From: Pseudoalteromonas shioyasakiensis
Lineage (GTDB): Bacteria; Pseudomonadota; Gammaproteobacteria; Enterobacterales; Alteromonadaceae
NCBI GenBank assembly: GCA_013391845.1
Contig: CP058414.1
Coordinates: 3,210,501 to 3,274,500 of the forward strand
DNA length: 64,000 nt
Direction: 5' to 3'
Part shown: piece by piece, positions 1-64,000 of the stretch
Layout: each line of letters starts with the position of its first letter
Position numbering within the stretch: position 1 is the stretch's first letter
The notes under the pieces: model-generated
Databases searched by the model: none
What the model saw: the letters and a program-made list of their open reading frames with translations, nothing else
What the model was told of the DNA's origin: nothing
Made by a program: the position numbers and the translations under genes

Positions 1-54
1 ATCTAATAATCAAGAATATGCTCAATGTTGCTGTTTAATTGTTGGACTAATGCC

Positions 55-2817
55 ATGCCAAGTAAATCGAATTCACCTGTTAAAGGCCTCTTACCGCTTT
101 TTATAATCACGAACCTTGTCATCGCCTTGCTAGCGGTTGTTGCTTATTCCTTTTATCCAACTAGTAATAAACCACAAAAGATAGATAAACCTCAATTAAC
201 AGCTCAGCAACTATCAGCTCAACTCACTTCTCCACTTGTCAGCGCATTAACTATGCCAGGTCAAGACAAAGTAAAAGAAGTTTTAGACTTAGCACATCTC
301 CTTCAGGCTAACTTTGATTATTACTTGTATAGATACGAATTCAATGGTGACGTTTCACTGGTTTACGCTAATAACAAAAAGCTCATAACGCCAAGTAAAG
401 TAAACCAACAACTAGAACAAAACTCACTCATTCACACTGTACTTGAACTTAATGACCAACCTGTCGGTGAACTTATAGTAAAACAACATCCATCTGAGCA
501 GCCTGTTACACAATCAAAAGGGGTTTCACTCGCCCTTGCAGCCATGACTCTTCTTGCATTAATTATTTTATCCTTCGCACTGAGCATTTTTATCAATAAA
601 CGTTTTAGTAAAAGCAGTAGCGCTTTGAGTCAAGAGTTAAAAGCAATTACCGAAAATGCAGATTATCAGACCCACGTAACTGAAGAATTGGATTTTGGAT
701 TAAACTCTGTAGCTAGACACATCAACTTGCTTCTAAATAAAGTTCAGTCAGCTATAACGGAAAACAAAGCTTCTCAGGCTGATTTACAAAAACTACAAAG
801 CAGCCTTGAAAATGAAGTACACAAGCGAACCCTTGCTCTTGAGCAAGCAACCCTAAAAGCCGAGCAGGCAAACGAAACTAAAACTACTTTCTTGGCGACC
901 ATGAGCCATGAGATTCGCACCCCTATGAACGGGGTTATCGGAACTATTGATTTACTGCGCCAAACAGAGCTAGATGGTGCACAGCACAGACTAAGCACAA
1001 TTATTCGTGATTCTGCATTTTCATTATTAGGAATATTAGATGACATTCTCGATTTCTCGAAAATTGAAGCGGGTAAATTAAACATCGATAACATTCCTTT
1101 TTCTGTGTCAGACACCATTGAAGAAGTCGCTCGTGTTTTATCATCGGTTGCTAAAAAGCGTGATCTTGAATTAGAACTTGCTATTGCCCCTGATATTCCT
1201 ACGAACTTGATTGGTGATACAGTGCGAGTTCGCCAAGTTCTTTATAACTTATGTAGTAATGCGATTAAGTTCACCTCAACAGACGACAAACGTAAAGGAC
1301 ACGTCAAGATTTCGGTAGAGGTGGCACAAAACACCACTGACCACTACACCCTGCGTTTTAGTGTATTAGACAACGGTAAGGGTATGACGCAAGCACAGCT
1401 TCGCGAGATCTTTAACCCATTCATTCAAGCTGAAGGCTCAATCACCCGTGAATACGGTGGTACGGGCTTAGGTTTATCTATTTGCAAAAGCTTAACTGAG
1501 CTAATGCTAGGAACTATTTCTGTATCTAGTGACCTAGGAATAGGCAGTGAGTTTGTTGTCGAATTACCTTTTAGTACACAAGGTAAAGTTGAATATGCTC
1601 ATAAGCAGGTAATGAAAAACCAACGCGTAGTGGTTGTAACTAACCATGATGGTCGTAAAAAGATACTTACTCGTTATCTATCATTTATGGGAGCAACTCC
1701 TGTTATCGCTGACAACAGCGATATAATCGAAGTAGAACAGGATAAAAAAGATATTATTTGGATCCTCGATGGTATCGAGAGCATGGAAGATATTAACTAT
1801 ATCTTGCGCCGCTTACTCTACACCCTAGAAGATAATAAACAACAAGTTATAGTTCTAAGTAAACTGGACGAAGCCGCCGTAAATCATAAAAATATTTTCT
1901 ACCTAAACGCAGCACCGCTATGCAAGTCCAACTTTATGATGTCGCTACTTGTGGCAGCTGGTTTACATAAACCAAAACAAATAACTTCAAAAAAATCACT
2001 TAACGACTACTTAAGTGTTGATAAAGCCCGCGAAGAAAATAAGCTAGTATTACTTGTTGAAGATAACGTGCTAAATCAACAAGTGTTAACCGATCAACTA
2101 CACCTGCTAGGCTATGGTGTTGAGCTGGCTGAAAATGGTGAAAAAGGCCTTGAAGCATGGCGTGAAGGAAAACACTCAATTATTCTGACCGACTTACATA
2201 TGCCAAAAATGTCTGGTTACGATATGGTTGAAATAATTCGTAATGAAGCGTCACAGCTTGAAGATATCAATGCACAACCTTACGTGATTGCCATCACAGC
2301 TAATGCTCTTAAAGGTGAAAAAGAGCGCTGTTTGAGTATAGGTATGAACGATTACATCACTAAGCCAGTTGAATTAAATGTACTAGAAGCCACATTACAC
2401 AAATGCGCTTACAAAACGAACCCTGAGGCTACTAAGCTCGAAGTGAAAAGACCGGCAGCACCAATCGATATGAATGTATTGGCTGATTATGTTGGTACTG
2501 ACGAGAACAAAAAACTACGCTTCTTTAAAATGTACTTAGAGCAAAGCTACCAGCTAAGTAAGGAAGTCAACAGTGGTGTCATTGAGCAGGATCTAGAGGC
2601 CATTATATCAGCCTGTCATCAGCTCAAGTCTATTTCAAAAACGATTGGCGCAATGAAAGTTGCAGAACTAGCTGCTGTATTTGAACAACGCTGTAAAGAT
2701 GATGAACTTTCTAGTGATGACTTAATTGAACTGCGTGACAGCTATGAAATTGAATATTCCAAAGTAGCGCAGTATTTAAAAGAACAAATAAAAAAAGCAG
2801 AGCAAGATACTGAATAA
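55..2817 (+). CDS. Hybrid sensor histidine kinase with receiver and HPt domains (BarA-like architecture)
   Basis: A membrane phosphorelay kinase of about 920 residues. Membrane segments lie near residues 10-30 and 158-180 with a periplasmic region between them. A coiled coil and a HisKA domain follow (H285 in MSHEIRTPMNG), then an ATPase domain with the GTGLGLS G-box near 468. Next comes a degenerate receiver-like region without a clear phospho-acceptor, a full receiver (VEDN; acceptor D713 in LTDLHMP; KPV), and a C-terminal HPt domain (H855 in CHQLKS). This H-D-H order is that of BarA and related kinases. The signal and the partner regulator are not visible, and no UvrY-like gene is nearby. 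An in-frame ATG lies at 25, but the basic-then-hydrophobic N-terminus fits the start at 55 better. The gene ends at a bidirectional terminator shared with yggX. Confidence 0.85.
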   Translation: MPSKSNSPVKGLLPLFIITNLVIALLAVVAYSFYPTSNKPQKIDKPQLTAQQLSAQLTSPLVSALTMPGQDKVKEVLDLAHLLQANFDYYLYRYEFNGDVSLVYANNKKLITPSKVNQQLEQNSLIHTVLELNDQPVGELIVKQHPSEQPVTQSKGVSLALAAMTLLALIILSFALSIFINKRFSKSSSALSQELKAITENADYQTHVTEELDFGLNSVARHINLLLNKVQSAITENKASQADLQKLQSSLENEVHKRTLALEQATLKAEQANETKTTFLATMSHEIRTPMNGVIGTIDLLRQTELDGAQHRLSTIIRDSAFSLLGILDDILDFSKIEAGKLNIDNIPFSVSDTIEEVARVLSSVAKKRDLELELAIAPDIPTNLIGDTVRVRQVLYNLCSNAIKFTSTDDKRKGHVKISVEVAQNTTDHYTLRFSVLDNGKGMTQAQLREIFNPFIQAEGSITREYGGTGLGLSICKSLTELMLGTISVSSDLGIGSEFVVELPFSTQGKVEYAHKQVMKNQRVVVVTNHDGRKKILTRYLSFMGATPVIADNSDIIEVEQDKKDIIWILDGIESMEDINYILRRLLYTLEDNKQQVIVLSKLDEAAVNHKNIFYLNAAPLCKSNFMMSLLVAAGLHKPKQITSKKSLNDYLSVDKAREENKLVLLVEDNVLNQQVLTDQLHLLGYGVELAENGEKGLEAWREGKHSIILTDLHMPKMSGYDMVEIIRNEASQLEDINAQPYVIAITANALKGEKERCLSIGMNDYITKPVELNVLEATLHKCAYKTNPEATKLEVKRPAAPIDMNVLADYVGTDENKKLRFFKMYLEQSYQLSKEVNSGVIEQDLEAIISACHQLKSISKTIGAMKVAELAAVFEQRCKDDELSSDDLIELRDSYEIEYSKVAQYLKEQIKKAEQDTE

Positions 2818-2825
2818 CACCTATC

Positions 2826-2851
2826 AAAAAAGGGCCACAACGGCCCTTTTT
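2826..2851. terminator. Bidirectional intrinsic terminator
   Basis: GGGCC / GGCCC stem with a 5-nt loop, flanked by an A-run on the left and a T-run on the right. It can stop both the kinase gene (+) and the convergent yggX-mutY pair (-). Confidence 0.8.
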
Positions 2852-2868
2852 GCTTTTAGATCATAGGC

Positions 2869-3141
2869 TTATTTTTCTGGTGGACGGTAGCCTTCTATTT
2901 CTACGTCTTTACCTTCAAATAAGAAACCTACCATTTGCTCTTCTAAAAAAGCACGGTGCTCTGGGTCCATCATGTTCAGATGCTTTTCGTTGATCAGCAT
3001 TGTTTGCTTGTGTTGCCATTGGCCCCAAGCTTCTTTACTGATGTTGTTGAAAATCTTTTCACCAAGCTCACCTGGGTATAGTTGGAAGCCTAAGCCTTCA
3101 GCTTCTTTTTGTAACTTTTGACAAAATACTGTACGTGCCAT
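2869..3141 (-). CDS. yggX: YggX, probable Fe(II)-trafficking / oxidative-protection protein
   Basis: A 90-residue cytosolic protein of the YggX family, which protects iron-sulfur proteins from oxidants. The conserved N-terminus has ARTVFCQKL with the family cysteine, followed by the typical [13 protein letters not shown] and [14 protein letters not shown] stretches. Length matches the family (about 90 residues). It starts 15 nt after the mutY stop with a GAGAG-type ribosome site, so the two form the conserved gammaproteobacterial mutY-yggX operon. MutY carries an Fe-S cluster, which may explain the pairing (inference). Confidence 0.96.
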
Positions 3142-3156
3142 AATTGCTCTCTACTC

Positions 3157-4233
3157 TTATTGCGTGATGCTATTGTAATCTATTGCGCTTAATTGTTTAA
3201 CCAGCTTTTTCGTAGGCGCTGCAAGACCAACTTCAACTGACTCATCAAGCGGATACCAAACCAATTGACGCTCATTGATAAGATCAGGAATGTTCGGCAG
3301 TGTTAAAACATGCGGATTAATAGTCAGCTCAAAATGCGAAAATATATGGGTAAATGCTTCAAGTGCCTGCGTATCGTTAGATAAACCATGCTGGGCTAAA
3401 AATGTTTCCAGCTCAGTTAACTCGCTAAACTCAAAAAAGCCAAACAAACCACCCCATATCCCTGAACTTGGGCGTTTTTCCATGAGTACTTTATTATCAC
3501 AGGCTAGAATAAGCTGATGACATGACTTTTTAGGCACTGCTTTTTTAGGCTTTGAATGTGGAAACTCTTTAACTTTACCTTCATTAAAAGCAAGGCATTT
3601 ACTATTTAAAGGGCAAGGCTCACAGTCGAATTTACTCCGCGAACAAAGGCTTGCTCCTAAATCCATCATTGCCTGATTAAACTCAGTGACCGACTCTTTA
3701 GGCGTTAATTGCGATGATAATGACCAAAGTTGATTTTCGACCTTTTTCACTCCATACCAGCCTTCAACCATAAAAAAGCGTGCTAGTACTCGTTTAACAT
3801 TGCCGTCGAGAATTGGATGATGTTGGCCAAGCGATAAAGACAAGATAGCCCCAGCAGTTGAACGTCCAATACCCGGCAAGTCCATCACCTCTTCAAGAGT
3901 TGTTGGAAATTTACCTTGGTATTTATCGCGGACTATTTTTGCCGTTTTATGCAAGTTGCGCGCACGGGCGTAATAGCCAAGCCCTGTCCAGTGGTGTAGC
4001 ACCTGATCTTCATCCGCATTTGCAAGCGCAATGATGTCAGGAAAGCTTTGCATAAACTTTTCAAAGTAAGGAATAACAGTAACGACCTGAGTCTGCTGTA
4101 GCATAACCTCAGAAATCCATACTTTATAAGGGGTTTTATTTAACTGCCATGGCAGCGTTTTACGGCCGTGAAGGTGATACCAGTCAACCACTTGGTTTGC
4201 AAACCAAGTTGACTCCTTATTGCTTAAATTCAA
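3157..4233 (-). CDS. mutY: MutY, A/G-specific adenine DNA glycosylase
   Basis: Removes adenine mispaired with 8-oxoguanine or G. The 358-residue protein has the N-terminal glycosylase domain ([16 protein letters not shown]), the helix-hairpin-helix with catalytic Asp region ([21 protein letters not shown]), and the Cys cluster for a [4Fe-4S] centre (C-X6-C-X2-C-X5-C in [17 protein letters not shown]). The C-terminal NUDIX-like domain that reads 8-oxoG is also present ([15 protein letters not shown]). The start codon is TTG at 4233, which sets the N-terminus at almost the same place as in E. coli MutY. An AGGT-containing ribosome site lies upstream. Co-directional with yggX, divergent from trmB. 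Confidence 0.97.
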
Positions 4234-4436
4234 AATAACGTCTTTACCTGCTGAAGCTCATTGCGGCCAAGTCTATTGCAGTTAGTTAGGCCAAGCAAGT
4301 CGAACAGCAGCAGCTTTACCTCAATGTCAAAATTAATCTCGCAAGATAAACAGGCCCTGACTATTGTACTCAAGGCGCTGGTCAGGGATAATACGCAACC
4401 TTTTTCTATAGTCAGTGTTTTTATCAGGCCAAATTT

Positions 4437-5162
4437 ATGAATGATTCAAGCAACCCAAACCTCGAGCAAGCAAAGCAAGAGGGTAAATATATCCGCACGA
4501 TTCGTAGTTTCGTTAAGCGCGAAGGTCGCCTAACAAAAGGCCAAGCCGCCGCCATCGAAAAGTGTTGGCCAACGATGGGCCTTGAGCACAAAAATGGCAT
4601 GCTAAACCTAGCTGAAGTGTTTGGTAACGATAACGATGTCGTACTAGAAATCGGCTTTGGCATGGGCAAATCGCTAGTTGAAATGGCTAAAAACGCACCT
4701 GAGCTTAACTTCATTGGTATTGAAGTTCACCGCCCGGGTGTGGGTGCCTGTTTAATGGATGCGGACGAAGCTGGTATAACAAACTTACGTGTATTCGAAC
4801 ACGATGCGGTTGAAGTGCTTGCTGATTGTATTGCTGATGAAAGCTTATCTAAGCTGCAATTATTCTTCCCTGATCCATGGCATAAAAAACGTCACCATAA
4901 GCGTCGTATTGTACAACCTGAGTTTGCGCAAAAATTACGTAGCAAGTTAAAAATTGGTGGTGTTTTCCATATGGCGACTGACTGGGAAAACTATGCTGAA
5001 CATATGCTTGAAGTAATGCAAGTTGCTGAAGGTTACAAAAACCAGTCAGAAACTAACGATTATGTTCCTCGCCCAGACTCACGCCCACTGACAAAGTTTG
5101 AACAACGTGGTCACCGCTTAGGTCACGGCGTATGGGATCTAATGTTTGAGCGTACTAAGTAA
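4437..5162 (+). CDS. trmB: TrmB, tRNA (guanine-N7-)-methyltransferase
   Basis: Makes m7G46 in tRNA variable loops using S-adenosylmethionine. The 241-residue protein shows the SAM-binding motif [12 protein letters not shown], the acidic IGIEVHRPG strand end, and the TrmB signature [15 protein letters not shown]. The C-terminal end carries the family pattern ([15 protein letters not shown]). Divergent from mutY, as is common in gammaproteobacteria. The stop is followed 17 nt later by rsmC, making a two-gene RNA methyltransferase operon. Confidence 0.97.
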
Positions 5163-5179
5163 TAGAAGGTAAAAGCAAC

Positions 5180-6208
5180 ATGAGTAAGTTAACCAATCCA
5201 AGTTTATTATTGCTTCGAAATGAAGACGAACTTATTGGAAAATCGATTTTAGTGGTTAACTTTGAGCAAGATGGCTTTTTACACGAACTTAAAACACTCA
5301 ATCCTGACTCAGTAATTACCGCGTTCAGCTATAACCACGCAAATTTCATGTATGCCAGCAAAATTGCCGGCGTACATGCTGTGGTTGATCACACTATTCC
5401 ACATGGTAACTACGATTTAGTTATCTACTATTACCCTAAAGCTAAGCCAGAAGCACAAATGTGCCTTGATAACATCCGTGCTGTTTGTCATCAAGATGTA
5501 CAACTTTTTGTGGTAGGTGAAAATAAAAGCGGTGTTAAATCAGCAGAGAAACAGCTAAAAGACCACTGTAATTTTAGTAACAAAATCGATAGTGCTAAGC
5601 ACTGTATTTTGTATTTATTCTCTGAGCTTACGCTAAACGATAGCTTTAATATCAGCCGTTACCATAAGCAATTTCAGGTAAAAGCGGGCGAAGTCGAATT
5701 TACTGCGATCAGTGTGCCAGGGGTATTTAACCATGGTGCTCTTGATGTTGGTACTGCGGTACTTTTAAATAATGCGCCAAGTATTAGCAAGGGCAAAGTA
5801 CTCGACTTTGCTTGCGGCGCCGGCATTATTGCGACTTACTTAGGTTTAAAGCAGCCTGAGCTTGAATTTGTTTGTAGCGATGTAAGTGCATTAGCAACTT
5901 ATGCCACTGAGCAAACACTGGCGTTAAATCACCTTAAAGGCCAAACGGTATTGAGTGATGGCTTGGCAAATATTAATGGTAAGTTTGACTTAATCATCAG
6001 TAACCCGCCTTTCCATACCGGTATTGCTACAGACTACACCATTGCCGAAGCATTTCTTAGCTCAGCTAAGCAGCACTTAAGTAAACAAGGTCAGTTGACC
6101 ATAGTTGCAAACAGCTTCTTAAAATACCCACCTATTTTAGAAGCGCAATTTGGCCAATACAGTACCGATTTCAAGAATACTAAATTTGCAGTTTACTCAG
6201 CTAAATAA
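5180..6208 (+). CDS. rsmC: RsmC, 16S rRNA (guanine(1207)-N2)-methyltransferase
   Basis: Methylates G1207 of 16S rRNA. The 342-residue protein has the two-domain RsmC layout: a degenerate N-terminal methyltransferase-like half and a C-terminal catalytic half. The catalytic half has the SAM site VLDFACGAGIIATYL, an acidic VCSDVSALA strand and the N2-guanine methylase motif IISNPPFHTGI. An AAGG ribosome site lies 8-10 nt before the ATG. Probably cotranscribed with trmB. Confidence 0.93.
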   Translation: MSKLTNPSLLLLRNEDELIGKSILVVNFEQDGFLHELKTLNPDSVITAFSYNHANFMYASKIAGVHAVVDHTIPHGNYDLVIYYYPKAKPEAQMCLDNIRAVCHQDVQLFVVGENKSGVKSAEKQLKDHCNFSNKIDSAKHCILYLFSELTLNDSFNISRYHKQFQVKAGEVEFTAISVPGVFNHGALDVGTAVLLNNAPSISKGKVLDFACGAGIIATYLGLKQPELEFVCSDVSALATYATEQTLALNHLKGQTVLSDGLANINGKFDLIISNPPFHTGIATDYTIAEAFLSSAKQHLSKQGQLTIVANSFLKYPPILEAQFGQYSTDFKNTKFAVYSAK

Positions 6209-6238
6209 AAGTTGAGTAAATAGCTTATTCGTAGTAAA

Positions 6239-6256
6239 AATATTTTTTAAAATATT
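6239..6256. promoter_or_regulatory. AT-rich palindrome before the sensor kinase gene
   Basis: A perfect inverted repeat, AATATTTT-TT-AAAATATT, lies 71 nt before the kinase start in an AT-rich promoter region. It could be a regulator site or simply chance in AT-rich DNA. Confidence 0.25.
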
Positions 6257-6326
6257 TAGTTACTTTCAATTGTCTTTGCTAGACTAAACTCTTACTAATA
6301 ACAAAAATTCTGGCCTTCAAAAGCGC

Positions 6327-7949
6327 ATGCCGACATTTTCGACACAAACAAGTATTCGTAAAGCGTTGACCAATGCGGTAATGCTAGTTACTGCGTTATG
6401 TTTGTCTTTGTCTATTTCTATTTCGACTTACTTAGATGTCAAAGAACAAAAAGCACTGATTGTCGATAAAATCTCTATTCTATCGAAAATAATCGCCTAC
6501 AATGCACAAATCACCGTATTGTTTGATGATAACGAAACAGAATCTGAGCGCTTAAAATCATTTGAGTCTGTGCCGCTCATTAAAAACATCCACATCTACT
6601 CAATCGATGAATTATCAAACGAACCAGTGTTTTTTAGTAGTTTTAATGCCAACCGAACACCACCTGTACCCATTAAAGTCGGTAGCATCGATAATTTATT
6701 AGAACCGCGTTTTAAAGATGAAGATATAGAGCTAATAACACCTATCGTATACGAAGGCGACACCATTGGTTACGTGTACGTTCGCGGCGGCTTAGATAGG
6801 CTAAACCAGTACATTAATCGTAAGATTATCATCGATATTTTGCTCACCTTATTTGTTCTAGTTCTGGTGTACTTTGTTGCTCGACGTATTCAAAAACGCA
6901 TTGCAAACCCTATTGATGAGCTGAGTAACCTGCTGCAAGATGTATCGAAAAATCATAACTATGAAACTCGTGCCAAAAAAACCAATATTGATGAAATAAA
7001 TCAACTTGCTGGCAGCTTAAACATCATGCTCGCGCGCACTAAAAAGCAAATTGAGCGCCACGAAAAAGACAAACAAGAGATTAAACAACTAAACCAAAGC
7101 CTTGAAGAAAAAGTAAACCAGCGCACAATCGCATTACGTGAGGCTAACCAAGAGCTACTCAACACCCTTGAGCGAATGCATCAATACCAAAACCAAATCG
7201 TCGAAAACGAAAAAATGGCGTCACTAGGCCAAATGGTTGCTGGCGTTGCCCATGAGGTAAATACACCTATTGGCTTGGGCATTACAGGCTCTACTCTACT
7301 CCGTGATAAACTCGCTGAAATTAATGCCCTATTTGAACAAAAAACTCTAACTTCAGCACACTTAAAACGCTTTATTAATGACGGCATTGAAAACTTAGAC
7401 CTCATCTATCGCAACCTAAATCGCGCTGCTGAACTAGTTTCTAGCTTTAAGAAAGTTGCCGTTAATCAAGATGTCGAAGTCACCACCAAAATAAACTTAA
7501 ATAATTTATTGAGCGATGTAGTGATGTCGATGCGCTCTGAAATTCAATACCGTAATCCAAAAATCACGATTAACTGCAACAATGATGTTAGTATTGAAAC
7601 CAAATCTGGACCGTTACAACAAGTGCTACAACAGCTGTTAAGTAACTCGGTGATACATGCATTTAGTGACGATCAAAATAACGAAATCACCTTTAACGTT
7701 GAGCGCAACGAAAGTAGCTTGAGCATTCATTACTTTGATAATGGCCATGGTGTAGAAAAATCGATTCGAAAACGTATTTTTGACCCATTTGTGACGACTA
7801 AACGTGGTGAAGGTGGTAGTGGTTTAGGCATGCACTTGGTGTATAACCTAGTGACTCAAGCACTCGGTGGTAGCATCGTATACGATGAACTAGTCCAAGA
7901 AGGTACACACTTTATAATTACCCTGCCGTTGCAAGAAGGTGCAGCGTAA
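6327..7949 (+). CDS. HAMP-containing sensor histidine kinase
   Basis: A 540-residue membrane kinase. An N-terminal membrane segment (about 15-37) is followed by a periplasmic sensor of about 130 residues, a second membrane segment (about 165-185), a HAMP domain, and a coiled coil. The phospho-acceptor helix follows (MASLGQMVAGVAHEVNTPIG), then an ATPase domain with DNGHGV, a GSGLGMHLVYNL G-box and a hydrophobic C-terminus. It has no receiver or HPt. The stop overlaps the start of the next gene (TAATG), a DUF4154/YfiR-like periplasmic protein, so the two are translationally coupled and the latter probably modulates this kinase (inference). No dedicated response regulator is adjacent; arcA downstream has its own promoter. 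Confidence 0.85.
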   Translation: MPTFSTQTSIRKALTNAVMLVTALCLSLSISISTYLDVKEQKALIVDKISILSKIIAYNAQITVLFDDNETESERLKSFESVPLIKNIHIYSIDELSNEPVFFSSFNANRTPPVPIKVGSIDNLLEPRFKDEDIELITPIVYEGDTIGYVYVRGGLDRLNQYINRKIIIDILLTLFVLVLVYFVARRIQKRIANPIDELSNLLQDVSKNHNYETRAKKTNIDEINQLAGSLNIMLARTKKQIERHEKDKQEIKQLNQSLEEKVNQRTIALREANQELLNTLERMHQYQNQIVENEKMASLGQMVAGVAHEVNTPIGLGITGSTLLRDKLAEINALFEQKTLTSAHLKRFINDGIENLDLIYRNLNRAAELVSSFKKVAVNQDVEVTTKINLNNLLSDVVMSMRSEIQYRNPKITINCNNDVSIETKSGPLQQVLQQLLSNSVIHAFSDDQNNEITFNVERNESSLSIHYFDNGHGVEKSIRKRIFDPFVTTKRGEGGSGLGMHLVYNLVTQALGGSIVYDELVQEGTHFIITLPLQEGAA

Positions 7950-8470
7950 TGAGATTAGTGAGTTGTATCTTATTAACTTTGCTTGTTGTGTGCCCGGTAT
8001 CTGCAAAATCACCTGACCAGGTAAAATCGGCATTTTTGTATCAAATTGCCAAGTTCACTAAGTTTAATGAGCAAATGGATCCTCCACCTATTTCATTCTG
8101 TTTTTATGACTTAGATAAAGGCCCTGGTGCGTTTCTTAAAGATAGAAATGAACTGCAAATTAACAAAAAGCCAATCAAAGTTATATTAGTGAAAAAAACC
8201 CAGCAAATTTCTGAACTTTCTCAAGTTTGTGATATCACATACATTGATGAAACATTAGAAAATGATATACTTCCACTTTGGACCGATACAATTTCATTGG
8301 ATACTTTAACGATAGGTGAAAGTATCAGCTTTTTAGAAAATGGCGGTATAGCCTCTCTGGTTCAAGAAGGAAATAAAATCCGACTGTATATCAATAAGCA
8401 GCACGTATTGCAGCATAACTTTAAAGTGCAATCTCGATTGTTAGCTATGGCTAAGTTTTATCCAAATTGA
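7949..8470 (+). CDS. YfiR-like (DUF4154) periplasmic protein
   Basis: A 173-residue protein with a signal peptide (basic start, hydrophobic core, VSAKS cleavage region). A DUF4154 domain follows, with the typical opening VKSAFLYQIAKFTKF and two cysteines (FCFYD, VCDIT). P. aeruginosa YfiR is a periplasmic repressor of a membrane signalling enzyme. By analogy this protein may bind the periplasmic domain of the kinase encoded by the overlapping upstream gene. That role is inference; the family assignment is by motif and length. Confidence 0.75.
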   Translation: MRLVSCILLTLLVVCPVSAKSPDQVKSAFLYQIAKFTKFNEQMDPPPISFCFYDLDKGPGAFLKDRNELQINKKPIKVILVKKTQQISELSQVCDITYIDETLENDILPLWTDTISLDTLTIGESISFLENGGIASLVQEGNKIRLYINKQHVLQHNFKVQSRLLAMAKFYPN

Positions 8471-8476
8471 TTTTAC

Positions 8477-8505
8477 TTGTTAACAATTGGATCTAATCCT
8501 ATAAT
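8477..8505 (+). promoter_or_regulatory. Probable sigma-70 promoter of arcA
   Basis: TTGTTA (-35), a 17-bp spacer and a perfect TATAAT (-10) at 8500-8505. This gives an arcA transcript with a leader of roughly 65 nt. Confidence 0.6.
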
Positions 8506-8512
8506 CTCTAGT

Positions 8513-8543
8513 ATTCGGTTTTGCTTGATAATACCGAATTTTT
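8513..8543 (+). terminator. Terminator-like hairpin in the arcA leader
   Basis: ATTCGGT / ACCGAAT stem with a 13-nt loop, followed by five T. It lies downstream of the TATAAT box and 33 nt before arcA. It may terminate the upstream operon or attenuate arcA. Confidence 0.45.
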
Positions 8544-8575
8544 GTAAATAAAATTTCCGAAAAGGTTAATATACA

Positions 8576-9292
8576 ATGCAAACGCCAGTCATTCTGATCG
8601 TAGAGGATGAAGACGTAACTCGACTAAACCTCGTTAGTTTATTTGAAGCTGAAGGTTACAAAGTTATTGAAGCCATTGATGGCGATGATATGCATGACAA
8701 GCTTACAAATAATGATGATGTGAACCTTGTAGTTATGGACATCAACCTACCAGGTAAAAACGGGCTAATCTTAGCGCGTGAATTACGTCAAAAACGTAAC
8801 GTTGGTTTAATTTTCTTAACAGGTCGTGACAACGACGTTGATCGCATTTTAGGTCTTGAAATTGGTGCTGATGATTACATCACTAAACCTTTCAACCCTC
8901 GCGAATTAACTATTCGTGCTCGTAACCTTATTTCACGCACAGCCCTTGGTGGCGAAGAAGCGAATATCGAAACAAATGGTGTTATCACATTTAACGGTTG
9001 GGAACTTGATGAAAACAGCCGTTGTTTAACATCACCAAGTGGCGATGCGAAGCGTTTACCTAAAGGTGAATACCGCGCGCTACGCTTAATGCTTGACTCA
9101 CCGGGCCGTATTTTCAGCCGTGAGCAATTAATCAAGCACATGACTGGTCGTGAGCTTCGCGCTAATGACCGTACTGTAGACGTAACGATTCGTCGTATCA
9201 GAAAACACTTTGAAAGCGATAACAGCACTTCTGAGCTAATCAGCACCATCCATGGTGAAGGCTACCGCTTCATTGGTAAAATCGACAGCTAA
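8576..9292 (+). CDS. arcA: ArcA, aerobic respiration control response regulator
   Basis: A 238-residue OmpR-family regulator very close to E. coli ArcA. It opens [19 protein letters not shown] and has the phospho-acceptor Asp in [12 protein letters not shown] (about residue 54), then [20 protein letters not shown] with KPFNPREL. The C-terminal winged helix carries [16 protein letters not shown] and HGEGYRFIG. ArcA represses respiratory and TCA genes under low oxygen. The gene converges with arcB with only 6 bp between the stops. It has its own promoter and a leader hairpin. Confidence 0.97.
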
Positions 9293-9298
9293 TTAGAA

Positions 9299-11626
9299 TT
9301 AATCTTCTAACTGTTGCAAGAATAATTGGAGGGCTTCACGCCCTTCATTTATTTTAACTGCTAGTTCATCAAGCCACAGTTGTAACTCTTCACTACTTTC
9401 ATCAAGCGCGCCGTGTTCCATCTTCTTAGCGTGTAACTGCACATCATTTAAGCCTACAGAACCAGCCGCACCTTTTAATTTGTGTGCCACCGATTTGTAC
9501 TCTTCTCTATCATCTGCCGCTAAGGCATCTGCCAGCTCAGTTTGGTACTGAGGGTTTAACTTATTAAATAACTCACAGCTACGATTAAATATAACCAGCC
9601 CCATAGAGCCTACAAAGTCTTCGATGGTTTCTATGTCGAGTAACTCAATGCGAATACCTGATAAATCTTTTTCAGTCACGGCTTTGATTGGCTCAGGCTG
9701 ACAGTTTTTTTGCTGTTTGATATCAAATAGCTCGCCGAGCATTTTATCAAGTTTAGTGGTGTTGATAGGCTTGGCAAGTGCTCCTTGAATATTGATGCCA
9801 GCAAGCTCTTCTTCGGCGCTACGTACGTTGGCAGTCAAGGCGACGATTGGCAGCTTATCAAAGTGTTCATCGTCACGAATTTGACGAGCTACTTCATCAC
9901 CATTGATATCAGGTAATTGCATATCAAGCAGAACTAGATCTAAGTCATCTTCTGTATAGACAAACGACAGCGCATCTTCACCAGTTTCAGCCCAAATAAC
10001 TTCGTGCCCTCGCTGCTCAAGTAAGTTAGTAGCTATTTCAGCATTTAACGGCACATCTTCCACTAAAAGAATGTTTAAGCTACGAACTGCATAACTTTGC
10101 TCTGTAGGCGCAATACATAACTGAAGCGGTATTTCGACTACAAAAACACTGCCCTCACCTTCTGTACTGCTGACATTAATTTCACCTTTCATCGCGCTAA
10201 CGAGTGCTTTCGTTACCGCAAGGCCGATACCAGAGCCGATGGCATTAGTACCATTGATATCAGGTGCTTTATAGTACATGTCAAAAATACGGTGTAGTTG
10301 CTCTTGCGGAATACCCTGCCCTGTATCACTGACTCGCATAACTAACCACGGACCATCGGCACGATTCTCACGACGACATTCAAGTTCAACATGGCCTTGT
10401 TGAGTAAACTTAACCGCATTGTTGATAAGGTTCCAAACAACTTGGCGTAAACGAGTTGGGTCGAGCGATGCGTAAACATCCAGCGTACCTTTGCGCTTAA
10501 TATTGAACTCTAGCCCTTTTTGTTCAGCAATCAGACCGGCAAAGTTCACTACATCATTAATAAAGTCGGCCACGTTGACTGAGTCGGCAACAATATCGAG
10601 CTGCTCACGGTCAATTTTATCTAAATCAATAATATCGTTAAAAATATTGCCAAGGGTTTCGGCACTCGAAAATACCGTGTTACACCAGCTACGTTGCTGT
10701 TTATCTAGTTCAGTATCAAGTAGCATGCGGGTTAAACCCACAATACCGTTAAGCGGCGTTCTTAACTCATGACTTAAAGTCGCAATGAACTTACCTTTAT
10801 CTTTATAGGCTGCTTCAAGTGCTTGTGCTGCTTCTTTACGACTGGTGATATCACGTCCAAAAGCAAGTAAACCAATGTACTCACCTTTTTCATTAATAAA
10901 GGGTAACTTACGCATTTCAAACCAACGCTTTTCACCCCCTACTGGATATTCAACATCAAGAGTAAGAGCTTGGTGAGTTTGTGATACCTTTTTGTCGGTG
11001 CGCAGTACCTCAGGTAAATAATCACTTGGGTAGATTTCTTCAACACTTTTACCTATTAACTCATCGCTGCTTTTCCCTATCACTTGTTCGAACATTTTAT
11101 TACAGCCAGCAAATACGCCGTTGTTGTCACGGTAATAAAACAAATCGGGAGACGAGTCGACAATAGAGCGCAATAACATACCTTGTTGCGCAAGCTCTTG
11201 TTGGGTTTTCTTACGCTCGGCAATCTCACGCCTGAGTTCTTCGATTGCTCTGTGTTTGGCATGAAACGCCATTTTACGCTCATCAATCTCTTCATTTAAG
11301 CGACTGATATTGTCTTTTAACGTTTGGTTGAGTAGTTTTTCTTGTTTGGTTGCGCTATCTAGATAGCTGTAAGAGGCTTCTAACTGACGAATTGAGTTAA
11401 GCAACACAGTAATTAAAATCGGCGATACCACCGCAGTGAAGAACATCACCGCCAAAACATCAACTAAAGTCACCGTACCGACTGCTACATAATAAAACAT
11501 GCACGATAAGATCAGTGACATGACCAATAATAAGGCATAACAGGCGGCGGCAGTTTTAAACTCACCGTATTTAGAAATAAAGCTTGAGAGTGTGCGAGCC
11601 CACGGACTCAAAGAAGAATCAATCAT
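9299..11626 (-). CDS. arcB: ArcB, tripartite aerobic respiration control sensor kinase
   Basis: A 775-residue inner-membrane sensor, close in length and layout to E. coli ArcB (778). Two membrane segments lie near residues 27-50 and 55-77 with a very short periplasmic loop, then a long coiled coil. A PAS domain follows (about 150-265; PDLFYYRDNNGVFAG), then the kinase core (H286 in LSHELRTPLNG; GSGIGLAVTKALV). A receiver (D568 in LLDMQLPD) and an HPt domain (H715 in AHKLKGAAGS) complete it. It should phosphorylate ArcA. Sitting tail to tail with arcA is unlike E. coli, where the genes are unlinked. Confidence 0.95.
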   Translation of the reverse strand: MIDSSLSPWARTLSSFISKYGEFKTAAACYALLLVMSLILSCMFYYVAVGTVTLVDVLAVMFFTAVVSPILITVLLNSIRQLEASYSYLDSATKQEKLLNQTLKDNISRLNEEIDERKMAFHAKHRAIEELRREIAERKKTQQELAQQGMLLRSIVDSSPDLFYYRDNNGVFAGCNKMFEQVIGKSSDELIGKSVEEIYPSDYLPEVLRTDKKVSQTHQALTLDVEYPVGGEKRWFEMRKLPFINEKGEYIGLLAFGRDITSRKEAAQALEAAYKDKGKFIATLSHELRTPLNGIVGLTRMLLDTELDKQQRSWCNTVFSSAETLGNIFNDIIDLDKIDREQLDIVADSVNVADFINDVVNFAGLIAEQKGLEFNIKRKGTLDVYASLDPTRLRQVVWNLINNAVKFTQQGHVELECRRENRADGPWLVMRVSDTGQGIPQEQLHRIFDMYYKAPDINGTNAIGSGIGLAVTKALVSAMKGEINVSSTEGEGSVFVVEIPLQLCIAPTEQSYAVRSLNILLVEDVPLNAEIATNLLEQRGHEVIWAETGEDALSFVYTEDDLDLVLLDMQLPDINGDEVARQIRDDEHFDKLPIVALTANVRSAEEELAGINIQGALAKPINTTKLDKMLGELFDIKQQKNCQPEPIKAVTEKDLSGIRIELLDIETIEDFVGSMGLVIFNRSCELFNKLNPQYQTELADALAADDREEYKSVAHKLKGAAGSVGLNDVQLHAKKMEHGALDESSEELQLWLDELAVKINEGREALQLFLQQLED

Positions 11627-11800
11627 ATATTAAAGCTTAGGCACATAATCGAAAAAAAACAGCATAGCTGATTTTATCACTATTCCTTTAGAAATATTCA
11701 TATTGTGCGATAAACATAGAATTTTTTCATCAACGCCGCTTTTTTATATTTTTTCATGTAAAATACCGCGCTTTAATAATTGCAAAGAATGAGTATTACC

Positions 11801-12721
11801 ATGCAAACCACGATGCCAGATATTGCTGATACGGCTCCCGCCCTACAAACAGGTAAATTAGACTGGGTTGGCATGGGCGAAATTGAACTTCCTTTCATTT
11901 TTGAAACTCGCAATATTGCCCCTGTAAATGTAATTGCCAAGGCACGAGCTTTTGTAAACTTGCATAAAGAAGACGCGAAAGGCATTCACATGTCGCGTTT
12001 ATTTTTAGCGTTAGACACTTTATCAACCGAGCAGCAAGTTAATCCACAAACACTTGCCCAAGCACTTGATGCCTTTATTAGTAGTCATGATGATTTAAGT
12101 GACCAAGCACAAATCGAATTTAAATTTGAGCTGCCTTTACGTCGTAGATCTTTATTAAGTGGCAAAGTGGGTTGGAAAAACTACCCTATTCACCTGATCG
12201 CGAAGATCAACCAAGGTGTTTTAAGCTTTGAGTTAATGGTTGATGTAACTTACTCGTCAACATGCCCATGTTCAGCAGCCCTTGCTCGTCAATTAATTCA
12301 AAATGCGTTTAGCGAAAAGTTTGCAGAGCAAAATGTTGATAAGCAAACTGTTTTAGAATGGCTAGGCACAACTGACGGAATTGTTGCTACACCACACTCA
12401 CAGCGTTCAATTGCAAACGTGAAAGTAAAACTCGATAGTAACGTTGACAGTTTTGATGTGGTTGGCTTAATTGATGCGTTAGAAGCTGAGCTAAAAACAC
12501 CTGTGCAAGCGGCAGTTAAACGTGAAGATGAGCAAGAATTTGCCCGCTTAAATGGTCAAAACTTAATGTTCTGCGAAGATGCTGCACGTAAAATTAAAGG
12601 CTTACTTGAACAGCATAACTACGCAGATTATTGGTTGCAAATCAATCACTACGAATCACTTCATGCCCATGACGCAGTAGCAATCGCAGTTAAAGGGATT
12701 GCAGGCGGATACACAGCTTAA
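11801..12721 (+). CDS. folE2: FolE2, GTP cyclohydrolase IB
   Basis: Converts GTP to 7,8-dihydroneopterin triphosphate, first step of folate (and queuosine) synthesis, using the metal-flexible type IB enzyme rather than FolE. The 306-residue protein has the family opening [13 protein letters not shown], the central [15 protein letters not shown], and the conserved Cys region [13 protein letters not shown]. The HSQRS and [13 protein letters not shown] segments also match. In-frame ATGs lie at 11780, 11789, 11801 and 11813. The one at 11801 has a GAG at a sensible distance, but the start is not certain. FolE2 genes are often zinc-regulated; no clear Zur palindrome was seen. Confidence 0.93.
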
Positions 12722-12802
12722 AAATTTCGAGTACCTCCACACACTTAGGCACGCTAATTGCTTTTAATTTTCAGTGTCAATTTGTTGTTGTGGAGTTACC
12801 GT

Positions 12803-13396
12803 ATGGAATTCGCTTTATTATCAATTTTAGTTTTAGTCGTAGTAGCCTCTGTTGTTGCGTCGAAGTTTACCGATGAAGGCGGAAACCCCTATCCTTTCAC
12901 TCGTAAGCAAACTGTTTTTACGCAAGTTGAGAGTGCTTTTTTACATCTTCTTGAACGTGCTGTAGGCGATCAGTATAAAATCGTAAGCCGCGTTAAACTG
13001 ATTGATTTAATCGACTGTAAACAAGGTTTATCGGTAAAAGCTAAACGCGCAGCGATGGCTAAAGCCAAAAACAAACAGTTAGATTATGTACTTATCGACA
13101 AAGATAAACTAACTATTGTTGCCGCTGTTGATTTGGTAAATAACACCAACCGCGACGGCCACAAAGCTCAACGTGATTGGTTTGTTAGCGGCGCATTAGA
13201 AGCTGCAGGCATTCCACATATTCGTATGAAGGTAAAATCAGGTTATCAACCAAGAGAAGTACGTGATGCAATCATGTTTAAGCTTGGTAAACCTGCAGCA
13301 GCACCAGTTAGGCCCGCACGCAACCGCGTAACTAAACCAGCCGTGTTGTCACCATCACAAGCAAAAGCACACTCAACGGCGCTCGCTGAAATCTAG
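12803..13396 (+). CDS. DUF2726 membrane-anchored protein
   Basis: A 197-residue protein of unknown role. It starts with one hydrophobic segment (MEFALLSILVLVVVASVVAS). A DUF2726 domain follows (FTQVESAFLHLLERAV, YKIVSRVKLIDLID, LDYVLIDKDKLTIVAAVDL, HIRMKVKSGYQPREVRDAI), a fold distantly like restriction-endonuclease or topoisomerase-associated domains. The tail is basic and proline-rich. The start at 12803 has TGGAG 7 nt upstream; a reading-frame extension to 12758 lacks a ribosome site. Followed by a terminator. Confidence 0.75.
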   Translation: MEFALLSILVLVVVASVVASKFTDEGGNPYPFTRKQTVFTQVESAFLHLLERAVGDQYKIVSRVKLIDLIDCKQGLSVKAKRAAMAKAKNKQLDYVLIDKDKLTIVAAVDLVNNTNRDGHKAQRDWFVSGALEAAGIPHIRMKVKSGYQPREVRDAIMFKLGKPAAAPVRPARNRVTKPAVLSPSQAKAHSTALAEI

Positions 13397-13413
13397 CCTG
13401 TCATAATATTGGC

Positions 13414-13441
13414 AAAAGCAGACTTTAAAGTCTGCTTTTTT
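13414..13441 (+). terminator. Intrinsic terminator after the DUF2726 gene
   Basis: AGCAGACTTT / AAAGTCTGCT perfect stem followed by a T-run. Confidence 0.85.
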
Positions 13442-13469
13442 GTTTGTTTTAGCTGTTTTTAGGTATAAT
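13440..13469 (+). promoter_or_regulatory. Candidate mtnN promoter
   Basis: A perfect TATAAT at 13464-13469, 31 nt before the mtnN start. The -35 is weak (TTGTTT, 18-bp spacer) and overlaps the T-run of the preceding terminator. Confidence 0.45.
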
Positions 13470-13499
13470 CATTCTATTCAATCTAAGGAATCAAATATT

Positions 13500-14207
13500 A
13501 TGCACGTTGGTATTATTGGCGCGATGGAGCCAGAAGTAAAAATCTTACGCGAAGCGATGGCAAACCCAAGTATCATGACTAAAGCTGGTTTTACATTTTA
13601 CACCGGTGAATTAGCGGGTAACACTGTTACTTTAGTTCAATCTGGCATTGGTAAAGTAGCTTCTGCAGTAGCAACAACACTACTAATCGATAACTTCAGC
13701 CCAGATTGTGTGATCAACACAGGTTCTGCAGGTGGTTTTGAACCGTCACTAAATGTAGGCGATGTGGTTATCTCTTCAGAAGTGCGCCATCACGATGTAG
13801 ACGTTACTGCATTTGGTTACGAAATTGGCCAAGTACCACAAATGCCAGCAGGCTTTGCTGCTCACCCTAAACTGATTGAAGCGGCAGAGCAAAGCGTAAA
13901 CCAAATCAGCGATGTTAAAACCATGATTGGCCTAATTTGTACCGGTGATTCATTTATGTGTGACCCAGTACGAATTGAAAAAACACGCGCTGAATTCCCA
14001 ACGATGCTTGCTGTAGAAATGGAAGGTGCGGCAATTGCTCAAGCTTGCCACGTATTAGAAACACCATTTGTTGTGATTCGTTCAATGTCTGACATTGCTG
14101 GTAAAGAATCGCCGCAATCATTTGAAGAGTATATCGAAACTGCATCTATCAACTCTTCTAAAATGGTGGTTGCTCTACTTGAAAAACTGACGTCGGTGAG
14201 TTTATAA
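13500..14207 (+). CDS. mtnN: MtnN, 5'-methylthioadenosine/S-adenosylhomocysteine nucleosidase
   Basis: Cleaves MTA, SAH and 5'-deoxyadenosine to adenine plus the ribosyl product; recycles the by-products of SAM use and feeds autoinducer-2 chemistry. The 235-residue protein starts [16 protein letters not shown]. It carries the phosphorylase-fold motifs [19 protein letters not shown] and [12 protein letters not shown], and the catalytic Asp in RSMSDIA. The start at 13500 has an AAGGA site; the in-frame ATG at 13440 lies inside the previous terminator and is rejected. One nt separates its stop from the next gene. Confidence 0.96.
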
Positions 14208-14208
14208 G

Positions 14209-15159
14209 GTGATTACAAATATTGTTCAAAACCATTTGGACATTATTGTATTTTTTGTAGCGCTCTTAGCTGAGCGCTTCTTTCCTTTGGTTAGTTGGTA
14301 TCATCCAAACACCTTTTTAACCGTTATTTTCTCTGCACTCGGCGAGCGTTTATACAACCCAACGAACCCCAAAAGCTATCAGTATTTAGCCTCAACTTTG
14401 GCTTTTACACTCACTATTTTAGTGATAGTGACATTGATCGTGCTGTTTTTAGAGTTTGCTTTTTACCCTGAGTTATTAAATGGCTTAATTTTATATTTGT
14501 TACTCAGTAGCCGCGCTCAAGAGAAGAAATCTTTACGTATTGCCAGATTACTCAAGCTCAATCAAAAAGCGACAGCTAGAGAGCTACTAGCTAGCCTCGT
14601 TGCCCGTGATGTATCACGTTTATCAGATCCTGGAATTTGCAAAGCAACGATGGAGTCACTGGTGCTACAAAGTGCACGGCATTATTTTGCCGTTATTTTC
14701 TTTTATATACTTGGCGGCGCTATCCTTGCTTTGGTTTATCGCTTACTCACATTAATTCATCAAGCATGGCGAAAAAACCGCAAACCCGACAACCCGTTTT
14801 TGGCTCCCATTGCTAAGCTCCTGTTTGTATTGGAGTGGCTACCCACTCGATTAGTCGCATTAACGATTGCAGCAACCAATGCCAGCAAGCAATGTATTCA
14901 TTATATAAAACACTATGGCAGACACTTTTATCAAACCAATACAGGGTGGCTGTTGAGTGTTACATCGGCTGCTTTGCAAGTGCAGTTAGGTGGCCCTGCC
15001 CTATACCAAGGTGAGCGCTTTAATAAAATGCGTGTTGGTACCGATCGCCTACCAAATGCTGATGATATTCCCGCATTAGTCAATCGTTTAAATCAAGCGA
15101 AAGCATTTTGGTTACTGCTTATAGTCGGGATTGAAGTAATTAGCCTATTCACAAACTAA
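14209..15159 (+). CDS. CobD/CbiB-like (or AmpE-like) integral membrane protein
   Basis: A 316-residue polytopic membrane protein with a GTG start, one base after mtnN. It resembles the CobD/CbiB family, whose members attach aminopropanol to cobyric acid. Visible similarity includes LLAERFFPL at the start, RARELLASLVARDVSRLSD-like spacing and the ES of MESLVLQ. However, the usual AEN-x-x-D stretch after VES is replaced by VLQSARHYF, and no other cobalamin genes are present. AmpE, a related membrane protein, is the main alternative. Placement next to mtnN is also known in Vibrio. Function is open. Confidence 0.6.
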   Translation: MITNIVQNHLDIIVFFVALLAERFFPLVSWYHPNTFLTVIFSALGERLYNPTNPKSYQYLASTLAFTLTILVIVTLIVLFLEFAFYPELLNGLILYLLLSSRAQEKKSLRIARLLKLNQKATARELLASLVARDVSRLSDPGICKATMESLVLQSARHYFAVIFFYILGGAILALVYRLLTLIHQAWRKNRKPDNPFLAPIAKLLFVLEWLPTRLVALTIAATNASKQCIHYIKHYGRHFYQTNTGWLLSVTSAALQVQLGGPALYQGERFNKMRVGTDRLPNADDIPALVNRLNQAKAFWLLLIVGIEVISLFTN

Positions 15160-15173
15160 TCAAAATATAAGCA

Positions 15174-15201
15174 CAAAAAACCAGCCGCAGCTGGTTTTTT
15201 T
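15174..15201. terminator. Intrinsic terminator between the CobD-like gene and tyrS
   Basis: ACCAGC / GCTGGT stem flanked by an A-run and a T-run, placed between two convergent genes, so it can act in both directions. Confidence 0.8.
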
Positions 15202-15217
15202 ATACCTATTAGCTTTA

Positions 15218-16417
15218 TTAAGCTAAGGTGATTTTAGCAAACTTACGCTTACCTACTTGGTAAATCTGTGTTGTACCTTTAGCAACTTCAAGCTTAGTAT
15301 CCGTTACTTTTTCTTCACCATTAATCTTTACAGCGCCCTGCTTAATCATACGCATTGCTTCTGATGTACTTGCTACAAGGTTAGCTTCTTTTAATAAATT
15401 AGTGATGAACACAGTGTCTTCAGCAATCGTTACTGTTACTTCAGGGATCTCATCTGGTAATGCATTCTTTTGGAAACGCTTGATAAAATCTTGATGAGCG
15501 CCTTCAGCTGCTTCTTCACTGTGGAAGCGAGCAATCATTTCTTTCGCTAGCTCAATCTTGATGTCGCGTGGGTTCGCACCATCAGCAACACGCTGTTTAA
15601 GTGCAGCAATTTCTTCGATTGATAAGGCACTTAATAAGTCATAGTAACGCCACATTAGCTCATCGCTAATAGACATGACTTTACCAAACATATCGTTAGG
15701 CTCATCAGTAATACCAATATAGTTACCTAATGACTTAGACATTTTTTGAACGCCATCAGTACCTTCAAGCAGTGGCATCATTAATACTGTTTGTGGCTTC
15801 TGACCTTCATCTTTTTGTAATTCACGACCCATTAATAGGTTAAAACGTTGGTCTGTACCGCCAAGCTCTACATCAGCTTCTAATGCAACAGAATCCCAAC
15901 CTTGTACCAGTGGATATAAAAATTCGTGGATAGCAATTGATTGACCGCCGGCATAACGCTTTTTAAAGTCATCACGTTCTAGCATACGTGCTACTGTTTG
16001 ACGCGCAGCCAATTTAATCATACCTGCAGCACCGAGGTTCTCCATCCAAGTAGAGTTGAACGCAACAGTAGTTTTAGCAGGGTCAAGTATCTTAAATACT
16101 TGCTCTTTATATGTTTCAGCGTTAGCTAGAACATCTTCACGAGTTAACGGTTTACGTGTTACGTTTTTACCCGTTGGATCGCCAATCATACCGGTGAAAT
16201 CACCGATTAAGAAAATTACTTCATGACCTAGATCTTGGAAGGTTTTCATTTTGTTGATAAGAACTGTATGACCTAAATGCAGATCAGGCGCAGTTGGATC
16301 GAAACCCGCTTTGATCTTAAGTTTCTTACCAGACTTTAGCTTTTCAACTAATTCGTCTTCAATTAATATCTCTTCTGCACCGCGTTTTATCTCAGCTAGA
16401 GCGGTTTGTAAATCCAC
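15218..16417 (-). CDS. tyrS: TyrS, tyrosyl-tRNA synthetase
   Basis: Charges tRNA-Tyr. The 399-residue class I synthetase has the HIGH-type motif [10 protein letters not shown], the [12 protein letters not shown] loop and the Rossmann core ([29 protein letters not shown]). A C-terminal S4 domain follows ([17 protein letters not shown]). Its length and motifs fit the shorter TyrS type found in many marine gammaproteobacteria. Divergent from the M23 peptidase gene. Confidence 0.95.
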
Positions 16418-16815
16418 TGTGTATTACTCCAAAAATTCAGCTACCGGGGCGTGGTGGCCTGTCAGGGTTATAAATATAGAGCTAAAAACTTTAAAGTTTA
16501 GCTAGTTAGCACCAAAAAGCGACACTAGAAAAAAGCCTAACTTAAATAGTTTAAGAAACAGCCCTGAAGGCAGCGCGCATGATTGTTCTTTATACCGCGT
16601 TATTGCAATTTTATGAAGGTACTTTAGTTAACTAATCTAGATTTAGTTTAACCATAGGCATCTGCTGCAATTTCAACCAAAAAAGTTTAACGCGCAGGCC
16701 AATTCTAGCGTAAAATAGCGCCAGTTTAAATCTACAAAACACTGGTATTTGCTCTATTTTAGGTATATCCTGCGATATTAGTATTTAAATTTCTTGACAG
16801 CAGAAAAGGCACGAT
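16418..16815. other. Intergenic region between tyrS and the M23 peptidase gene
   Basis: About 400 bp holding the divergent promoters. No convincing open frame, RNA or clear inverted repeat was seen. A TTGACA at about 16793 lies too close to the start codon at 16816 to serve it. Confidence 0.5.
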
Positions 16816-18132
16816 ATGGTTCACGTAGTGCACAAACTTCCCAAAAAACACAAACTGCTTATTCTCGGTTTGGTTTCTGCTATTGTCGGCTTGGCATTAT
16901 TGCCTTCTGAAAAAGCCACCGCATCAAAGGACAACAGTGCGAACGCACTTGAAATTGGCAAACGCTACGAATTACAAGTTAAAGTTGATGATAACGAAAA
17001 ACTAACTGAGCTAAATTCGGAGCAAGCAGCAGCAAAACTTCCAGAATACGAGCTTATCGACCATGAAGTACGTAATGGCGATAATTTAGCACTTATATTC
17101 AAACGTGCGGGTTTCTCAGCGCAAACATTACACAAACTAGTTAATACCAACGCTGAAACTCGTAAGTTAACAAAAATTCACCCAGGCGAAATCTTAAGCT
17201 TTGCAACGGCCGAAGATGGCTCTCTAGCGCAGCTTCGTTATGTGATTTCAAAAACAGATACCTTATACGTTACATTAAATGACGAAGGTAACTACGACAC
17301 CGCTATTGATAGCAAAGAAATCGAAACGCTAAGTAAATCAGCTGGCGGTGAGATCTCTAATAGTTTTTGGACGTCTGGTATTGCCGCTGGTTTAAGCGAG
17401 CGTCAAATTATGAATTTTGCTGACATCTTCGGTTGGGATGTCGACTTCGCTAATGACATTCGTAAAGGTGACCAATTTGGTCTTATTTACGAAGCTCACT
17501 ATGTTGATGGTGAGTACATTGGTGATGGTAAAATTATTGCCGCAGAATTTATTAATCAAGGCGAGCGTTATACCGCTATTCGCCATACAGATGGTAACTT
17601 CTACACACCTGAAGGCCGTAGCATGAAAAAAGCCTTCTTACGTGCGCCAGTTAACTTTAAGTATATTAGCTCGAGCTTTAATCCTCGCCGCTTACACCCT
17701 GTGACTAAGACGGTAAAACCACATAATGGTATTGATTACGCTGCACGTACAGGTACGCCAGTGGTTTCATCGGGTAATGGTAAAGTAATTAAAGCTGGTT
17801 ATAGTAAGTACAATGGTAACTACGTATTTATTAGCCATGGCACACAGTATGTGACTAAATACTTACACTTAAACAAGAAAATGGTTAGAACAGGCCAAAA
17901 AGTGAAGCAAGGCCAAAAAATTGGTACCGTTGGTGCGACAGGCCGCGTAACAGGCCCACACTTACACTATGAATTCTTAGTAAACGGTGTGCACCGTAAT
18001 CCGAAAACAGTCAAACTACCTAAATCAGAGCCTTTACCGCGCGATGAGCTAGCTAAGTTTAAACCAATTGCTGATAACTTCTTAGCGCAATTACAGCGTA
18101 ACAGAGAGTTACAACTAGCGTTAAATAAGTAG
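16816..18132 (+). CDS. mepM: MepM-like murein DD-endopeptidase (OapA-N / LysM-like / M23)
   Basis: A 438-residue cell-envelope protein with an N-terminal membrane anchor or signal (about 14-32). A LysM/OapA-like segment follows (about 75-135; HEVRNGDNLALIFKRAGFS) and a Csd3-type domain. The C-terminal zinc peptidase domain M23 has ligands in LHPVTKTVKPHNGIDYAA (H...D) and the catalytic HLHYEF pair, plus VFISHG. Such enzymes cut D-Ala-mDAP cross-links so the sacculus can grow. An AAGG ribosome site precedes the ATG. The same tyrS-adjacent placement is seen in related bacteria. Confidence 0.9.
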   Translation: MVHVVHKLPKKHKLLILGLVSAIVGLALLPSEKATASKDNSANALEIGKRYELQVKVDDNEKLTELNSEQAAAKLPEYELIDHEVRNGDNLALIFKRAGFSAQTLHKLVNTNAETRKLTKIHPGEILSFATAEDGSLAQLRYVISKTDTLYVTLNDEGNYDTAIDSKEIETLSKSAGGEISNSFWTSGIAAGLSERQIMNFADIFGWDVDFANDIRKGDQFGLIYEAHYVDGEYIGDGKIIAAEFINQGERYTAIRHTDGNFYTPEGRSMKKAFLRAPVNFKYISSSFNPRRLHPVTKTVKPHNGIDYAARTGTPVVSSGNGKVIKAGYSKYNGNYVFISHGTQYVTKYLHLNKKMVRTGQKVKQGQKIGTVGATGRVTGPHLHYEFLVNGVHRNPKTVKLPKSEPLPRDELAKFKPIADNFLAQLQRNRELQLALNK

Positions 18133-18145
18133 CTAAGTAAACATA

Positions 18146-18176
18146 ATAAAGCCGCTTCAATTGAAGCGGCTTTTTC
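18146..18176 (+). terminator. Intrinsic terminator after mepM
   Basis: GCCGCTTCAA / TTGAAGCGGC perfect 10-bp stem preceded by AAA and followed by a T-run. Confidence 0.9.
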
Positions 18177-18282
18177 GTTTCTGAGACAATTCAAGCTAAA
18201 ACGGTTATGGCGTTATCAAACTAAACTTATTGCCGACTCTATTCATACCTTAAATTAAACACGCTCATTACCGATACAATTA

Positions 18283-18459
18283 TTATCTTAATAATACATA
18301 GATAAGCTGAATAATTAGCGAAATCATCACTAGTGGCCAAATATACTTTGCATATTTAGTTGCGCCATCAAGCCCCATTTTAGACTGATACTTTTCAAGT
18401 AGCGGTATTAGAATAACCAAGGCAACAAAAAGGCAGAGTAAGATAATAAAAATATTCAT
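18283..18459 (-). CDS. Small two-helix membrane protein, unknown function
   Basis: A 58-residue protein with two hydrophobic helices (about 2-18 and 38-57) joined by a charged loop (EKYQSKMGLDGATKYAKY). The start at 18459 is chosen because AAGGAAG lies just upstream; an earlier in-frame ATG at 18477 would put that site inside the coding region. No family recognised. It lies downstream of oadB on the same strand, beyond a terminator. Confidence 0.6.
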   Translation of the reverse strand: MNIFIILLCLFVALVILIPLLEKYQSKMGLDGATKYAKYIWPLVMISLIIQLIYVLLR

Positions 18460-18504
18460 GATGGCTTCCTTACACAAGAATCATTTAACTACCTAGTCTA
18501 TAGA

Positions 18505-18533
18505 CAAAAAAAAGCGCAGTAAAATTACTGCGC
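18505..18533 (-). terminator. Intrinsic terminator of oadGAB
   Basis: On the minus strand GCGCAGTAA / TTACTGCGC is followed by nine T, 23 nt after the oadB stop. Confidence 0.85.
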
Positions 18534-18556
18534 CAGTCGGTTGGAAGTAAATCGAC

Positions 18557-19687
18557 TTAGCCAACAATAGCTAAAAGAATACCTGCTGCAACGGCACTTC
18601 CTAATACCCCTGCTACGTTTGGCCCCATGGCATGCATTAACAAGAAGTTATGCGGGTTGCTCTCAAGACCAACCTTATTAACCACACGTGCTGCCATTGG
18701 TACCGCTGATACACCTGCTGCGCCCACTAATGGGTTGATTGGCGATTTAGAGATCTTATTAAGCCCTTTTGCCATAAACACACCTGAAGCTGTACCTATC
18801 GCAAAGGCCAAAGCACCTAACACCAAAATACCTATTGTTTCTACGGTTAAGAACTTATCTGCCGCAAGCTTTGAGCCCACCGCTAAGCCTAAGAAAATGG
18901 TGGTAATGTTGATGATTTCGTTTTGTGCACTATTACTTAAACGATCAACCACGCCCGATTCACGCATCAAGTTACCCAAGCAGAACATACCTACCAGAGG
19001 TGTTGCAGCTGGTAAAAACAAGATGGTTAAACTCAACACCATTAACGGGAAAACAATTTTCTCTTTCTTCGATACAGTACGAAGTTGCGGCATTTGAATT
19101 TCACGCTCTTCTTGTGTAGTTAGTGCACGCATAATTGGCGGCTGAATAATTGGCACCAATGCCATGTATGAATAAGCCGCAACTGCGATTGCACCAAGTA
19201 AATCAGGCGCTAACTTAGATGCTAAGAAAATAGCTGTTGGACCATCTGCACCACCAATTATGGCAATCGCAGATGCATCTTGTAGTGTAAATTCAAAGCC
19301 AGGAATAAAGTTAAGTAGTATTGCACCAAATAGAGTAGCAAAAATACCAAACTGTGCAGCCGCACCTAACAACAACATACGAGGGTTTGCTATCAAGGCA
19401 CTAAAGTCTGTAAGCGCACCAACCCCCATGAAGATCAAAAGTGGGAACACCCCAGAATCAATCCCGATGTGGTACACATAATAAAGTAACCCACCCGGCT
19501 CAGATAACCCGGCCACAGGGATATTCGTTAAAATAGCCCCAAAGCCAATAGGTAATAACAACAGTGGCTCAAAGTTACGTGCAATTGCTAAATAAAGTAA
19601 CAAGCAACCAACCGCAATCATGATCAATGCCGCAAAGGTAAAATTAGCAATACCCGTGGCATGCCAGAGGTTTAAAACACCATCCAT
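18557..19687 (-). CDS. oadB: OadB, Na+-translocating oxaloacetate decarboxylase beta subunit
   Basis: The membrane subunit that decarboxylates the carboxybiotin carried by OadA and exports Na+. The 376-residue protein is almost wholly hydrophobic, with family motifs [45 protein letters not shown] (the conserved Asp region of the Na+ path) and the end [18 protein letters not shown]. It follows oadA by 12 nt in the conserved G-A-B order and ends at a strong terminator. Confidence 0.97.
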
Positions 19688-19699
19688 CCTCTGCCTCTC

Positions 19700-21472
19700 C
19701 TATGCTAGCGCGATTAGCGCATCGCCAGTGGCAACAGAGTCACCCTCAGCTACTAATACTTCTGCAATTGTACCTGAGTGTACGGCGCGAACTTCTGTTT
19801 CCATTTTCATCGCTTCCATGATAATAACCACATCACCTTCATTTACTGTTTGGCCTGGTTTCACTTTCACTTTAAAAATATTACCAGCCAACGGCGCATT
19901 GAGTGTTTCGCCTGCTGACGCTGAAGCAGACTGAGGAATTAATTCACTGTCTTTTAAAGTTACTTCTTTAAGCTCACCACCTTGTGCTACGACGACATCG
20001 TAAACTTTACCATCAACTTTAACGCTGTATTGCTCCGCTTTTACAGGGCTTGAAGAAGCAGGTTTGCTTTCAGACTTGGCAACTTCACCTGTTGGAATTG
20101 CTTCAAACGCATCTGGGTTGTTGCGGTTTTTAATAAATTTAAGGCCTATTTGTGGGAATAATGCATAAGTAAGTACATCATCAATCACGTCATCAGCAAG
20201 TTCTAAACCTTGCTCTTTGGCTTCACTTAATAACTCAGCTTCAAGTTTCTCAAGCTCAGGCTCTAATTTATCTGCAGGACGACAAGTAATTGCCTCTGCG
20301 CCTTCTAGCACTCGTTCTTGCAGCTCTTTATTCATAGGTGCAGGAGTGGCACCATATTCACCTTTGAGCACGCCCGCAGTTTCTTTAGTAATGGTTTTGT
20401 AACGCTCGCCAGTTAATACGTTAAGTACCGCTTGGGTACCTACAATTTGCGAGGTTGGCGTAACCAAAGGAATAAAACCTAAGTCTTCACGAACACGTGG
20501 GATCTCAAGTAATACTTGATCAAGCTTATCAGCCGCGCCTTGTTCTTTAAGCTGGTTTTCCATGTTAGTTAACATGCCGCCAGGTACCTGTGCTAATAAG
20601 ATGCGACCATCAACGCCTTTTAAGCTACCTTCAAAAGCAGCATATTTCTTACGTACATCACGGAAGTAAGCTGCAATTTCTTCTAATTGGTTTAAATCAA
20701 GGCCAGTATCTCGCTCTGTGCCTTCGACAATTGAAACTATTGTCTCCGTTGCGCTATGACCATAAGTCATACTCATTGACGAAATCGCCGTATCAAGCAT
20801 ATCAATACCTGCATCGATTGCTTTTTGATAAGTTGCAGTGCTTAAGCCAGTAGTAGCATGGCATTGCATCGCAATAGGAATAGACACGGTTTCTTTTAGG
20901 CCTTTGATCAACTGCTCACAATCATATGGCTTTAATAAACCTGCCATATCTTTAATACAAATCGAATGACAGCCAAGCTCTTCAAGCTGTTTTGCAAGTT
21001 TCAGCCACATATCAAGTGTATGTACAGGACTTACTGTGTATGAAATTGTACCTTGAGCGTGAGCTCCCACTTTAACAGCTGCTTTAATAGCAGTTTCAAG
21101 GTTTCGTACATCGTTCATCGCATCGAAAATACGAAATACATCAACACCATTTTTGTGTGCTCGCTCGACAAACTTTTCGACCACATCATCAGCATAATGA
21201 CGGTAGCCTAAAAGGTTTTGTCCACGAAGTAACATTTGCTGCTTAGTGTTTGGCATTGCAGCCTTTAGTTCGCGAATACGTTGCCAAGGATCTTCACCTA
21301 AATAACGGATACACGAGTCAAACGTTGCCCCCCCCCATGATTCAATTGACCAATAACCCGCATTGTCGAGTTTTTCGGCTATGGGTAGCATGTCGTCTAA
21401 GCGCATACGCGTTGCCAAAAGAGACTGGTGTGCGTCACGCAATACTAATTCGGTTAATTTTAATTTAGCCAT
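19700..21472 (-). CDS. oadA: OadA, oxaloacetate decarboxylase alpha subunit (biotin carrier)
   Basis: A 590-residue cytoplasmic subunit that moves CO2 from oxaloacetate to biotin, giving pyruvate. The N-terminal carboxyltransferase domain has [26 protein letters not shown] and the catalytic Lys region SICIKDMAG, with metal-binding [10 protein letters not shown]. The conserved carboxylase domain is followed by an Ala/Pro/Ser linker (about 490-510). The C-terminal biotinyl domain has the biotinylated lysine in EAMKMETEV. Fifteen nt separate it from oadG. Members of this family can also be the B subunit of pyruvate carboxylase; oadG and oadB alongside settle the role. Confidence 0.96.
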
Positions 21473-21487
21473 GTTCGAGCTGCCCCG

Positions 21488-21736
21488 TTATTTTTGTTTA
21501 TTTCGAAATTGAGCGATTGCAGCGCTTATTGCTGCAATATGTGCCTGAGGCACACCCTGTTGAGGTTGAATTTTTGCTGTTCGCGTAGGTTCTGCACTTG
21601 CTGGATCATCAAATCGACCCACTAGTTTTGACATTAAAGTGACTGCTGTAATCAGAATAGTCAGAAAAACAAACACGCCTACCATGCCTGTTACCATCAA
21701 ACTGGCCGCAGTGGTGAGTAATCCACCTATATCCAT
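21488..21736 (-). CDS. oadG: OadG, oxaloacetate decarboxylase gamma subunit
   Basis: An 82-residue single-pass membrane protein that holds the OadA-OadB complex together. It has one hydrophobic segment near residues 14-37, the family motif FLTILITAVTLMSKLVGRF, and a polar Pro/Gln tail (PQQGVPQAHIAAISAAIAQF). It is the first gene of oadGAB. Two palindromes of PdhR type lie upstream, which would link the pump to pyruvate level (inference). Confidence 0.93.
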   Translation of the reverse strand: MDIGGLLTTAASLMVTGMVGVFVFLTILITAVTLMSKLVGRFDDPASAEPTRTAKIQPQQGVPQAHIAAISAAIAQFRNKQK

Positions 21737-21833
21737 ACGACTCCCCTTGCTTACTTAAAATAAAAAGTTATTTTTGTTAAATAATTATGCACCAATAATA
21801 ACAAACCAAAATCATTTGTATAGCACCATTGTA

Positions 21834-21850
21834 AATTGGTAAAACCAATT
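21834..21850. promoter_or_regulatory. PdhR-like operator 1 upstream of oadG
   Basis: A perfect inverted repeat AATTGGT-AAA-ACCAATT, about 100 bp before the oadG start. It matches the ATTGGT-N3-ACCAAT pattern known for the pyruvate-sensing regulator PdhR. Confidence 0.65.
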
Positions 21851-22038
21851 AATTTTAAAATAACATGCCGCACATATAATTAACACCCTACATTTCCATC
21901 ATTCAAAGCCTCGATATAGATGATATAAATAGTCGATATAGCCATAAGTTATATGTTCAGCTATTAACTAAAAACCAGCAAGCGTCTAAAAACCACACAC
22001 AACAAGGTGTTAGACTTTACCAACCAATAAAAAGTTAA

Positions 22039-22053
22039 ATTGGTCTTACCAAT
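22039..22053. promoter_or_regulatory. PdhR-like operator 2
   Basis: A second copy, ATTGGT-CTT-ACCAAT, 189 bp from the first (centre to centre about 204 bp). It lies between oadG and the DUF1328 gene. The rest of 21737-22270 shows no gene. Confidence 0.55.
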
Positions 22054-22270
22054 ACTGTGGCAATCTGATGTTTTCCTCATGCAACTCAATATGAAAAAAT
22101 ATCACTATGAATAACTTACATGCTTACTCGTAAATGTTACCAAGTGATGAACATCTACCAGCATCACAAATAAAGGTAAACCATTGAAATAAAACAAGTA
22201 AAACATCTGGCACAGAACTCGCTTCAGTTACATCGAACTTTAGAAAATTTAAATAGCCAAGGAGACCATT

Positions 22271-22444
22271 ATGTTACGCTGGACCATTACTTTTTTAGTT
22301 ATCGCGTTAATCGCAGCAGTGTTAGGTTTTGGTGGTATCGCAGGAGCCGCTGCAGGCATCGCTAAAATTATCTTTTTTATATTTTTAGTACTACTAGTTA
22401 TTTCACTGGTATCTGGAGCTCTTAGAGGTAACGCCCCTAAGTAG
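22271..22444 (+). CDS. DUF1328 (YtjA-type) small membrane protein
   Basis: A 57-residue hydrophobic protein with a strong AAGGAGA ribosome site. It opens [20 protein letters not shown], then [19 protein letters not shown], and ends LRGNAPK, the standard DUF1328 layout of two helices around a Gly/Ala-rich turn. Members are widespread in proteobacteria and often stress-associated, but the role is not known. It sits 49 nt before a small lipoprotein gene on the same strand. Confidence 0.88.
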
Positions 22445-22493
22445 TTATAAGCAAATAACCACTTAATTTATTTTATTTACAAGGAATTTCGTT

Positions 22494-22685
22494 ATGAAAA
22501 ATTCAACTTTGAAAGCCGCTACTATCGCTCTATTTTCAGGTCTATTCATCATGGGTTGTGAAGATAACTCGGCAGAAGATGCAGGTGAGCGTATTGATGA
22601 AGCAATTACTGATACACAAAATGCTGTTGAAGACGCATGTGAAGAAGTAAAAGAAGGTGTTAACGCAGAAGAAACTAACTGCTAA
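22494..22685 (+). CDS. Small acidic lipoprotein (entericidin-like)
   Basis: A 63-residue protein with a signal sequence and a lipobox-like end FIMGC (about residue 22). The remainder is very acidic and repetitive in pattern (GERIDEAITDTQNAVEDACE), like an amphipathic helix, and ends with a cysteine. An AAGGA site lies 7 nt before the ATG. It resembles entericidin or other short envelope lipoproteins in size and layout only; the function is unknown. Confidence 0.7.
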   Translation: MKNSTLKAATIALFSGLFIMGCEDNSAEDAGERIDEAITDTQNAVEDACEEVKEGVNAEETNC

Positions 22686-22702
22686 TCACAACACTTTATG
22701 AA

Positions 22703-22730
22703 GAAAGCGGCCAAGTGTCGCTTTTTTTGT
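22703..22730 (+). terminator. Intrinsic terminator after the small lipoprotein gene
   Basis: AAGCG / CGCTT stem with a 9-nt loop followed by seven T. Confidence 0.65.
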
Positions 22731-22734
22731 GTAT

Positions 22735-22810
22735 GCAAGTTAGCAAGTTAGCAAGTTAGCAAGTTAGCAAGTTAGCAAGTTAGCAAGTTAGCAAGTTAGC
22801 AAGTTAGCAA
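22735..22810. repeat. Octamer tandem repeat (GCAAGTTA x 9)
   Basis: Nine perfect tandem copies of an 8-bp unit, plus GCAA of a tenth. Non-coding. The unit resembles a module of the dispersed repeats next to it (AACTTGCTAA / TTAGCAAG words), so it probably arose by slippage there. Confidence 0.97.
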
Positions 22811-23231
22811 CTCTAGGCTGCCTGCTGCTTGTGTCAAGGAGCTTGCTAACTTTACTCTTTCCCCCAGAAACACGCTAATTTGTTAGGTTTCGCTCCGTTT
22901 TGCCCTACGTCATATAGGTCGTCATTTATGGCGACACGTGTTTTATCACACATACGTGACGGGCTAAAGCCCGACTTACAGCCGCATAAATTGAGAGAAT
23001 CGCGCGAAATAAATTTCACGCCTACGCGGGGTAAACCCGCAGCTACCTTAAGCTCGTAACTTTACTCTTTCCCCTAGAAACTCGCTAACTTGTTGGGTTT
23101 CGCTCCGCTCTACCCAACCTACAGGCTCTTTTGTTTTAATCTGATAGCTGACGGCTGAAAGCTGATAGCTCCTTTCTCTAGAAGCTCGCAACTTTACTCT
23201 TTCACCTAGAAACTCGCTAACTTGTTGGGTT
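22811..23231. repeat. Dispersed-repeat mosaic A
   Basis: About 420 bp without a gene. It is built of modules found again in opposite orientation near 35.5 and 37.1 kb. Three imperfect copies of a module (ACTTTACTCTTTC then AACTCGCTAACTTGTTGGG) start near 22850, 23058 and 23187. It also holds GCGCGAAATAAATTTCACGC beside CGCGGGGTAAACCCGC, and GCTGACGGCTGAAAGCTGAT. The last module runs into the 3' end of the phosphoesterase-like gene. Confidence 0.8.
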
Positions 23232-24155
23232 TCACTTACAACCCGTTGTGAGGGGCTCGTTTGTCGTTACACTCGCTATATGCCACTTCCCATCAACAAA
23301 GCTCACTTTTGCTACATCACTCACAGCAAAATCACCAGGTACATTCAAGCGTGTTAAGTTACTTGCTAACTGTTGTTTACAGTATGGACCTGTATCACCA
23401 TGCATCACTAACACAGGCTTATTGGTGTGCTTTGCGAAGTCACTAATGGCATCACGGTATACTTTAAAAGCATCACAGTTTGAGCGCTGTGATTCACTAC
23501 AAACTGGTTTACTGGTCGGGTGGTAAATATCAGCCTGAAAGCCAAACACATACGCCTTAGCATCTTGTTGAACGAGTGCTTGTTTTAACCAAATTAAATT
23601 GTACTTATCACGTTTGTCGGCTGCATCAAGTGCTGCGCTTTTGTCACTTTTTAAAATTTGCGAGCGACCATTAAAAGTACCTGGTATATGTAAGGTGCGA
23701 AACTCAATGCCATCGAATTGCCAACGAGCATTCTCTAGCATTTCAGCTTGTGTTACATAACCCTGTAACTGTTTTGCTTTTTGTCTATAAGCATCGTCGA
23801 ACATTAAGCCTTTAACAAAACTTAGCCGTTCGAGCTCATCGAATTGAGGAGTTAATGTGACGCGGTCGCAATCTGTCCACTCATTATCACCTGGGGTGTA
23901 AATAAAAGGCTGCGTAGTCAGCGATGTTAATAACGCCTTATTAGTTTGCAAAAGCTTATTCGTGCAAGCAAGCGCTCCTGATTTCATATCGCCAAGGTGC
24001 ATTAAAAAGCCATGGGGTGTTGCAGCGATTGCCTTAGTAATTTTTCCGTCATTTGCGAGATTAATTTCATCAATCGGGGTGTATGGCATATCGCCCATAA
24101 CTAAAAAAGTATTTGAAGTCATTGCAAGCGCTAATGACATTGAACTAACAAACAT
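23232..24155 (-). CDS. Secreted metallophosphoesterase-like protein
   Basis: A 307-residue protein with a signal-like N-terminus (MFVSSMSLALAMTS). Metal-site-like motifs of calcineurin-type phosphoesterases lie in order: VMGDMPYTP, MHLGDMKSG, YTPGDNEWTDC and VMHGDTGPYC. This GDxPY / GDxKSG / PGDNEWTDC set marks a distinct subfamily of exported proteins with no settled substrate. The stop codon lies at the edge of a dispersed repeat module, so the last codons (GCK) may come from the repeat. It stands alone and convergent with the small lipoprotein gene. Confidence 0.65.
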   Translation of the reverse strand: MFVSSMSLALAMTSNTFLVMGDMPYTPIDEINLANDGKITKAIAATPHGFLMHLGDMKSGALACTNKLLQTNKALLTSLTTQPFIYTPGDNEWTDCDRVTLTPQFDELERLSFVKGLMFDDAYRQKAKQLQGYVTQAEMLENARWQFDGIEFRTLHIPGTFNGRSQILKSDKSAALDAADKRDKYNLIWLKQALVQQDAKAYVFGFQADIYHPTSKPVCSESQRSNCDAFKVYRDAISDFAKHTNKPVLVMHGDTGPYCKQQLASNLTRLNVPGDFAVSDVAKVSFVDGKWHIASVTTNEPLTTGCK

Positions 24156-24278
24156 ACAACTTACCCCTAAAAATACAGATACCTTAAGCTCTCATAATGA
24201 CAACTAAATGAAAACCAACTGCGGCAGTTTTTTTCTATCAATGTTAAACTGCTGCCAGTCGAATAAGTGAGTCTGAGA

Positions 24279-24746
24279 ATGACATTAAGTACAAATTACA
24301 CACTAGATAAACCGTATTATTACGAATGCTTTGATGAGTCTTTACCTTATTCATCACAAGCCAAGCCTAAATACCCGCTGTTGGCATTGTTAATAACCTT
24401 AGGCTTATTAGCTTTTTATCAATTAGAGAACCATTATCTGGGCAGCTTTATGATTATGCTTGCTGTCGTTGAGTGTTTATCGTTTTATTACAAGCGCCCA
24501 TGGTGGGTCGCAAGACAAATGATGAGCCGAGCATCAGGTAGCGAAGTGATCATCATCTTTGATGATGAAGGAGTGAAGGCCGAAAACCCACATAAAAGCT
24601 ACCAATTAAGCTGGCAACAAATTAGTGAGATTATTGAAACTGAGCGAGGTTATATTTTAAAGGCGCAGCGCGGTATGCAATATATTTCTAAACAAGCGCT
24701 AAATGATGAAATAACAGCTGAACTAAATAAAAGAGCCACTCAATGA
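24279..24746 (+). CDS. YcxB-like membrane protein
   Basis: A 155-residue protein with two adjacent membrane helices (about 33-52 and 56-75). A soluble C-terminal domain of YcxB type follows (EVIIIFDDEGVKAENPHKSY, LSWQQISEIIETERGYILK). The function of the family is unknown. The ATG at 24279 is preferred; a GTG at 24267 is in frame. Its stop lies inside the terminator shared with csrA. Confidence 0.65.
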   Translation: MTLSTNYTLDKPYYYECFDESLPYSSQAKPKYPLLALLITLGLLAFYQLENHYLGSFMIMLAVVECLSFYYKRPWWVARQMMSRASGSEVIIIFDDEGVKAENPHKSYQLSWQQISEIIETERGYILKAQRGMQYISKQALNDEITAELNKRATQ

Positions 24747-24760
24747 GTGGCTCTTAAAAA
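24731..24760. terminator. Bidirectional terminator between the YcxB-like gene and csrA
   Basis: AAGAGCCACTCA / TGAGTGGCTCTT is a perfect 12-bp stem with a one-base centre (a shorter stem in practice). It has A/T tails on both sides and overlaps the stop codon of the + gene. Confidence 0.8.
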
Positions 24761-24773
24761 TATCTATCGCTGA

Positions 24774-24965
24774 TTAAACATTGCCCGGATTTGGGTTAGA
24801 TTTCTCTGCTTGGATTCGCATGTAGATTTCTTCACGATGTACTGATACATCTTTAGGTGCATTTACACCAATGCGAACTTGATTTCCTTTAACACCAAGA
24901 ACAGTAACTGTTACTTCGTCACCGATCATAAGGGTTTCACCTACTCTACGAGTTAGTATTAGCAT
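24774..24965 (-). CDS. csrA: CsrA, carbon storage regulator (mRNA-binding)
   Basis: A 63-residue dimeric RNA-binding protein that blocks or stabilises mRNAs at GGA sites. It reads [18 protein letters not shown] then [13 protein letters not shown] and [16 protein letters not shown], nearly identical to E. coli CsrA. A GGGAGCAAGAG site precedes the start at 24965; an upstream in-frame ATG at 24986 is rejected. It is the last gene of recX-alaS-lysC-csrA. Unlike E. coli, the Ser/Arg tRNA cluster is not next to it but about 31 kb away. Confidence 0.98.
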
Positions 24966-25058
24966 TCTCTTGCTCCCATGTTCCAAAAAATTAAAAGATT
25001 CCGCGTCAAAAACATTCTAATGAAATCTAGACTTAAAAGTAAGTAAAAACTCTAGATC

Positions 25059-26276
25059 TTATTCATTTTCAGTTAAAAAAACTTTGTGTAGTGCACGTAC
25101 AGCCAGTTCTAAATATTTTTCATCAATTAAAACTGATATCTTTATTTCTGATGTCGATACAAGCATCACTTTGATGTTTTCTTCGCCAAGCGCATTAAAA
25201 AATAAGCTTGCCACACCAGAGTGAGATTTCATCCCTACACCTACAGCAGACACCTTGGCAACATTGCTGACCCCTTTAATAGATTCTGCGCTGATACCAC
25301 CTTGGTTTTTGGTCAGAATTTCGAGCGCTTGCTCAAAATCATTCGTGTGCACAGTAAAAGCATAGTCTATTTTTTCAAAGTTATGATTAACTTGATTAAT
25401 CATATCTATTTCGATGCCGAATTCTGCGAAAAGTTTCAATATTTTTGCAAGGTTTTCCGTCCCTTGGTGCACGCCATTGACGTAAATCAAACTTTCGTCA
25501 CGATTAAAGGCGATACCCGACACAATGTTTGCTTGCACATCCGGTTCCTCAAAACTGATCAAGGTTCCTTGATCCGGGTTAAAACTCGATAACACTCTGA
25601 GCGGTATATTGTATTTTCCTGCGGCTTCGACACTGCGAATATGCAGAACCTTAGCCCCAAGACTGGCCATTTCAAGCATCTCTTCGAAGGTAACATGGCT
25701 CATACGTCGCGCATTTGGTTCAATACGCGGATCAGTGGTGTATACCCCATCAACATCGGTGTAAATTTGACATTCATCCGCATTGACAGCACCTGCAATC
25801 TCAACCGCAGAAGTATCTGTACCACCGCGACCGAGCGTGGTGATATTACCTTCAATATCGCGCCCCTGAAAGCCTGCAATTATGGCAATACGGTTATGCT
25901 CAAGCTCATGCTTTAGACGAGTCGCAGCAACCTCTTCAATACGCGCTTTACCAAACATATTGTCGGTGCGAATATTAACCTGATCGGCAAGTAAGCTTAC
26001 CGCTGAATGACCACGTTTAATGATAGCCATTGCCAATAAAGAGACTGAGACTTGCTCACCTGTGGTCAGCAATACATCAAGCTCACGAGCGCTAGGTCGA
26101 GAATCGATTTGTTTAGCGAGTTCAATAAGACGGTTAGTTTCTCCCGACATAGCCGAAAGCACTACCACAACTTGGTGGCCTTGTTGCTTAGTTTTTACAA
26201 CAAGGTCGGCGACGGCCTCAATTCGCTCTATTGAGCCAACTGAGGTGCCACCGAATTTTTGGACGATAAGTGCCAC
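25059..26276 (-). CDS. lysC: Aspartate kinase (monofunctional, two ACT domains)
   Basis: Phosphorylates aspartate, first step to lysine, threonine and methionine. The 405-residue protein has the kinase motifs VQKFGGTSVGS, LTTGEQVS, GRGGTDTSAVE and TDVDGVYTTDPR. C-terminal ACT domains follow (VSAVGVGMKSHSGVA, VLIDEKYLELAVRALH), which normally bind lysine and/or threonine for feedback control. Placement between alaS and csrA is common in Pseudomonas and Alteromonadales. It begins 6 nt after the alaS stop. Confidence 0.95.
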   Translation of the reverse strand: MALIVQKFGGTSVGSIERIEAVADLVVKTKQQGHQVVVVLSAMSGETNRLIELAKQIDSRPSARELDVLLTTGEQVSVSLLAMAIIKRGHSAVSLLADQVNIRTDNMFGKARIEEVAATRLKHELEHNRIAIIAGFQGRDIEGNITTLGRGGTDTSAVEIAGAVNADECQIYTDVDGVYTTDPRIEPNARRMSHVTFEEMLEMASLGAKVLHIRSVEAAGKYNIPLRVLSSFNPDQGTLISFEEPDVQANIVSGIAFNRDESLIYVNGVHQGTENLAKILKLFAEFGIEIDMINQVNHNFEKIDYAFTVHTNDFEQALEILTKNQGGISAESIKGVSNVAKVSAVGVGMKSHSGVASLFFNALGEENIKVMLVSTSEIKISVLIDEKYLELAVRALHKVFLTENE

Positions 26277-26282
26277 TAGTGA

Positions 26283-28883
26283 TTAAGAACGCTCAGTTAA
26301 CCAGCCAGTTACACTTTCTAAGGCTGCAGTAAGGTTCTCTGGCTGAGTACCACCTGCTTGTGCCATATCAGGACGACCACCGCCCTTACCGCCTACTTGT
26401 GCAGCCATGTGATTTACAAGCTCACCAGCTTTCACTTTACCTGTTAGGTCTTTAGTTACACCCGCGATCAGGCTTACTTTATCGCCATTGGCTACACCAA
26501 GAGCAATTACACCTGAACCAATCTTAGTTTTCAGGTCATCAACCATGCCACGTAGTGCTTTAGATTCAGTACCAGCAACATCAGCGACCAGAAGTTTGAT
26601 ACCATTCACTTCAACTACAGAGTCAAGTAACGATGCCCCTGCCGCACTTGCTAGCTTGTCGTTAAGCTGGGCAATTTGCTTCTCAAGACCTTTTGACTTC
26701 TCAAGTAATGCTGTCACTTTTTCAAGTACACTGCTGCTATCACCTTTTACTAGCGCTGCAACATCATTTAGCTGTTGCTCTTGCTCACTAACATAGGCAA
26801 CAGCTTCTGCACCTGTTACTGCTTCGATACGGCGAATACCTGCCGCGATACCACTTTCTGACACAATTTTGAATAAGCCGATATCACCAGCACGCTTAAC
26901 GTGAGTACCACCACATAGTTCAATTGAGTAATCACCAATGGTTACTACGCGAACTTCGTCGTCGTATTTTTCACCGAATAATGCCATTGCACCTTTTGCT
27001 TTGGCATCTTCAATAGCCATTAGCTCAGTTTCAAGAGCAAAGTTACGACGGATCTCATCATTCACTGCGCGCTCGATTTGACGTAATTCGTCTTTTGTTA
27101 CCGCTTCAAAGTGAGAGAAGTCAAAACGTAAACGCTCAGGGTCAACAAGTGAACCTTTTTGATTTACGTGCTCACCTAAAATTTGACGTAACGTCTCGTG
27201 CAATATGTGTGTTGCAGTGTGGTTTTTCTTGATGCTATCGCGACGTGCTGCATCAATTGTTGCCTCTGCTTTATCATTTGTACCAATGCGTCCTTGAACA
27301 CGACCGTGGTGCGCAAATGCGTTACCAAGCTTAGTAGTGTTAGTGACTACGAACTCACCACCAGCGACTTTTAACACACCCGTGTCACCAACCTGGCCAC
27401 CAGATTCAGCATAAAAAGGTGTACGGTCTAAGATTGCGATACCTTCTTGACCATCTTCAAGTACAGAAACTGATTGACCTTCAGAGAAAAGCTCAACCAC
27501 AGTGCCAGTGTAATGCTCTGCATCGTAACCTTTAAAGTCAGTGTGTTTTTCTGACTTAAGTTGTTGGTTGTAATCAGCACCAAACTTACCAGCTTGCTGT
27601 GCTTGCTTACGCTGTACAGCCATACATTCTTGGAAGCCGTGTTCATCAATCGTCATGAAACGCTCACGCGCCACATCTGCTGTTAAGTCAGCAGGGAAAC
27701 CGTAAGTGTCATAAAGCTTGAACACTAAGTCGCCAGGGATCACATCACCTTTGATGTCAGTTAGGCTTTCTTCTAAAATAGCCAGACCACGCTCAAGTGT
27801 TTTACCAAACTGCTCTTCTTCGATACGCAGTACTTTTTCAATAATTTCTTGTTGCTTAGCAAGCTCTGGGTACGCTTGACCCATTTGCTCAATTAGCGCA
27901 GCAACTAGCTTGTAGAAGAATGCACCTTTCGCGCCTAGCTTGTTACCGTGACGAACTGCACGACGAATAATACGACGTAACACATAGCCACGGCCTTCGT
28001 TTGATGGCATAACGCCATCAGATACTAAGAACGCACATGAACGAATGTGGTCAGCAACAACGCGTAGTGATTTATCATCTAAGTCTTGCGCGTTTGTTAC
28101 TTTAGCCGCAGCGGCAATAAGTGCTTGGAATAAATCGATTTCGTAGTTTGAGTGAACGCCTTGTAAAATTGCAGAGATACGCTCAAGACCCATACCTGTA
28201 TCAACAGACTGCTTAGGAAGAGGTTCCATTGTGCCGTCGGCATGGCGGTTATACTGCATAAATACTAGGTTCCAGATCTCGATGAAACGGTCACCGTCTT
28301 CTTCTGGAGAGCCAGGAGGACCACCCCAAATTTCTTCACCGTGATCGTAAAAGATTTCAGAACATGGACCACAAGGACCCGTATCACCCATTGACCAGAA
28401 GTTATCGCTAGTTGCAATGCGAATAATGCGATCTTCACTTAGACCCACTTCTTTATGCCAAATGTTGAAGGCTTCTTCATCATCGTGATAAATGGTTACT
28501 AGTAGCTTTTCTTGCGGTAGTTTTACAACATCAGTTAAAAACTCCCACGCAAACTTGATTGCGTCTTGCTTGAAGTAATCACCAAAGCTGAAGTTACCTA
28601 ACATTTCAAAGAATGTATGGTGACGTGCAGTGTAACCTACGTTTTCTAGGTCGTTATGTTTACCACCTGCACGCACACAACGTTGTGAGCTGGTCGCACG
28701 TGAGTAAGGGCGGCTTTCGGCACCTAAAAATACATCTTTAAATTGCACCATACCGGCGTTATTAAATAATAACGTGGCATCGTTACCCGGGATCAGCGAG
28801 CTTGAAGGAACAATTTGGTGTTGTTTAGAGGCAAAAAAGTCTAAGAACTGTTGCCTGATCTGTGCGGTAGTCATATGCTGCAT
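26283..28883 (-). CDS. alaS: AlaS, alanyl-tRNA synthetase
   Basis: Charges tRNA-Ala and edits mischarged Ser/Gly. The 866-residue class II enzyme has [16 protein letters not shown], the catalytic core ([19 protein letters not shown]), and the editing-site metal ligands in [11 protein letters not shown] and [15 protein letters not shown]-terminal DHHA1/oligomerisation region ([15 protein letters not shown]) completes it. ATGs at 28883 and 28874 are both possible; a GAG lies 8 nt before the first. It follows recX by 17 nt, as in E. coli. Confidence 0.97.
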
Positions 28884-28900
28884 GTGAAAATCTCACCCGT

Positions 28901-29353
28901 TTATTGCTGTGCTTGCATTGCAAAATCAATTTGTTCGTAATTAAAGCCTCGATACATCAAGTAGCGTACACGTTTCGCTCTTTCTTTATGGTCGAGTTCT
29001 TTACCTGAATTTGAAAACTTCTTTAAATATGCGTCCTGCGCGAGTTCGAACCAATCGACTTCGAACTCCTCGAGCGTCTTATCTAATAATGCTCGGTCTA
29101 TCCCTTTTGCCATTGCTTCGCTCTGAATGCGTTTTGCACCATGATACTTAGCTAAATGGCGGCGTACAAACCCTTCACAGTAGCGCTGTTCGTTGATAAA
29201 GTTGTGTGACTCACACCAGTCTAACAAGCGTTCTGTGAACTCCGGCGACGCCTCTTTTTGCAGTAACTTTCGTGTTAAATCTCGACGCGAATAATCTTGT
29301 CGAGACAGTAACCAAAGTACATAATTCTTTAACTTTTGTTCTTTATCATCCAT
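28901..29353 (-). CDS. recX: RecX, regulator of RecA
   Basis: A 150-residue basic three-helix-repeat protein that caps or disassembles RecA filaments. Family motifs LSRQDYSRRDLTRKLLQK, WCESHNFINEQRYCEGFVRRH and the C-terminal RAKRVRYLMYRGFNYEQID are visible. Its start overlaps the stop of the upstream membrane-protein gene by one base (TAATG), so it is coupled to that gene rather than to recA, which is not in the window. Confidence 0.92.
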   Translation of the reverse strand: MDDKEQKLKNYVLWLLSRQDYSRRDLTRKLLQKEASPEFTERLLDWCESHNFINEQRYCEGFVRRHLAKYHGAKRIQSEAMAKGIDRALLDKTLEEFEVDWFELAQDAYLKKFSNSGKELDHKERAKRVRYLMYRGFNYEQIDFAMQAQQ

Positions 29354-30147
29354 TACGCGTCAAAGCGTCCTGATTGTGACTGTGCTTCAGGTGCTTTTGT
29401 TTGGTCATCACCTTTTGGCACAACCGGCATAAAAATAGCCTGAAAAGACACAAAGAAACTAATGTAACAAATTGGCATTAAAACCAATAGAGGAATAAAT
29501 GATAAAGGAATACAGATTACCATTAAAACGGCGCAAATTAGACCATAAACACTCAGTGGTGCCATATTATGGTAAAACACCATGAATGAGGTTTTTAAAA
29601 CCTGAAACATATTGCTTTGTTTTTGAAAGTAAACCAATGGCACTGCATAAGCAAAAGCTGTTAGATACACACAGATAGCCAATAGAAATACCGCAACTTG
29701 CCCCATTGAAATGGTTGCCAATAAATCTGTAATGTGTGTTTGGTTCTGCGGATCAAAAGTCTGGCTCGAAATAACTGCGTAGGCATCAGCAAAAATGAAA
29801 TTAGAAAGTAAGGCTAATAAAATACCTGCCGCCATCTGATACACTGCAACGCGCACTAAACCTATACGGTTTCCTTTATTACTAAACGGCTTAAAGATAT
29901 CAGCTTGGCTGATAGTCCCGCCTTGTTGTTTTGTTAATACAGCTTGATAAAAACCAGCCATCAAAAACGGGGTTACAAATGCACCAACAACTTGCAGTAA
30001 AGGTAGCAGCAATGCCAAAAAGCTAATTATCACGATTAGCAGGTGCATTAAAATAAAGGTAAACGGTTGCAGCTTAAAGATTTCCCATCCAGCTTTAAAC
30101 CATTTAACGCCTGCACCTGCTTTAAAAATACGTACTTCGATCGACAT
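29353..30147 (-). CDS. BPSS1780-type integral membrane protein
   Basis: A 264-residue protein with about six hydrophobic segments and the family opening GAGVKWFKAGWEIFKLQP. Segments include LLIVIISFLALLLPLL, VAVYQMAAGILLALL, VAVFLLAICVYLTAFAYAVP and LVLMPICYISFFVSFQAIF. The tail is short and polar. The family has no known function. It overlaps recX by one base and is transcribed toward it, taking the place that recA holds in E. coli. Confidence 0.75.
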   Translation of the reverse strand: MSIEVRIFKAGAGVKWFKAGWEIFKLQPFTFILMHLLIVIISFLALLLPLLQVVGAFVTPFLMAGFYQAVLTKQQGGTISQADIFKPFSNKGNRIGLVRVAVYQMAAGILLALLSNFIFADAYAVISSQTFDPQNQTHITDLLATISMGQVAVFLLAICVYLTAFAYAVPLVYFQKQSNMFQVLKTSFMVFYHNMAPLSVYGLICAVLMVICIPLSFIPLLVLMPICYISFFVSFQAIFMPVVPKGDDQTKAPEAQSQSGRFDA

Positions 30148-30170
30148 AGTTTCTCATTCAATAACAACAA

Positions 30171-30196
30171 AACGCACCGAGTATAACTGGGTGCGC
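30171..30196 (-). terminator. Intrinsic terminator after ribA
   Basis: On the minus strand CGCACC / GGTGCG stem then TTTT; lies between ribA and the membrane-protein gene. Confidence 0.7.
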
Positions 30197-30225
30197 TACT
30201 TGTTTATAGTCACCTATAGTGAAAA

Positions 30226-30852
30226 TTACTCAGGCTTTTTAATTTTTTTAATATCAAGCATGTGCGAGCCATGTTTGATTTTCGTTTCGAGGTAAGCTCG
30301 GTTACCTACCACACCCGCTTTGATGTGTGCATGAGTGCCAACCACCGACTCAACCTCAATGCCTGCATCACGCAGTGCTTTAAGCTTATTTGGGTTGTTT
30401 GTCATTAACTTAACGTGATTTAAGTTAAGCGCTTCTAACATTAACACTGCGTCTGAAAAGTCACGCAAATCGTCAGCAAAACCCAAGTGGTTATTCGCTT
30501 CGTAAGTATTCATGCCTTGTGACTGCAATACATACGCATCAATTTTATTGTATAAACCAATGCCACGGCCTTCTTGGCGTAAATATAATAAAATGCCACC
30601 TTGCTGGTGCATCATTTCGATACACTCATTTAATTGCTCACCACAATCACAACGAGACGAGTGAAATACATCTCCCGTTAAACATTCTGAATGCATACGA
30701 ATTAATGGTACGTCTTGCTTTGTGTCGGCTTGATTAAAAACTAAAGCAACATGCTCTTGGCCATCTTTTAAGCCACTGAAAGATACGATTTCTGCAGGGA
30801 TATCACTGTTTTTGCCAACATTCAGCTGGACTCTTGCTCTTACTTGCGCCAC
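30226..30852 (-). CDS. ribA: RibA, GTP cyclohydrolase II
   Basis: Opens GTP for riboflavin synthesis. The 208-residue enzyme has the zinc site [20 protein letters not shown] (Cys-X10-Cys-X-Cys), the catalytic stretch [14 protein letters not shown] and the C-terminal [11 protein letters not shown]. It is stand-alone, not fused to RibB. The start codon is GTG at 30852 with GGA a few bases upstream. No FMN riboswitch-like structure was recognised upstream. Confidence 0.96.
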
Positions 30853-31196
30853 GACAAATCCAAATTAAAAAATAAATGCGATACTGCAAATGTGATTACA
30901 ACAGCTTGAAGGTTGTAAGGATGCAACATACGACGAGTGATAACTAATATTGAGGCAGTTACCAGCAATTCAAGTATTATACACTCAAACCACCCCAAGA
31001 TACGAGCTTTGCGCCTCGCTTTAGTGGCGCTAATAAAGTACCTTAAAAGCTCTACCCTCTACAGCTAGGCTATTGAATTAAAAAAATTACTTAATAAACC
31101 TTTGCAGATATTCGAAAAAATAGATTAGTTTAATCTCAATAAACCGCTAAGCCTTTTTTCAAACCATTAATAAAAACAACAATAATAGGGAATATT

Positions 31197-31289
31197 ATGA
31201 AAAAAGCCTTCGTGCTAATTTGTAGCGCCCTGCGACTAAGCCTGCCAATCATCAGTTCAACGAATCATACTTCGTACCTTAAACCTTAA
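31197..31289 (+). CDS. Possible 30-residue signal-peptide-like ORF
   Basis: ATG at 31197 after AGGGA, reading MKKAFVLICSALRLSLPIIS and ten more residues. The DNA around its start is nearly the same as that around the start of the TonB-like gene at 31397 (AATAATA-GGA-TATTATGAAAAAA in both). It may be a duplicated gene-start remnant or a leader peptide. The rest of 30853-31196 shows no gene. Confidence 0.3.
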   Translation: MKKAFVLICSALRLSLPIISSTNHTSYLKP

Positions 31290-31328
31290 CAGTGACACAT
31301 CGAGTGTAATTTGCTACCTTGCACCTAA

Positions 31329-31349
31329 TGATGATAATAATTATCATCA
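31329..31349. promoter_or_regulatory. Fur box upstream of the TPR-TonB gene
   Basis: GATGATAAT-A-ATTATCATC, a perfect 9-1-9 palindrome (one further pair flanking), close to the Fur consensus of repeated GATAAT / ATTATC hexamers. It lies 48 bp before the start codon. Confidence 0.8.
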
Positions 31350-31396
31350 ACAAGTATTAATCCCCCCCTTCTCTGGGCAAAATAATAAGGACTATT

Positions 31397-32470
31397 ATGA
31401 AAAAAAGCTCACTTGCCTTATGCATTACACTACTGTTTAGCCAGCAAGGCATTGCCAATGAAACGACCACCCAAGAATTTAACGAGACCTACCGCGCTTA
31501 TGTCGCCGCTGTAGAAAATAAGCAAGACAGTAGTGAGCTTGCCAAAAAAGCGTTTGAGCTTGGTAAAGAAATTTATGGAGAAAGCGCCGACAACACCGCT
31601 AATCTTGCTATTAACTATGCAAACAGCCTTGCTGAATACAAACAAGAACAACGCTTTGAGTTATATCGTACAGCCTACGAAATACTAGAACAAAACCATG
31701 GCAAGCTAAGTGTACAAGTGTATGACTCATTAATCGGCATGGCAGAATCAACTCCCTCAGCAAAGCGTGCTGATACATATCTTGATGATGTCATTGCTAT
31801 TGCTGAAAAACAAAACTCAGCCAAGCTTGTTGCAGATGCAAAAATGACCGCCGCTCGTATCCTCGCTTACAAAGGTAGTGGCGAGCGCTATTACACAGCA
31901 AAGGAATATCTTGAAGAAGCCGATAAGTACTACCAAGAAAACTTACCAAATAACGCAGTTGATCGGATCAGTGCAGACTTTTTAGTTGCCGCATTTGCAG
32001 AAAATCAACGTAAATACAGCACCGCCATTGAACGTTTAAATCACGTAGTTAGTGTATTTGATCAAGAGTTAGACTTTGATCATCAAACCGAATTAAACGC
32101 CCATTCAAAGCTAGTTCACTTATACGAAAAAACAGGTAAAAGCGACGAAGCAACTAAACATTGCTTAGCGATAGCGAAAATGGTGCCATGGAAAGAGAGC
32201 CAAGAACAAGAACCATTATACCGCGTGCATCCTAAATATCCAAAATCAAAAGTTCAACGTATGGAAGATGGCAGTGTCGTAATGGAGTTTGAAGTAACCC
32301 CGTCTGGCTTTGTAGACAACATAACTGTGGTAGGTTCTGAGGGTGGCTCTGCATTTGAAAGAGAAGCGATTAAAGCAGTAAAACAATGGCGTTATGCCCC
32401 TAAGTTTGAAAACGGTCAAGCGATTGCTGCGACTTCTCGGGTGCAATTAGACTTTAAAATCAACAACTAA
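31397..32470 (+). CDS. Exported TPR-like protein with TonB C-terminal domain
   Basis: A 357-residue protein. A signal peptide (MKKSSLALCITLLFSQQGIA) is followed by about 230 residues of helical repeats of tetratricopeptide character. The C-terminal TonB domain (about 270-357) has YRVHPKYPKSKVQRMEDG, VEFEVTPSGF-like and AVKQWRYAPKFENG segments. It lacks the proline-rich span and uncleaved anchor of true TonB. The Fur box and AAGGA site upstream suggest iron-repressed expression. It may interact with TonB-dependent receptors from the periplasm (inference). A terminator follows at once. Confidence 0.8.
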   Translation: MKKSSLALCITLLFSQQGIANETTTQEFNETYRAYVAAVENKQDSSELAKKAFELGKEIYGESADNTANLAINYANSLAEYKQEQRFELYRTAYEILEQNHGKLSVQVYDSLIGMAESTPSAKRADTYLDDVIAIAEKQNSAKLVADAKMTAARILAYKGSGERYYTAKEYLEEADKYYQENLPNNAVDRISADFLVAAFAENQRKYSTAIERLNHVVSVFDQELDFDHQTELNAHSKLVHLYEKTGKSDEATKHCLAIAKMVPWKESQEQEPLYRVHPKYPKSKVQRMEDGSVVMEFEVTPSGFVDNITVVGSEGGSAFEREAIKAVKQWRYAPKFENGQAIAATSRVQLDFKINN

Positions 32471-32474
32471 ATAA

Positions 32475-32499
32475 CAGGGTCGCAGTGCGACCCTTTTTT
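32475..32499 (+). terminator. Intrinsic terminator after the TPR-TonB gene
   Basis: GGGTCGC / GCGACCC stem with a three-base loop, then six T. The MITE-like repeat begins right after it. Confidence 0.85.
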
Positions 32500-32661
32500 A
32501 TACCAATTCGCTTTATTAAGTGATCTATTTTGAGGCAAGAAAACCTCGTTGATAGCAAGGCAAAAATTTCGTTATTTAGTTGTTCTAAATCAGAAATTTT
32601 TAACGTAGATAGCGACAGGTTTAATCCCTCAAAATGATTAAGTATTATTGCGGATTGGTAT
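32500..32661. repeat. MITE-like element with terminal inverted repeats
   Basis: A 162-bp non-coding element bounded by ATACCAATTCGC and GCGGATTGGTAT, 12-bp inverted ends with one mismatch. The interior is AT-rich with partial internal symmetry (TTTTGAGGCAAGAAAACCTC; CAGAAATTTTTAACG). It is wedged between a terminator and the phosphatase gene, and its last base is part of the phosphatase stop codon. Confidence 0.75.
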
Positions 32662-33110
32662 CATAGCTTTTTAAGCAGGTTATCGGCTGCGTCCTCAATT
32701 AAATCGAGTACTTTTTCAAAGCCTTGATCGCCACCATAATAGGGATCGGGGATTTCGCTCTCTCCTGCATCACCATGACTTAAAAACAGCGACAACTTAT
32801 ATTCTAAGTGCTCTGGGCACATGGCATGTAAATCAGCAAGATTTTGCTTGTCGGCTGCGAGAATTAAGTCAAACTCATGAAAATCAGCTTGAGCCACTGG
32901 TCGCGAATAAATCCCTTTAAAACTATAACCGCGCTTTTCAGCTGCTGCTTTTGAGCGTGAATCTGGAGGATTACCTTGGTGGTAACCAGTGGTGCCAGCA
33001 GAATCAACTTTGACATTGACACCCAGCGCCTTAGCACGACTTCTAAGTACCGCTTCAGCAGTAGGTGAACGGCAAATGTTGCCTAAGCAAACAATCAAAA
33101 TCTTTTTCAT
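32661..33110 (-). CDS. Low-molecular-weight protein-tyrosine phosphatase
   Basis: A 149-residue cytosolic phosphatase. The N-terminal P-loop CLGNICRSPTAEA gives the C-X5-R catalytic motif, and the C-terminal acid loop is IPDPYYGG. It could act on a tyrosine kinase, but none, nor any capsule cluster, is nearby. It starts 9 nt after the DUF3087 gene. The TGA stop overlaps the outer end of the MITE-like element, so the original 3' end may have been replaced. Confidence 0.93.
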   Translation of the reverse strand: MKKILIVCLGNICRSPTAEAVLRSRAKALGVNVKVDSAGTTGYHQGNPPDSRSKAAAEKRGYSFKGIYSRPVAQADFHEFDLILAADKQNLADLHAMCPEHLEYKLSLFLSHGDAGESEIPDPYYGGDQGFEKVLDLIEDAADNLLKKL

Positions 33111-33119
33111 TATTCGTCC

Positions 33120-33626
33120 TTAAAATTGCTTTAAGATTGACTCATCATAACGTTCTGCATCAAGAGTAAGATTGTATTTATCTGCAACATTATCAAGCTC
33201 TGCCTGCTTAATTGCCAGCTCATCCATGGTAATGGTGTTGTCATCGAGCTGCCATAACAAACGCGAACCAGCATAGCTGTATTGAATTGCTAATAAAGCA
33301 TCTGCATTGCCTTCACGCCCTGCTGCTTTTAACTTAGGCATTTTACGGGTGATTTTATTAAGGGCTTTTTTAAGCTCCCACACATACACTATTTCAGTCA
33401 TGTAATCATGATTGCGGTATTTATTAAGCACAAAGCCCACCAGCAAACTACACACAACAACACCTAATAGGTTCCAATGAAAATGACTACCGCTTGAGTC
33501 AGGGAATAACGCAATTAGCGTTTGTGAAATAGCTAAACTGCCAATGGCTAAAGCAATTACACAGGCAATAATCACTTGGTTTAAATGTTTACGGTAACGT
33601 GCTTTGTCTATTTGAATAAGTTTCAT
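33120..33626 (-). CDS. DUF3087 membrane protein
   Basis: A 168-residue protein with two membrane segments (about 17-40 and 50-66; HLNQVIIACVIALAIGSLA and HWNLLGVVVCSLLVGFVLN) and a soluble C-terminal half. The half has the family pattern YMTEIVYVWELKKALNKITR and LLAIQYSYAGSRLLWQLDDN. Function unknown. Probably cotranscribed with the phosphatase gene, and divergent from tonB. Confidence 0.8.
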   Translation of the reverse strand: MKLIQIDKARYRKHLNQVIIACVIALAIGSLAISQTLIALFPDSSGSHFHWNLLGVVVCSLLVGFVLNKYRNHDYMTEIVYVWELKKALNKITRKMPKLKAAGREGNADALLAIQYSYAGSRLLWQLDDNTITMDELAIKQAELDNVADKYNLTLDAERYDESILKQF

Positions 33627-33669
33627 AACAACCTAAAAAGTCACACTAAAATTAGTGAAGAAATAAAAA

Positions 33670-33684
33670 GTGAAAAAATTTCAC
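33670..33684. promoter_or_regulatory. Inverted repeat between the DUF3087 gene and tonB
   Basis: GTGAAA-AAA-TTTCAC lies in the divergent promoter region, 44 bp from the DUF3087 start and 60 bp from the tonB start. The binding factor is unknown. Confidence 0.35.
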
Positions 33685-33743
33685 CCCTTTTTTATTTGCC
33701 AGCCGTTTTAGCTATGAAAGCAATTATCCAAAGAGGAACGGCT

Positions 33744-34391
33744 ATGCATACTTTACCACTAAACTCAGCAAGCTTGAATAACAGCAAGGCGGCTTTAAAG
33801 ACAACCGCAGCAATTATTGGCGGCGGTGTCATGACCTTTGCAGCATTTGCATTTATGCAGTACTTAATTTCTGCTGAGCAAAGAGCCGATGTAAAAACAG
33901 GCCCAGATATCACGGTTGAAATTTATGAAGTACCCAAAGACTCAAAAGTACAAGTAAAGCAAACACTGCCGCCACCACCAACTGCAAAAATGCCACCAAA
34001 AACGCCACCACGCCCAGCGATTGATAACCCTGATACAGTTGTGGTAGCAGATTTAACACCAACGATGACATTCGATAACATTGGCGACACGCTAAGCAAA
34101 AGCATTAATCAACCAACGGGAGATGCAACGCCAATTGTGCGCATAAACCCTAAGTACCCACCAGTAGCAGCTCGTGATGGCATTGAAGGCTGGGTGCAAA
34201 TTAGCTTTAGCATTTCACCGACTGGTGAAGTGATTGACCCTGTTATTATTGATGCTGAGCCTAAGCGAGTATTTGACCGTGAAGCAATTCGCGCTATTAA
34301 ACGTTGGAAATATCGCCCTAAAGTTGTTGAAGGTGTGGCACAATTACAAGCAAACCAAAGTGTTCAACTTGATTTTAAAATAGATGGATAA
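33744..34391 (+). CDS. tonB: TonB, energy transducer
   Basis: A 215-residue inner-membrane protein that passes proton-motive energy to outer-membrane receptors. One N-terminal membrane anchor lies near residues 25-46 (IIGGGVMTFAAFAFMQYLI), followed by a proline-rich span (LPPPPTAKMPPKTPPRP). The C-terminal TonB domain has IVRINPKYPPVAARDGIEG, VQISFSISPTGEV and AIRAIKRWKYRPKVVEG. The start at 33744 has AGAGGA 6-9 nt upstream; an earlier in-frame ATG at 33714 and the open frame back to 33585 are rejected. ExbB/ExbD are not in the window. Six nt separate it from the sigma-factor gene. Confidence 0.93.
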   Translation: MHTLPLNSASLNNSKAALKTTAAIIGGGVMTFAAFAFMQYLISAEQRADVKTGPDITVEIYEVPKDSKVQVKQTLPPPPTAKMPPKTPPRPAIDNPDTVVVADLTPTMTFDNIGDTLSKSINQPTGDATPIVRINPKYPPVAARDGIEGWVQISFSISPTGEVIDPVIIDAEPKRVFDREAIRAIKRWKYRPKVVEGVAQLQANQSVQLDFKIDG

Positions 34392-34397
34392 CTGCCT

Positions 34398-34949
34398 ATG
34401 CTAATGAGCATCAAGACATGGTTATTTGACAAGCCAAACACAGATTGTTTGGCGCAGTATGCCAAAACGGGCGACAACCGTTACCTTAACCAACTCGTTG
34501 CTCAATACGGGAACGATCTTTATCACTACCTAGTCACTCAGAGTGATAAAGATCTGGCCCTTGATATATGCCAGCAAACCTGGTTAAAAGTCATTGATAA
34601 ACGCGACTTTTACAATGATCAGAACAACCCAAAAGCGTGGCTTTTCCGGTTAGCACGTAATTTATTAATTGATGAATTTCGTAAGCAACAAAAGTTCGTT
34701 GAGTTAGAAGACAACCAACTCTTTACTGAATCTCAGGATACAAGTTATCACTACGACTACGAAGCCTTTGATAAAGCACTTATGGGGCTTAGCTTTGTAC
34801 AACGTGAAGCGCTGACCTTACAACAAGAAGGCTTTAGCCTCGAAGATATTGTTGCTATCACACAAAGTAACCCAGAGACCATTAAAACTCGGCTGCGATA
34901 TGCCCGTCAAAACCTGAAACAACAACTAGGAGGCCATCATGAAGCGTAA
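34398..34949 (+). CDS. ECF-type RNA polymerase sigma factor
   Basis: A 183-residue sigma-70-family protein. Region 2 is near 30-95 (LVAQYGNDLYHYLV, DICQQTWLKVID, NPKAWLFRLARNLLIDEFRK) and region 4 near 125-175 (LSFVQREALTLQQEGFSLED, SNPETIKTRLRYARQNLK). It has no sensor domain. It overlaps the next gene by 11 nt; that gene has the layout of an anti-sigma factor. Downstream of tonB, so it may control envelope or iron-uptake genes (inference). A second ATG at 34404 is also possible. Confidence 0.88.
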   Translation: MLMSIKTWLFDKPNTDCLAQYAKTGDNRYLNQLVAQYGNDLYHYLVTQSDKDLALDICQQTWLKVIDKRDFYNDQNNPKAWLFRLARNLLIDEFRKQQKFVELEDNQLFTESQDTSYHYDYEAFDKALMGLSFVQREALTLQQEGFSLEDIVAITQSNPETIKTRLRYARQNLKQQLGGHHEA

Positions 34950-35538
34950 CGACGAGCAATTCGATGCTGATTTAAAAGCACATTTTCAAAAGCGTAAAGC
35001 ACAGCACAGCTTAAGCAGCGACGAGCTTTCAAAAATGTCAAAGCCACAGTCAGCCACACCAACACCACAGCGCTTTTTAGGCCTACAAATGACCGGAGTT
35101 TTTGCTGCTTTAGCCATTCTTGGTTTTGTCATGCTGCAATACAACAACCGTGAGTTAACCGATGTTTATGCGGTAGATTTATCAGATTATCAATGGCTTG
35201 AGGTACACGAACTCGACGCCAAAGGCAGCTATGTGAGCAACCTTAAACAACAAAAACAAAACCTAGATACTAACTACCAACAAGCACTTGCAAATCACCA
35301 AGCCCGCACCAGCTTCACAGGGCGTTTAGTAAGCTTTGATAACGACTGGTATATCGCCGACTGCGAGCAAAATGTCCTTGTACAAATAAAACAATCACTC
35401 CTTAAAGAGCTACAAAAACACGGCACCCTCGATACCCACATTCACCAAGGTGATCTACTGGCTCTAGACCAAAACAAACAAGGCCAAATCATCGCACTCA
35501 AACAGTTAACCCATGAGGCGGAAAAGTGTAAAGCTTAA
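34939..35538 (+). CDS. Putative membrane anti-sigma factor
   Basis: A 199-residue protein with a charged N-terminal cytoplasmic region of about 48 residues and a single membrane helix (about 50-66; MTGVFAALAILGFVMLQY). A periplasmic domain of about 130 residues with two cysteines follows (IADCEQNV, EAEKCKA). No zinc-binding HxxxCxxC motif is present. The role is inferred from the 11-nt overlap with the ECF sigma gene and from topology. A GGAGG ribosome site lies just before the start. Confidence 0.6.
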   Translation: MKRNDEQFDADLKAHFQKRKAQHSLSSDELSKMSKPQSATPTPQRFLGLQMTGVFAALAILGFVMLQYNNRELTDVYAVDLSDYQWLEVHELDAKGSYVSNLKQQKQNLDTNYQQALANHQARTSFTGRLVSFDNDWYIADCEQNVLVQIKQSLLKELQKHGTLDTHIHQGDLLALDQNKQGQIIALKQLTHEAEKCKA

Positions 35539-35860
35539 AAGCAGCGGTCAGCTCTCAGCCGTCAGCTATCAGATTTAAAACAAGTTAGCGAGTTACAAGG
35601 GAAAGAGTAAAGGAGTACCGTAGGCGTGAAATTTATTTCGCGCGATGGTTCAACGAGCCATCAGCTTTCAGCCGTCAGCTCTCAGATTTAAAACAAGTTA
35701 GCGGGCTACAAGAGTAAAGTCGCAAGTTTTTAAGTAGCAGCGGGTTTACCCCGCGTAGCGATGGTTCAACGAGCCATCAGCTTTCAGACTGACGGCTAAA
35801 CCTCCGCTCTTTACCTCGCTTTTCCTACCAATAATCGCACATTGCTCTAATGTTAATAAC
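35539..35860. repeat. Dispersed-repeat mosaic B
   Basis: About 320 bp without a gene. It is made of the same modules as mosaic A in opposite orientation: CAGCCGTCAGCTATCAGATT, AAACAAGTTAGCGAGTTACA, GCGTGAAATTTATTTCGCGC and GCGGGTTTACCCCGCGTAG. A 24-bp module (GATGGTTCAACGAGCCATCA plus four bases) occurs twice here, near 35644 and 35760, and once more in mosaic C. Confidence 0.85.
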
Positions 35861-35918
35861 ACTTTAATGCTGAACCAGCTAGGCTAGTAACATCGTGTTT
35901 AAATATTATGGAGTTACC

Positions 35919-37055
35919 ATGAAAAGGTCTTTGTTTAACAGTTTAATCATCGCCTCAATTAGCTTGTCGAGTTTGCAAGCCTGTGCCCAGCCGGAGCAAA
36001 AAATTCCTCTGGATGCTAGCGCTAATAACTACAAACTAGAATTAGTAAGCGAAGGAATTCAAATACCTTGGGGTATGGCTTGGCTTAACGAGCGCGACTT
36101 ACTCGTTACCGACAGACGTGGTGAGCTTAGGTTAATTCGTGATGGCAAACTCGTTGAGCAAACAGTTAAAGGAACACCTAAAGTACATGATGAAGGTCAA
36201 GGGGGCTTATTAGACATAGAGCTTGATCCGAACTTTACCGAAAATGGCTGGATTTACTTTTCGTACTCGGGCTATGAAGGCGATGGTAAGGGTTACAATA
36301 CCTCGATTATGCGCGCCCGCTTTAAAGATATGACGCTCGTCGATCAGCAATTATTGTTTGATGGCGAGCCAAATATTAAAACAACAAAACACTATGGTTC
36401 GCGTATTGAGTTCGACAAAGAAGGTTACTTGTACTTCTCTATTGGCGACCGTGGCAAAAGAGACGTTCACCCACAAAGCCTTGACTATGATGCAGGCAAA
36501 ATTCACCGTATCAATAGCGATGGTTCTATCCCTAAATCAAACCCGTTTTATAACCATAAAACAACTCACAAAAGCATTTATTCATATGGACACCGTAACC
36601 CTCAAGGTATGGCAATGCACCCTGAAACGGGGGTTATATGGAGTCATGAACATGGCCCTCGTGGCGGCGATGAAATCAATATAGTTAAAGCAGGTGCAAA
36701 CTATGGTTGGCCTGAGATCACTTATGGGATCAACTACGTTGGTACAAAAATTACCGACGAAACCAGTCGCGATGGAATGGAACAACCTGATTGGTATTGG
36801 GTGCCTTCAATTGCCCCATCAGGCATGGAGTTTATCACCAGTGATAAATACCCACAGTGGCAAGGTCAAATTGCCGTAGGCTCGATGAAGTTTGGTCATC
36901 TTGTTTTGGTGAAACTTGATGGTGACAAAGTAATAGGCCACAGCAAGGTATTTGAAGGTGTAGGTCGTGTGCGCAGCCTTGCCACCCATCCTAATGGTGA
37001 TTTATATCTTGGTGTTGATGGTGTGGGTGTTTATAAGGTTGTACCGAAAATATAG
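35919..37055 (+). CDS. PQQ-dependent aldose sugar dehydrogenase-like lipoprotein
   Basis: A 378-residue exported six-bladed propeller protein of the soluble aldose sugar dehydrogenase (YliI) type. The signal peptide ends in a good lipobox, LQAC (Cys at about 23). Family motifs include IPWGMAWLNERDLLVTDR, VHDEGQGGLLDIELDP, YGSRIEFDKEGYLYFSIGDR, GHRNPQGMA and EHGPRGGDEINI. It should oxidise sugars in the periplasm if PQQ is present; no pqq genes are seen. The start at 35919 has GGAG upstream. The gene is bracketed by dispersed repeats B and C. Confidence 0.88.
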   Translation: MKRSLFNSLIIASISLSSLQACAQPEQKIPLDASANNYKLELVSEGIQIPWGMAWLNERDLLVTDRRGELRLIRDGKLVEQTVKGTPKVHDEGQGGLLDIELDPNFTENGWIYFSYSGYEGDGKGYNTSIMRARFKDMTLVDQQLLFDGEPNIKTTKHYGSRIEFDKEGYLYFSIGDRGKRDVHPQSLDYDAGKIHRINSDGSIPKSNPFYNHKTTHKSIYSYGHRNPQGMAMHPETGVIWSHEHGPRGGDEINIVKAGANYGWPEITYGINYVGTKITDETSRDGMEQPDWYWVPSIAPSGMEFITSDKYPQWQGQIAVGSMKFGHLVLVKLDGDKVIGHSKVFEGVGRVRSLATHPNGDLYLGVDGVGVYKVVPKI

Positions 37056-37260
37056 CTTTCAGTTTTCAGCCGTCAGCTATCAGATTTAATACAAGGTAGC
37101 GAGTTACAAGAGTAAAGTCGCAAGCTTTTAGGTAACAGCGGGTTTACCCCTCGTAGGCGTGAAATTTATTTCGCACGATGGTTCAACGAGCCATCAGCTT
37201 TCAAACTGACGGCTGACGGCTGACGGCTGACGGCTGACGGCTATCAGACTTGAATATGCG
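37056..37260. repeat. Dispersed-repeat mosaic C, ending in a heptamer array
   Basis: About 200 bp with the same modules and orientation as mosaic B (CAGCCGTCAGCTATCAGATT; GCGTGAAATTTATTTCGC; GATGGTTCAACGAGCCATCA). At 37206-37240 are five perfect copies of CTGACGG. Together B and C flank the sugar dehydrogenase gene as imperfect direct repeats. Confidence 0.85.
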
Positions 37261-37281
37261 AGCTATCGAAATTCAAGCAAT

Positions 37282-37312
37282 AAAAAACCACAGACTCCCT
37301 CTGTGGTTTTTT
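37282..37312. terminator. Bidirectional terminator downstream of the NhaC-type gene
   Basis: ACCACAG / CTGTGGT stem with A-run and T-run flanks. It is oriented to stop the minus-strand transporter transcript and any reading in from mosaic C. Confidence 0.8.
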
Positions 37313-37348
37313 ACTTATAACTTAAGACTTACAGCTTAAAGCTATTAC

Positions 37349-38725
37349 TTATAAAACAATAATACTTGTCACTAGGTAAGCGATGAAGGTTAACGCGCCG
37401 CCGAATAAGGCGTATGGCATTTGGGTTTTAACGTGAGTTAATAGATCACACCCAGATGCAATGGCCGACACCGCGCTGGTATCTGAGATTGGCGAGCAGT
37501 GATCGCCAAACACACCACCACCTAAAATAGCCGCAATGACCAATGAAGGTGGTAATCCTAAAGCTTGAATGAGCGGTACACCAATCGGAATAAGAATTGC
37601 GAAAGTGCCCCACGAGGTACCTGTGGTAAATGAAATCACCGCACCGGTTAAAAACAGTACTGGCACAACCAAGTATATCGGTAAGAAATCACCCACAAGG
37701 CCTGCTACAAACACACCTGTACCTAAATCTTTTAAGCTGGCGCCTAAGGTCAGCGATAACAATACAATAGCAACCAGTGGTAACAGCTCTCCCATACCTT
37801 TAAAGCCGATATCCACCAGCTTATGGTGAGTAAAGTCACGAGAGCTGATCATTAAGAAGTAAGCTACAACACACGCTAAAATAGTTGCATACAGCACTGA
37901 TTTAGAACCACTGCCACTGGCAATATCACCATCGCCAGTCCAGAACATAAAGCCAACCATACTACCAATTAAAGTAATAAGCGGAACAAGCATATAACGC
38001 GCTTTTGAGCCTTTAACTTCTTCAGTCAGTTCGGTTTCTTGTTGTTCAATATTTTCTTCAGCTTGCTTTAATGGGCCATGTACCTTGTCAAAAGTAATAG
38101 TGTAAAACACGATGAGCAAAGTAATAATGGCGTAAAAGTTATAGCCAATACTGCCCCACAATACCGATACCGCCGACTCTTCCATTTCGTAATTGCCAAG
38201 TAGGCCCAGCACGTAAGCGCCCCAGCCATTTAGCAAGATTAAGATACACACAGGAGCGCTGGTACTGTCGATAATATAAGCAAGGCGTGCTCGGCTCATT
38301 TTGAATTTATCGAATAAACCACGCGATAAAATCCCCGAGGTTAATACACTTAAGTTCGATTCAATGAATACCGCAATACCTGAGAACATGGTTAAGTAAC
38401 CCACTTGGCGCTTACTTTTGGCAACCCCTTTGTTCATCAGTAAATTAACTGTAGCAGCCACACCGCCAGATTCACGAATGTAAGCAAGTAAAGCACCAAT
38501 TAGAATACTAAAGATAAGGATACGGCTATTACCAGGGGAGCTGGCAACTTCAATAACTCGCTCAATGGTATTGATAAAGGTGAAAAACAAGGTATTACCT
38601 TCACCATTCAGAGCAAGTAAAAACTCAGACGACGCAACCGCGACCAATAACGCCATGATCACTTCTTTGCGCCAAAACACAATTAAGATAGCAATCAAGG
38701 GTGGTAAAATTGAATACCAAGACAT
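37349..38725 (-). CDS. NhaC-family Na+/H+ antiporter-type transporter
   Basis: A 458-residue polytopic membrane protein of the NhaC family (Pfam PF03553-like). Motifs include VGYLTMFSGIAVFIESNLSV, YIIDSTSAPVCILILLNGWG, FTTGTSWGTFAILIPIG and GGGVFGDHCSPISDTSAVSA. Members exchange Na+ for H+, and some carry malate/lactate or amino acids. It lies 94 bp downstream of the amidase/PBP fusion on the same strand without a clear terminator, so it may export or import a product of muropeptide breakdown such as lactate, or recycle Na+ for the symporter (inference). Confidence 0.85.
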   Translation of the reverse strand: MSWYSILPPLIAILIVFWRKEVIMALLVAVASSEFLLALNGEGNTLFFTFINTIERVIEVASSPGNSRILIFSILIGALLAYIRESGGVAATVNLLMNKGVAKSKRQVGYLTMFSGIAVFIESNLSVLTSGILSRGLFDKFKMSRARLAYIIDSTSAPVCILILLNGWGAYVLGLLGNYEMEESAVSVLWGSIGYNFYAIITLLIVFYTITFDKVHGPLKQAEENIEQQETELTEEVKGSKARYMLVPLITLIGSMVGFMFWTGDGDIASGSGSKSVLYATILACVVAYFLMISSRDFTHHKLVDIGFKGMGELLPLVAIVLLSLTLGASLKDLGTGVFVAGLVGDFLPIYLVVPVLFLTGAVISFTTGTSWGTFAILIPIGVPLIQALGLPPSLVIAAILGGGVFGDHCSPISDTSAVSAIASGCDLLTHVKTQMPYALFGGALTFIAYLVTSIIVL

Positions 38726-38819
38726 AAAAACCCTTTTAAATTAAGAACAACATTTTATTTTTATTATGCGAAAACTCGCTAAGCTTAATGGCTTTGCCAC
38801 TAAACTCAACTTAATTCGA

Positions 38820-41267
38820 CTAGTGATTTAATATACTCTCATAAATCAGTGAGATAATAGAGCCATACTTACCCGTTTCGAAACGTTTGCCAATAAACTC
38901 GTAATTTTCTTGCGAACCTTCAATAGGTGTATGACGAGCATTAGTTAGTAGTACGATGGCAAGGTCATACTCGGGATCTATTACGGTTACAGTGCCAGTC
39001 CAGCCTGTATGACCAAAAGCTCGCGGGCTGGCATAAGGGCCAAAATGCCATTTACGCGCTTGATGCCCCGCTCGTCGCCACCCTAAGCCATAGGTCTCAT
39101 CACTCGCCTCTGGCTTTGTAAATTGTTCGAGTACTTGCGGTGTAAAAATCTGCTTGTTATCGTAGCCGCCACCATTAAGTAGTACTTGCATTAACACTGA
39201 CAAGTCACTGGCGGTACTAAAAAGCCCTGCATGTCCTGCTACGCCACCCAAGGCATAAAACGCTTTTTCGTCATGTACTTCACCTTGTAGTACATCGGTA
39301 CGAATATTTTCAAACTCGATGCGTCCACCTCGGGTGTTACCATTAATCTCAGTGGCGGCAATTTGTGAGGCTAGAAAACCTTTTTGCAGCGGGTTATAAA
39401 CTGTATGCGTTAAACCAAGCGGCTGATAAATTTGGCTTTCAACATAAGTATCGAGCGCCATACCACTAATGCGTTCAACCAGTACACCTAGCAACATATA
39501 ATCGATATCAGAATATAAGTGTTTTACGTTACGGCCAGCGACGAAAGGGACGCCAGTTAATAGCAGGTTTTTAGTACGCAGGCTGTTTTGCGAAAAAAAG
39601 CGCTCACCAAATTTATTATCTTTGCGATGAAAATCAACCACTGCAGGGTAACCCGCACTGTGTGTGAGTAAATCTTTTACTAAGCGCTGCTCACGCCCGC
39701 TGCCTCTAAATTCTGGCAGGTAATAAAATAAAGGTTTCTCTACGTCTAGTTTACCTTCGCTGGCAAGCTTCATGAGTGCAAAGTTAGTGGCAAACATTTT
39801 TGAGTTTGAAGCTATATCAAACAAGGTATCGTTTTGCATGGCTTGTGGGCTGTTAAGCTCACTGCCATCAGCATGATACTTCTTAGCCGCACCATAATGG
39901 CTTAATTTAATCAGTTTGCCATCTTTAACAACGGCAAGTACAGCGCCCGGAAAGCCCTCTTGAATCTCTTGATTTATTAATTCATCAACGGCAGTAAAGC
40001 GTTTTTGTGAGCTGCTTTTGTCCAGCTTTGGATAGGGAAAACGTAAGGTTAAGCTTGCCCCCTCAGGCAATACATTCTCTACTTTATAAGTGTTAATGCC
40101 ATTATGGGTACGCTTAGCTAAACTGTATTGATATATTTTTTCAGCTGTTAATGGCGATGCTATATTAATTTTTTCGCCATTTATAAAAATGTCAGCACTG
40201 GTTGCATCCTGATTTTCAATGATGATCTCCCCGCGACCTTTATAAGCTGTAAATGTACCTCTGTCGTTAACAAGCGCGCGACTACTCGGATCAAGTGCTG
40301 GAATACGCACTACAACTTGTGCATTAGCCAGTGTTTTTGGCTCTGGCTCAACCGCTTGCTGTTGCTGCTGATATTCTTGAAATAACCGCTCACTCTTTTT
40401 AGGAAAGTATTTATCTAATAACGCAAAAAGCACAGCGGCACTTCTTGCATCATTATTACCGCTTACATGCCAAGGCAAAAAGTGCATTTGAAAAGCACTT
40501 AAGGCATCGAGCGTTTGCGAGTCAAGCTGACCCGTTGCAATCACCTCATAGCCGTAACTGCGCAATGCTTTTTGCATTAATTCAACAGAAGGCTTTGATG
40601 CACTAAATAGCTGCCAATATTTATCAACAGTGTCGCTTTCATACCACGCACCGATACCAGCTTTATACAGTTGATACCAAGGAAAACGCGGACCAGGGTC
40701 GTTCTTACGGCTTGGGGCAATATCAGAATGGCCAATCACTTGAGTTGGGCCAATATCAGGGTTACGAGCAAGAATATCTTTGCTTAGCTTTATTAGTAGT
40801 TCTATTTGCTTGGCGTCATAGTCTGGAAAAATACATAACTTGCTAGCGTCGTTTTCCATCGCAAGCTTAGTTTGCTCAGGAATATGACAGGTTGGTACAT
40901 TCACTATTTCAATACCAATTGAATGGTCATTTAAATCTTCTCGGCCTTGCCAAAAACTGCGTCCGGCGTGCCATGCTCTGTCTTTTTCATCAACGAGCTG
41001 AATAATTTCTAAATCGTCTTTTGGATAACTTGGATCGCCTGACTCAGGTAATAAATAATGAGAGCTCAAGCCCCCTTCATCGACTAAAGCGTGCATTGAT
41101 TTTTCGTAATCAATGGCGGTGTAATGCATTACTAAAAACTTAACACGGTGGCTATAATTAGCTGACTGTGTGTAGGTATATGGATTACTGGCACAGCTTA
41201 CTAATAATGCCGCACTACTGAGATAACACAGCTGTTTAAGAAATGTTTTCAAAGGGGTAAAACTCAT
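38820..41267 (-). CDS. AmiD-type amidase fused to YfeW-type penicillin-binding protein (lipoprotein)
   Basis: An 815-residue lipoprotein (lipobox LLVSC, Cys about 25). First comes an N-acetylmuramoyl-L-alanine amidase 2 domain (about 40-220; VMHYTA with the first His ligand, WHAGRSFW, IGIEIVN, GHSDIAPSRKNDPGPRFPW). A peptidoglycan-binding helix bundle follows (about 225-290), then a linker domain. The C-terminal half (about 430-815) is a serine beta-lactamase-fold domain very like E. coli YfeW (PBP4B): S487-N-S-K490, Y-S-D in LYSDIDYMLLG, HTGWTGT, and GNTRGGRIEFENIRT. In E. coli yfeW sits beside murQP and amiD is separate. Here both activities are in one protein that could release peptides from MurNAc and trim them. 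Confidence 0.9.
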   Translation of the reverse strand: MSFTPLKTFLKQLCYLSSAALLVSCASNPYTYTQSANYSHRVKFLVMHYTAIDYEKSMHALVDEGGLSSHYLLPESGDPSYPKDDLEIIQLVDEKDRAWHAGRSFWQGREDLNDHSIGIEIVNVPTCHIPEQTKLAMENDASKLCIFPDYDAKQIELLIKLSKDILARNPDIGPTQVIGHSDIAPSRKNDPGPRFPWYQLYKAGIGAWYESDTVDKYWQLFSASKPSVELMQKALRSYGYEVIATGQLDSQTLDALSAFQMHFLPWHVSGNNDARSAAVLFALLDKYFPKKSERLFQEYQQQQQAVEPEPKTLANAQVVVRIPALDPSSRALVNDRGTFTAYKGRGEIIIENQDATSADIFINGEKINIASPLTAEKIYQYSLAKRTHNGINTYKVENVLPEGASLTLRFPYPKLDKSSSQKRFTAVDELINQEIQEGFPGAVLAVVKDGKLIKLSHYGAAKKYHADGSELNSPQAMQNDTLFDIASNSKMFATNFALMKLASEGKLDVEKPLFYYLPEFRGSGREQRLVKDLLTHSAGYPAVVDFHRKDNKFGERFFSQNSLRTKNLLLTGVPFVAGRNVKHLYSDIDYMLLGVLVERISGMALDTYVESQIYQPLGLTHTVYNPLQKGFLASQIAATEINGNTRGGRIEFENIRTDVLQGEVHDEKAFYALGGVAGHAGLFSTASDLSVLMQVLLNGGGYDNKQIFTPQVLEQFTKPEASDETYGLGWRRAGHQARKWHFGPYASPRAFGHTGWTGTVTVIDPEYDLAIVLLTNARHTPIEGSQENYEFIGKRFETGKYGSIISLIYESILNH

Positions 41268-41434
41268 AACAGATTCATACCTGATGATTTAAGCGTTGAC
41301 GATTCTCAGCAATACAGTAGCAACACCTACTTAACATGTAAAATATTTTATTTCACAAACAAAGAATAAAAAGCATATATTATCGATAAGCTACTAAAAA
41401 TAGAGCTATCTCAATAATTAGTGTTGTATCTATT

Positions 41435-41459
41435 ATGGAATAAAACTATATTATTCCAT
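41435..41459. promoter_or_regulatory. Candidate MurR-type operator in the divergent promoter region
   Basis: ATGGAATA at 41435-41442 and TATTCCAT at 41452-41459 form perfect 8-bp arms around a 9-bp spacer. A third arm, TATTCCAA, lies at 41475-41482. The same arms occur at 51112-51130. The region is between the amidase/PBP fusion gene and the MurR-like gene. Confidence 0.6.
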
Positions 41460-41604
41460 CTAAATTAAGAAAAATATTCCAAACTTAGGTTAGCTAAAAC
41501 AAAAATAAGTCGTCATGTTAAGCAAACAATGCGCCCAAGCCCTGTGTTTATAATTGAACCATTGCTTTGCGTTTTGACTAAGTTAAGCAAACAAAGTGAG
41601 CCCT

Positions 41605-42450
41605 ATGTCTACTTTTGTAAAAATAAAAGCCTTACGTCAATCTCTATCGAGCAGCGAAGCCAAGCTTGCTGACTTTACGTTAAATTCAGCGAATGCTATT
41701 CGTAATTTATCATCGGTTGAACTAGCAAAAGTGGTTGGTGTAAGCCAATCAAGTGTGGTGAAGTTTTCACAAAAATTAGGTTATAAAGGCTTTCCTGCTT
41801 TTAAGCTTGCGGTAATTGATGCCCTTAATGATGAAAGCAGCGAACCTAAGCTACATGGTAAAATCACCCTTAATGACTCGCTAGAGCAAATCGCCGAAAA
41901 GCTATTAAGCAGTAAACTGGCGGTATTAACCGAAACCAAGAACCTAAACGAAGCGCCGGCAGTTGAAAAAGCAGTAGAGCTATTAAAATCTGCAAAACGC
42001 ATTCTAATTTGTGGTTTAGGTGGCTCGGCTCTGGTTGCAAAAGATTTTTCTTATAAATTACAAAAACTCGGTATGCCAGCAATTGCGGAGCCGGATGGGC
42101 ACGCACAACTTGCGTATGTGGCGACGTTTTCAAAAGGTGATTTGGTCATTGCGATAAGTGAATCAGGTATGACTCGCGAAATTGCCGAAGTTGTAAAGCA
42201 AGCCAAGAAAAATTCAAGCTCGGTGATCTCAGTCACAAAATTTGGTAGTAGCCTTGTAGCCGACTCAGCAGATGTAAAGCTTTATTCGGTTGCTGAAGGC
42301 GAATCTGTGCGTTTATCATCAATTTTAGCGCGTACGGCACAAGATTTTGTAATCGACATTTTGTTTATCGCCCTAACGCAATCGAGCCGCCAAGGTCGCA
42401 AGTTACTAGAACATTCTAATGAAGTTGTTGGGGAATTTAAGAATAACTAA
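41605..42450 (+). CDS. MurR/RpiR-family transcription regulator with SIS domain
   Basis: A 281-residue regulator. An N-terminal RpiR-type helix-turn-helix (about 1-75; LSSVELAKVVGVSQSSVVKF, KLGYKGFPAFKLAV) is followed by a SIS sugar-phosphate-binding domain (about 125-265; LICGLGGSALVAKDFSYKL, VIAISESGMTREI, SVTKFGSSLVADSADV). E. coli MurR binds MurNAc-6-phosphate and represses murQP. Location between the amidase/PBP fusion and the receptor gene, in a murQ locus, makes this the likely local regulator. The start at 41605 has AAAGTGAG upstream; a GTG at 41596 is in frame. Confidence 0.88.
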   Translation: MSTFVKIKALRQSLSSSEAKLADFTLNSANAIRNLSSVELAKVVGVSQSSVVKFSQKLGYKGFPAFKLAVIDALNDESSEPKLHGKITLNDSLEQIAEKLLSSKLAVLTETKNLNEAPAVEKAVELLKSAKRILICGLGGSALVAKDFSYKLQKLGMPAIAEPDGHAQLAYVATFSKGDLVIAISESGMTREIAEVVKQAKKNSSSVISVTKFGSSLVADSADVKLYSVAEGESVRLSSILARTAQDFVIDILFIALTQSSRQGRKLLEHSNEVVGEFKNN

Positions 42451-42480
42451 TTTCTTATTTTCTACGATAAGAACACTAAT

Positions 42481-42502
42481 AAGCAGCTCTGGCTGCTTTT
42501 TT
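42481..42502 (+). terminator. Intrinsic terminator after the MurR-like gene
   Basis: AGCAGC / GCTGCT stem with a 4-nt loop and a T-run. The remaining 42503-42827 is the receptor-gene leader and promoter region, with no open frame of note. Confidence 0.8.
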
Positions 42503-42666
42503 AGTGCCTGAATTTTACCTTAAATTAACGACTCAACACTGCCTTCACCCCATATAATGCTTCTGTTAAGCCACTGACTAAGAAGTCATAATTTCTTACA
42601 AAATTGTACTAAGAATAAATTAGCACCCTGCTAAAGCAAGTCATTACTGAGCTTTACCTAAAATCG

Positions 42667-42685
42667 GTTATATATTTTATTCCTA
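42667..42685. promoter_or_regulatory. Weak MurR-type half-site before the receptor gene
   Basis: One good arm (TATTCCTA at 42678-42685) with a poor partner (GTTATATA, 4 of 8) at 3-bp spacing. It is noted because of its place before the TonB-dependent receptor gene. Confidence 0.25.
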
Positions 42686-42827
42686 AAAACCAACCTTTAA
42701 ATGAAAAAATATTCTTGACCAACTTAGATAACACCTGTTTAATATGTGGGCAACATAATTTTAAAGTTCATAAGTCTCAATTGGGTAAGTAGTCCAGCAA
42801 AGCATATAAATATAAGGACGGGAAACA

Positions 42828-45800
42828 ATGAAACAACATGCATCCACACTCGCAATGAGCTATATAGCAAAAGCGACAAGCAATGCACTTCGCGCAAAGA
42901 AAACAGCCTTCACCGGTGTTGTTATGGCCGCAGCTCTAGCCAGCGCGCCAGCCTTTGCAAATCTAACCGGCGGGATCAAAGGTAAAGTATCATCACCTAA
43001 AGCGCAGCAGTCACTGGCGGGGATCACAGTTACAGCAAAAAGTAATGTGATGCCAAAACCACGTACAGTCGTTACGCGAGAAGATGGCAGCTACGACTTA
43101 CCGCAATTAAAACCAGGTACTTATGAACTGACTTTCACTGATAAAAACGGTGTAACTCAAACCATGACTGTCGACGTTTTACTTGAGCAAACATCAAGCT
43201 TAAATGTCACTATGGGCGGTGCTAACGAAAACGTTGAAGTCATTACAGTTACTGGCAGTAAATTATTCCGCCAAGGTAAGTCTGCACTGACTAACTCATT
43301 AGGCGAAGAAGCAATCAACAGCGTGCCAGTTGGTCAAGATTACCGTGACCTACTAAAACTTGTTCCGGGTGTTGAGCTATCAGAAAATGCAACGCTTGGT
43401 CCATCAGCAGGTGGTTCGGGTGTTGATAACTCTTACGGCTTTGACGGCGTAGATGTTTCACTCCCAATGTTTGGTAACTTAGCATCTGAGCCATCAACCC
43501 ATGACGTTGCTTACGTTACTATGGACCGCGGTGGTGCAAAAGCCGTTGGCTTTAACCGCTCAGGTGGTTTCTCAATTAACACCGTATCAAAATCAGGTAC
43601 TGACGAATTCCACGGCAATGTTGAATACAAAGTTCAACCTAAGAGTTTAGTGGCAACACCAACAGGCCAAGAAAGCTATGAGCTTGATAAAAGCTGGTTA
43701 ACAGCAAGTTTAGGCGGCCCACTCATTGAAGATACGTTGTATTTTTATACTTCTTATTACCGCCCAGAAGAAAAGCGTACCAATAAAGATACTGCCTATG
43801 GTGCTGTAAAAGACTTTAAAAGTGTTCGTGATGAGTATTTTGGTAAATTAACTTGGGCACCTACTGACGATATTTTACTTAATATTTCACAGCGTACCTC
43901 AGAAAAAACCATTGAAGGCCGTTCAATTGGCGCTTACGAAACTGACAGTGTATCTGCTGGTGATGAAGCCAACCAAGATATCTTTACTTTAGATGGTTCG
44001 TGGATTTTAGGCGATGCAACAACTCTTTCATTCCAATACAGTAAATTAGAGATAGAAACAGCAGGTAAGCCAGATACTGAATTATCAGTAGTACCTTCAT
44101 TAACGAGCCAGCTTGACTTAAATAATCTAACTGAAATGGGTTACTTCAGTGTCCCTAGCTTATTAGATGCTGATGATAACTACACTGCGGAACAAATTGC
44201 TGCATATAATGCAGGCGCAGCACCACTAATTGCACAATACGGTTATACCGAAGATGGTCAAATGCGAGGCGGCGGCGGTGTTGGTGCGTATTACCGATAC
44301 GATAATATCGACTTCTACCGTGATAGCTTTGAGTTAAATCTAGAACATGAATTTACTTGGGGCGATAGCTACCATACATTACATTTAGGTGGCGAGTGGA
44401 AAGAAGGTAAAGAAGTACTGTCTCGTCTTTCAAATGGTTGGGGTAGCATCTCTTATGTTGGCGGCCTAGATGAAAGCTTAGAAGAAGGCAGCTCTGCGCC
44501 GGTTATTTACCGTGCTCGCGTGCAACAAATGAGCTTAGTAGCAGGTGGTGATGCCGTTTCTGCTATTAACTCAGAAATGGAAACCCTTAACTTCGAAATC
44601 AACGACACCATTGAAGTAGGTGATTGGACTTACAATGTGGGTGTGTTAGTGAGCCGCGATACTTGGTATGGCCAAGGCCTTAAATCGGCATCTGGCACGA
44701 TCTCAGGTTATGAGTTAGCCCCAGGCGAAAAATACAAAATGTACCAAACAGATTGGTCAGATATGATCCAACCGCGTTTAGGTGTGAATTGGAACTATGC
44801 AGATCAAGACGCTATATTTGCTAACTTCTCAATGTATAACCCAGAAGCAAGCTCACTTGCACGTGCCGCCTCTTGGGACCGTAATACCCGTGCCGAAATC
44901 GAAGTTGAATTTGATGCAGACGGCAACGTAATTTATGCAGAGCCGCGTCAAGGTTCATCTGGTAAAGTATTTGCTGATAACTTAAAACCTCGTCAAATCA
45001 AAGAGTTTACGCTTGGTACTACTAAATATGTGGGCTCTGATTTAGTATTACGTGCTCATGTTCGTCACCGTAAGGCATCGCATTTCTGGGAAGATATGCC
45101 AAACAATGCCCGCTTAACTGACTACTCTGGCGTTGATGCTGATGGCGTACCACAACATATTGCAGACAAAGGCCTTTATGTCGATAACCTCGCTGAAATC
45201 CGCGATGAAATTGGTGGTTCATCTTATGTTATTGCCGAAGTAGATGGTGGCGAGACTAAATATTGGGAAGCAAGCATCGAAGCTGAATACCTAGGTGAAA
45301 ACAGCTATATCAATGCTTCTTATGTTTGGAGTCATTACTACGGTAACTTCGACCAAGATAACACCACAGCAACAACAGATGCGAATACCTTCATTGGTTC
45401 ATCAAACTATGGTGATGGCCGTGGTCGTTACCCTTGGGATTACAAATACGGCACATTATCAGGTGATAAACCGCATAAAGTAAAAGTCTATGGTTACTAT
45501 ACAGTGCCATGGGATGCAAACATTGGTGCATACTTTGTATTCCAGTCGGGTAAACCTTGGGAAGCATGGGATGGTTCAATCTACGGTTACTCAAGTGGCA
45601 CAACGCGTTACAGCGAGCCTGCAGGCAGTCGTCGTAGTCCAAGCCATTGGCAACTTGACTTAAACTACACCCAAGACTTTAAGTTCTCAGGTGACATGGA
45701 ACTACAATTCCGTGCTGATATTTTCAATGTATTTGACCGTCAAACAGGTTACAACAATAACCCATATGTCTCGTCAGAAAACTTTGGTGAATATCGTAAC

Positions 45801-45848
45801 TACTACAGCCCACGTCGCGTGCAGCTGTCGTTTAACTTCAAGTTCTAA
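42828..45848 (+). CDS. TonB-dependent receptor with N-terminal carboxypeptidase-regulatory-like domain
   Basis: A 1006-residue outer-membrane receptor. A signal region (about 1-45; ends APAFANL) is followed by a CarboxypepD_reg-like beta-sandwich (about 48-130; GGIKGKVSSPKAQQSLAGI, TREDGSYDLPQLKPGTYEL). A plug follows (about 138-260; LLKLVPGVELSENATL, GFDGVDVSLPMFG, NTVSKSGTDEFHG), then a beta-barrel ending RVQLSFNFKF with a terminal Phe. This Oar-like layout usually imports oligomers such as peptides or glycans. Location beside the MurR-like gene suggests muropeptides as cargo (inference). A strong AAGGACGGGAAA site precedes the ATG. Confidence 0.9.
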   Translation: MKQHASTLAMSYIAKATSNALRAKKTAFTGVVMAAALASAPAFANLTGGIKGKVSSPKAQQSLAGITVTAKSNVMPKPRTVVTREDGSYDLPQLKPGTYELTFTDKNGVTQTMTVDVLLEQTSSLNVTMGGANENVEVITVTGSKLFRQGKSALTNSLGEEAINSVPVGQDYRDLLKLVPGVELSENATLGPSAGGSGVDNSYGFDGVDVSLPMFGNLASEPSTHDVAYVTMDRGGAKAVGFNRSGGFSINTVSKSGTDEFHGNVEYKVQPKSLVATPTGQESYELDKSWLTASLGGPLIEDTLYFYTSYYRPEEKRTNKDTAYGAVKDFKSVRDEYFGKLTWAPTDDILLNISQRTSEKTIEGRSIGAYETDSVSAGDEANQDIFTLDGSWILGDATTLSFQYSKLEIETAGKPDTELSVVPSLTSQLDLNNLTEMGYFSVPSLLDADDNYTAEQIAAYNAGAAPLIAQYGYTEDGQMRGGGGVGAYYRYDNIDFYRDSFELNLEHEFTWGDSYHTLHLGGEWKEGKEVLSRLSNGWGSISYVGGLDESLEEGSSAPVIYRARVQQMSLVAGGDAVSAINSEMETLNFEINDTIEVGDWTYNVGVLVSRDTWYGQGLKSASGTISGYELAPGEKYKMYQTDWSDMIQPRLGVNWNYADQDAIFANFSMYNPEASSLARAASWDRNTRAEIEVEFDADGNVIYAEPRQGSSGKVFADNLKPRQIKEFTLGTTKYVGSDLVLRAHVRHRKASHFWEDMPNNARLTDYSGVDADGVPQHIADKGLYVDNLAEIRDEIGGSSYVIAEVDGGETKYWEASIEAEYLGENSYINASYVWSHYYGNFDQDNTTATTDANTFIGSSNYGDGRGRYPWDYKYGTLSGDKPHKVKVYGYYTVPWDANIGAYFVFQSGKPWEAWDGSIYGYSSGTTRYSEPAGSRRSPSHWQLDLNYTQDFKFSGDMELQFRADIFNVFDRQTGYNNNPYVSSENFGEYRNYYSPRRVQLSFNFKF

Positions 45849-45864
45849 GTTAATTTATCCTGTT

Positions 45865-45889
45865 GGGGCCGCTATTGCGGCCCTTTTTT
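45865..45889 (+). terminator. Intrinsic terminator after the receptor gene
   Basis: GGGCCGC / GCGGCCC perfect stem with a TATT loop and a T-run. Confidence 0.9.
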
Positions 45890-45917
45890 ATGCCTGAAAA
45901 AAGTAAAAGCCAAAAGC

Positions 45918-46351
45918 TTAAATTGTACAAAATGCTTTTGCCGCAGCTAAATTAGTCGCTTCTTTCATAAAGTAGTCGAGCTGCACAGTTCGAATAATCG
46001 CTCGCGACTCGTTGTTACTTGTACTTGCCTGCCATTGCCAATTTTTAAGCGACTCTCGTGACACATCTACAAACAGCCCTTCTGGGAAGCTCTCCAAAAA
46101 ACGAATATCGGTGGTATTACCCTGATTATCAATGGTAATTACAAAGCGCGCACAGCCCGTCTGCTTAGATATTAAAGCTGCTTTTGGGTAGTTTTAGGCT
46201 TTGTTGCATTTTTAAGTGTCCACAACTGCTCTGCTGCATTTTTATCATCACGAAGGTCGAGTACATCGGTTGAGTTACTTTTTGAAGTGTTAGGGAGTTG
46301 TGAGCAGCCAGCTAGTAAAGCAAGTACGGCAATGCTTAAATAAGCTTTCAT
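45918..46351 (-). pseudogene. Frameshifted lipoprotein with TonB C-terminal-like domain
   Basis: The minus-strand frame from 46351 gives a lipoprotein start (MKAYLSIAVLALLAGC) of 59 residues ending at a TAA at 46174-46172. The next frame continues without a gap: AALISKQTGCARFVITIDNQ, then LESFPEGLFVDVSRES and LKNWQWQ, a TonB-C-like pattern, to a stop at 45920-45918. The two join if one base is regained near an ACCCAAAAG run (about 46180-46190). The total, 434 nt, is not a multiple of three. It is most simply a one-base deletion or an assembly error. Recoding by -1 slippage at A-AAG is an unproved alternative. Confidence 0.75.
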
Positions 46352-46366
46352 GGTATATCCTTAATG

Positions 46367-46411
46367 ATACCAACTCGTAATAATACATAATTGAATTAAG
46401 CAAACTGGTAT
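46367..46411. repeat. Short element with ATACCA / TGGTAT ends
   Basis: A 45-bp stretch with ends ATACCAACTCG and CAAACTGGTAT. The outer six bases match the terminal repeats of the element at 32500-32661, so it may be an internally deleted relative. Confidence 0.35.
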
Positions 46412-46455
46412 GAAAACAAGTTCCTGAATATACCACAATTAATTTTTAGAGATAT

Positions 46456-46487
46456 TAAAAAACGAGGCAAGCGCCTCGTTCTTTTTT
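46456..46487 (-). terminator. Intrinsic terminator of the symporter-kinase-murQ-namZ operon
   Basis: AACGAGGC / GCCTCGTT stem with a 4-nt loop. On the minus strand it is followed by a T-run, about 20 nt past the namZ stop. Confidence 0.85.
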
Positions 46488-46504
46488 ATCTAGTTATCTA
46501 GCTA

Positions 46505-47683
46505 TTATTGATACAGCAAATATGGGGCTCGCTTGCGTTTAAAAGCACTTAAATCGGCTTGCCAGCTTTGCTTTATTTGCTGCTCAGTTTGGCCTGCTTC
46601 AATGGCTAAACGCAATTTATCAGTGCCTGCAAGTTTGTCCATAAAGACAGCGCGTTCAAAAAATTCTTGATCATTCGCGCTCAGCTGTTGGTATGCCGAA
46701 ATAAACACACTTAAATCTAAGCCATGAATATCAGCATCTCGTAAGTCTTGACCAAATACTTCAACGCCTTTGAATTTAGGGTTCATTGAAGCGCCTTTAA
46801 TCGCCCTTGGCGTGAAACTAAATTCACCCAATTTTACTGGTGAATAGCCCACCACTTGGAACGGAAAGTCAGTGCCACGACCAATAGTCACGGGTGTTGC
46901 TTCAAAGAAACATAGTGATGGATAAAGCGCAATTGACTGTGCATTCGGTAAGTTAGGGCTAGGCTTTATTGGTAACTCATAAGCCATAGTACGGTCATAA
47001 TTCGCAACGGGCACAACGCTTAGTTCAAGCTTATTAGCATCATTTATCCAGCCTTCACCTTTGATCATTTGAGCAAGTTCCGCCACTGTCATACCGTGCA
47101 AAACAGGAATTTCGTGCATGCCAACAAACGAACGAAATTGTGGGTCAAGGATAGGTCCATCAACATAGGCAATATTCGGGTTTGGTCTGTCTAGAACCAC
47201 AACCTCTTTACTATTTTCAGCAGCGGCTTCCATCACGTAGTGCATTGAGCTGATGTAAGTGTAAAAACGCACACCGACATCTTGAATATCAAAAATAATG
47301 ACATCTAAATCTGCAAGCATCTCAGGGCTTGGTTTTTTGTTACTGCCATAAATCGACACAACATCGATGCCAGTTTTAGCATCTACTGTGCTTTTAACAT
47401 GAGCTCCAGCGTCATGATCGCCGCGAAAGCCATGCTCAGGGGCAAATATTTTGCTAACGACAACGCCTTTATCTAGTAATGCATCAACCAAATGTTGACC
47501 ATTAACTACTGATGTTTGATTAACCACTAACCCGACACGTTTACCTTTTAGTGCTGGAACGTAGGCTTGAAAATTAGCAGCCCCTACTTGCAAAGGCTGG
47601 GTTTTCTCAGGTGCTTGTACAGGCGTTTCTTGGCAACCTAAAAGCGCGAAACAACTAACGAGTAAAACAGCTAAAAAACGCAT
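46505..47683 (-). CDS. namZ: NamZ-type exo-beta-N-acetylmuramidase lipoprotein (DUF1343)
   Basis: A 392-residue lipoprotein (lipobox ALLGC, Cys about 17). It belongs to the DUF1343 family, whose B. subtilis member NamZ removes terminal MurNAc from peptidoglycan glycans. Motifs: GKRVGLVVNQTSVV, KIFAPEHGFRGDHDAGAHV, IDVVSIYGSNKKPSPEML, VIIFDIQDVGVRFYTYISSM, VVLDRPNP, GMTVAELA and SPNLPNAQSIALYPSLCFFE with TPVTIGRGTDFPF. The ATG overlaps the murQ stop by one base. It would supply free MurNAc in the periplasm for the symporter and kinase encoded in the same operon. Confidence 0.92.
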   Translation of the reverse strand: MRFLAVLLVSCFALLGCQETPVQAPEKTQPLQVGAANFQAYVPALKGKRVGLVVNQTSVVNGQHLVDALLDKGVVVSKIFAPEHGFRGDHDAGAHVKSTVDAKTGIDVVSIYGSNKKPSPEMLADLDVIIFDIQDVGVRFYTYISSMHYVMEAAAENSKEVVVLDRPNPNIAYVDGPILDPQFRSFVGMHEIPVLHGMTVAELAQMIKGEGWINDANKLELSVVPVANYDRTMAYELPIKPSPNLPNAQSIALYPSLCFFEATPVTIGRGTDFPFQVVGYSPVKLGEFSFTPRAIKGASMNPKFKGVEVFGQDLRDADIHGLDLSVFISAYQQLSANDQEFFERAVFMDKLAGTDKLRLAIEAGQTEQQIKQSWQADLSAFKRKRAPYLLYQ

Positions 47684-48618
47684 TATTCTTCAACCGCCTT
47701 ACGTAAAAAGCCGCCGGCTTTTGAAAGTAACTGTTTTGCTTCAGGCGCAGGTTTTCCTGTTAGCACAATTAAAATAGCAAGTTTAGCACTTTGATCTGCT
47801 TGCTTTAATGCATCAACAGCTTGCTGCTGAGTACAGTCTGTTGCTTGCATAACAATACGAATAGCACGAGCATATAGTTTTTCATTACTAGCATTCACAT
47901 CAACCATCAGGTTTTTATACACCTTGCCAGTGCGGATCATGCTAGCTGTACTTAGCATATTAAGTACGAGTTTCTGCGCAGTGCCCGATTTCATTCGTGT
48001 TGAGCCAGTTACGGCTTCAGCTCCAACAACAGGACAAATGCCGATTTGAGGTAAAAGCATCACCGCTGAATTTGGATTACATGTGACACCCACAGTCACA
48101 CAACCGAGTGATTTAGCGTATTCAATTGCCGAGCAAACATAAGGAGTACGGCCACTGGCAGCAATGCCAACCACCACGTCTTTACTGTTTAAATTAACAT
48201 TTTTTAAGTCTTCAACGGCAAGTGTCGTACTATCTTCAGCACCTTCAACAGCCTTCTTAACAGCAGTGTCACCACCGGCAATAATACCCAACACTTGCTG
48301 ATCGCTCACGCTATAGGTAGGAGCACATTCAACCGCATCCAAAATCCCTAAACGACCACTAGTGCCTGCCCCAATGTAAATCAACCTACCGCCATTTTGA
48401 AAGGCTTCGACTACGTGGTCTACCGCTTCACTAATTTGCGGGATAACTAATTTAACCGCCTCAGCCACTTTGTGATCTTCATTATTGATTTTAGTGAGGA
48501 TCTCAGTGGAGCTGAGCAGATCGATATCCAAAGTGTCTGGGTTTTGTCCTTCGGAGACAATGCCGTTTAACTCTTCGAGTAACTCACGCTGTTGCTTAAA
48601 TACGTGCTCAGGGCTCAT
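47683..48618 (-). CDS. murQ: MurQ, N-acetylmuramic acid 6-phosphate etherase
   Basis: Splits MurNAc-6-P into GlcNAc-6-P and D-lactate. The 311-residue SIS protein matches E. coli MurQ along its length: [98 protein letters not shown] and [11 protein letters not shown]. The start at 48618 is chosen for AAAGGA 7 nt upstream; it overlaps the kinase gene by 11 nt. Translational coupling with both neighbours marks a tight operon. Confidence 0.97.
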
Positions 48619-49519
48619 TGGGTTGTCCTTTTTCAATAATGTCATGGTAATGCTCTGCTGCTAAAATCGCAGCACCAGTTAATGAATCTCCCTTGCAAGG
48701 AGATAATTCGTTTTGTAAAGCAAGTGGCAATAATGGTTGGCTAACTTTCGCCAAACCACCAATTAAAATCACTGGTAATAGTGAGTTTCCTCGGCTTTTA
48801 TTAATTAACTGAACTACCGATTGAGTGTGCTCTGTTAATACACTATTTGCCGCTTTACAGTCATTTTTCAAGCTAAACACTAAAGGACTAAATGCTGCAT
48901 AGTCCGCAGGTTTTGCTTGCTTAAGCCAACTACTAATTGCTTGTCGAGTGCATCCTAGCTGCTCACTCAAACGAATCGTTAATCGGCTTTTTGGTAAATC
49001 ATAAATATCTATATCGTTTAATAATTGCTGCACAGCCATAAGACCTATACGGGCACCACCGCCAAAATCATCAACAGTAAAGCCCCAGCCACTAACCAAC
49101 TTTGTTTGCTTTTGAGCATTTAATCTTGCTCCGACAGCACCTGTGCCAAGTGCAATAACTACACATGGCTCGCCAAGGTTTGCACCATATAATGAAGTAA
49201 TTGCATCACTGGTGATTTGCAAACTGGCAAATTCAATTTCGTACACCAGTTTAAGCATCACTTTTAATTGCTCAGCAAGGCTTACCGATGAGCCACCAGC
49301 CACCCCCATAACGGTGACGATTTCACTTGGCTCTGCGCCACTTTGCTGGCATACATCGCGGGTCACTTTAACAATATTTTCTAACGCTAAATCAAGATCA
49401 TTCGAAATTGACGCCGAACCGGCCTGAGCATGAAAAACAGCATCACTTGCCAGCTCCTTAAGCTCAGCTAACACTTTAGTGCCGCCACCATCAATGGCTA
49501 GAATATAGCGAACTGCCAT
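48608..49519 (-). CDS. BadF/BadG-family sugar kinase, likely MurNAc/GlcNAc kinase
   Basis: A 303-residue ASKHA-fold kinase with the phosphate-1 motif [14 protein letters not shown], a central [12 protein letters not shown] and adenosine-site segments [30 protein letters not shown] and VILIGGLAK. Clostridium MurK, of this family, phosphorylates MurNAc and GlcNAc at O6. Since the locus has a Na+ symporter rather than the PTS transporter MurP, a kinase like this is needed to feed MurQ. It directly abuts the symporter stop (TAA-ATG) and overlaps murQ by 11 nt. Confidence 0.88.
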
Positions 49520-51088
49520 TTATGCACTCTTCTCGTTCGATGATTTACCAAAGCAACACACAAGTGTCGCAAGCAAAGTGCCTATACACAGTTGCCAAGT
49601 AAATCCTAGGTAAAAACGCATTGTCTCAGGTAGTAACCAGTCAATCATGTATGGCTGCATTAATAAGGTCACCATAAAACCTGCTATCAGCGCAGCTAGC
49701 ACTGAGCCTTCACTGCCACGTTTGGTGAACAACGTCGTAAAGTACACACCTAACAAGCCACTGTAAGAGAACACCATCACACTTAAAGCAAATTTTAATA
49801 ATGGCATATCACTGTATTGCTGCCAGAAATAACAAAGAATAGCCATTAGCGCTAAGGCAAGGCTCACCACTGCCATACCGACACGACCTGCTTTGACAAA
49901 GTGATGATCACTAACTTGTTTATTATGTTTTTCTAAATACGGACGATAGATATCTTGTACGATGACTGAAGACATCGAACTAAGCCCTGAGTTCAACGTA
50001 GAAATAGCGGCAGCAATAATACCAACGCTCACCAAACCTTTAACTCCTGCTGGTACTTCGTTCAATACGTAGTACATAAAGATTGTGATTTTTTCGCCAT
50101 TAAACTCTTGTACAACGGCTTGGCCTGCCTCGCTGTTCATCAATGCAGGTTGCTGATAAACAATATAAAGCAGAAAACCTATAAAGATAAAAATAGCCAT
50201 AACGGGAATCACCATCACTACAGATAGTAATAACGCCTTACTGCCTTCTTTAGGGCTTTTACAGGTTAATAAACGCTGCGTCATATCTTGGTCTAATCCA
50301 AATGCAGCGATGTTTAAAAGTACAAAACCTGTTAAAACAGAGGCCATGTTAAACACCCCAGACGGGCCAAAATCTAAATCAAATTTAAACAGTGCTAGTT
50401 TAGAATCTGCACCTGGGCTTGGCTCATTGAGTGTTGCGATAATAGTCGAAAAATCAGCAGGAATAACGGCAAGTAAGCTCCATATGACCGCTATAGCAGC
50501 ACTCACGTAAACAATACTTTGCAACACGTCTGAGTAAATAACACTGCGAATCCCCCCCAAAAAGGTATAAAGCAAGCCAGCAAGTGCTAACACCAGAGTA
50601 GCTATAACCACACTGTCTGCATCTATATTTCCGTATAAAATCATCGCCACGGCAATGGCCGCCATGTACAAACGCGCACCACTGGCAAACACACGGCCAA
50701 ATAAATACATCAAGCCACTGCGACGCTTTGCCTTTGGACCGATGCGTTTTTCTAGTAGCTCATAAACCGTAAATACTTTTTGCTGATAGAACTTTGGAAT
50801 TAAAAATGCCGATACGACAAAGGCGGCAATAAACGCACCGATATTAGTGGCTATGTAGGAAAAGTCACCTTGATAGCCTTGATCTGGCCCACCGATAAAG
50901 GTTGCTGCAGATTGTGAGGTAGCTAAAACAGAAATAGCCACCATCCAAGTTGGCATACTATTTCCGCCTAGAAAAAAATCTTGGCTTGAGTTAGCGCGTT
51001 TGCGATTAAACCACCAGCCACTTAGCAATAAAATTGCACCGTAACTTGCGAATACTAGCCAATCAAGTAAAGCGTAATTTGCACTCAT
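49520..51088 (-). CDS. Sodium:solute symporter (SSS family), candidate MurNAc transporter
   Basis: A 522-residue inner-membrane protein with about 13-14 hydrophobic segments. SSS-family features include YGAILLLSGWWFNRKR, SSQDFFLGGNSMPTWMVAIS, TSQSAATFIGGP and GIIAAAISTLNSGLSSMSS (the Na2-site serine region). It is the first gene of the symporter-kinase-murQ-namZ operon with a perfect operator-like palindrome 24 bp upstream. The substrate is inferred from the operon: MurNAc or a MurNAc-containing sugar. Confidence 0.88.
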   Translation of the reverse strand: MSANYALLDWLVFASYGAILLLSGWWFNRKRANSSQDFFLGGNSMPTWMVAISVLATSQSAATFIGGPDQGYQGDFSYIATNIGAFIAAFVVSAFLIPKFYQQKVFTVYELLEKRIGPKAKRRSGLMYLFGRVFASGARLYMAAIAVAMILYGNIDADSVVIATLVLALAGLLYTFLGGIRSVIYSDVLQSIVYVSAAIAVIWSLLAVIPADFSTIIATLNEPSPGADSKLALFKFDLDFGPSGVFNMASVLTGFVLLNIAAFGLDQDMTQRLLTCKSPKEGSKALLLSVVMVIPVMAIFIFIGFLLYIVYQQPALMNSEAGQAVVQEFNGEKITIFMYYVLNEVPAGVKGLVSVGIIAAAISTLNSGLSSMSSVIVQDIYRPYLEKHNKQVSDHHFVKAGRVGMAVVSLALALMAILCYFWQQYSDMPLLKFALSVMVFSYSGLLGVYFTTLFTKRGSEGSVLAALIAGFMVTLLMQPYMIDWLLPETMRFYLGFTWQLCIGTLLATLVCCFGKSSNEKSA

Positions 51089-51111
51089 TTATTATCCTAA
51101 CCCAAACCTCA

Positions 51112-51130
51112 ATGGAATATATTATTCCAT
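51112..51130. promoter_or_regulatory. Candidate MurR-type operator before the symporter operon
   Basis: ATGGAATA-TAT-TATTCCAT, a perfect 8-3-8 palindrome, between the symporter start and the end of the L,D-transpeptidase-like gene. It is the best example of the motif shared with 41435-41459 and 55768-55786. Confidence 0.7.
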
Positions 51131-51168
51131 CATTATGACAGAATTAAAATACTTTTATTTTATTATTT

Positions 51169-51918
51169 TTATTCAGCTAAGTTAGGTAATTGCCACTGAC
51201 TTTGCTTTTGTTGATATTGCGCCTTGGTCAAGCTGACTAATAAAGGCTTTTTACGTTCATCTAACCAAGCAAGCAAAGCGTCCATATTGCGTTCTGTCAT
51301 TGCTGTACAACCAGCTGTAGGCTTGCTAGGCGCACGCCATAAATGCATAAAGATACAACTACCCGCGCCATTGATATTGCTTGGATTATGCTTAACAACA
51401 ATGCCTTTTTTATACAAATTATCTTGGCTGTATATATCACGGCGCATCCATTCTGAAGAGTCTTTTACTGCGTCTTCGCCTACTTGTGCTTTGTCGACCA
51501 GTTGATTGTAAAAAGGCGAGCCTTTCACATCAATGCAGTAATCGTTTGCAGTCATTGCTTGATAACTTAGGTTCGTTTGTAATGAATCTAAATACCCAAA
51601 TGCAGTACCTAGCTCAAAAATACCAGCAGGCGCTTTACCATCCCCTTCTTGTTTTTGCTGACCTGGTTGTGCAGGGTGCAGCCCCACTCCCCAAGCAAGA
51701 CCGGTACGACCAAGTACTACCGCATGTTGTTCGCCTTGTTGTTGCCATTTACCGGCGTCTTTTTCAAAGCGATACAGCGTGGCATCAATAGCATCACTGT
51801 CATTAGCGACCACCACCACGAGTTGCTGATGACTGTTATCAATAACAGGTTTAGGTGACTCTTTGCTTGCACAAGCCGTTAAACTCACAGCTGCAATAAG
51901 ACTAACTAGTTTTTTCAT
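51169..51918 (-). CDS. L,D-transpeptidase (YkuD)-like lipoprotein
   Basis: A 249-residue lipoprotein (signal with lipobox LTAC, Cys about 16). Its catalytic region resembles the YkuD L,D-transpeptidase fold, with IVVKHNPSN, FMHLWRAPSKPTAGCTAM (His and catalytic Cys of the H-x-n-GC pattern) and GDGKAPAGIFELG. Such proteins act on tetrapeptide stems at the L-mDAP/D-Ala bond, as transpeptidases or carboxypeptidases. In this operon a hydrolytic role on released peptides is plausible (inference). The start at 51918 makes an ATGA overlap with the epimerase stop; GGAG lies 10 nt upstream. Confidence 0.8.
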   Translation of the reverse strand: MKKLVSLIAAVSLTACASKESPKPVIDNSHQQLVVVVANDSDAIDATLYRFEKDAGKWQQQGEQHAVVLGRTGLAWGVGLHPAQPGQQKQEGDGKAPAGIFELGTAFGYLDSLQTNLSYQAMTANDYCIDVKGSPFYNQLVDKAQVGEDAVKDSSEWMRRDIYSQDNLYKKGIVVKHNPSNINGAGSCIFMHLWRAPSKPTAGCTAMTERNMDALLAWLDERKKPLLVSLTKAQYQQKQSQWQLPNLAE

Positions 51919-53027
51919 GCTGGCCATACTCCGTTTGTTATTAGTTCAAGCCCTTTTATTGATTCAATACCAAGACCTGGTTTATCCGATAAGCTTATTT
52001 GAGGGCCGATAAACTCAACCCCACCTTGTACAGGGTCATACTGACCAAGAGCTGGGCCATCTAGGTCAATTTTACTGATTTGTTGTGCTTTGGCAGAAGC
52101 TAAATGTGCAGCCCCTGCGACAGCAATACTGCCCTCTAGCATACAACCAATCATACATTCAGCTTGATATTGGGCTGTGATGTTAGCAATCTCAATTGCC
52201 CGGCTTAAACCGCCCGTTTTCATTAACTTGATGTTGATAATATCAACCGCTCCCAACTCTAAAAGCTGGATTACTTGCTTAGGTGAAAAGGCGCTTTCAT
52301 CAGCCATAATCGGTGTATTCACCCGCTCAGTAATATATTTGAGGCCTTGAAAGTCACTGCTTTTTACTGGTTGCTCAACTAACTCTAACACCACGCCAGC
52401 TTGCTCAAGTTGTTGTAATGCAAACACAGTTTGTTTGGCATTCCAACCTTGGTTTACATCTAAACGTAATTGCGCCTTAGCAGCAAAGCCCGCGTGGATT
52501 GCTTTGACACGTTCAATATCTTGATTAAGGTTATTGCCAATTTTTATTTTTAATACGTCAAAGCCTTGCTCAACGGCTAGCTGACAGTCACTGAGCATTT
52601 TATCAATGTTATCGACGCTAATAGTAATATCCGTTTTAAGTTCTGACTTACCGCCGCCAAGTAACTTATATAAAGGTGCTTGATAGAGCTTACCCCACAA
52701 GTCGTACACAGCCAGTTCTAGGGCGGCTTTTGCGCTACTGTTGCCAACCACGGTTGATTGAATAATTTGAGTGAGCTGGTTGATGTTTTCAATTTCTTGC
52801 CCCACCAACTTAGGCGCAATAAACTGCTTAATGACCGCTATCATCCCTTGATGGGTATCACCAGTGATAACCGGTGTTGAGGCCGCTGAGCCATAGCCAA
52901 TTTGACCACATTCGGTGTCGATTAAAACCACTAAGTCTTCGATAAAACTCACTTCTCTCAGTGCTGTTTTAAATGGGGTAACTAACGGCACTTTGAGCTT
53001 TGCAAAGCGAACAGCTTTAATTTTCAT
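51915..53027 (-). CDS. L-Ala-D/L-Glu (dipeptide) epimerase
   Basis: A 370-residue enolase-superfamily enzyme that turns the murein dipeptide L-Ala-D-Glu into L-Ala-L-Glu, a usable nutrient (E. coli YcjG, B. subtilis YkfB). Catalytic and metal residues are visible: KIKIG (K-x-K), LRLDVNQGW (Asp), VEQPV (Glu), MADES (Asp) and NIKLMKTGG (Lys on the opposite face). The amino-terminal capping domain (SAKAALELAVYDLWGKL) is typical. It lies between the NlpC/P60 and L,D-transpeptidase-like genes, like ykfB-ykfC in B. subtilis. Confidence 0.93.
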   Translation of the reverse strand: MKIKAVRFAKLKVPLVTPFKTALREVSFIEDLVVLIDTECGQIGYGSAASTPVITGDTHQGMIAVIKQFIAPKLVGQEIENINQLTQIIQSTVVGNSSAKAALELAVYDLWGKLYQAPLYKLLGGGKSELKTDITISVDNIDKMLSDCQLAVEQGFDVLKIKIGNNLNQDIERVKAIHAGFAAKAQLRLDVNQGWNAKQTVFALQQLEQAGVVLELVEQPVKSSDFQGLKYITERVNTPIMADESAFSPKQVIQLLELGAVDIINIKLMKTGGLSRAIEIANITAQYQAECMIGCMLEGSIAVAGAAHLASAKAQQISKIDLDGPALGQYDPVQGGVEFIGPQISLSDKPGLGIESIKGLELITNGVWPA

Positions 53028-53035
53028 ATCGGCCT

Positions 53036-54412
53036 CTAGCGAATACGCTTAATGTTATAAACACGGTCTAAATAACTGGTTTCTTGAGATAATCTTAATG
53101 GCAACAAAGGTGTCACAGACACCCCATTCAAGGCACTACTATAAAAGCTGCCATCGCCTTTGTTGTAACCTAATCCTTTGACATCATGAATAACATACGG
53201 CTCGCCGTGATGCTCCCCTAAGTACATCATCACGTGACCAGGAATATAGATCAGATCGCCAATCGCCATATTTTTAACCGTTGGTATCTTGGCATCCGCA
53301 GCGGTATTCTTATCAAAACGATTATTTTGCCCGTATTCACTACTGCCTTGCTGCCCTGAATTACGCGGCATTAATAGGCCAAAGCTTTTATAAATTTCAC
53401 CAACAAACCCGGTGCAGTCGCGGCCATTGTAATCATGCCCCCAACCATAACGCTCACCTAAAAACTTAAAGCCTTGTTTAATTAGATTTTGCTCGTTGTA
53501 GTCTAAGTAACCTAAATTTACATCGGCAGTTTTGCTGATCATCGCTGGTTTAATTACAAGTTGACCTTGCTCATCACGAGTAGGTAACTGTACAACATGG
53601 CTGGCATAGCTATTTTGGCCGTTTAGCAAATAAGGTACTTTCTCACTATCAACTAAGGGTAAGCGTACCCCCATATCTAGTTGCACTTCTGAGCGGCTTT
53701 CATCGTTTGGCACATAAGCAGTATTTACTTTTGCACCTGTCACAACCAAGAAGTTATCTTGTTCACGATAAGCTTTTATTTTATCCGCATCAGCAAAGGC
53801 AAGATCTTCGGCAGGTGCCCATGCTAAGTAGTTGTAAGCACGTACTAACAACCACTTTTTATCTGCGCTTTGATGTAATACAGCCACAGCCTCACCCGGG
53901 AACATGCCACTTTCTTGGAAGCGATCTAAGTCTTGATCAAGGCCACTATTTAAAACCCGATCCCAAGTTGGAAATGTACGTAATGCAGTACGTTTAACTA
54001 CCACTGCAAAACGCACCTTATTAGTATCTGCGACTTTGTTAAGATTTAAGTTAGCCTGATATTTAGCAAAATCTTTCGCAGTGAGTTGTCGGCCGTCGGT
54101 AAAAAAACGCGGGCTTTTTGGAATTGCACTTGCCGAGTGAATGGCACTTGTTAGCTCGTCTTTACTAAGCGATTTTTGGAAAGACAGTGGATCAACAATG
54201 TATTTATTATCTTTAATAAGTTTTTCGTTGAAGGCAGCAATTTGAGCCTCCGTCATAATCATTTTTGCCGATGCCCCTTGCGCTAACCAGTAGCTAGGAG
54301 AAAGCTGTGACTGCGTGACCCCGATAACATCTGATTGCCAACCTTCGGCATGCATGGGTGCACTAAAGGCAACACCTAAAGTAATTGATAAAGCGATAAT
54401 TGAACGACGCAT
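53036..54412 (-). CDS. SH3-domain NlpC/P60 endopeptidase (YkfC-like)
   Basis: A 458-residue exported protein with a signal peptide (ends APMHA, about residue 22). An N-terminal NlpC-associated domain is followed by bacterial SH3-type domains (about 150-290; FPTWDRVLN, FPGEAVAVLHQSADKKWLLV). The C-terminal NlpC/P60 peptidase has the catalytic Cys in YNGRDCTGFVGEIYKSFG, His in YIPGHVMMYLG and a third polar residue in VIHDVKG. YkfC-type enzymes cut between D-Glu and mDAP, releasing L-Ala-D-Glu for the epimerase, whose gene follows 8 nt later. Confidence 0.9.
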   Translation of the reverse strand: MRRSIIALSITLGVAFSAPMHAEGWQSDVIGVTQSQLSPSYWLAQGASAKMIMTEAQIAAFNEKLIKDNKYIVDPLSFQKSLSKDELTSAIHSASAIPKSPRFFTDGRQLTAKDFAKYQANLNLNKVADTNKVRFAVVVKRTALRTFPTWDRVLNSGLDQDLDRFQESGMFPGEAVAVLHQSADKKWLLVRAYNYLAWAPAEDLAFADADKIKAYREQDNFLVVTGAKVNTAYVPNDESRSEVQLDMGVRLPLVDSEKVPYLLNGQNSYASHVVQLPTRDEQGQLVIKPAMISKTADVNLGYLDYNEQNLIKQGFKFLGERYGWGHDYNGRDCTGFVGEIYKSFGLLMPRNSGQQGSSEYGQNNRFDKNTAADAKIPTVKNMAIGDLIYIPGHVMMYLGEHHGEPYVIHDVKGLGYNKGDGSFYSSALNGVSVTPLLPLRLSQETSYLDRVYNIKRIR

Positions 54413-54428
54413 AGCTGTACCTTAATTC

Positions 54429-55739
54429 TTATTGAAAGCGTGAATCTAATAATTTTGTAAAAGCATGCTGCAATTTTTGCTGCATTTGCTTACCGACTGT
54501 CGGCAAATTGGCTTCGTCAGCCCCCTGAGTTGACTGCTGTACACTAAATGTAAACTCACGCCCACCTTGATAATTTCCTAGACACACATGTGCCAGCATC
54601 ACGGCTTCTGTGGTGGAGCGCGTTTCACTTGGTCCCCAACCAATTTTTTGCCATACACGCCACTGCCCATTGGTTGTGCTATCGAGCACCTCTTTTGCAG
54701 AGCGACTATCATTTGGCGCAATAACATCTGCCAACGCATTTGTAACAATTTGACTGATACCTACCATCATGCCGCCTACTTGAGCCTGTTCGTAGGTATG
54801 ACCTGTGCCGTTAAGTAGCACATCAACATCACTTGCTTGTAAATAAGGCATTTGTGTACTTGGCTCACGCTGGTGACTAACCAAGCGCTTTAACCATTCA
54901 GCTTGAGCAAGTGTAGTCATTGCTTTGTTGCCCGTTAAGCCACAACTGTCGCAACGATATCCTAAATAGCCGGGATCATCACTGCTTGTTATATAATGAA
55001 CGACTTTTGCATCAAGCTCATTATTTGCAGGGTTATGCCAATACTCGTCTGATGGCATAAACTGCTCTGAGCCATATGCGCCGTTAAATAACAAACGCTC
55101 ATCCTGTAGTTTGAGCCAGCCATCATTAAAAAGTCCACGTAAGTACTCTCGCCCTGCCACATTCACAAAATAACTGGCAATAGCATTTGAGTTGCCATCG
55201 GCTTTACCAAATGCTTCATAGCTATTAATACTGCTGATCAAATCTGCCAGCGCTGTATCACCTGCATAGAGCGTTGCACCAAGCTCTGGGTGGGTTTGTC
55301 TTACTTTAGATAGCGCACCGCTAAATGCTTGAATTTTTGATGAGCTCCAAGGCTCATACAATTCATTATGGCTGCCATCACTTAAATAGCGATAGGCTAG
55401 CTGCCCAGCCTGTACTTGATAATCTATTAATAGAAATTTACCTGGCTGCTCAGAGGCTAAGAAATACTGCCAATCGGCCGCCACTCTGTTTTGCCAACCT
55501 GCCTGTTGATAATTAACCTCAGTTGCTGATTTATAGCCTGGCTGCTGACTTTCACCTTCCAGTGATAAGCAACCAGTATTTTTTAAATCTTTTGGCAAAA
55601 TAGCGGGAGCTAACATTACCTGCTCAAAGTATTGTTGGTCTGTTAATGGGGTTTTTTCTGTGTTCGCTTCACAACCAGTCAAAAGCATCAAGCCGCAACT
55701 TATAGCCAGCCGTTTTTGATATGCACCTTTCGCATACAT
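54429..55739 (-). CDS. Lipoprotein with penicillin-binding/serine-hydrolase-like motifs, unknown activity
   Basis: A 436-residue lipoprotein (lipobox LLTGC, Cys about 24). The body has motifs in the order of serine penicillin-recognising enzymes: EPWSSSKIQAFSGAL (S-x-x-K), GNSNAIASYF (S-x-N) and a later WQKIGWGPSETRSTTEAVML where K-T-G would lie. Four cysteines sit in GCLSLEG, YRCDSCGL and AHVCLG. A beta-lactamase-fold carboxypeptidase acting on muropeptides is the leading guess, but no family is recognised. The start at 55739 is preferred; an upstream TTG at 55811 would place the operator inside the gene. First gene of a four-gene operon. Confidence 0.65.
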   Translation of the reverse strand: MYAKGAYQKRLAISCGLMLLTGCEANTEKTPLTDQQYFEQVMLAPAILPKDLKNTGCLSLEGESQQPGYKSATEVNYQQAGWQNRVAADWQYFLASEQPGKFLLIDYQVQAGQLAYRYLSDGSHNELYEPWSSSKIQAFSGALSKVRQTHPELGATLYAGDTALADLISSINSYEAFGKADGNSNAIASYFVNVAGREYLRGLFNDGWLKLQDERLLFNGAYGSEQFMPSDEYWHNPANNELDAKVVHYITSSDDPGYLGYRCDSCGLTGNKAMTTLAQAEWLKRLVSHQREPSTQMPYLQASDVDVLLNGTGHTYEQAQVGGMMVGISQIVTNALADVIAPNDSRSAKEVLDSTTNGQWRVWQKIGWGPSETRSTTEAVMLAHVCLGNYQGGREFTFSVQQSTQGADEANLPTVGKQMQQKLQHAFTKLLDSRFQ

Positions 55740-55767
55740 AAAATAAAATTCCCACTTGTTATTTTTT

Positions 55768-55786
55768 TTGGAATATTTTATTAAAT
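55768..55786. promoter_or_regulatory. Candidate MurR-type operator before the peptidase operon
   Basis: TTGGAATA-TTT-TATTAAAT, 7 of 8 and 6 of 8 matches to the arms of the 51112 site at the same 3-bp spacing. It lies 29 bp upstream of the first gene of the operon. Confidence 0.5.
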
Positions 55787-55879
55787 CTAACACAATTTCT
55801 TCATGAAGCAAATTAACTCGGTTTTATTGCCTATAAGACGCTGGCTTAAAAAATAATTTAACGATTAAAGTCTATCGTC

Positions 55880-56110
55880 TCGAAGGGGTATTGTTCATCG
55901 TCTGGAGCGACATTATCTTAATGCGCGATGCGCGCGAAACAAGTTTCACGCCTACTGGGTGTATTTTTTGTATTTTGAGTTGGGGTTTAATTTGTGGAGT
56001 GGAAGCGTGATGTTCACGACTGAAGTCGCTGCTACGAATATTACGATAATAAACGCGATATAAATTCGCTGCTACAGGTTTATATCGAGCTTTCAAGCTC
56101 CTACGCGAAT
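55880..56110. repeat. Dispersed-repeat mosaic D
   Basis: Non-coding stretch between the peptidase operon and the tRNA cluster. It contains GCGCGAAACAAGTTTCACGC (the GCGCGAAATAAATTTCACGC module of mosaic A with changes), AAATTCGCTGCTACAGG and several short inverted words. A minus-strand open frame here (55872-56096) is not considered a gene. Confidence 0.6.
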
Positions 56111-56119
56111 TTCAGGCAC

Positions 56120-56143
56120 AAAAAAACCGACTTTCGTCGGTTT
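56120..56143 (-). terminator. Intrinsic terminator at the end of the tRNA cluster
   Basis: On the minus strand AAACCGAC / GTCGGTTT stem, GAAA loop, then a T-run, 21 nt past the last tRNA-Arg. Confidence 0.85.
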
Positions 56144-56164
56144 ATGTCACTTTCCAGAAGAAAG

Positions 56165-56241
56165 TGGCGGACGCGGGAGGATTCGAACCTCCGACCGCCT
56201 GGTTCGTAGCCAGGTACTCTATCCAGCTGAGCTACGCGTCC
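56165..56241 (-). tRNA. tRNA-Arg (anticodon ACG), acceptor-stem variant
   Basis: A 77-nt cloverleaf with encoded CCA. The anticodon loop CTACGAA reads ACG (inosine-modified, reading CGN codons). The acceptor stem is GGACGCG / CGCGTCC with discriminator G, whereas the other three copies have GGGCGCA / TGCGCCC with A. The rest is identical. It is the distal copy of the cluster and is preceded by its own terminator at 56291. Confidence 0.97.
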
Positions 56242-56290
56242 GCAATGGTTCTGCTTATTTACGTCTTGCAATGACGGTGTTATTAAAACA

Positions 56291-56316
56291 CAAAAAAACC
56301 GACATTTAGTCGGTTT
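56291..56316 (-). terminator. Terminator inside the tRNA cluster
   Basis: On the minus strand AAACCGAC / GTCGGTTT again, then a T-run, between the third and fourth tRNA-Arg. It is nearly the same hairpin as at 56120. Confidence 0.8.
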
Positions 56317-56352
56317 GCACTTTCGAACATTGCAGTATGAATGTATAGAAAG

Positions 56353-56429
56353 TGGTGGGCGCAGGAGGATTCGAACCTCCGACCGCCTGGTTCGTAGCCA
56401 GGTACTCTATCCAGCTGAGCTATGCGCCC
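56353..56429 (-). tRNA. tRNA-Arg (anticodon ACG)
   Basis: A 77-nt cloverleaf with CCA; acceptor GGGCGCA / TGCGCCC, discriminator A, anticodon ACG. Third Arg copy in transcription order. Confidence 0.97.
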
Positions 56430-56475
56430 ACATTCTATTTTAGTTAGTTTAAGTCTCACTAAGACTTTTCAAAAG

Positions 56476-56552
56476 TGGTGGGCGCAGGAGGATTCGAACC
56501 TCCGACCGCCTGGTTCGTAGCCAGGTACTCTATCCAGCTGAGCTATGCGCCC
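56476..56552 (-). tRNA. tRNA-Arg (anticodon ACG)
   Basis: Sequence identical to the copy at 56353-56429; 77 nt with CCA. Confidence 0.97.
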
Positions 56553-56574
56553 ACATTTTGATTTTAGTAAAGGA

Positions 56575-56651
56575 TGGTGGGCGCAGGAGGATTCGAACCT
56601 CCGACCGCCTGGTTCGTAGCCAGGTACTCTATCCAGCTGAGCTATGCGCCC
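56575..56651 (-). tRNA. tRNA-Arg (anticodon ACG)
   Basis: Sequence identical to the copies at 56476 and 56353; first Arg copy after tRNA-Ser. Confidence 0.97.
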
Positions 56652-56684
56652 ATTCTTTACTTTACAAGAAAACCATTTAAAAAA

Positions 56685-56777
56685 TGGTGGAGAAGGAGGG
56701 ATTCGAACCCTCGATAGAGCTACAAACCCTATACTCCCTTAGCAGGGGAGCGCCTTCGGCCACTCGGCCACCTCTCC
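56685..56777 (-). tRNA. tRNA-Ser (anticodon GCU)
   Basis: A 93-nt cloverleaf with a long variable arm and encoded CCA. The anticodon loop CTGCTAA reads AGC/AGU codons. It is first in the cluster. The Ser-GCU then Arg-ACG x4 order is the same as E. coli serV-argVYZQ. Confidence 0.97.
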
Positions 56778-56791
56778 GTCTTGTGGGGCGT

Positions 56792-56819
56792 ATAATAAAG
56801 ATTTCAGGAAATATGTCAA
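56792..56819 (-). promoter_or_regulatory. Promoter of the tRNA cluster
   Basis: On the minus strand a perfect TTGACA (56819-56814), a 16-bp spacer and TATTAT (56797-56792). A GC-rich discriminator (CGCCCC) follows, typical of stringently controlled stable-RNA promoters. Confidence 0.75.
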
Positions 56820-56889
56820 ACACTTTTCAAGGAAAATCGTATAGATGGTTATAGATTGTCCATAACGAGCTAAAACAACTTATTTTTGT

Positions 56890-57102
56890 TTATCCTTTCG
56901 CCACTTTTTCTTTATCACTCAACGGCTCAAGACCCGTCAATGGGATCAGCTCATCGGTTAATTCAGCGAGGTATTGATCTTGGTAACCTAATTGTTGAAA
57001 TTCAGCTATACAAGCACGATAAAAATCTTCACGTTGATGCTCGTTTTTATTTGTATCTGTTGGCAACTGCGAAGGCTTTTTTGTCATTAGAATTAAGTCC
57101 AT
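56890..57102 (-). CDS. Small hypothetical protein
   Basis: A 70-residue (or 65, from the ATG at 57087) soluble, charged protein with helical character (EDFYRACIAEFQQLGYQDQY, LAELTDELIPLTG). No family recognised. Only a weak ribosome site (GGAC before 57087) is visible. The amino-acid composition looks protein-like, and more so than the opposite-strand frame, but the gene is not certain. Confidence 0.45.
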   Translation of the reverse strand: MDLILMTKKPSQLPTDTNKNEHQREDFYRACIAEFQQLGYQDQYLAELTDELIPLTGLEPLSDKEKVAKG

Positions 57103-57292
57103 TTATGCGTTGAACGAATATGGCGCAATGATGTCATATCTTGGCTAAAAAAAACACTATCCAACTTTAGGTTTGTATAAAAAATTTACAATCTAGTAAC
57201 TTTATTTGAAGGCTAATTCGGTATTTCTTTTTAGATCAGCTAATTACAATTTAGTAGTAAATTTGTGAGTAATAAAAATCAGAAATTTCTGA

Positions 57293-57323
57293 TAAAAAAA
57301 CGCCGCTAAAAAGCGGCGTTTTT
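57293..57323 (-). terminator. Intrinsic terminator after lysS
   Basis: CGCCGCT / AGCGGCG stem with a 4-nt loop and A/T flanks; followed by a T-run on the minus strand. Confidence 0.9.
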
Positions 57324-57339
57324 AAAGACTTTTAGCTGA

Positions 57340-58875
57340 TTAGTCAGCTTGAGGACGCATGTGTGGGAATAGGATCACGTCTTTAATCGTTGGTGAGTCT
57401 GTAAATAACATCACCAGACGGTCGATACCAATACCCTCACCCGCTGTTGGAGGTAAACCATACTCTAATGCGCGGATGTAGTCTTCATCGAAGTGCATTG
57501 CTTCATCATCACCCGCATCTTTCTCTTCAACTTGACGCGTAAAGCGCTCAGCTTGGTCTTGTGCATCATTAAGCTCAGAGAAACCATTCGCTAACTCGCG
57601 GCCACCAACGAAGAATTCGAAACGGTCAGTCACAAATGGGTTTTCATCGTTACGACGTGCAAGTGGTGACACTTCCCACGGGTAAGCGGTAATGAAAGTA
57701 GGTTGAATTAACTTATGCTCAGCAGTCTCTTCGAAGATTTCACATAAGAACTTACCAGGGCCCCATACACAGTTTTCAGGGATCTTAACGTGTACTTGCT
57801 TCGCATATGCTTTAAGTTCTTCAAAATGATTTTCTGGGTCATTAAATACCGCTGCATCGAAGTCAGGGTTGTACTTAAGAATAGCTTCGCTCATAGTTAG
57901 ACGAGCAAAAGGCTGACCAAAATCGTACTCTACCGAATCAACCACTTCACCGTTTTCATCTTTAGTTGTGTTTACAACAATTGGTGAACCAAGTACGTCT
58001 GTAGCAACAGTACGTAACATGTCTTCAGTAATGTTCATCAGGTCAATGTAATCAGCGTAAGCCTGGTAGAATTCGATCATCGTGAATTCTGGGTTATGAC
58101 GTGTAGATAAACCTTCGTTACGGAAGTTACGGTTGATTTCGAATACACGCTCAAAACCACCAACGACTAAACGTTTTAGGTAAAGCTCAGGTGCGATTCG
58201 TAAATACATATCGATATCAAGTGCATTATGGTGTGTTACGAATGGACGTGCAGACGCACCACCTGGGATAACTTGTAGCATCGGCGTTTCAACTTCCATG
58301 AAATCACGCTCAGCTAAGAAACGACGAATACCTTCAACAACTTTTGAACGAATACGGAACGTTTCACGTGTCGCATCATTAGTAATTAAATCAACATAAC
58401 GTTGACGGTACTTTGTTTCTTGGTCAGATAAACCGTGGAACTTTTCAGGTAACGGACGTAATGACTTAGTCAGTAACTCGTACTCAGTCATTTCTACGTA
58501 TAGGTCACCTTTACCAGACTTATTTAGTGCGCCTTTAACACCGATGATGTCACCAATATCTAGTTGACCGTATTTAGCTTTTAATTCTTTTTGTACATCT
58601 TTTGACGCATACGCTTGAATTTGGCCTTTCATATCTTGTAATGCTAGGAAAGGACCACGTTTAGCAAGGATACGACCAGCAACTGATACAACGTGTTGTT
58701 CAGCAACTAATTCTTCTTTCGATTTATCACCAAACTCAGCTTGCAAATCAGCCGTGTAATGTTCACGACGGAATTGGTTTGGATGACCGTTGGCTGGGCA
58801 ATTTTCGCGGATTGCGTCTAATTTGCCACGACGCTCAGCGATTAACTTATTTTCGTCTTGGATTTGATCAGTCAT
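57340..58875 (-). CDS. lysS: LysS, lysyl-tRNA synthetase (class II)
   Basis: Charges tRNA-Lys. The 511-residue protein has an N-terminal OB-fold anticodon-binding domain ([20 protein letters not shown]) and the class II motifs: motif 1 ([20 protein letters not shown]), motif 2 ([20 protein letters not shown]) and motif 3 ([17 protein letters not shown]). It lies 26 nt downstream of prfB, the conserved prfB-lysS pair. Confidence 0.98.
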
Positions 58876-58901
58876 TTTTTAGCTCTTTTTTAGCTTGGTG
58901 G

Positions 58902-60000
58902 TTATAGGCCAGATTTAAGGCTGGCTTCAATAAATTTATCTAAGTCGCCGTCAAGAACCGCTTGTGTATTACGGTTTTCAACGCCTGTACGTAAGTCTTT
59001 AATGCGAGAGTCATCAAGTACGTATGAACGAATTTGACTACCCCAGCCAATATCAGATTTAGCATCTTCTTGACTTTGCTTCTCTGCATTCTGCTTTTGA
59101 ATTTCAAGTTCAAACAACTTCGCTTTTAGCTGTTTCATTGCTTGGTCTTTATTCTTATGCTGTGAACGCTCATTTTGGCACTGTACAACAGTATTGGTTG
59201 GTATGTGAGTAATACGAACCGCAGATTCTGTCGTATTTACGTGCTGACCACCGGCACCTGATGCGCGGTAAACGTCAATACGTAAGTCAGCCGGATTAAT
59301 ATCAATTTCGATATTATCGTCGATTTCTGGATATACGAATGCTGATGCAAACGAAGTATGGCGACGACCACTCGAGTCAAATGGGCTCTTACGTACTAGA
59401 CGGTGAACACCTGTTTCTGTTCGCAGCCAACCGTATGCATATTCGCCAACAAAGCGCACTGTTGCACCCTTAATACCAGCCACATCACCATCAGTTGCTT
59501 CAACTAGCTCAACTTTAAAGCCTTTTGCTTCACCCCAGCGTAAGTACATACGCAACAGCATGTTACACCAGTCTTGAGCTTCAGTACCGCCAGAACCTGA
59601 TTGCAAATCAAGGTAAGCATCGTTTTGGTCATGATCGCCTGAGAACATTCGACGGAACTCTAGCTTTTCAAGTTGTGCGTTTAAATCGCCCAATTCAGCT
59701 TCTGCTTCAGCAAAGGTTTCTTCATCTTCAGCTTCAACTGCAAGCTCTACTAAACCTTCAACATCTTCGGTACCTGCCACTAGATTATCAATGGTCTCTA
59801 CGATAGCTTCGAGTGCCGACTTTTCACGGCCAAGGGCTTGAGCTCGTTCTGGCTCATTCCACACGGCTGAATCTTCAAGTTCTGCGTTAACTTCTTCTAA
59901 CCGCTCTTTCTTAAGAGGGTAGTCAAAGGTACCCCCGAAGCAGTTCAGTACGTTCGCGAATTTCCTTGATTTGATTAATCACAGGATTCACTTCAAACAT
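58902..60000 (-). CDS. prfB: PrfB, peptide chain release factor 2, with programmed +1 frameshift
   Basis: Release factor for UGA and UAA stops. The first frame gives 25 codons ([20 protein letters not shown] then LRGYL) to an in-frame TGA at 59925-59923. A +1 shift continues as [17 protein letters not shown] to 58902, total 365 residues, as in E. coli. The C-terminal frame has the stop-recognition SPF loop ([13 protein letters not shown]) and the catalytic GGQ in [16 protein letters not shown]. The start at 60000 has GGAG 8 nt upstream; an ATG at 60006 is too close to it. A frame starting at 59864 alone would lack the N-terminus. Confidence 0.97.
59922..59936 (-). promoter_or_regulatory. prfB +1 recoding site
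   Basis: On the minus strand GGGGGTACCTTTGAC: a Shine-Dalgarno-like GGGGG three bases before CTT-TGA-C. This is the standard autoregulatory frameshift signal of prfB. Confidence 0.97.
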
Positions 60001-60143
60001 GTACATTACTCCAAAATGGCTGATTTACCGTGCACCGATATCGACGATAATTACGGTAAATTATCTACAAATATTAAAAACGCCCGATTTTAACAAAAAA
60101 CCGAGCGTTTTATTAGCCTTTTATGTCGATTATAACGATATTT

Positions 60144-61865
60144 TTATGTCGCTTTTTGTAGCTCTCGAATAATCAACTGTAAGGTAAATTTACCACGGAA
60201 TTCATTTATATCGAGTTGGTAAGCTGCTTTTACATAACGCACTTCGGTATCTGGCCATGCACGCACATCCACGCCAAATGCAATCCCATCAACTAACCGC
60301 CCAGACTGATGTTTTAAAACTAGTTTTAGGTGTTTTTCGCCAACAATTCGCTGCTGTATTACTTCGAATACATGTTCGAACACTGGCTCAGGAAATTGCT
60401 GCCCCCAAGGACCTGCATTTTTTAGTTGATTGGCAAACTCCATCGAAAAGCAATCATTTGGCAGCTCACCATCGGTAAGTAAGATGCTTTGCTTATGCTC
60501 TTCAGTAAGAGTATCTGCCACCATTTGCTCAAACACGGTTTTAAACTCATTAAAACAGTGTTCATTGATACTCAGCCCCGCCGCCATAGCATGACCACCA
60601 AATTTACTGATCAAATGCGGATAGAGAGTATTTACTCGCTCTAGCAAATCACGCATATGCAGCCCTTCAATAGAACGACAAGAACCTTTTATTTCGCCGT
60701 TATCGCCAGCTGCAAAAATAATCGTAGGACGGTGATACTTTTCTTTTAAACGACCAGCCAAAATACCAATCACACCTTGATGCCAATCAGCTTGGTATAG
60801 ACAAATGGCATCAGGCACGGACTCGGTTTTGAATGCTAAACGGTCAAGCACGGCTTGTGCTTCAGTTTGCATGCCCTGCTCTATTTCACGGCGCTCGTGA
60901 TTAAGGCTGTCGAGCTCACTGGCAATACGGCGTGCTTGATTTATATCGCTAGATAACAAACAGGCTATACCTAAACTCATATCATCTAAACGCCCTGCTG
61001 CATTTAAGCGTGGCGCTAATGAAAAACCAAAGTCACTGGCACTTAAACGCCCTGCATTGCGATTTGCCACTTCAATAAGTGCACTAATTCCGGGCCGTGT
61101 TTTACCACTGCGAATGCGTGCTAAACCTTGATGAACTAAGGTACGGTTATTGGCATCAAGAGCGACCACATCGGCAACGGTACCAAGGGCTACAATATCA
61201 AGTAACTCAGCCAAATTTGGCATTGGCTGATGCTGAAAATACCCTTGCTCACGTAAGTGGCTTCGTAAAGCAATAAGCAAATAAAAAGCAACCCCAACGC
61301 CTGCTATCGACTTCGATGGAAACTGACAGTCATGACGATTCGGATTCACAATGGCATCAGCATCTGGCAGGGATTCACCTTGCAAGTGATGATCAGTCAC
61401 CAGCACTTTAATACCAGCTTTCTTTACTATAGCAATACCATCAATACATGAAATACCGTTATCAACGGTGATCACAAGCTCAGGCTGCATGGAAACGATT
61501 TGCTCTGCAAGTGCAGGGCTTAGGCCATAACCAAGGCTGAATCTGTCTGGTACTAAATAATCAAGATTCTTTAAGCCAAACATAGCAAGACCTTGCATCA
61601 AAGTTGCAGTGCTGGTTGCACCGTCAGCATCAAAGTCTCCTACAATTAAAACGCGGCTTTGTGCGGCAATTGCTTCTTGCAATAACGCAACAGCTTTGTC
61701 GATGTCTTTAAACAGCTTAAAGTCATGTAATGTCGCAGCGCTATTATCGAGTTCAGTAGCATTTTGCACCTGTCTAGTCGCGTAAATCTGCTTGATAACA
61801 GGGTGTAAATGGTGCGGTAAGTGTGAATCATCAACACGTGGACGAGCTTGAATTATTTTTTCCAT
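60144..61865 (-). CDS. recJ: RecJ, single-stranded-DNA-specific 5'-3' exonuclease
   Basis: DNA repair exonuclease of the DHH family. The 573-residue protein carries motifs VGDFDADGATSTATLMQ, VTVDNGISC, VTDHHLQGE, GLGTVADVVALDANNRT-like, LAPRLNAAGRLDDMSLG and the DHHA1 motif SKFGGHAMAAGLSI. The start at 61865 is preferred because the in-frame ATG at 61895 abuts the upstream terminator and lacks a ribosome site. Between dsbC and prfB, as in E. coli. Confidence 0.96.
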   Translation of the reverse strand: MEKIIQARPRVDDSHLPHHLHPVIKQIYATRQVQNATELDNSAATLHDFKLFKDIDKAVALLQEAIAAQSRVLIVGDFDADGATSTATLMQGLAMFGLKNLDYLVPDRFSLGYGLSPALAEQIVSMQPELVITVDNGISCIDGIAIVKKAGIKVLVTDHHLQGESLPDADAIVNPNRHDCQFPSKSIAGVGVAFYLLIALRSHLREQGYFQHQPMPNLAELLDIVALGTVADVVALDANNRTLVHQGLARIRSGKTRPGISALIEVANRNAGRLSASDFGFSLAPRLNAAGRLDDMSLGIACLLSSDINQARRIASELDSLNHERREIEQGMQTEAQAVLDRLAFKTESVPDAICLYQADWHQGVIGILAGRLKEKYHRPTIIFAAGDNGEIKGSCRSIEGLHMRDLLERVNTLYPHLISKFGGHAMAAGLSINEHCFNEFKTVFEQMVADTLTEEHKQSILLTDGELPNDCFSMEFANQLKNAGPWGQQFPEPVFEHVFEVIQQRIVGEKHLKLVLKHQSGRLVDGIAFGVDVRAWPDTEVRYVKAAYQLDINEFRGKFTLQLIIRELQKAT

Positions 61866-61897
61866 GTCGGAAACGGTACTTCTTAAGAAAGGCAAGT

Positions 61898-61926
61898 AAA
61901 AAGGCCTACAACAAATAGGCCTTTTC
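61898..61926 (-). terminator. Terminator between dsbC and recJ
   Basis: AAAGGCCTA / TAGGCCTTT stem with a 7-nt loop followed by T residues on the minus strand. Confidence 0.75.
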
Positions 61927-61939
61927 GTTTAAAAAACAG

Positions 61940-62674
61940 TTATGAAGATGTTTTTGGTAAAGCATCAAGTGCTTGGCTGATTTGCACAGCTGATTGATAA
62001 CCTGGGATCATCGTGCCATCTTCTAAAATAATTGCTGGTGTCCCCGACATACCAAAACTTTGACCAAGTTGGTAATGCTCTGCAATTGGTGCGTTACAAC
62101 CAGGCACCGCTGCTACTTCTGCACCCGCTTTTGCTTCTGTTAACGCTTCAGCTGGATCTTTAGCACACCATACATTCATTAAATCTTGATACCCTTTACC
62201 ACGTAAACCACCACGTGGGAAAGCAAGGTATTTAACTGTGATACCCGCTTCTAAGAAATCATCAAGTTCACGGTGTAACTTACGGCAATAACCACAGCTA
62301 ATGTCAGTAAACACCGTGATTGAATGCTTTTCGTTTTTCGCTTTGTAAACGATCATCGAATCTTCGTATTCAGCTATACCTTCTTTACGTACATCGCTCA
62401 GTGCATGCTCTGTTAGGTTAACTCGGTTATTAAGGTCAATCAGTGTTCCTTGCATAAGAAATTGACCGTCAGGGCTTGCATACAGCACGCCTTTGTCAGT
62501 AATTAGTTCTTTAAGGCCTGCCACTGGGCTTGGATTGATTTGCTTAACGGTTACGCCTAATTCGGCAAACTTAGCAATAATTGGGGCATCAGCAGCGTCT
62601 GTTGTTGATACGCCATTGGCAAACACATTTAAGCTTGTGCCTAGTAGTGCTGTGGCTAAAACTAACTTTTTCAT
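61940..62674 (-). CDS. dsbC: DsbC, periplasmic disulfide isomerase
   Basis: A 244-residue exported protein. The signal peptide (MKKLVLATALLGTSLNVFA) is followed by an N-terminal dimerisation domain (GVTVKQINPSPVAGLKELIT) and a thioredoxin-fold domain with the CGYC active site (FTDISCGYCRKLHRELDD). A second cysteine pair (VWCAKDP, VPGCNAP) and the cis-Pro (MSGTPAIIL) are also present. It reshuffles wrong disulfides and is kept reduced by DsbD. Confidence 0.96.
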   Translation of the reverse strand: MKKLVLATALLGTSLNVFANGVSTTDAADAPIIAKFAELGVTVKQINPSPVAGLKELITDKGVLYASPDGQFLMQGTLIDLNNRVNLTEHALSDVRKEGIAEYEDSMIVYKAKNEKHSITVFTDISCGYCRKLHRELDDFLEAGITVKYLAFPRGGLRGKGYQDLMNVWCAKDPAEALTEAKAGAEVAAVPGCNAPIAEHYQLGQSFGMSGTPAIILEDGTMIPGYQSAVQISQALDALPKTSS

Positions 62675-62733
62675 AAATATCCTATATCCTGATCATTTTT
62701 TATATAGACCGGTACATCTTTAAAAATCTTGCA

Positions 62734-63621
62734 CTAAGCTCGTGGATGATGTTGCTCGTGTACCGACTTCAATCTTTCATTCGCTACATGGGTATAAATT
62801 TGTGTTGTTGATAAGTCACTGTGACCTAACATCATTTGCACGACTCTAAGGTCCGCCCCATGATTAAGCAAATGCGTTGCAAACGCGTGTCTGAGCGTAT
62901 GCGGTGATAACGGCGATTCAACTGATGCCAAAATAGCATAGTGTTTGATGCGATGCCAAAAAGTTTGTCGCGTCATACCAATCCCACGCTTAGATGGGAA
63001 CACAAAGTCAGTGGCATGCTTTATCATTTGCGAACGGCCCACTTTTAAGAATTGCTCAAGCCAATACATTGCTTCTTCACCCAAGGGAACTAAGCGCTCC
63101 TTATTACCCTTACCTTTTACAAAAACCACAGCTTGGCGCAAATTAATTTGCTCCATTCTGAGCCCCACCAGCTCAGTAACACGAAGCCCTGTAGCATATA
63201 AAAGCTCAAGCATGGCTTTATCGCGAAGTCCCATAGGGTCTTCTATGTCTGGGGCTGCAAGCAATGCTTCTACTTCGGCTTCGGATAGGGTTTTCGGTAA
63301 TGATTGCCCAGCTTTTGGTTGAGCAATGTTTACCATGGGTGAATCTGCAATCACTTTTTCGCGCACAAAATACTGATAGAAACGTTTCAGTGCACTAATG
63401 CTACGTGCGGTGCTGCGCGACTTCAGTCCTAGATCGACGCGGTAAGCTAAATACGCTTCGATATCATCTGAGCTAACGGCAAGAAGGTCTTTATCTTTTA
63501 TAAATTGGCAAAACTTTTCAAGGTCACTGCGATAGGCCGCCAATGTATTTTCGCTGACGCCTTGCTCAAGATACAGAGTATCTAAAAATAACTCTAAATG
63601 TTCGGCGTTATTTGCTGTCAT
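62734..63621 (-). CDS. xerD: XerD, site-specific tyrosine recombinase
   Basis: Resolves chromosome dimers at dif together with XerC. The 295-residue protein has the N-terminal SAM-like domain ([20 protein letters not shown]) and the catalytic domain. The catalytic residues lie in [15 protein letters not shown] (Arg), [12 protein letters not shown] (Lys), [20 protein letters not shown] (His, Arg), [15 protein letters not shown] (His, Tyr). The start at 63621 has AGGTG 5 nt upstream and fits the usual length; an ATG at 63678 would add 19 atypical residues. Divergent from fldB. Confidence 0.96.
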
Positions 63622-63749
63622 TACACCTTTTTGTGCTTGTGAATTATTATCAGCCACGCGTACTCTCATCCTTATCAAGGTATCAATTGATTATACCTTA
63701 CGGTAAACTTAGGCCTATCATATCAGGCAAATACACAGTGATAAATACG

Positions 63750-64000
63750 ATGCAGATTGGTTTATTTTATGGTTCTACAACCTGCTACACAGAAATAGCG
63801 GCAGAGAAAATTCGCGATATTATTGGCCACGACATAGTGAGCCTTCACAATATCAAAGATGAGCCATTAAAAAATGCAGAGCAATTTGATTTCGTTATCT
63901 TCGGCATCTCAACTTGGGACTTTGGTGAGCTGCAAGAAGATTGGGAATCAATCTGGGACGACATTAAAGATGTTAACTTAAACGGCAAAACCGTGGCTCT
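63750..64000 (+). CDS. fldB: FldB-type flavodoxin (partial, runs off the window)
   Basis: The first 83 residues of a flavodoxin. The FMN phosphate loop is [18 protein letters not shown] and the flavin-stacking region is [15 protein letters not shown], both close to E. coli FldB. The fldB / xerD divergent arrangement is conserved. The 3' end lies beyond position 64000. Confidence 0.93.

Follow-up and report, generated by a model that had tools for sequence, protein, structure and literature searches.

How a marine bacterium could feed on cell walls is the question raised by a cluster of some twelve genes within a 64,000-nucleotide stretch of the Pseudoalteromonas shioyasakiensis genome (hereafter the window). 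Peptidoglycan and its D-amino acids form an important and poorly understood share of marine organic nitrogen. Growth on peptidoglycan is already known in the genus of this strain: selected passages of a paper on the secreted protease pseudoalterin describe Pseudoalteromonas sp. CF6-2 as growing on it as sole carbon and nitrogen source and as using D-Ala and D-Glu, and they name no uptake genes (PMC6962226; 'TonB', 'MurNAc' and 'transcriptom' each occur zero times in its main text). The locus described here looks like a system that imports cell-wall fragments as food and uses both their sugar and their peptide, and its genes and shared promoter motif make it very likely to be a peptidoglycan-catabolic regulon, probably controlled by a single MurR-type regulator. 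The locus makes the question of peptidoglycan use testable, since it supplies candidate genes to attack most of the polymer's bonds, a receptor at the outer membrane, carriers that may be Na+-coupled, and a regulator for which a putative DNA site is defined. It also suggests roles for transporter families whose substrates are unknown and for a serine-hydrolase-like family that has no name. What was computed here is the gene content of the locus, its conservation and clustering, and a shared palindrome. All twelve open reading frames (ORFs) of a previous sequence-only reading were found where it had placed them, and those of its annotations that were open to testing held against Pfam and NCBIfam families and close solved relatives. 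A PHROGs search of the locus returned nothing beyond generic lysin, tail and weak matches.

The sugar arm lies on the reverse strand, where a symporter-family importer, a BadF-type kinase and MurQ share one operon. NamZ (46505..47683, -), an exo-β-N-acetylmuramidase family lipoprotein for which we take YbbC to be the Bacillus subtilis counterpart, matches NamZ_N at 275 bits and NamZ_C at 101 bits in Pfam and has a solved relative in 4JJA (E 7e-107). The MurNAc-6-phosphate etherase MurQ (47683..48645, -) scores 413.5 bits against a TIGR00274 cut-off of 302, with 4S12 as solved relative (E 3e-101). Upstream lie a BadF/BcrAD-type sugar kinase (48608..49519, -), a putative MurK-like MurNAc kinase, and a Na+/solute symporter (SSF; 49520..51088, -), a putative MurT-like MurNAc importer. 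The best solved relative of the symporter is 5NV9 (E 2e-38), presumably the sialic acid transporter SiaT, and the kinase is closer to a probable GlcNAc kinase than to a solved MurNAc/GlcNAc kinase, as would be expected if the pair worked instead on sialic acid, GlcNAc or another sugar that is acidic or N-acetylated. That reading is very improbable given the operon with MurQ and NamZ, a kinase-MurQ fusion in a relative, the occurrence of a MurP-type PTS at the corresponding position in other families, and the membership of Tannerella forsythia MurT and MurK, in passages of PMC5790795, in the same superfamilies as the two proteins. The fusion was seen by domain scanning in genome G072, and MurQ ORFs are equally long in G147 and G052. 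No MurP PTS importer is present in the window, where symporter and kinase stand instead; a PTS gene replaces the symporter in four loci, all outside the family (one was scanned and exceeds the MurP cut-off; the remaining three were assigned to its group on similarity), and the labels never place both in a single locus. Relatives exchange parts of equivalent function, for example MurP in place of the symporter-kinase pair. Of 19 NamZ loci besides the window's own, 16 have MurQ at a distance of no more than about 6 kb; the 19 include G152, whose match falls below the NamZ cut-off. The MurQ count comes from a separate search, as the selection of non-overlapping ORFs loses murQ in G106 and G224.

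A MurNAc-directed sugar arm also has a published precedent. In T. forsythia, the ampG-murTKQ operon is described in passages of two papers as combining a MurNAc importer of the sodium-symporter superfamily, a BcrAD/BadFG-family MurNAc kinase and MurQ, and as scavenging foreign MurNAc and muropeptides (PMC5388701, PMC5790795); the likeness is one of published family names. With these three activities already united in murTKQ, the sugar half is of a known kind, and NamZ enzymes are known in T. forsythia as well (cited in PMC10465942). Unlike the block described here, the T. forsythia operon is, in these passages, controlled by GppX rather than MurR, contains AmpG and serves a MurNAc auxotroph; they mention no epimerase, and the main text of neither paper contains 'TonB' (PMC5388701, PMC5790795).

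Other genes of the block point to the peptide. An L-Ala-D/L-Glu epimerase (51915..53027, -) of the MR_MLE family, below NCBIfam equivalog cut-offs and matching the solved L-Ala-D/L-Glu epimerase 1JPM (E 1.2e-89), adjoins an SH3 (SH3_6) plus NlpC/P60 protein of the γ-D-Glu-diamino acid endopeptidase type (53036..54412, -; 3M1U, E 7e-25). The two genes lie within 20 kb of each other in all 22 family genomes that have both. A pair of a YkfB-type epimerase and a YkfC-type NlpC/P60 protein is known from ykfABCD of B. subtilis, and the same pairing is found here. Further along the reverse strand, a fusion lipoprotein (38820..41267, -) joins an AmiD/AmpDh3-type N-acetylmuramoyl-L-Ala amidase (Amidase_2; AmpDh3 4BXD, E 3e-62) to a peptidoglycan-binding domain and a PBP4B (YfeW)-type serine hydrolase (NF002968, 500 bits against a cut-off of 385). 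A YkuD-type lipoprotein (51169..51927, -), a putative L,D-carboxypeptidase or transpeptidase, has a weak Pfam match (26.4 bits against a cut-off of 23.4) and no match in a PDB search up to E 1. The last ORF (54429..55811, -; start likelier at 55739 than at 55811) matches neither Pfam nor NCBIfam. Its structural model (pLDDT 93) matches PBP-A and class A β-lactamases (best E 1.6e-6; TM 0.37 on query and 0.54 on target length), and S132, K135, S184, N185, K365 and G367 are invariant across 53 aligned sequences; on this modelling, the lipoprotein has a penicillin-binding-protein/β-lactamase-like fold. By eye, lipobox-like signals were read on NamZ, the amidase-PBP4B fusion, the YkuD protein and the PBP-like protein, and a seemingly ordinary signal peptide on the NlpC/P60 protein. 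The block is completed by a membrane transporter of the NhaC-type antiporter family (PF03553; 37349..38725, -), a possible Na+-coupled carrier for a peptidoglycan breakdown product, whose gene also accompanies NamZ in 9 of 12 further loci of the family Alteromonadaceae.

What distinguishes the block is its receptor (42828..45848, +). Pfam finds an N-terminal carboxypeptidase-regulatory-like domain (CarboxypepD_reg) and neither plug nor barrel; its AlphaFold model (pLDDT 77), matching solved TonB-dependent receptors (best 6ofr, E 1.1e-26 over 935 columns), gives it the predicted fold of a TonB-dependent outer-membrane receptor. The solved matches are mostly siderophore receptors, as expected of any such protein, and the receptor could import other cargo (an iron complex, a protein or another peptide), its position being incidental and only MurNAc catabolism being real. 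No screened partner lies near the receptor in ten of 58 named loci (five of the ten are contigs no longer than 10.3 kb), an Aestuariibacter copy (L091) adjoins PhoX, FeoB and haem-synthesis-type genes, and an Alteromonas lipolytica locus (L101), compared by layout alone, has a similar ORF arrangement. We nevertheless judge an unrelated cargo unlikely, since the receptor co-occurs and clusters with peptidoglycan genes, L,D-carboxypeptidase-family genes adjoin it in L092 and L113, and the palindrome described below precedes receptor genes in Bowmanella and Arsukibacterium. Peptidoglycan genes lie near its relatives in 48 of the 58 loci (18/18 in Pseudoalteromonas, 30/40 in others). Among 118 sampled family genomes, NamZ is present in 50 and the receptor in 23, and these 23 carry NamZ in 23, NlpC/P60 in 21 and the epimerase in 18 cases (Fisher p 6e-11, 3e-14 and 1e-10, respectively), the counts over related genomes and loci not being independent. 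Receptor and NlpC/P60 genes are at most 20 kb apart in 16 of 21 genomes and on different contigs in the other five. Co-occurrence in related genomes, whose absence would have counted against a peptidoglycan locus, was thus clearly found. The receptor keeps closer company with the peptide half than with the sugar half. We lean, by a little, towards seeing it as the founding member of a TonB-dependent family specialised in murein peptides or muropeptides, which accompanies the peptide half (NlpC/P60, epimerase or D-Glu cyclase), not the sugar half, and occurs across Alteromonadales and neighbouring groups; together with the MurR-type regulon it would form a modular 'peptidoglycan utilisation locus' that lets marine gammaproteobacteria feed on the walls of other bacteria, D-amino acids included.

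From the families we infer all substrates in the following route. The TonB-dependent receptor would bring peptidoglycan pieces through the outer membrane, and the lipoprotein hydrolases would dismantle them in the periplasm: the amidase would separate peptide from MurNAc, NamZ would free MurNAc from its glycan chain, D-Ala or cross-links would be trimmed by the YkuD and PBP-like enzymes and by the PBP4B part, and NlpC/P60 would cleave after D-Glu to give L-Ala-D-Glu. MurNAc would enter by the Na+ symporter, be phosphorylated by the BadF kinase and be split by MurQ to GlcNAc-6P and D-lactate, with NagA, encoded elsewhere, continuing; L-Ala-D-Glu, perhaps imported by the NhaC-type protein, would be converted by the epimerase to L-Ala-L-Glu. 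The claim that every step sits in one block is too strong as worded, because both NagA copies over the cut-off and the only GH20 of the genome lie outside it. A D-lactate-dehydrogenase-like gene known from relatives had no match in the genome in a search run without a positive control. No NagZ-sized GH3 was found, the only GH3 match sitting in an 841-aa frame; the assembly consists of a single contig and may lack a second replicon. Cytoplasmic recycling may therefore be incomplete, which would suit a locus that mainly recovers the cell's own wall-turnover products leaked to the periplasm or medium; MurQ/MurR systems serve recycling too in E. coli and B. subtilis, according to passages of PMC5061867. 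This remains doubtful: a separate AmpG gene exists for cytoplasmic recycling, products already in the periplasm need no energised outer-membrane receptor, and the receptor and peptide arm are patchy among the sampled genomes, unlike a housekeeping function.

The block also differs from other known clusters. The murR/murQ-murP-yfeW divergon of E. coli shares MurQ, a PBP4B and, probably, MurR, but has a PTS importer instead of symporter and kinase, a PBP4B not fused to an amidase, and an operon lacking NamZ, receptor, epimerase and NlpC/P60; murQRP-amiE-nagZ-ybbC of B. subtilis groups MurQ, MurR, an amidase and YbbC (both from passages of PMC5061867), and its GH3 has a counterpart in relatives' loci. 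In the Gram-positive B. subtilis, the genes form two separate loci with PTS uptake, whereas here one block includes an outer-membrane receptor. The Caulobacter GlcNAc cluster likewise groups a TonB-dependent receptor with amino-sugar catabolism, but is described in passages as directed at GlcNAc, with a GntR-type regulator and a PTS, in a genome without MurQ (PMC13046382). The suggested analogy to a polysaccharide utilisation locus survives as a functional likeness and not as a SusC/SusD pair: a receptor is present, but none of the twelve genes has a SusD family match in Pfam. The component parts are already known, and their joining to an outer-membrane receptor for uptake may be new; no description of a receptor-bearing MurQ/NamZ locus was found in the titles, abstract starts and selected passages of open-licence PMC literature.

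Whether the two arms answer to one regulator was addressed through their promoters. The regulator (41596..42450, +; HTH_6 plus SIS) certainly belongs to the RpiR family; it scores 248 bits with PRK11557, below the equivalog cut-off, and 175.5 bits against 408 for the MurR equivalog, and MurR function is probable. Binding and direction of control we likewise infer: the protein would probably repress until MurNAc-6P appears. A palindrome, TGGAATAnnnTATTCCA, has its one mismatch-free copy in the genome before the sugar operon (TGGAATATATTATTCCA, 51113..51129, 25 bp upstream of the symporter gene), with weaker copies upstream of the amidase-PBP4B gene (41339..41355, 11/14), the regulator (41465..41481, 10/14), the receptor (42668..42684, a weak 10/14) and, by about 30 bp, the likely peptide-operon start (55769..55785, 12/14). 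The divergent amidase/regulator promoter also holds a wide-spaced inverted repeat, TGGAATA-N9-TATTCCA (41436..41458), and the gap before the NhaC-type gene in the window has no operator-like site. Five locus segments contain six sites of at least 10/14, as compared to 0.98 in shuffles, with 0 of 400 shuffles as high. No motif stood out clearly in the first search, which looked for exact inverted repeats, and the 17-base consensus was picked by eye from it and its follow-ups, so the window and the relatives of that search are discovery data. Further support came from 37 other loci, leaving out Pseudoalteromonas and L083, L090 and L094 (contigs of discovery genomes): at 12/14 or better, 14 sites, near-copies included, occur in 114 segments upstream of peptidoglycan genes (0.38 in shuffles) and none in 144 other upstream segments, which at 11/14 hold five (2.2 in shuffles). 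The palindrome precedes the NhaC-type gene in Bowmanella and Paraglaciecola, and in E. coli an 11/14 copy, the only one so strong in the 9 kb examined, lies between murR and murQ. Found before sugar-arm and peptide-arm genes across genera, it is a candidate operator of the regulator and supports the single regulon that had been proposed. Genome-wide, sites with at most three mismatches show no enrichment (182 forward against a control of 251). Seven stretches around other genome sites were fetched and ORFs listed for two; the best site elsewhere (one mismatch, G000:C1:1910060) precedes a 101-aa ORF without evident link and was taken as chance. This site follows a long ORF that reads, by eye, like a sensor kinase.

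The locus occupies window positions 37349-55811 of a genome that is a single 3.63 Mb contig, and its twelve genes appear, from position and strand, to form about five transcription units. The amidase-PBP4B gene is followed by NhaC on the minus strand, the regulator and the receptor each stand alone on the plus strand, and two further minus-strand units would comprise the symporter, kinase, MurQ and NamZ genes and the PBP-like, NlpC/P60, epimerase and YkuD genes. The kinase and MurQ ORFs overlap by 38 bases. GC content is 0.42 in the locus and 0.41 and 0.43 in its flanks. Directly adjoining the locus, at 56165-56777, are four tRNA-Arg(acg) genes and one tRNA-Ser(gct) gene, a cluster that may be an insertion hot spot.

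The Bacillus ykf genes offer a parallel to the peptide half of the locus, whose epimerase has the L-Ala-D/L-Glu epimerase 1JPM as its best solved relative. Judged by family, the sugar half does what murTKQ of T. forsythia does (PMC5388701, PMC5790795 and PMC10465942), and the regulator/MurQ/PBP4B trio has a counterpart in E. coli, where MurR represses when MurNAc-6P is absent (PMC5061867). Since no SusD match was found, the locus is not a polysaccharide utilisation locus of the Bacteroidetes type. A Pseudoalteromonas strain has been described that grows with peptidoglycan as its sole carbon and nitrogen source and uses D-Ala and D-Glu; the main text of that report mentions neither TonB nor MurNAc (PMC6962226). 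The parts of the locus are known and, as the evidence supports well, their assembly is unusually complete. As far as literature searches reach, there is no precedent for combining these genes with an outer-membrane receptor under what appears to be a single operator.

The receptor (42828-45848, plus strand) is 97% identical to copies in Pseudoalteromonas sp. XI10, P. shioyasakiensis M14-00201 and Pseudoalteromonas sp. 0303, which marks the source organism as closely related. A four-sequence receptor alignment scanned against named genomes gave 58 loci. The sequence-only reading had proposed that one block serves both halves of peptidoglycan, and the association between these genes does extend to related genomes: 48 of the 58 loci carry peptidoglycan genes within flanks of at most 10 kb, namely all 18 from Pseudoalteromonas and 30 of 40 others. 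With amidase-PBP4B counted as peptide-type, the 40 others divide into 17 with peptide- and sugar-type genes, 11 with peptide-type only, two with sugar-type only and ten with neither. The two sugar-only loci, L096 and L113, have a 35%-identical NamZ, and in L113 an L,D-carboxypeptidase-family gene adjoins the receptor. Five of the ten partnerless loci lie on contigs no longer than 10.3 kb; among the ten, a Beta-lactamase2-family gene adjoins the receptor in L099, and the Aestuariibacter receptor (L091) is surrounded by genes of other function. On a receptor tree of 58 rows (57 loci plus the window, with L116 left out as too short), the neighbourhood label clusters, requiring three changes, as few as in none of 500 shuffles, a result to which near-copies contribute. 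The L113 record is labelled Klebsiella pneumoniae and is probably a mislabelled bin, because its receptor groups on the tree with one from a Steroidobacteraceae bin. At L113:13020-15407, NamZ is fused to a beta-lactamase-family domain and adjoins the receptor relative, on the side opposite the carboxypeptidase gene. Neptunicella has two receptors side by side, the second of which (L028:7828-10833) shares 23% identity with that of the window.

Among 118 sampled family genomes, each gene searched with its own E-value limit, the receptor was found in 23, NamZ in 50, the epimerase in 27 and NlpC/P60 in 30. NamZ accompanies the receptor in all 23 of its genomes, NlpC/P60 in 21 and the epimerase in 18, counts whose Fisher values ignore relatedness. 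In 16 of 21 genomes the receptor and NlpC/P60 are no more than 20 kb apart, the remainder being on different contigs; receptor and NamZ are that close in 12 of 23, with two pairs 0.43-0.75 Mb apart on one contig and nine on different contigs. The receptor therefore goes with the peptide half, and the sugar half may sit elsewhere. The receptor probably represents a murein-peptide receptor family, a new element of real interest in the locus.

A candidate operator, the palindrome TGGAATAnnnTATTCCA, was first spotted in the window and relatives. Its only perfect copy in the genome stands 25 bp ahead of the symporter start; a 12/14 copy precedes the peptide operon and 10-11/14 copies precede the amidase, regulator and receptor, with none in the gap ahead of NhaC. 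Five locus segments hold six sites scoring at least 10/14 (0.98 in shuffles; none of 400 shuffles as high). Genome-wide, at up to three mismatches, there was no excess (182 vs 251 in the control). The palindrome was further tested in 37 loci outside Pseudoalteromonas and outside three discovery genomes. Sites of at least 12/14 numbered 14 in 114 segments upstream of peptidoglycan genes, near-copies from Arsukibacterium (three) and Bowmanella (five) included, against 0.38 in shuffles (maximum 2) and none in 144 other upstream segments; at 11/14 or better, there were 35 (shuffles 2.65) vs 5 (shuffles 2.20). The stronger sites precede genes of both halves: on one side the symporter, the regulator and a D-lactate-dehydrogenase-like gene, on the other the receptor, NlpC and the DUF819 and NhaC carriers. 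In four loci of other families with a MurP-type PTS, 12-13/14 copies lie between murQ and murR, as does an 11/14 copy in E. coli. The regulator is therefore probably MurR in function, though it scores below the MurR model cut-off; it is predicted to bind the operator.

The protein encoded at 54429-55811 (minus strand, likely start 55739) has no family match in Pfam or NCBIfam. A search found 251 homologues, several among the 120 listed being named 'Serine hydrolase' by source. Across 53 aligned sequences (the window's, 51 listed homologues and one locus protein), S132, K135, S184, N185, K365 and G367 are invariant, and appear to follow the SxxK, S-N, KxG order of serine penicillin-binding proteins. 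PBP-A and class A beta-lactamases are the structural matches of its AlphaFold model (pLDDT 93), at E 1.6e-6 and with TM scores of 0.37 on the query and 0.54 on the target. The protein is best read as a lipoprotein with a putative murein D,D-peptidase-like activity.

Of 247 genomes sampled from the order, 20 gave a NamZ match, the window's own included, with 19 over cut-off. When the window's own match is set aside, MurQ is at most about 6 kb from NamZ in 16 of the remaining 19. Additional genes in these loci, each identified through a single member of its similarity cluster, include GH3 with a weak C domain, alanine racemase, gamma-glutamyltranspeptidase, D-glutamate cyclase families, a D-amino-acid transaminase type below cut-offs, 5-oxoprolinase subunits (PxpB type over cut-off, PxpC type below) and a PTS gene scoring above the MurP cut-off, whose cluster covers four loci, the symporter label being absent from all four. 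There is also an FAD/Fe-S protein, similar to glycolate oxidase and D-2-hydroxyacid dehydrogenases and below every equivalog cut-off, which fits the D-lactate released by MurQ; this D-lactate-dehydrogenase-like gene had no match in the present genome, in a search without a positive control. Such differing chemical answers to one molecule argue strongly that the substrate is peptidoglycan. The cyclase, oxoprolinase and transaminase genes occur in peptidoglycan loci of Thalassotalea and Rheinheimera (L046:7221-8960, L047:10007-14341) and may provide a second route for D-Glu. A BadF-type kinase is fused to MurQ in a single 615-aa protein (L032:726-2573); domains were scanned in G072, and the G147 and G052 loci hold 617- and 626-aa ORFs that resemble the fusion by length.

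Outside the locus, the genome encodes two NagA copies, one GH20, one AmpG that exceeds its cut-off and a single GH3 frame of 841 aa. For the L-Ala-D-Glu inner-membrane carrier, position and palindrome make NhaC a candidate, together with DUF819 in relatives. A DUF819 protein (L027:11754-12920), itself a candidate dipeptide carrier, is of a kind that adjoins NlpC/P60 in Neptunicella, Bowmanella and Psychrosphaera, and the palindrome stands before its gene in Bowmanella. Three consecutive genes upstream of the locus (33585-35538) encode a TonB-family protein, an ECF sigma factor and a probable anti-sigma protein. This trio adjoins NhaC in genome G244 and turns up in 5 of the 18 receptor loci from Pseudoalteromonas; it could serve to energise the receptor specifically. 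In several relatives, proteins of 337-397 aa that belong to no Pfam family are encoded close to GH3 or NamZ (L032:6122-7315, L054:828-1883, L023:2716-3729), and in Thalassotalea a YkuD protein is fused to a transglutaminase-core domain (L045:11708-13834).
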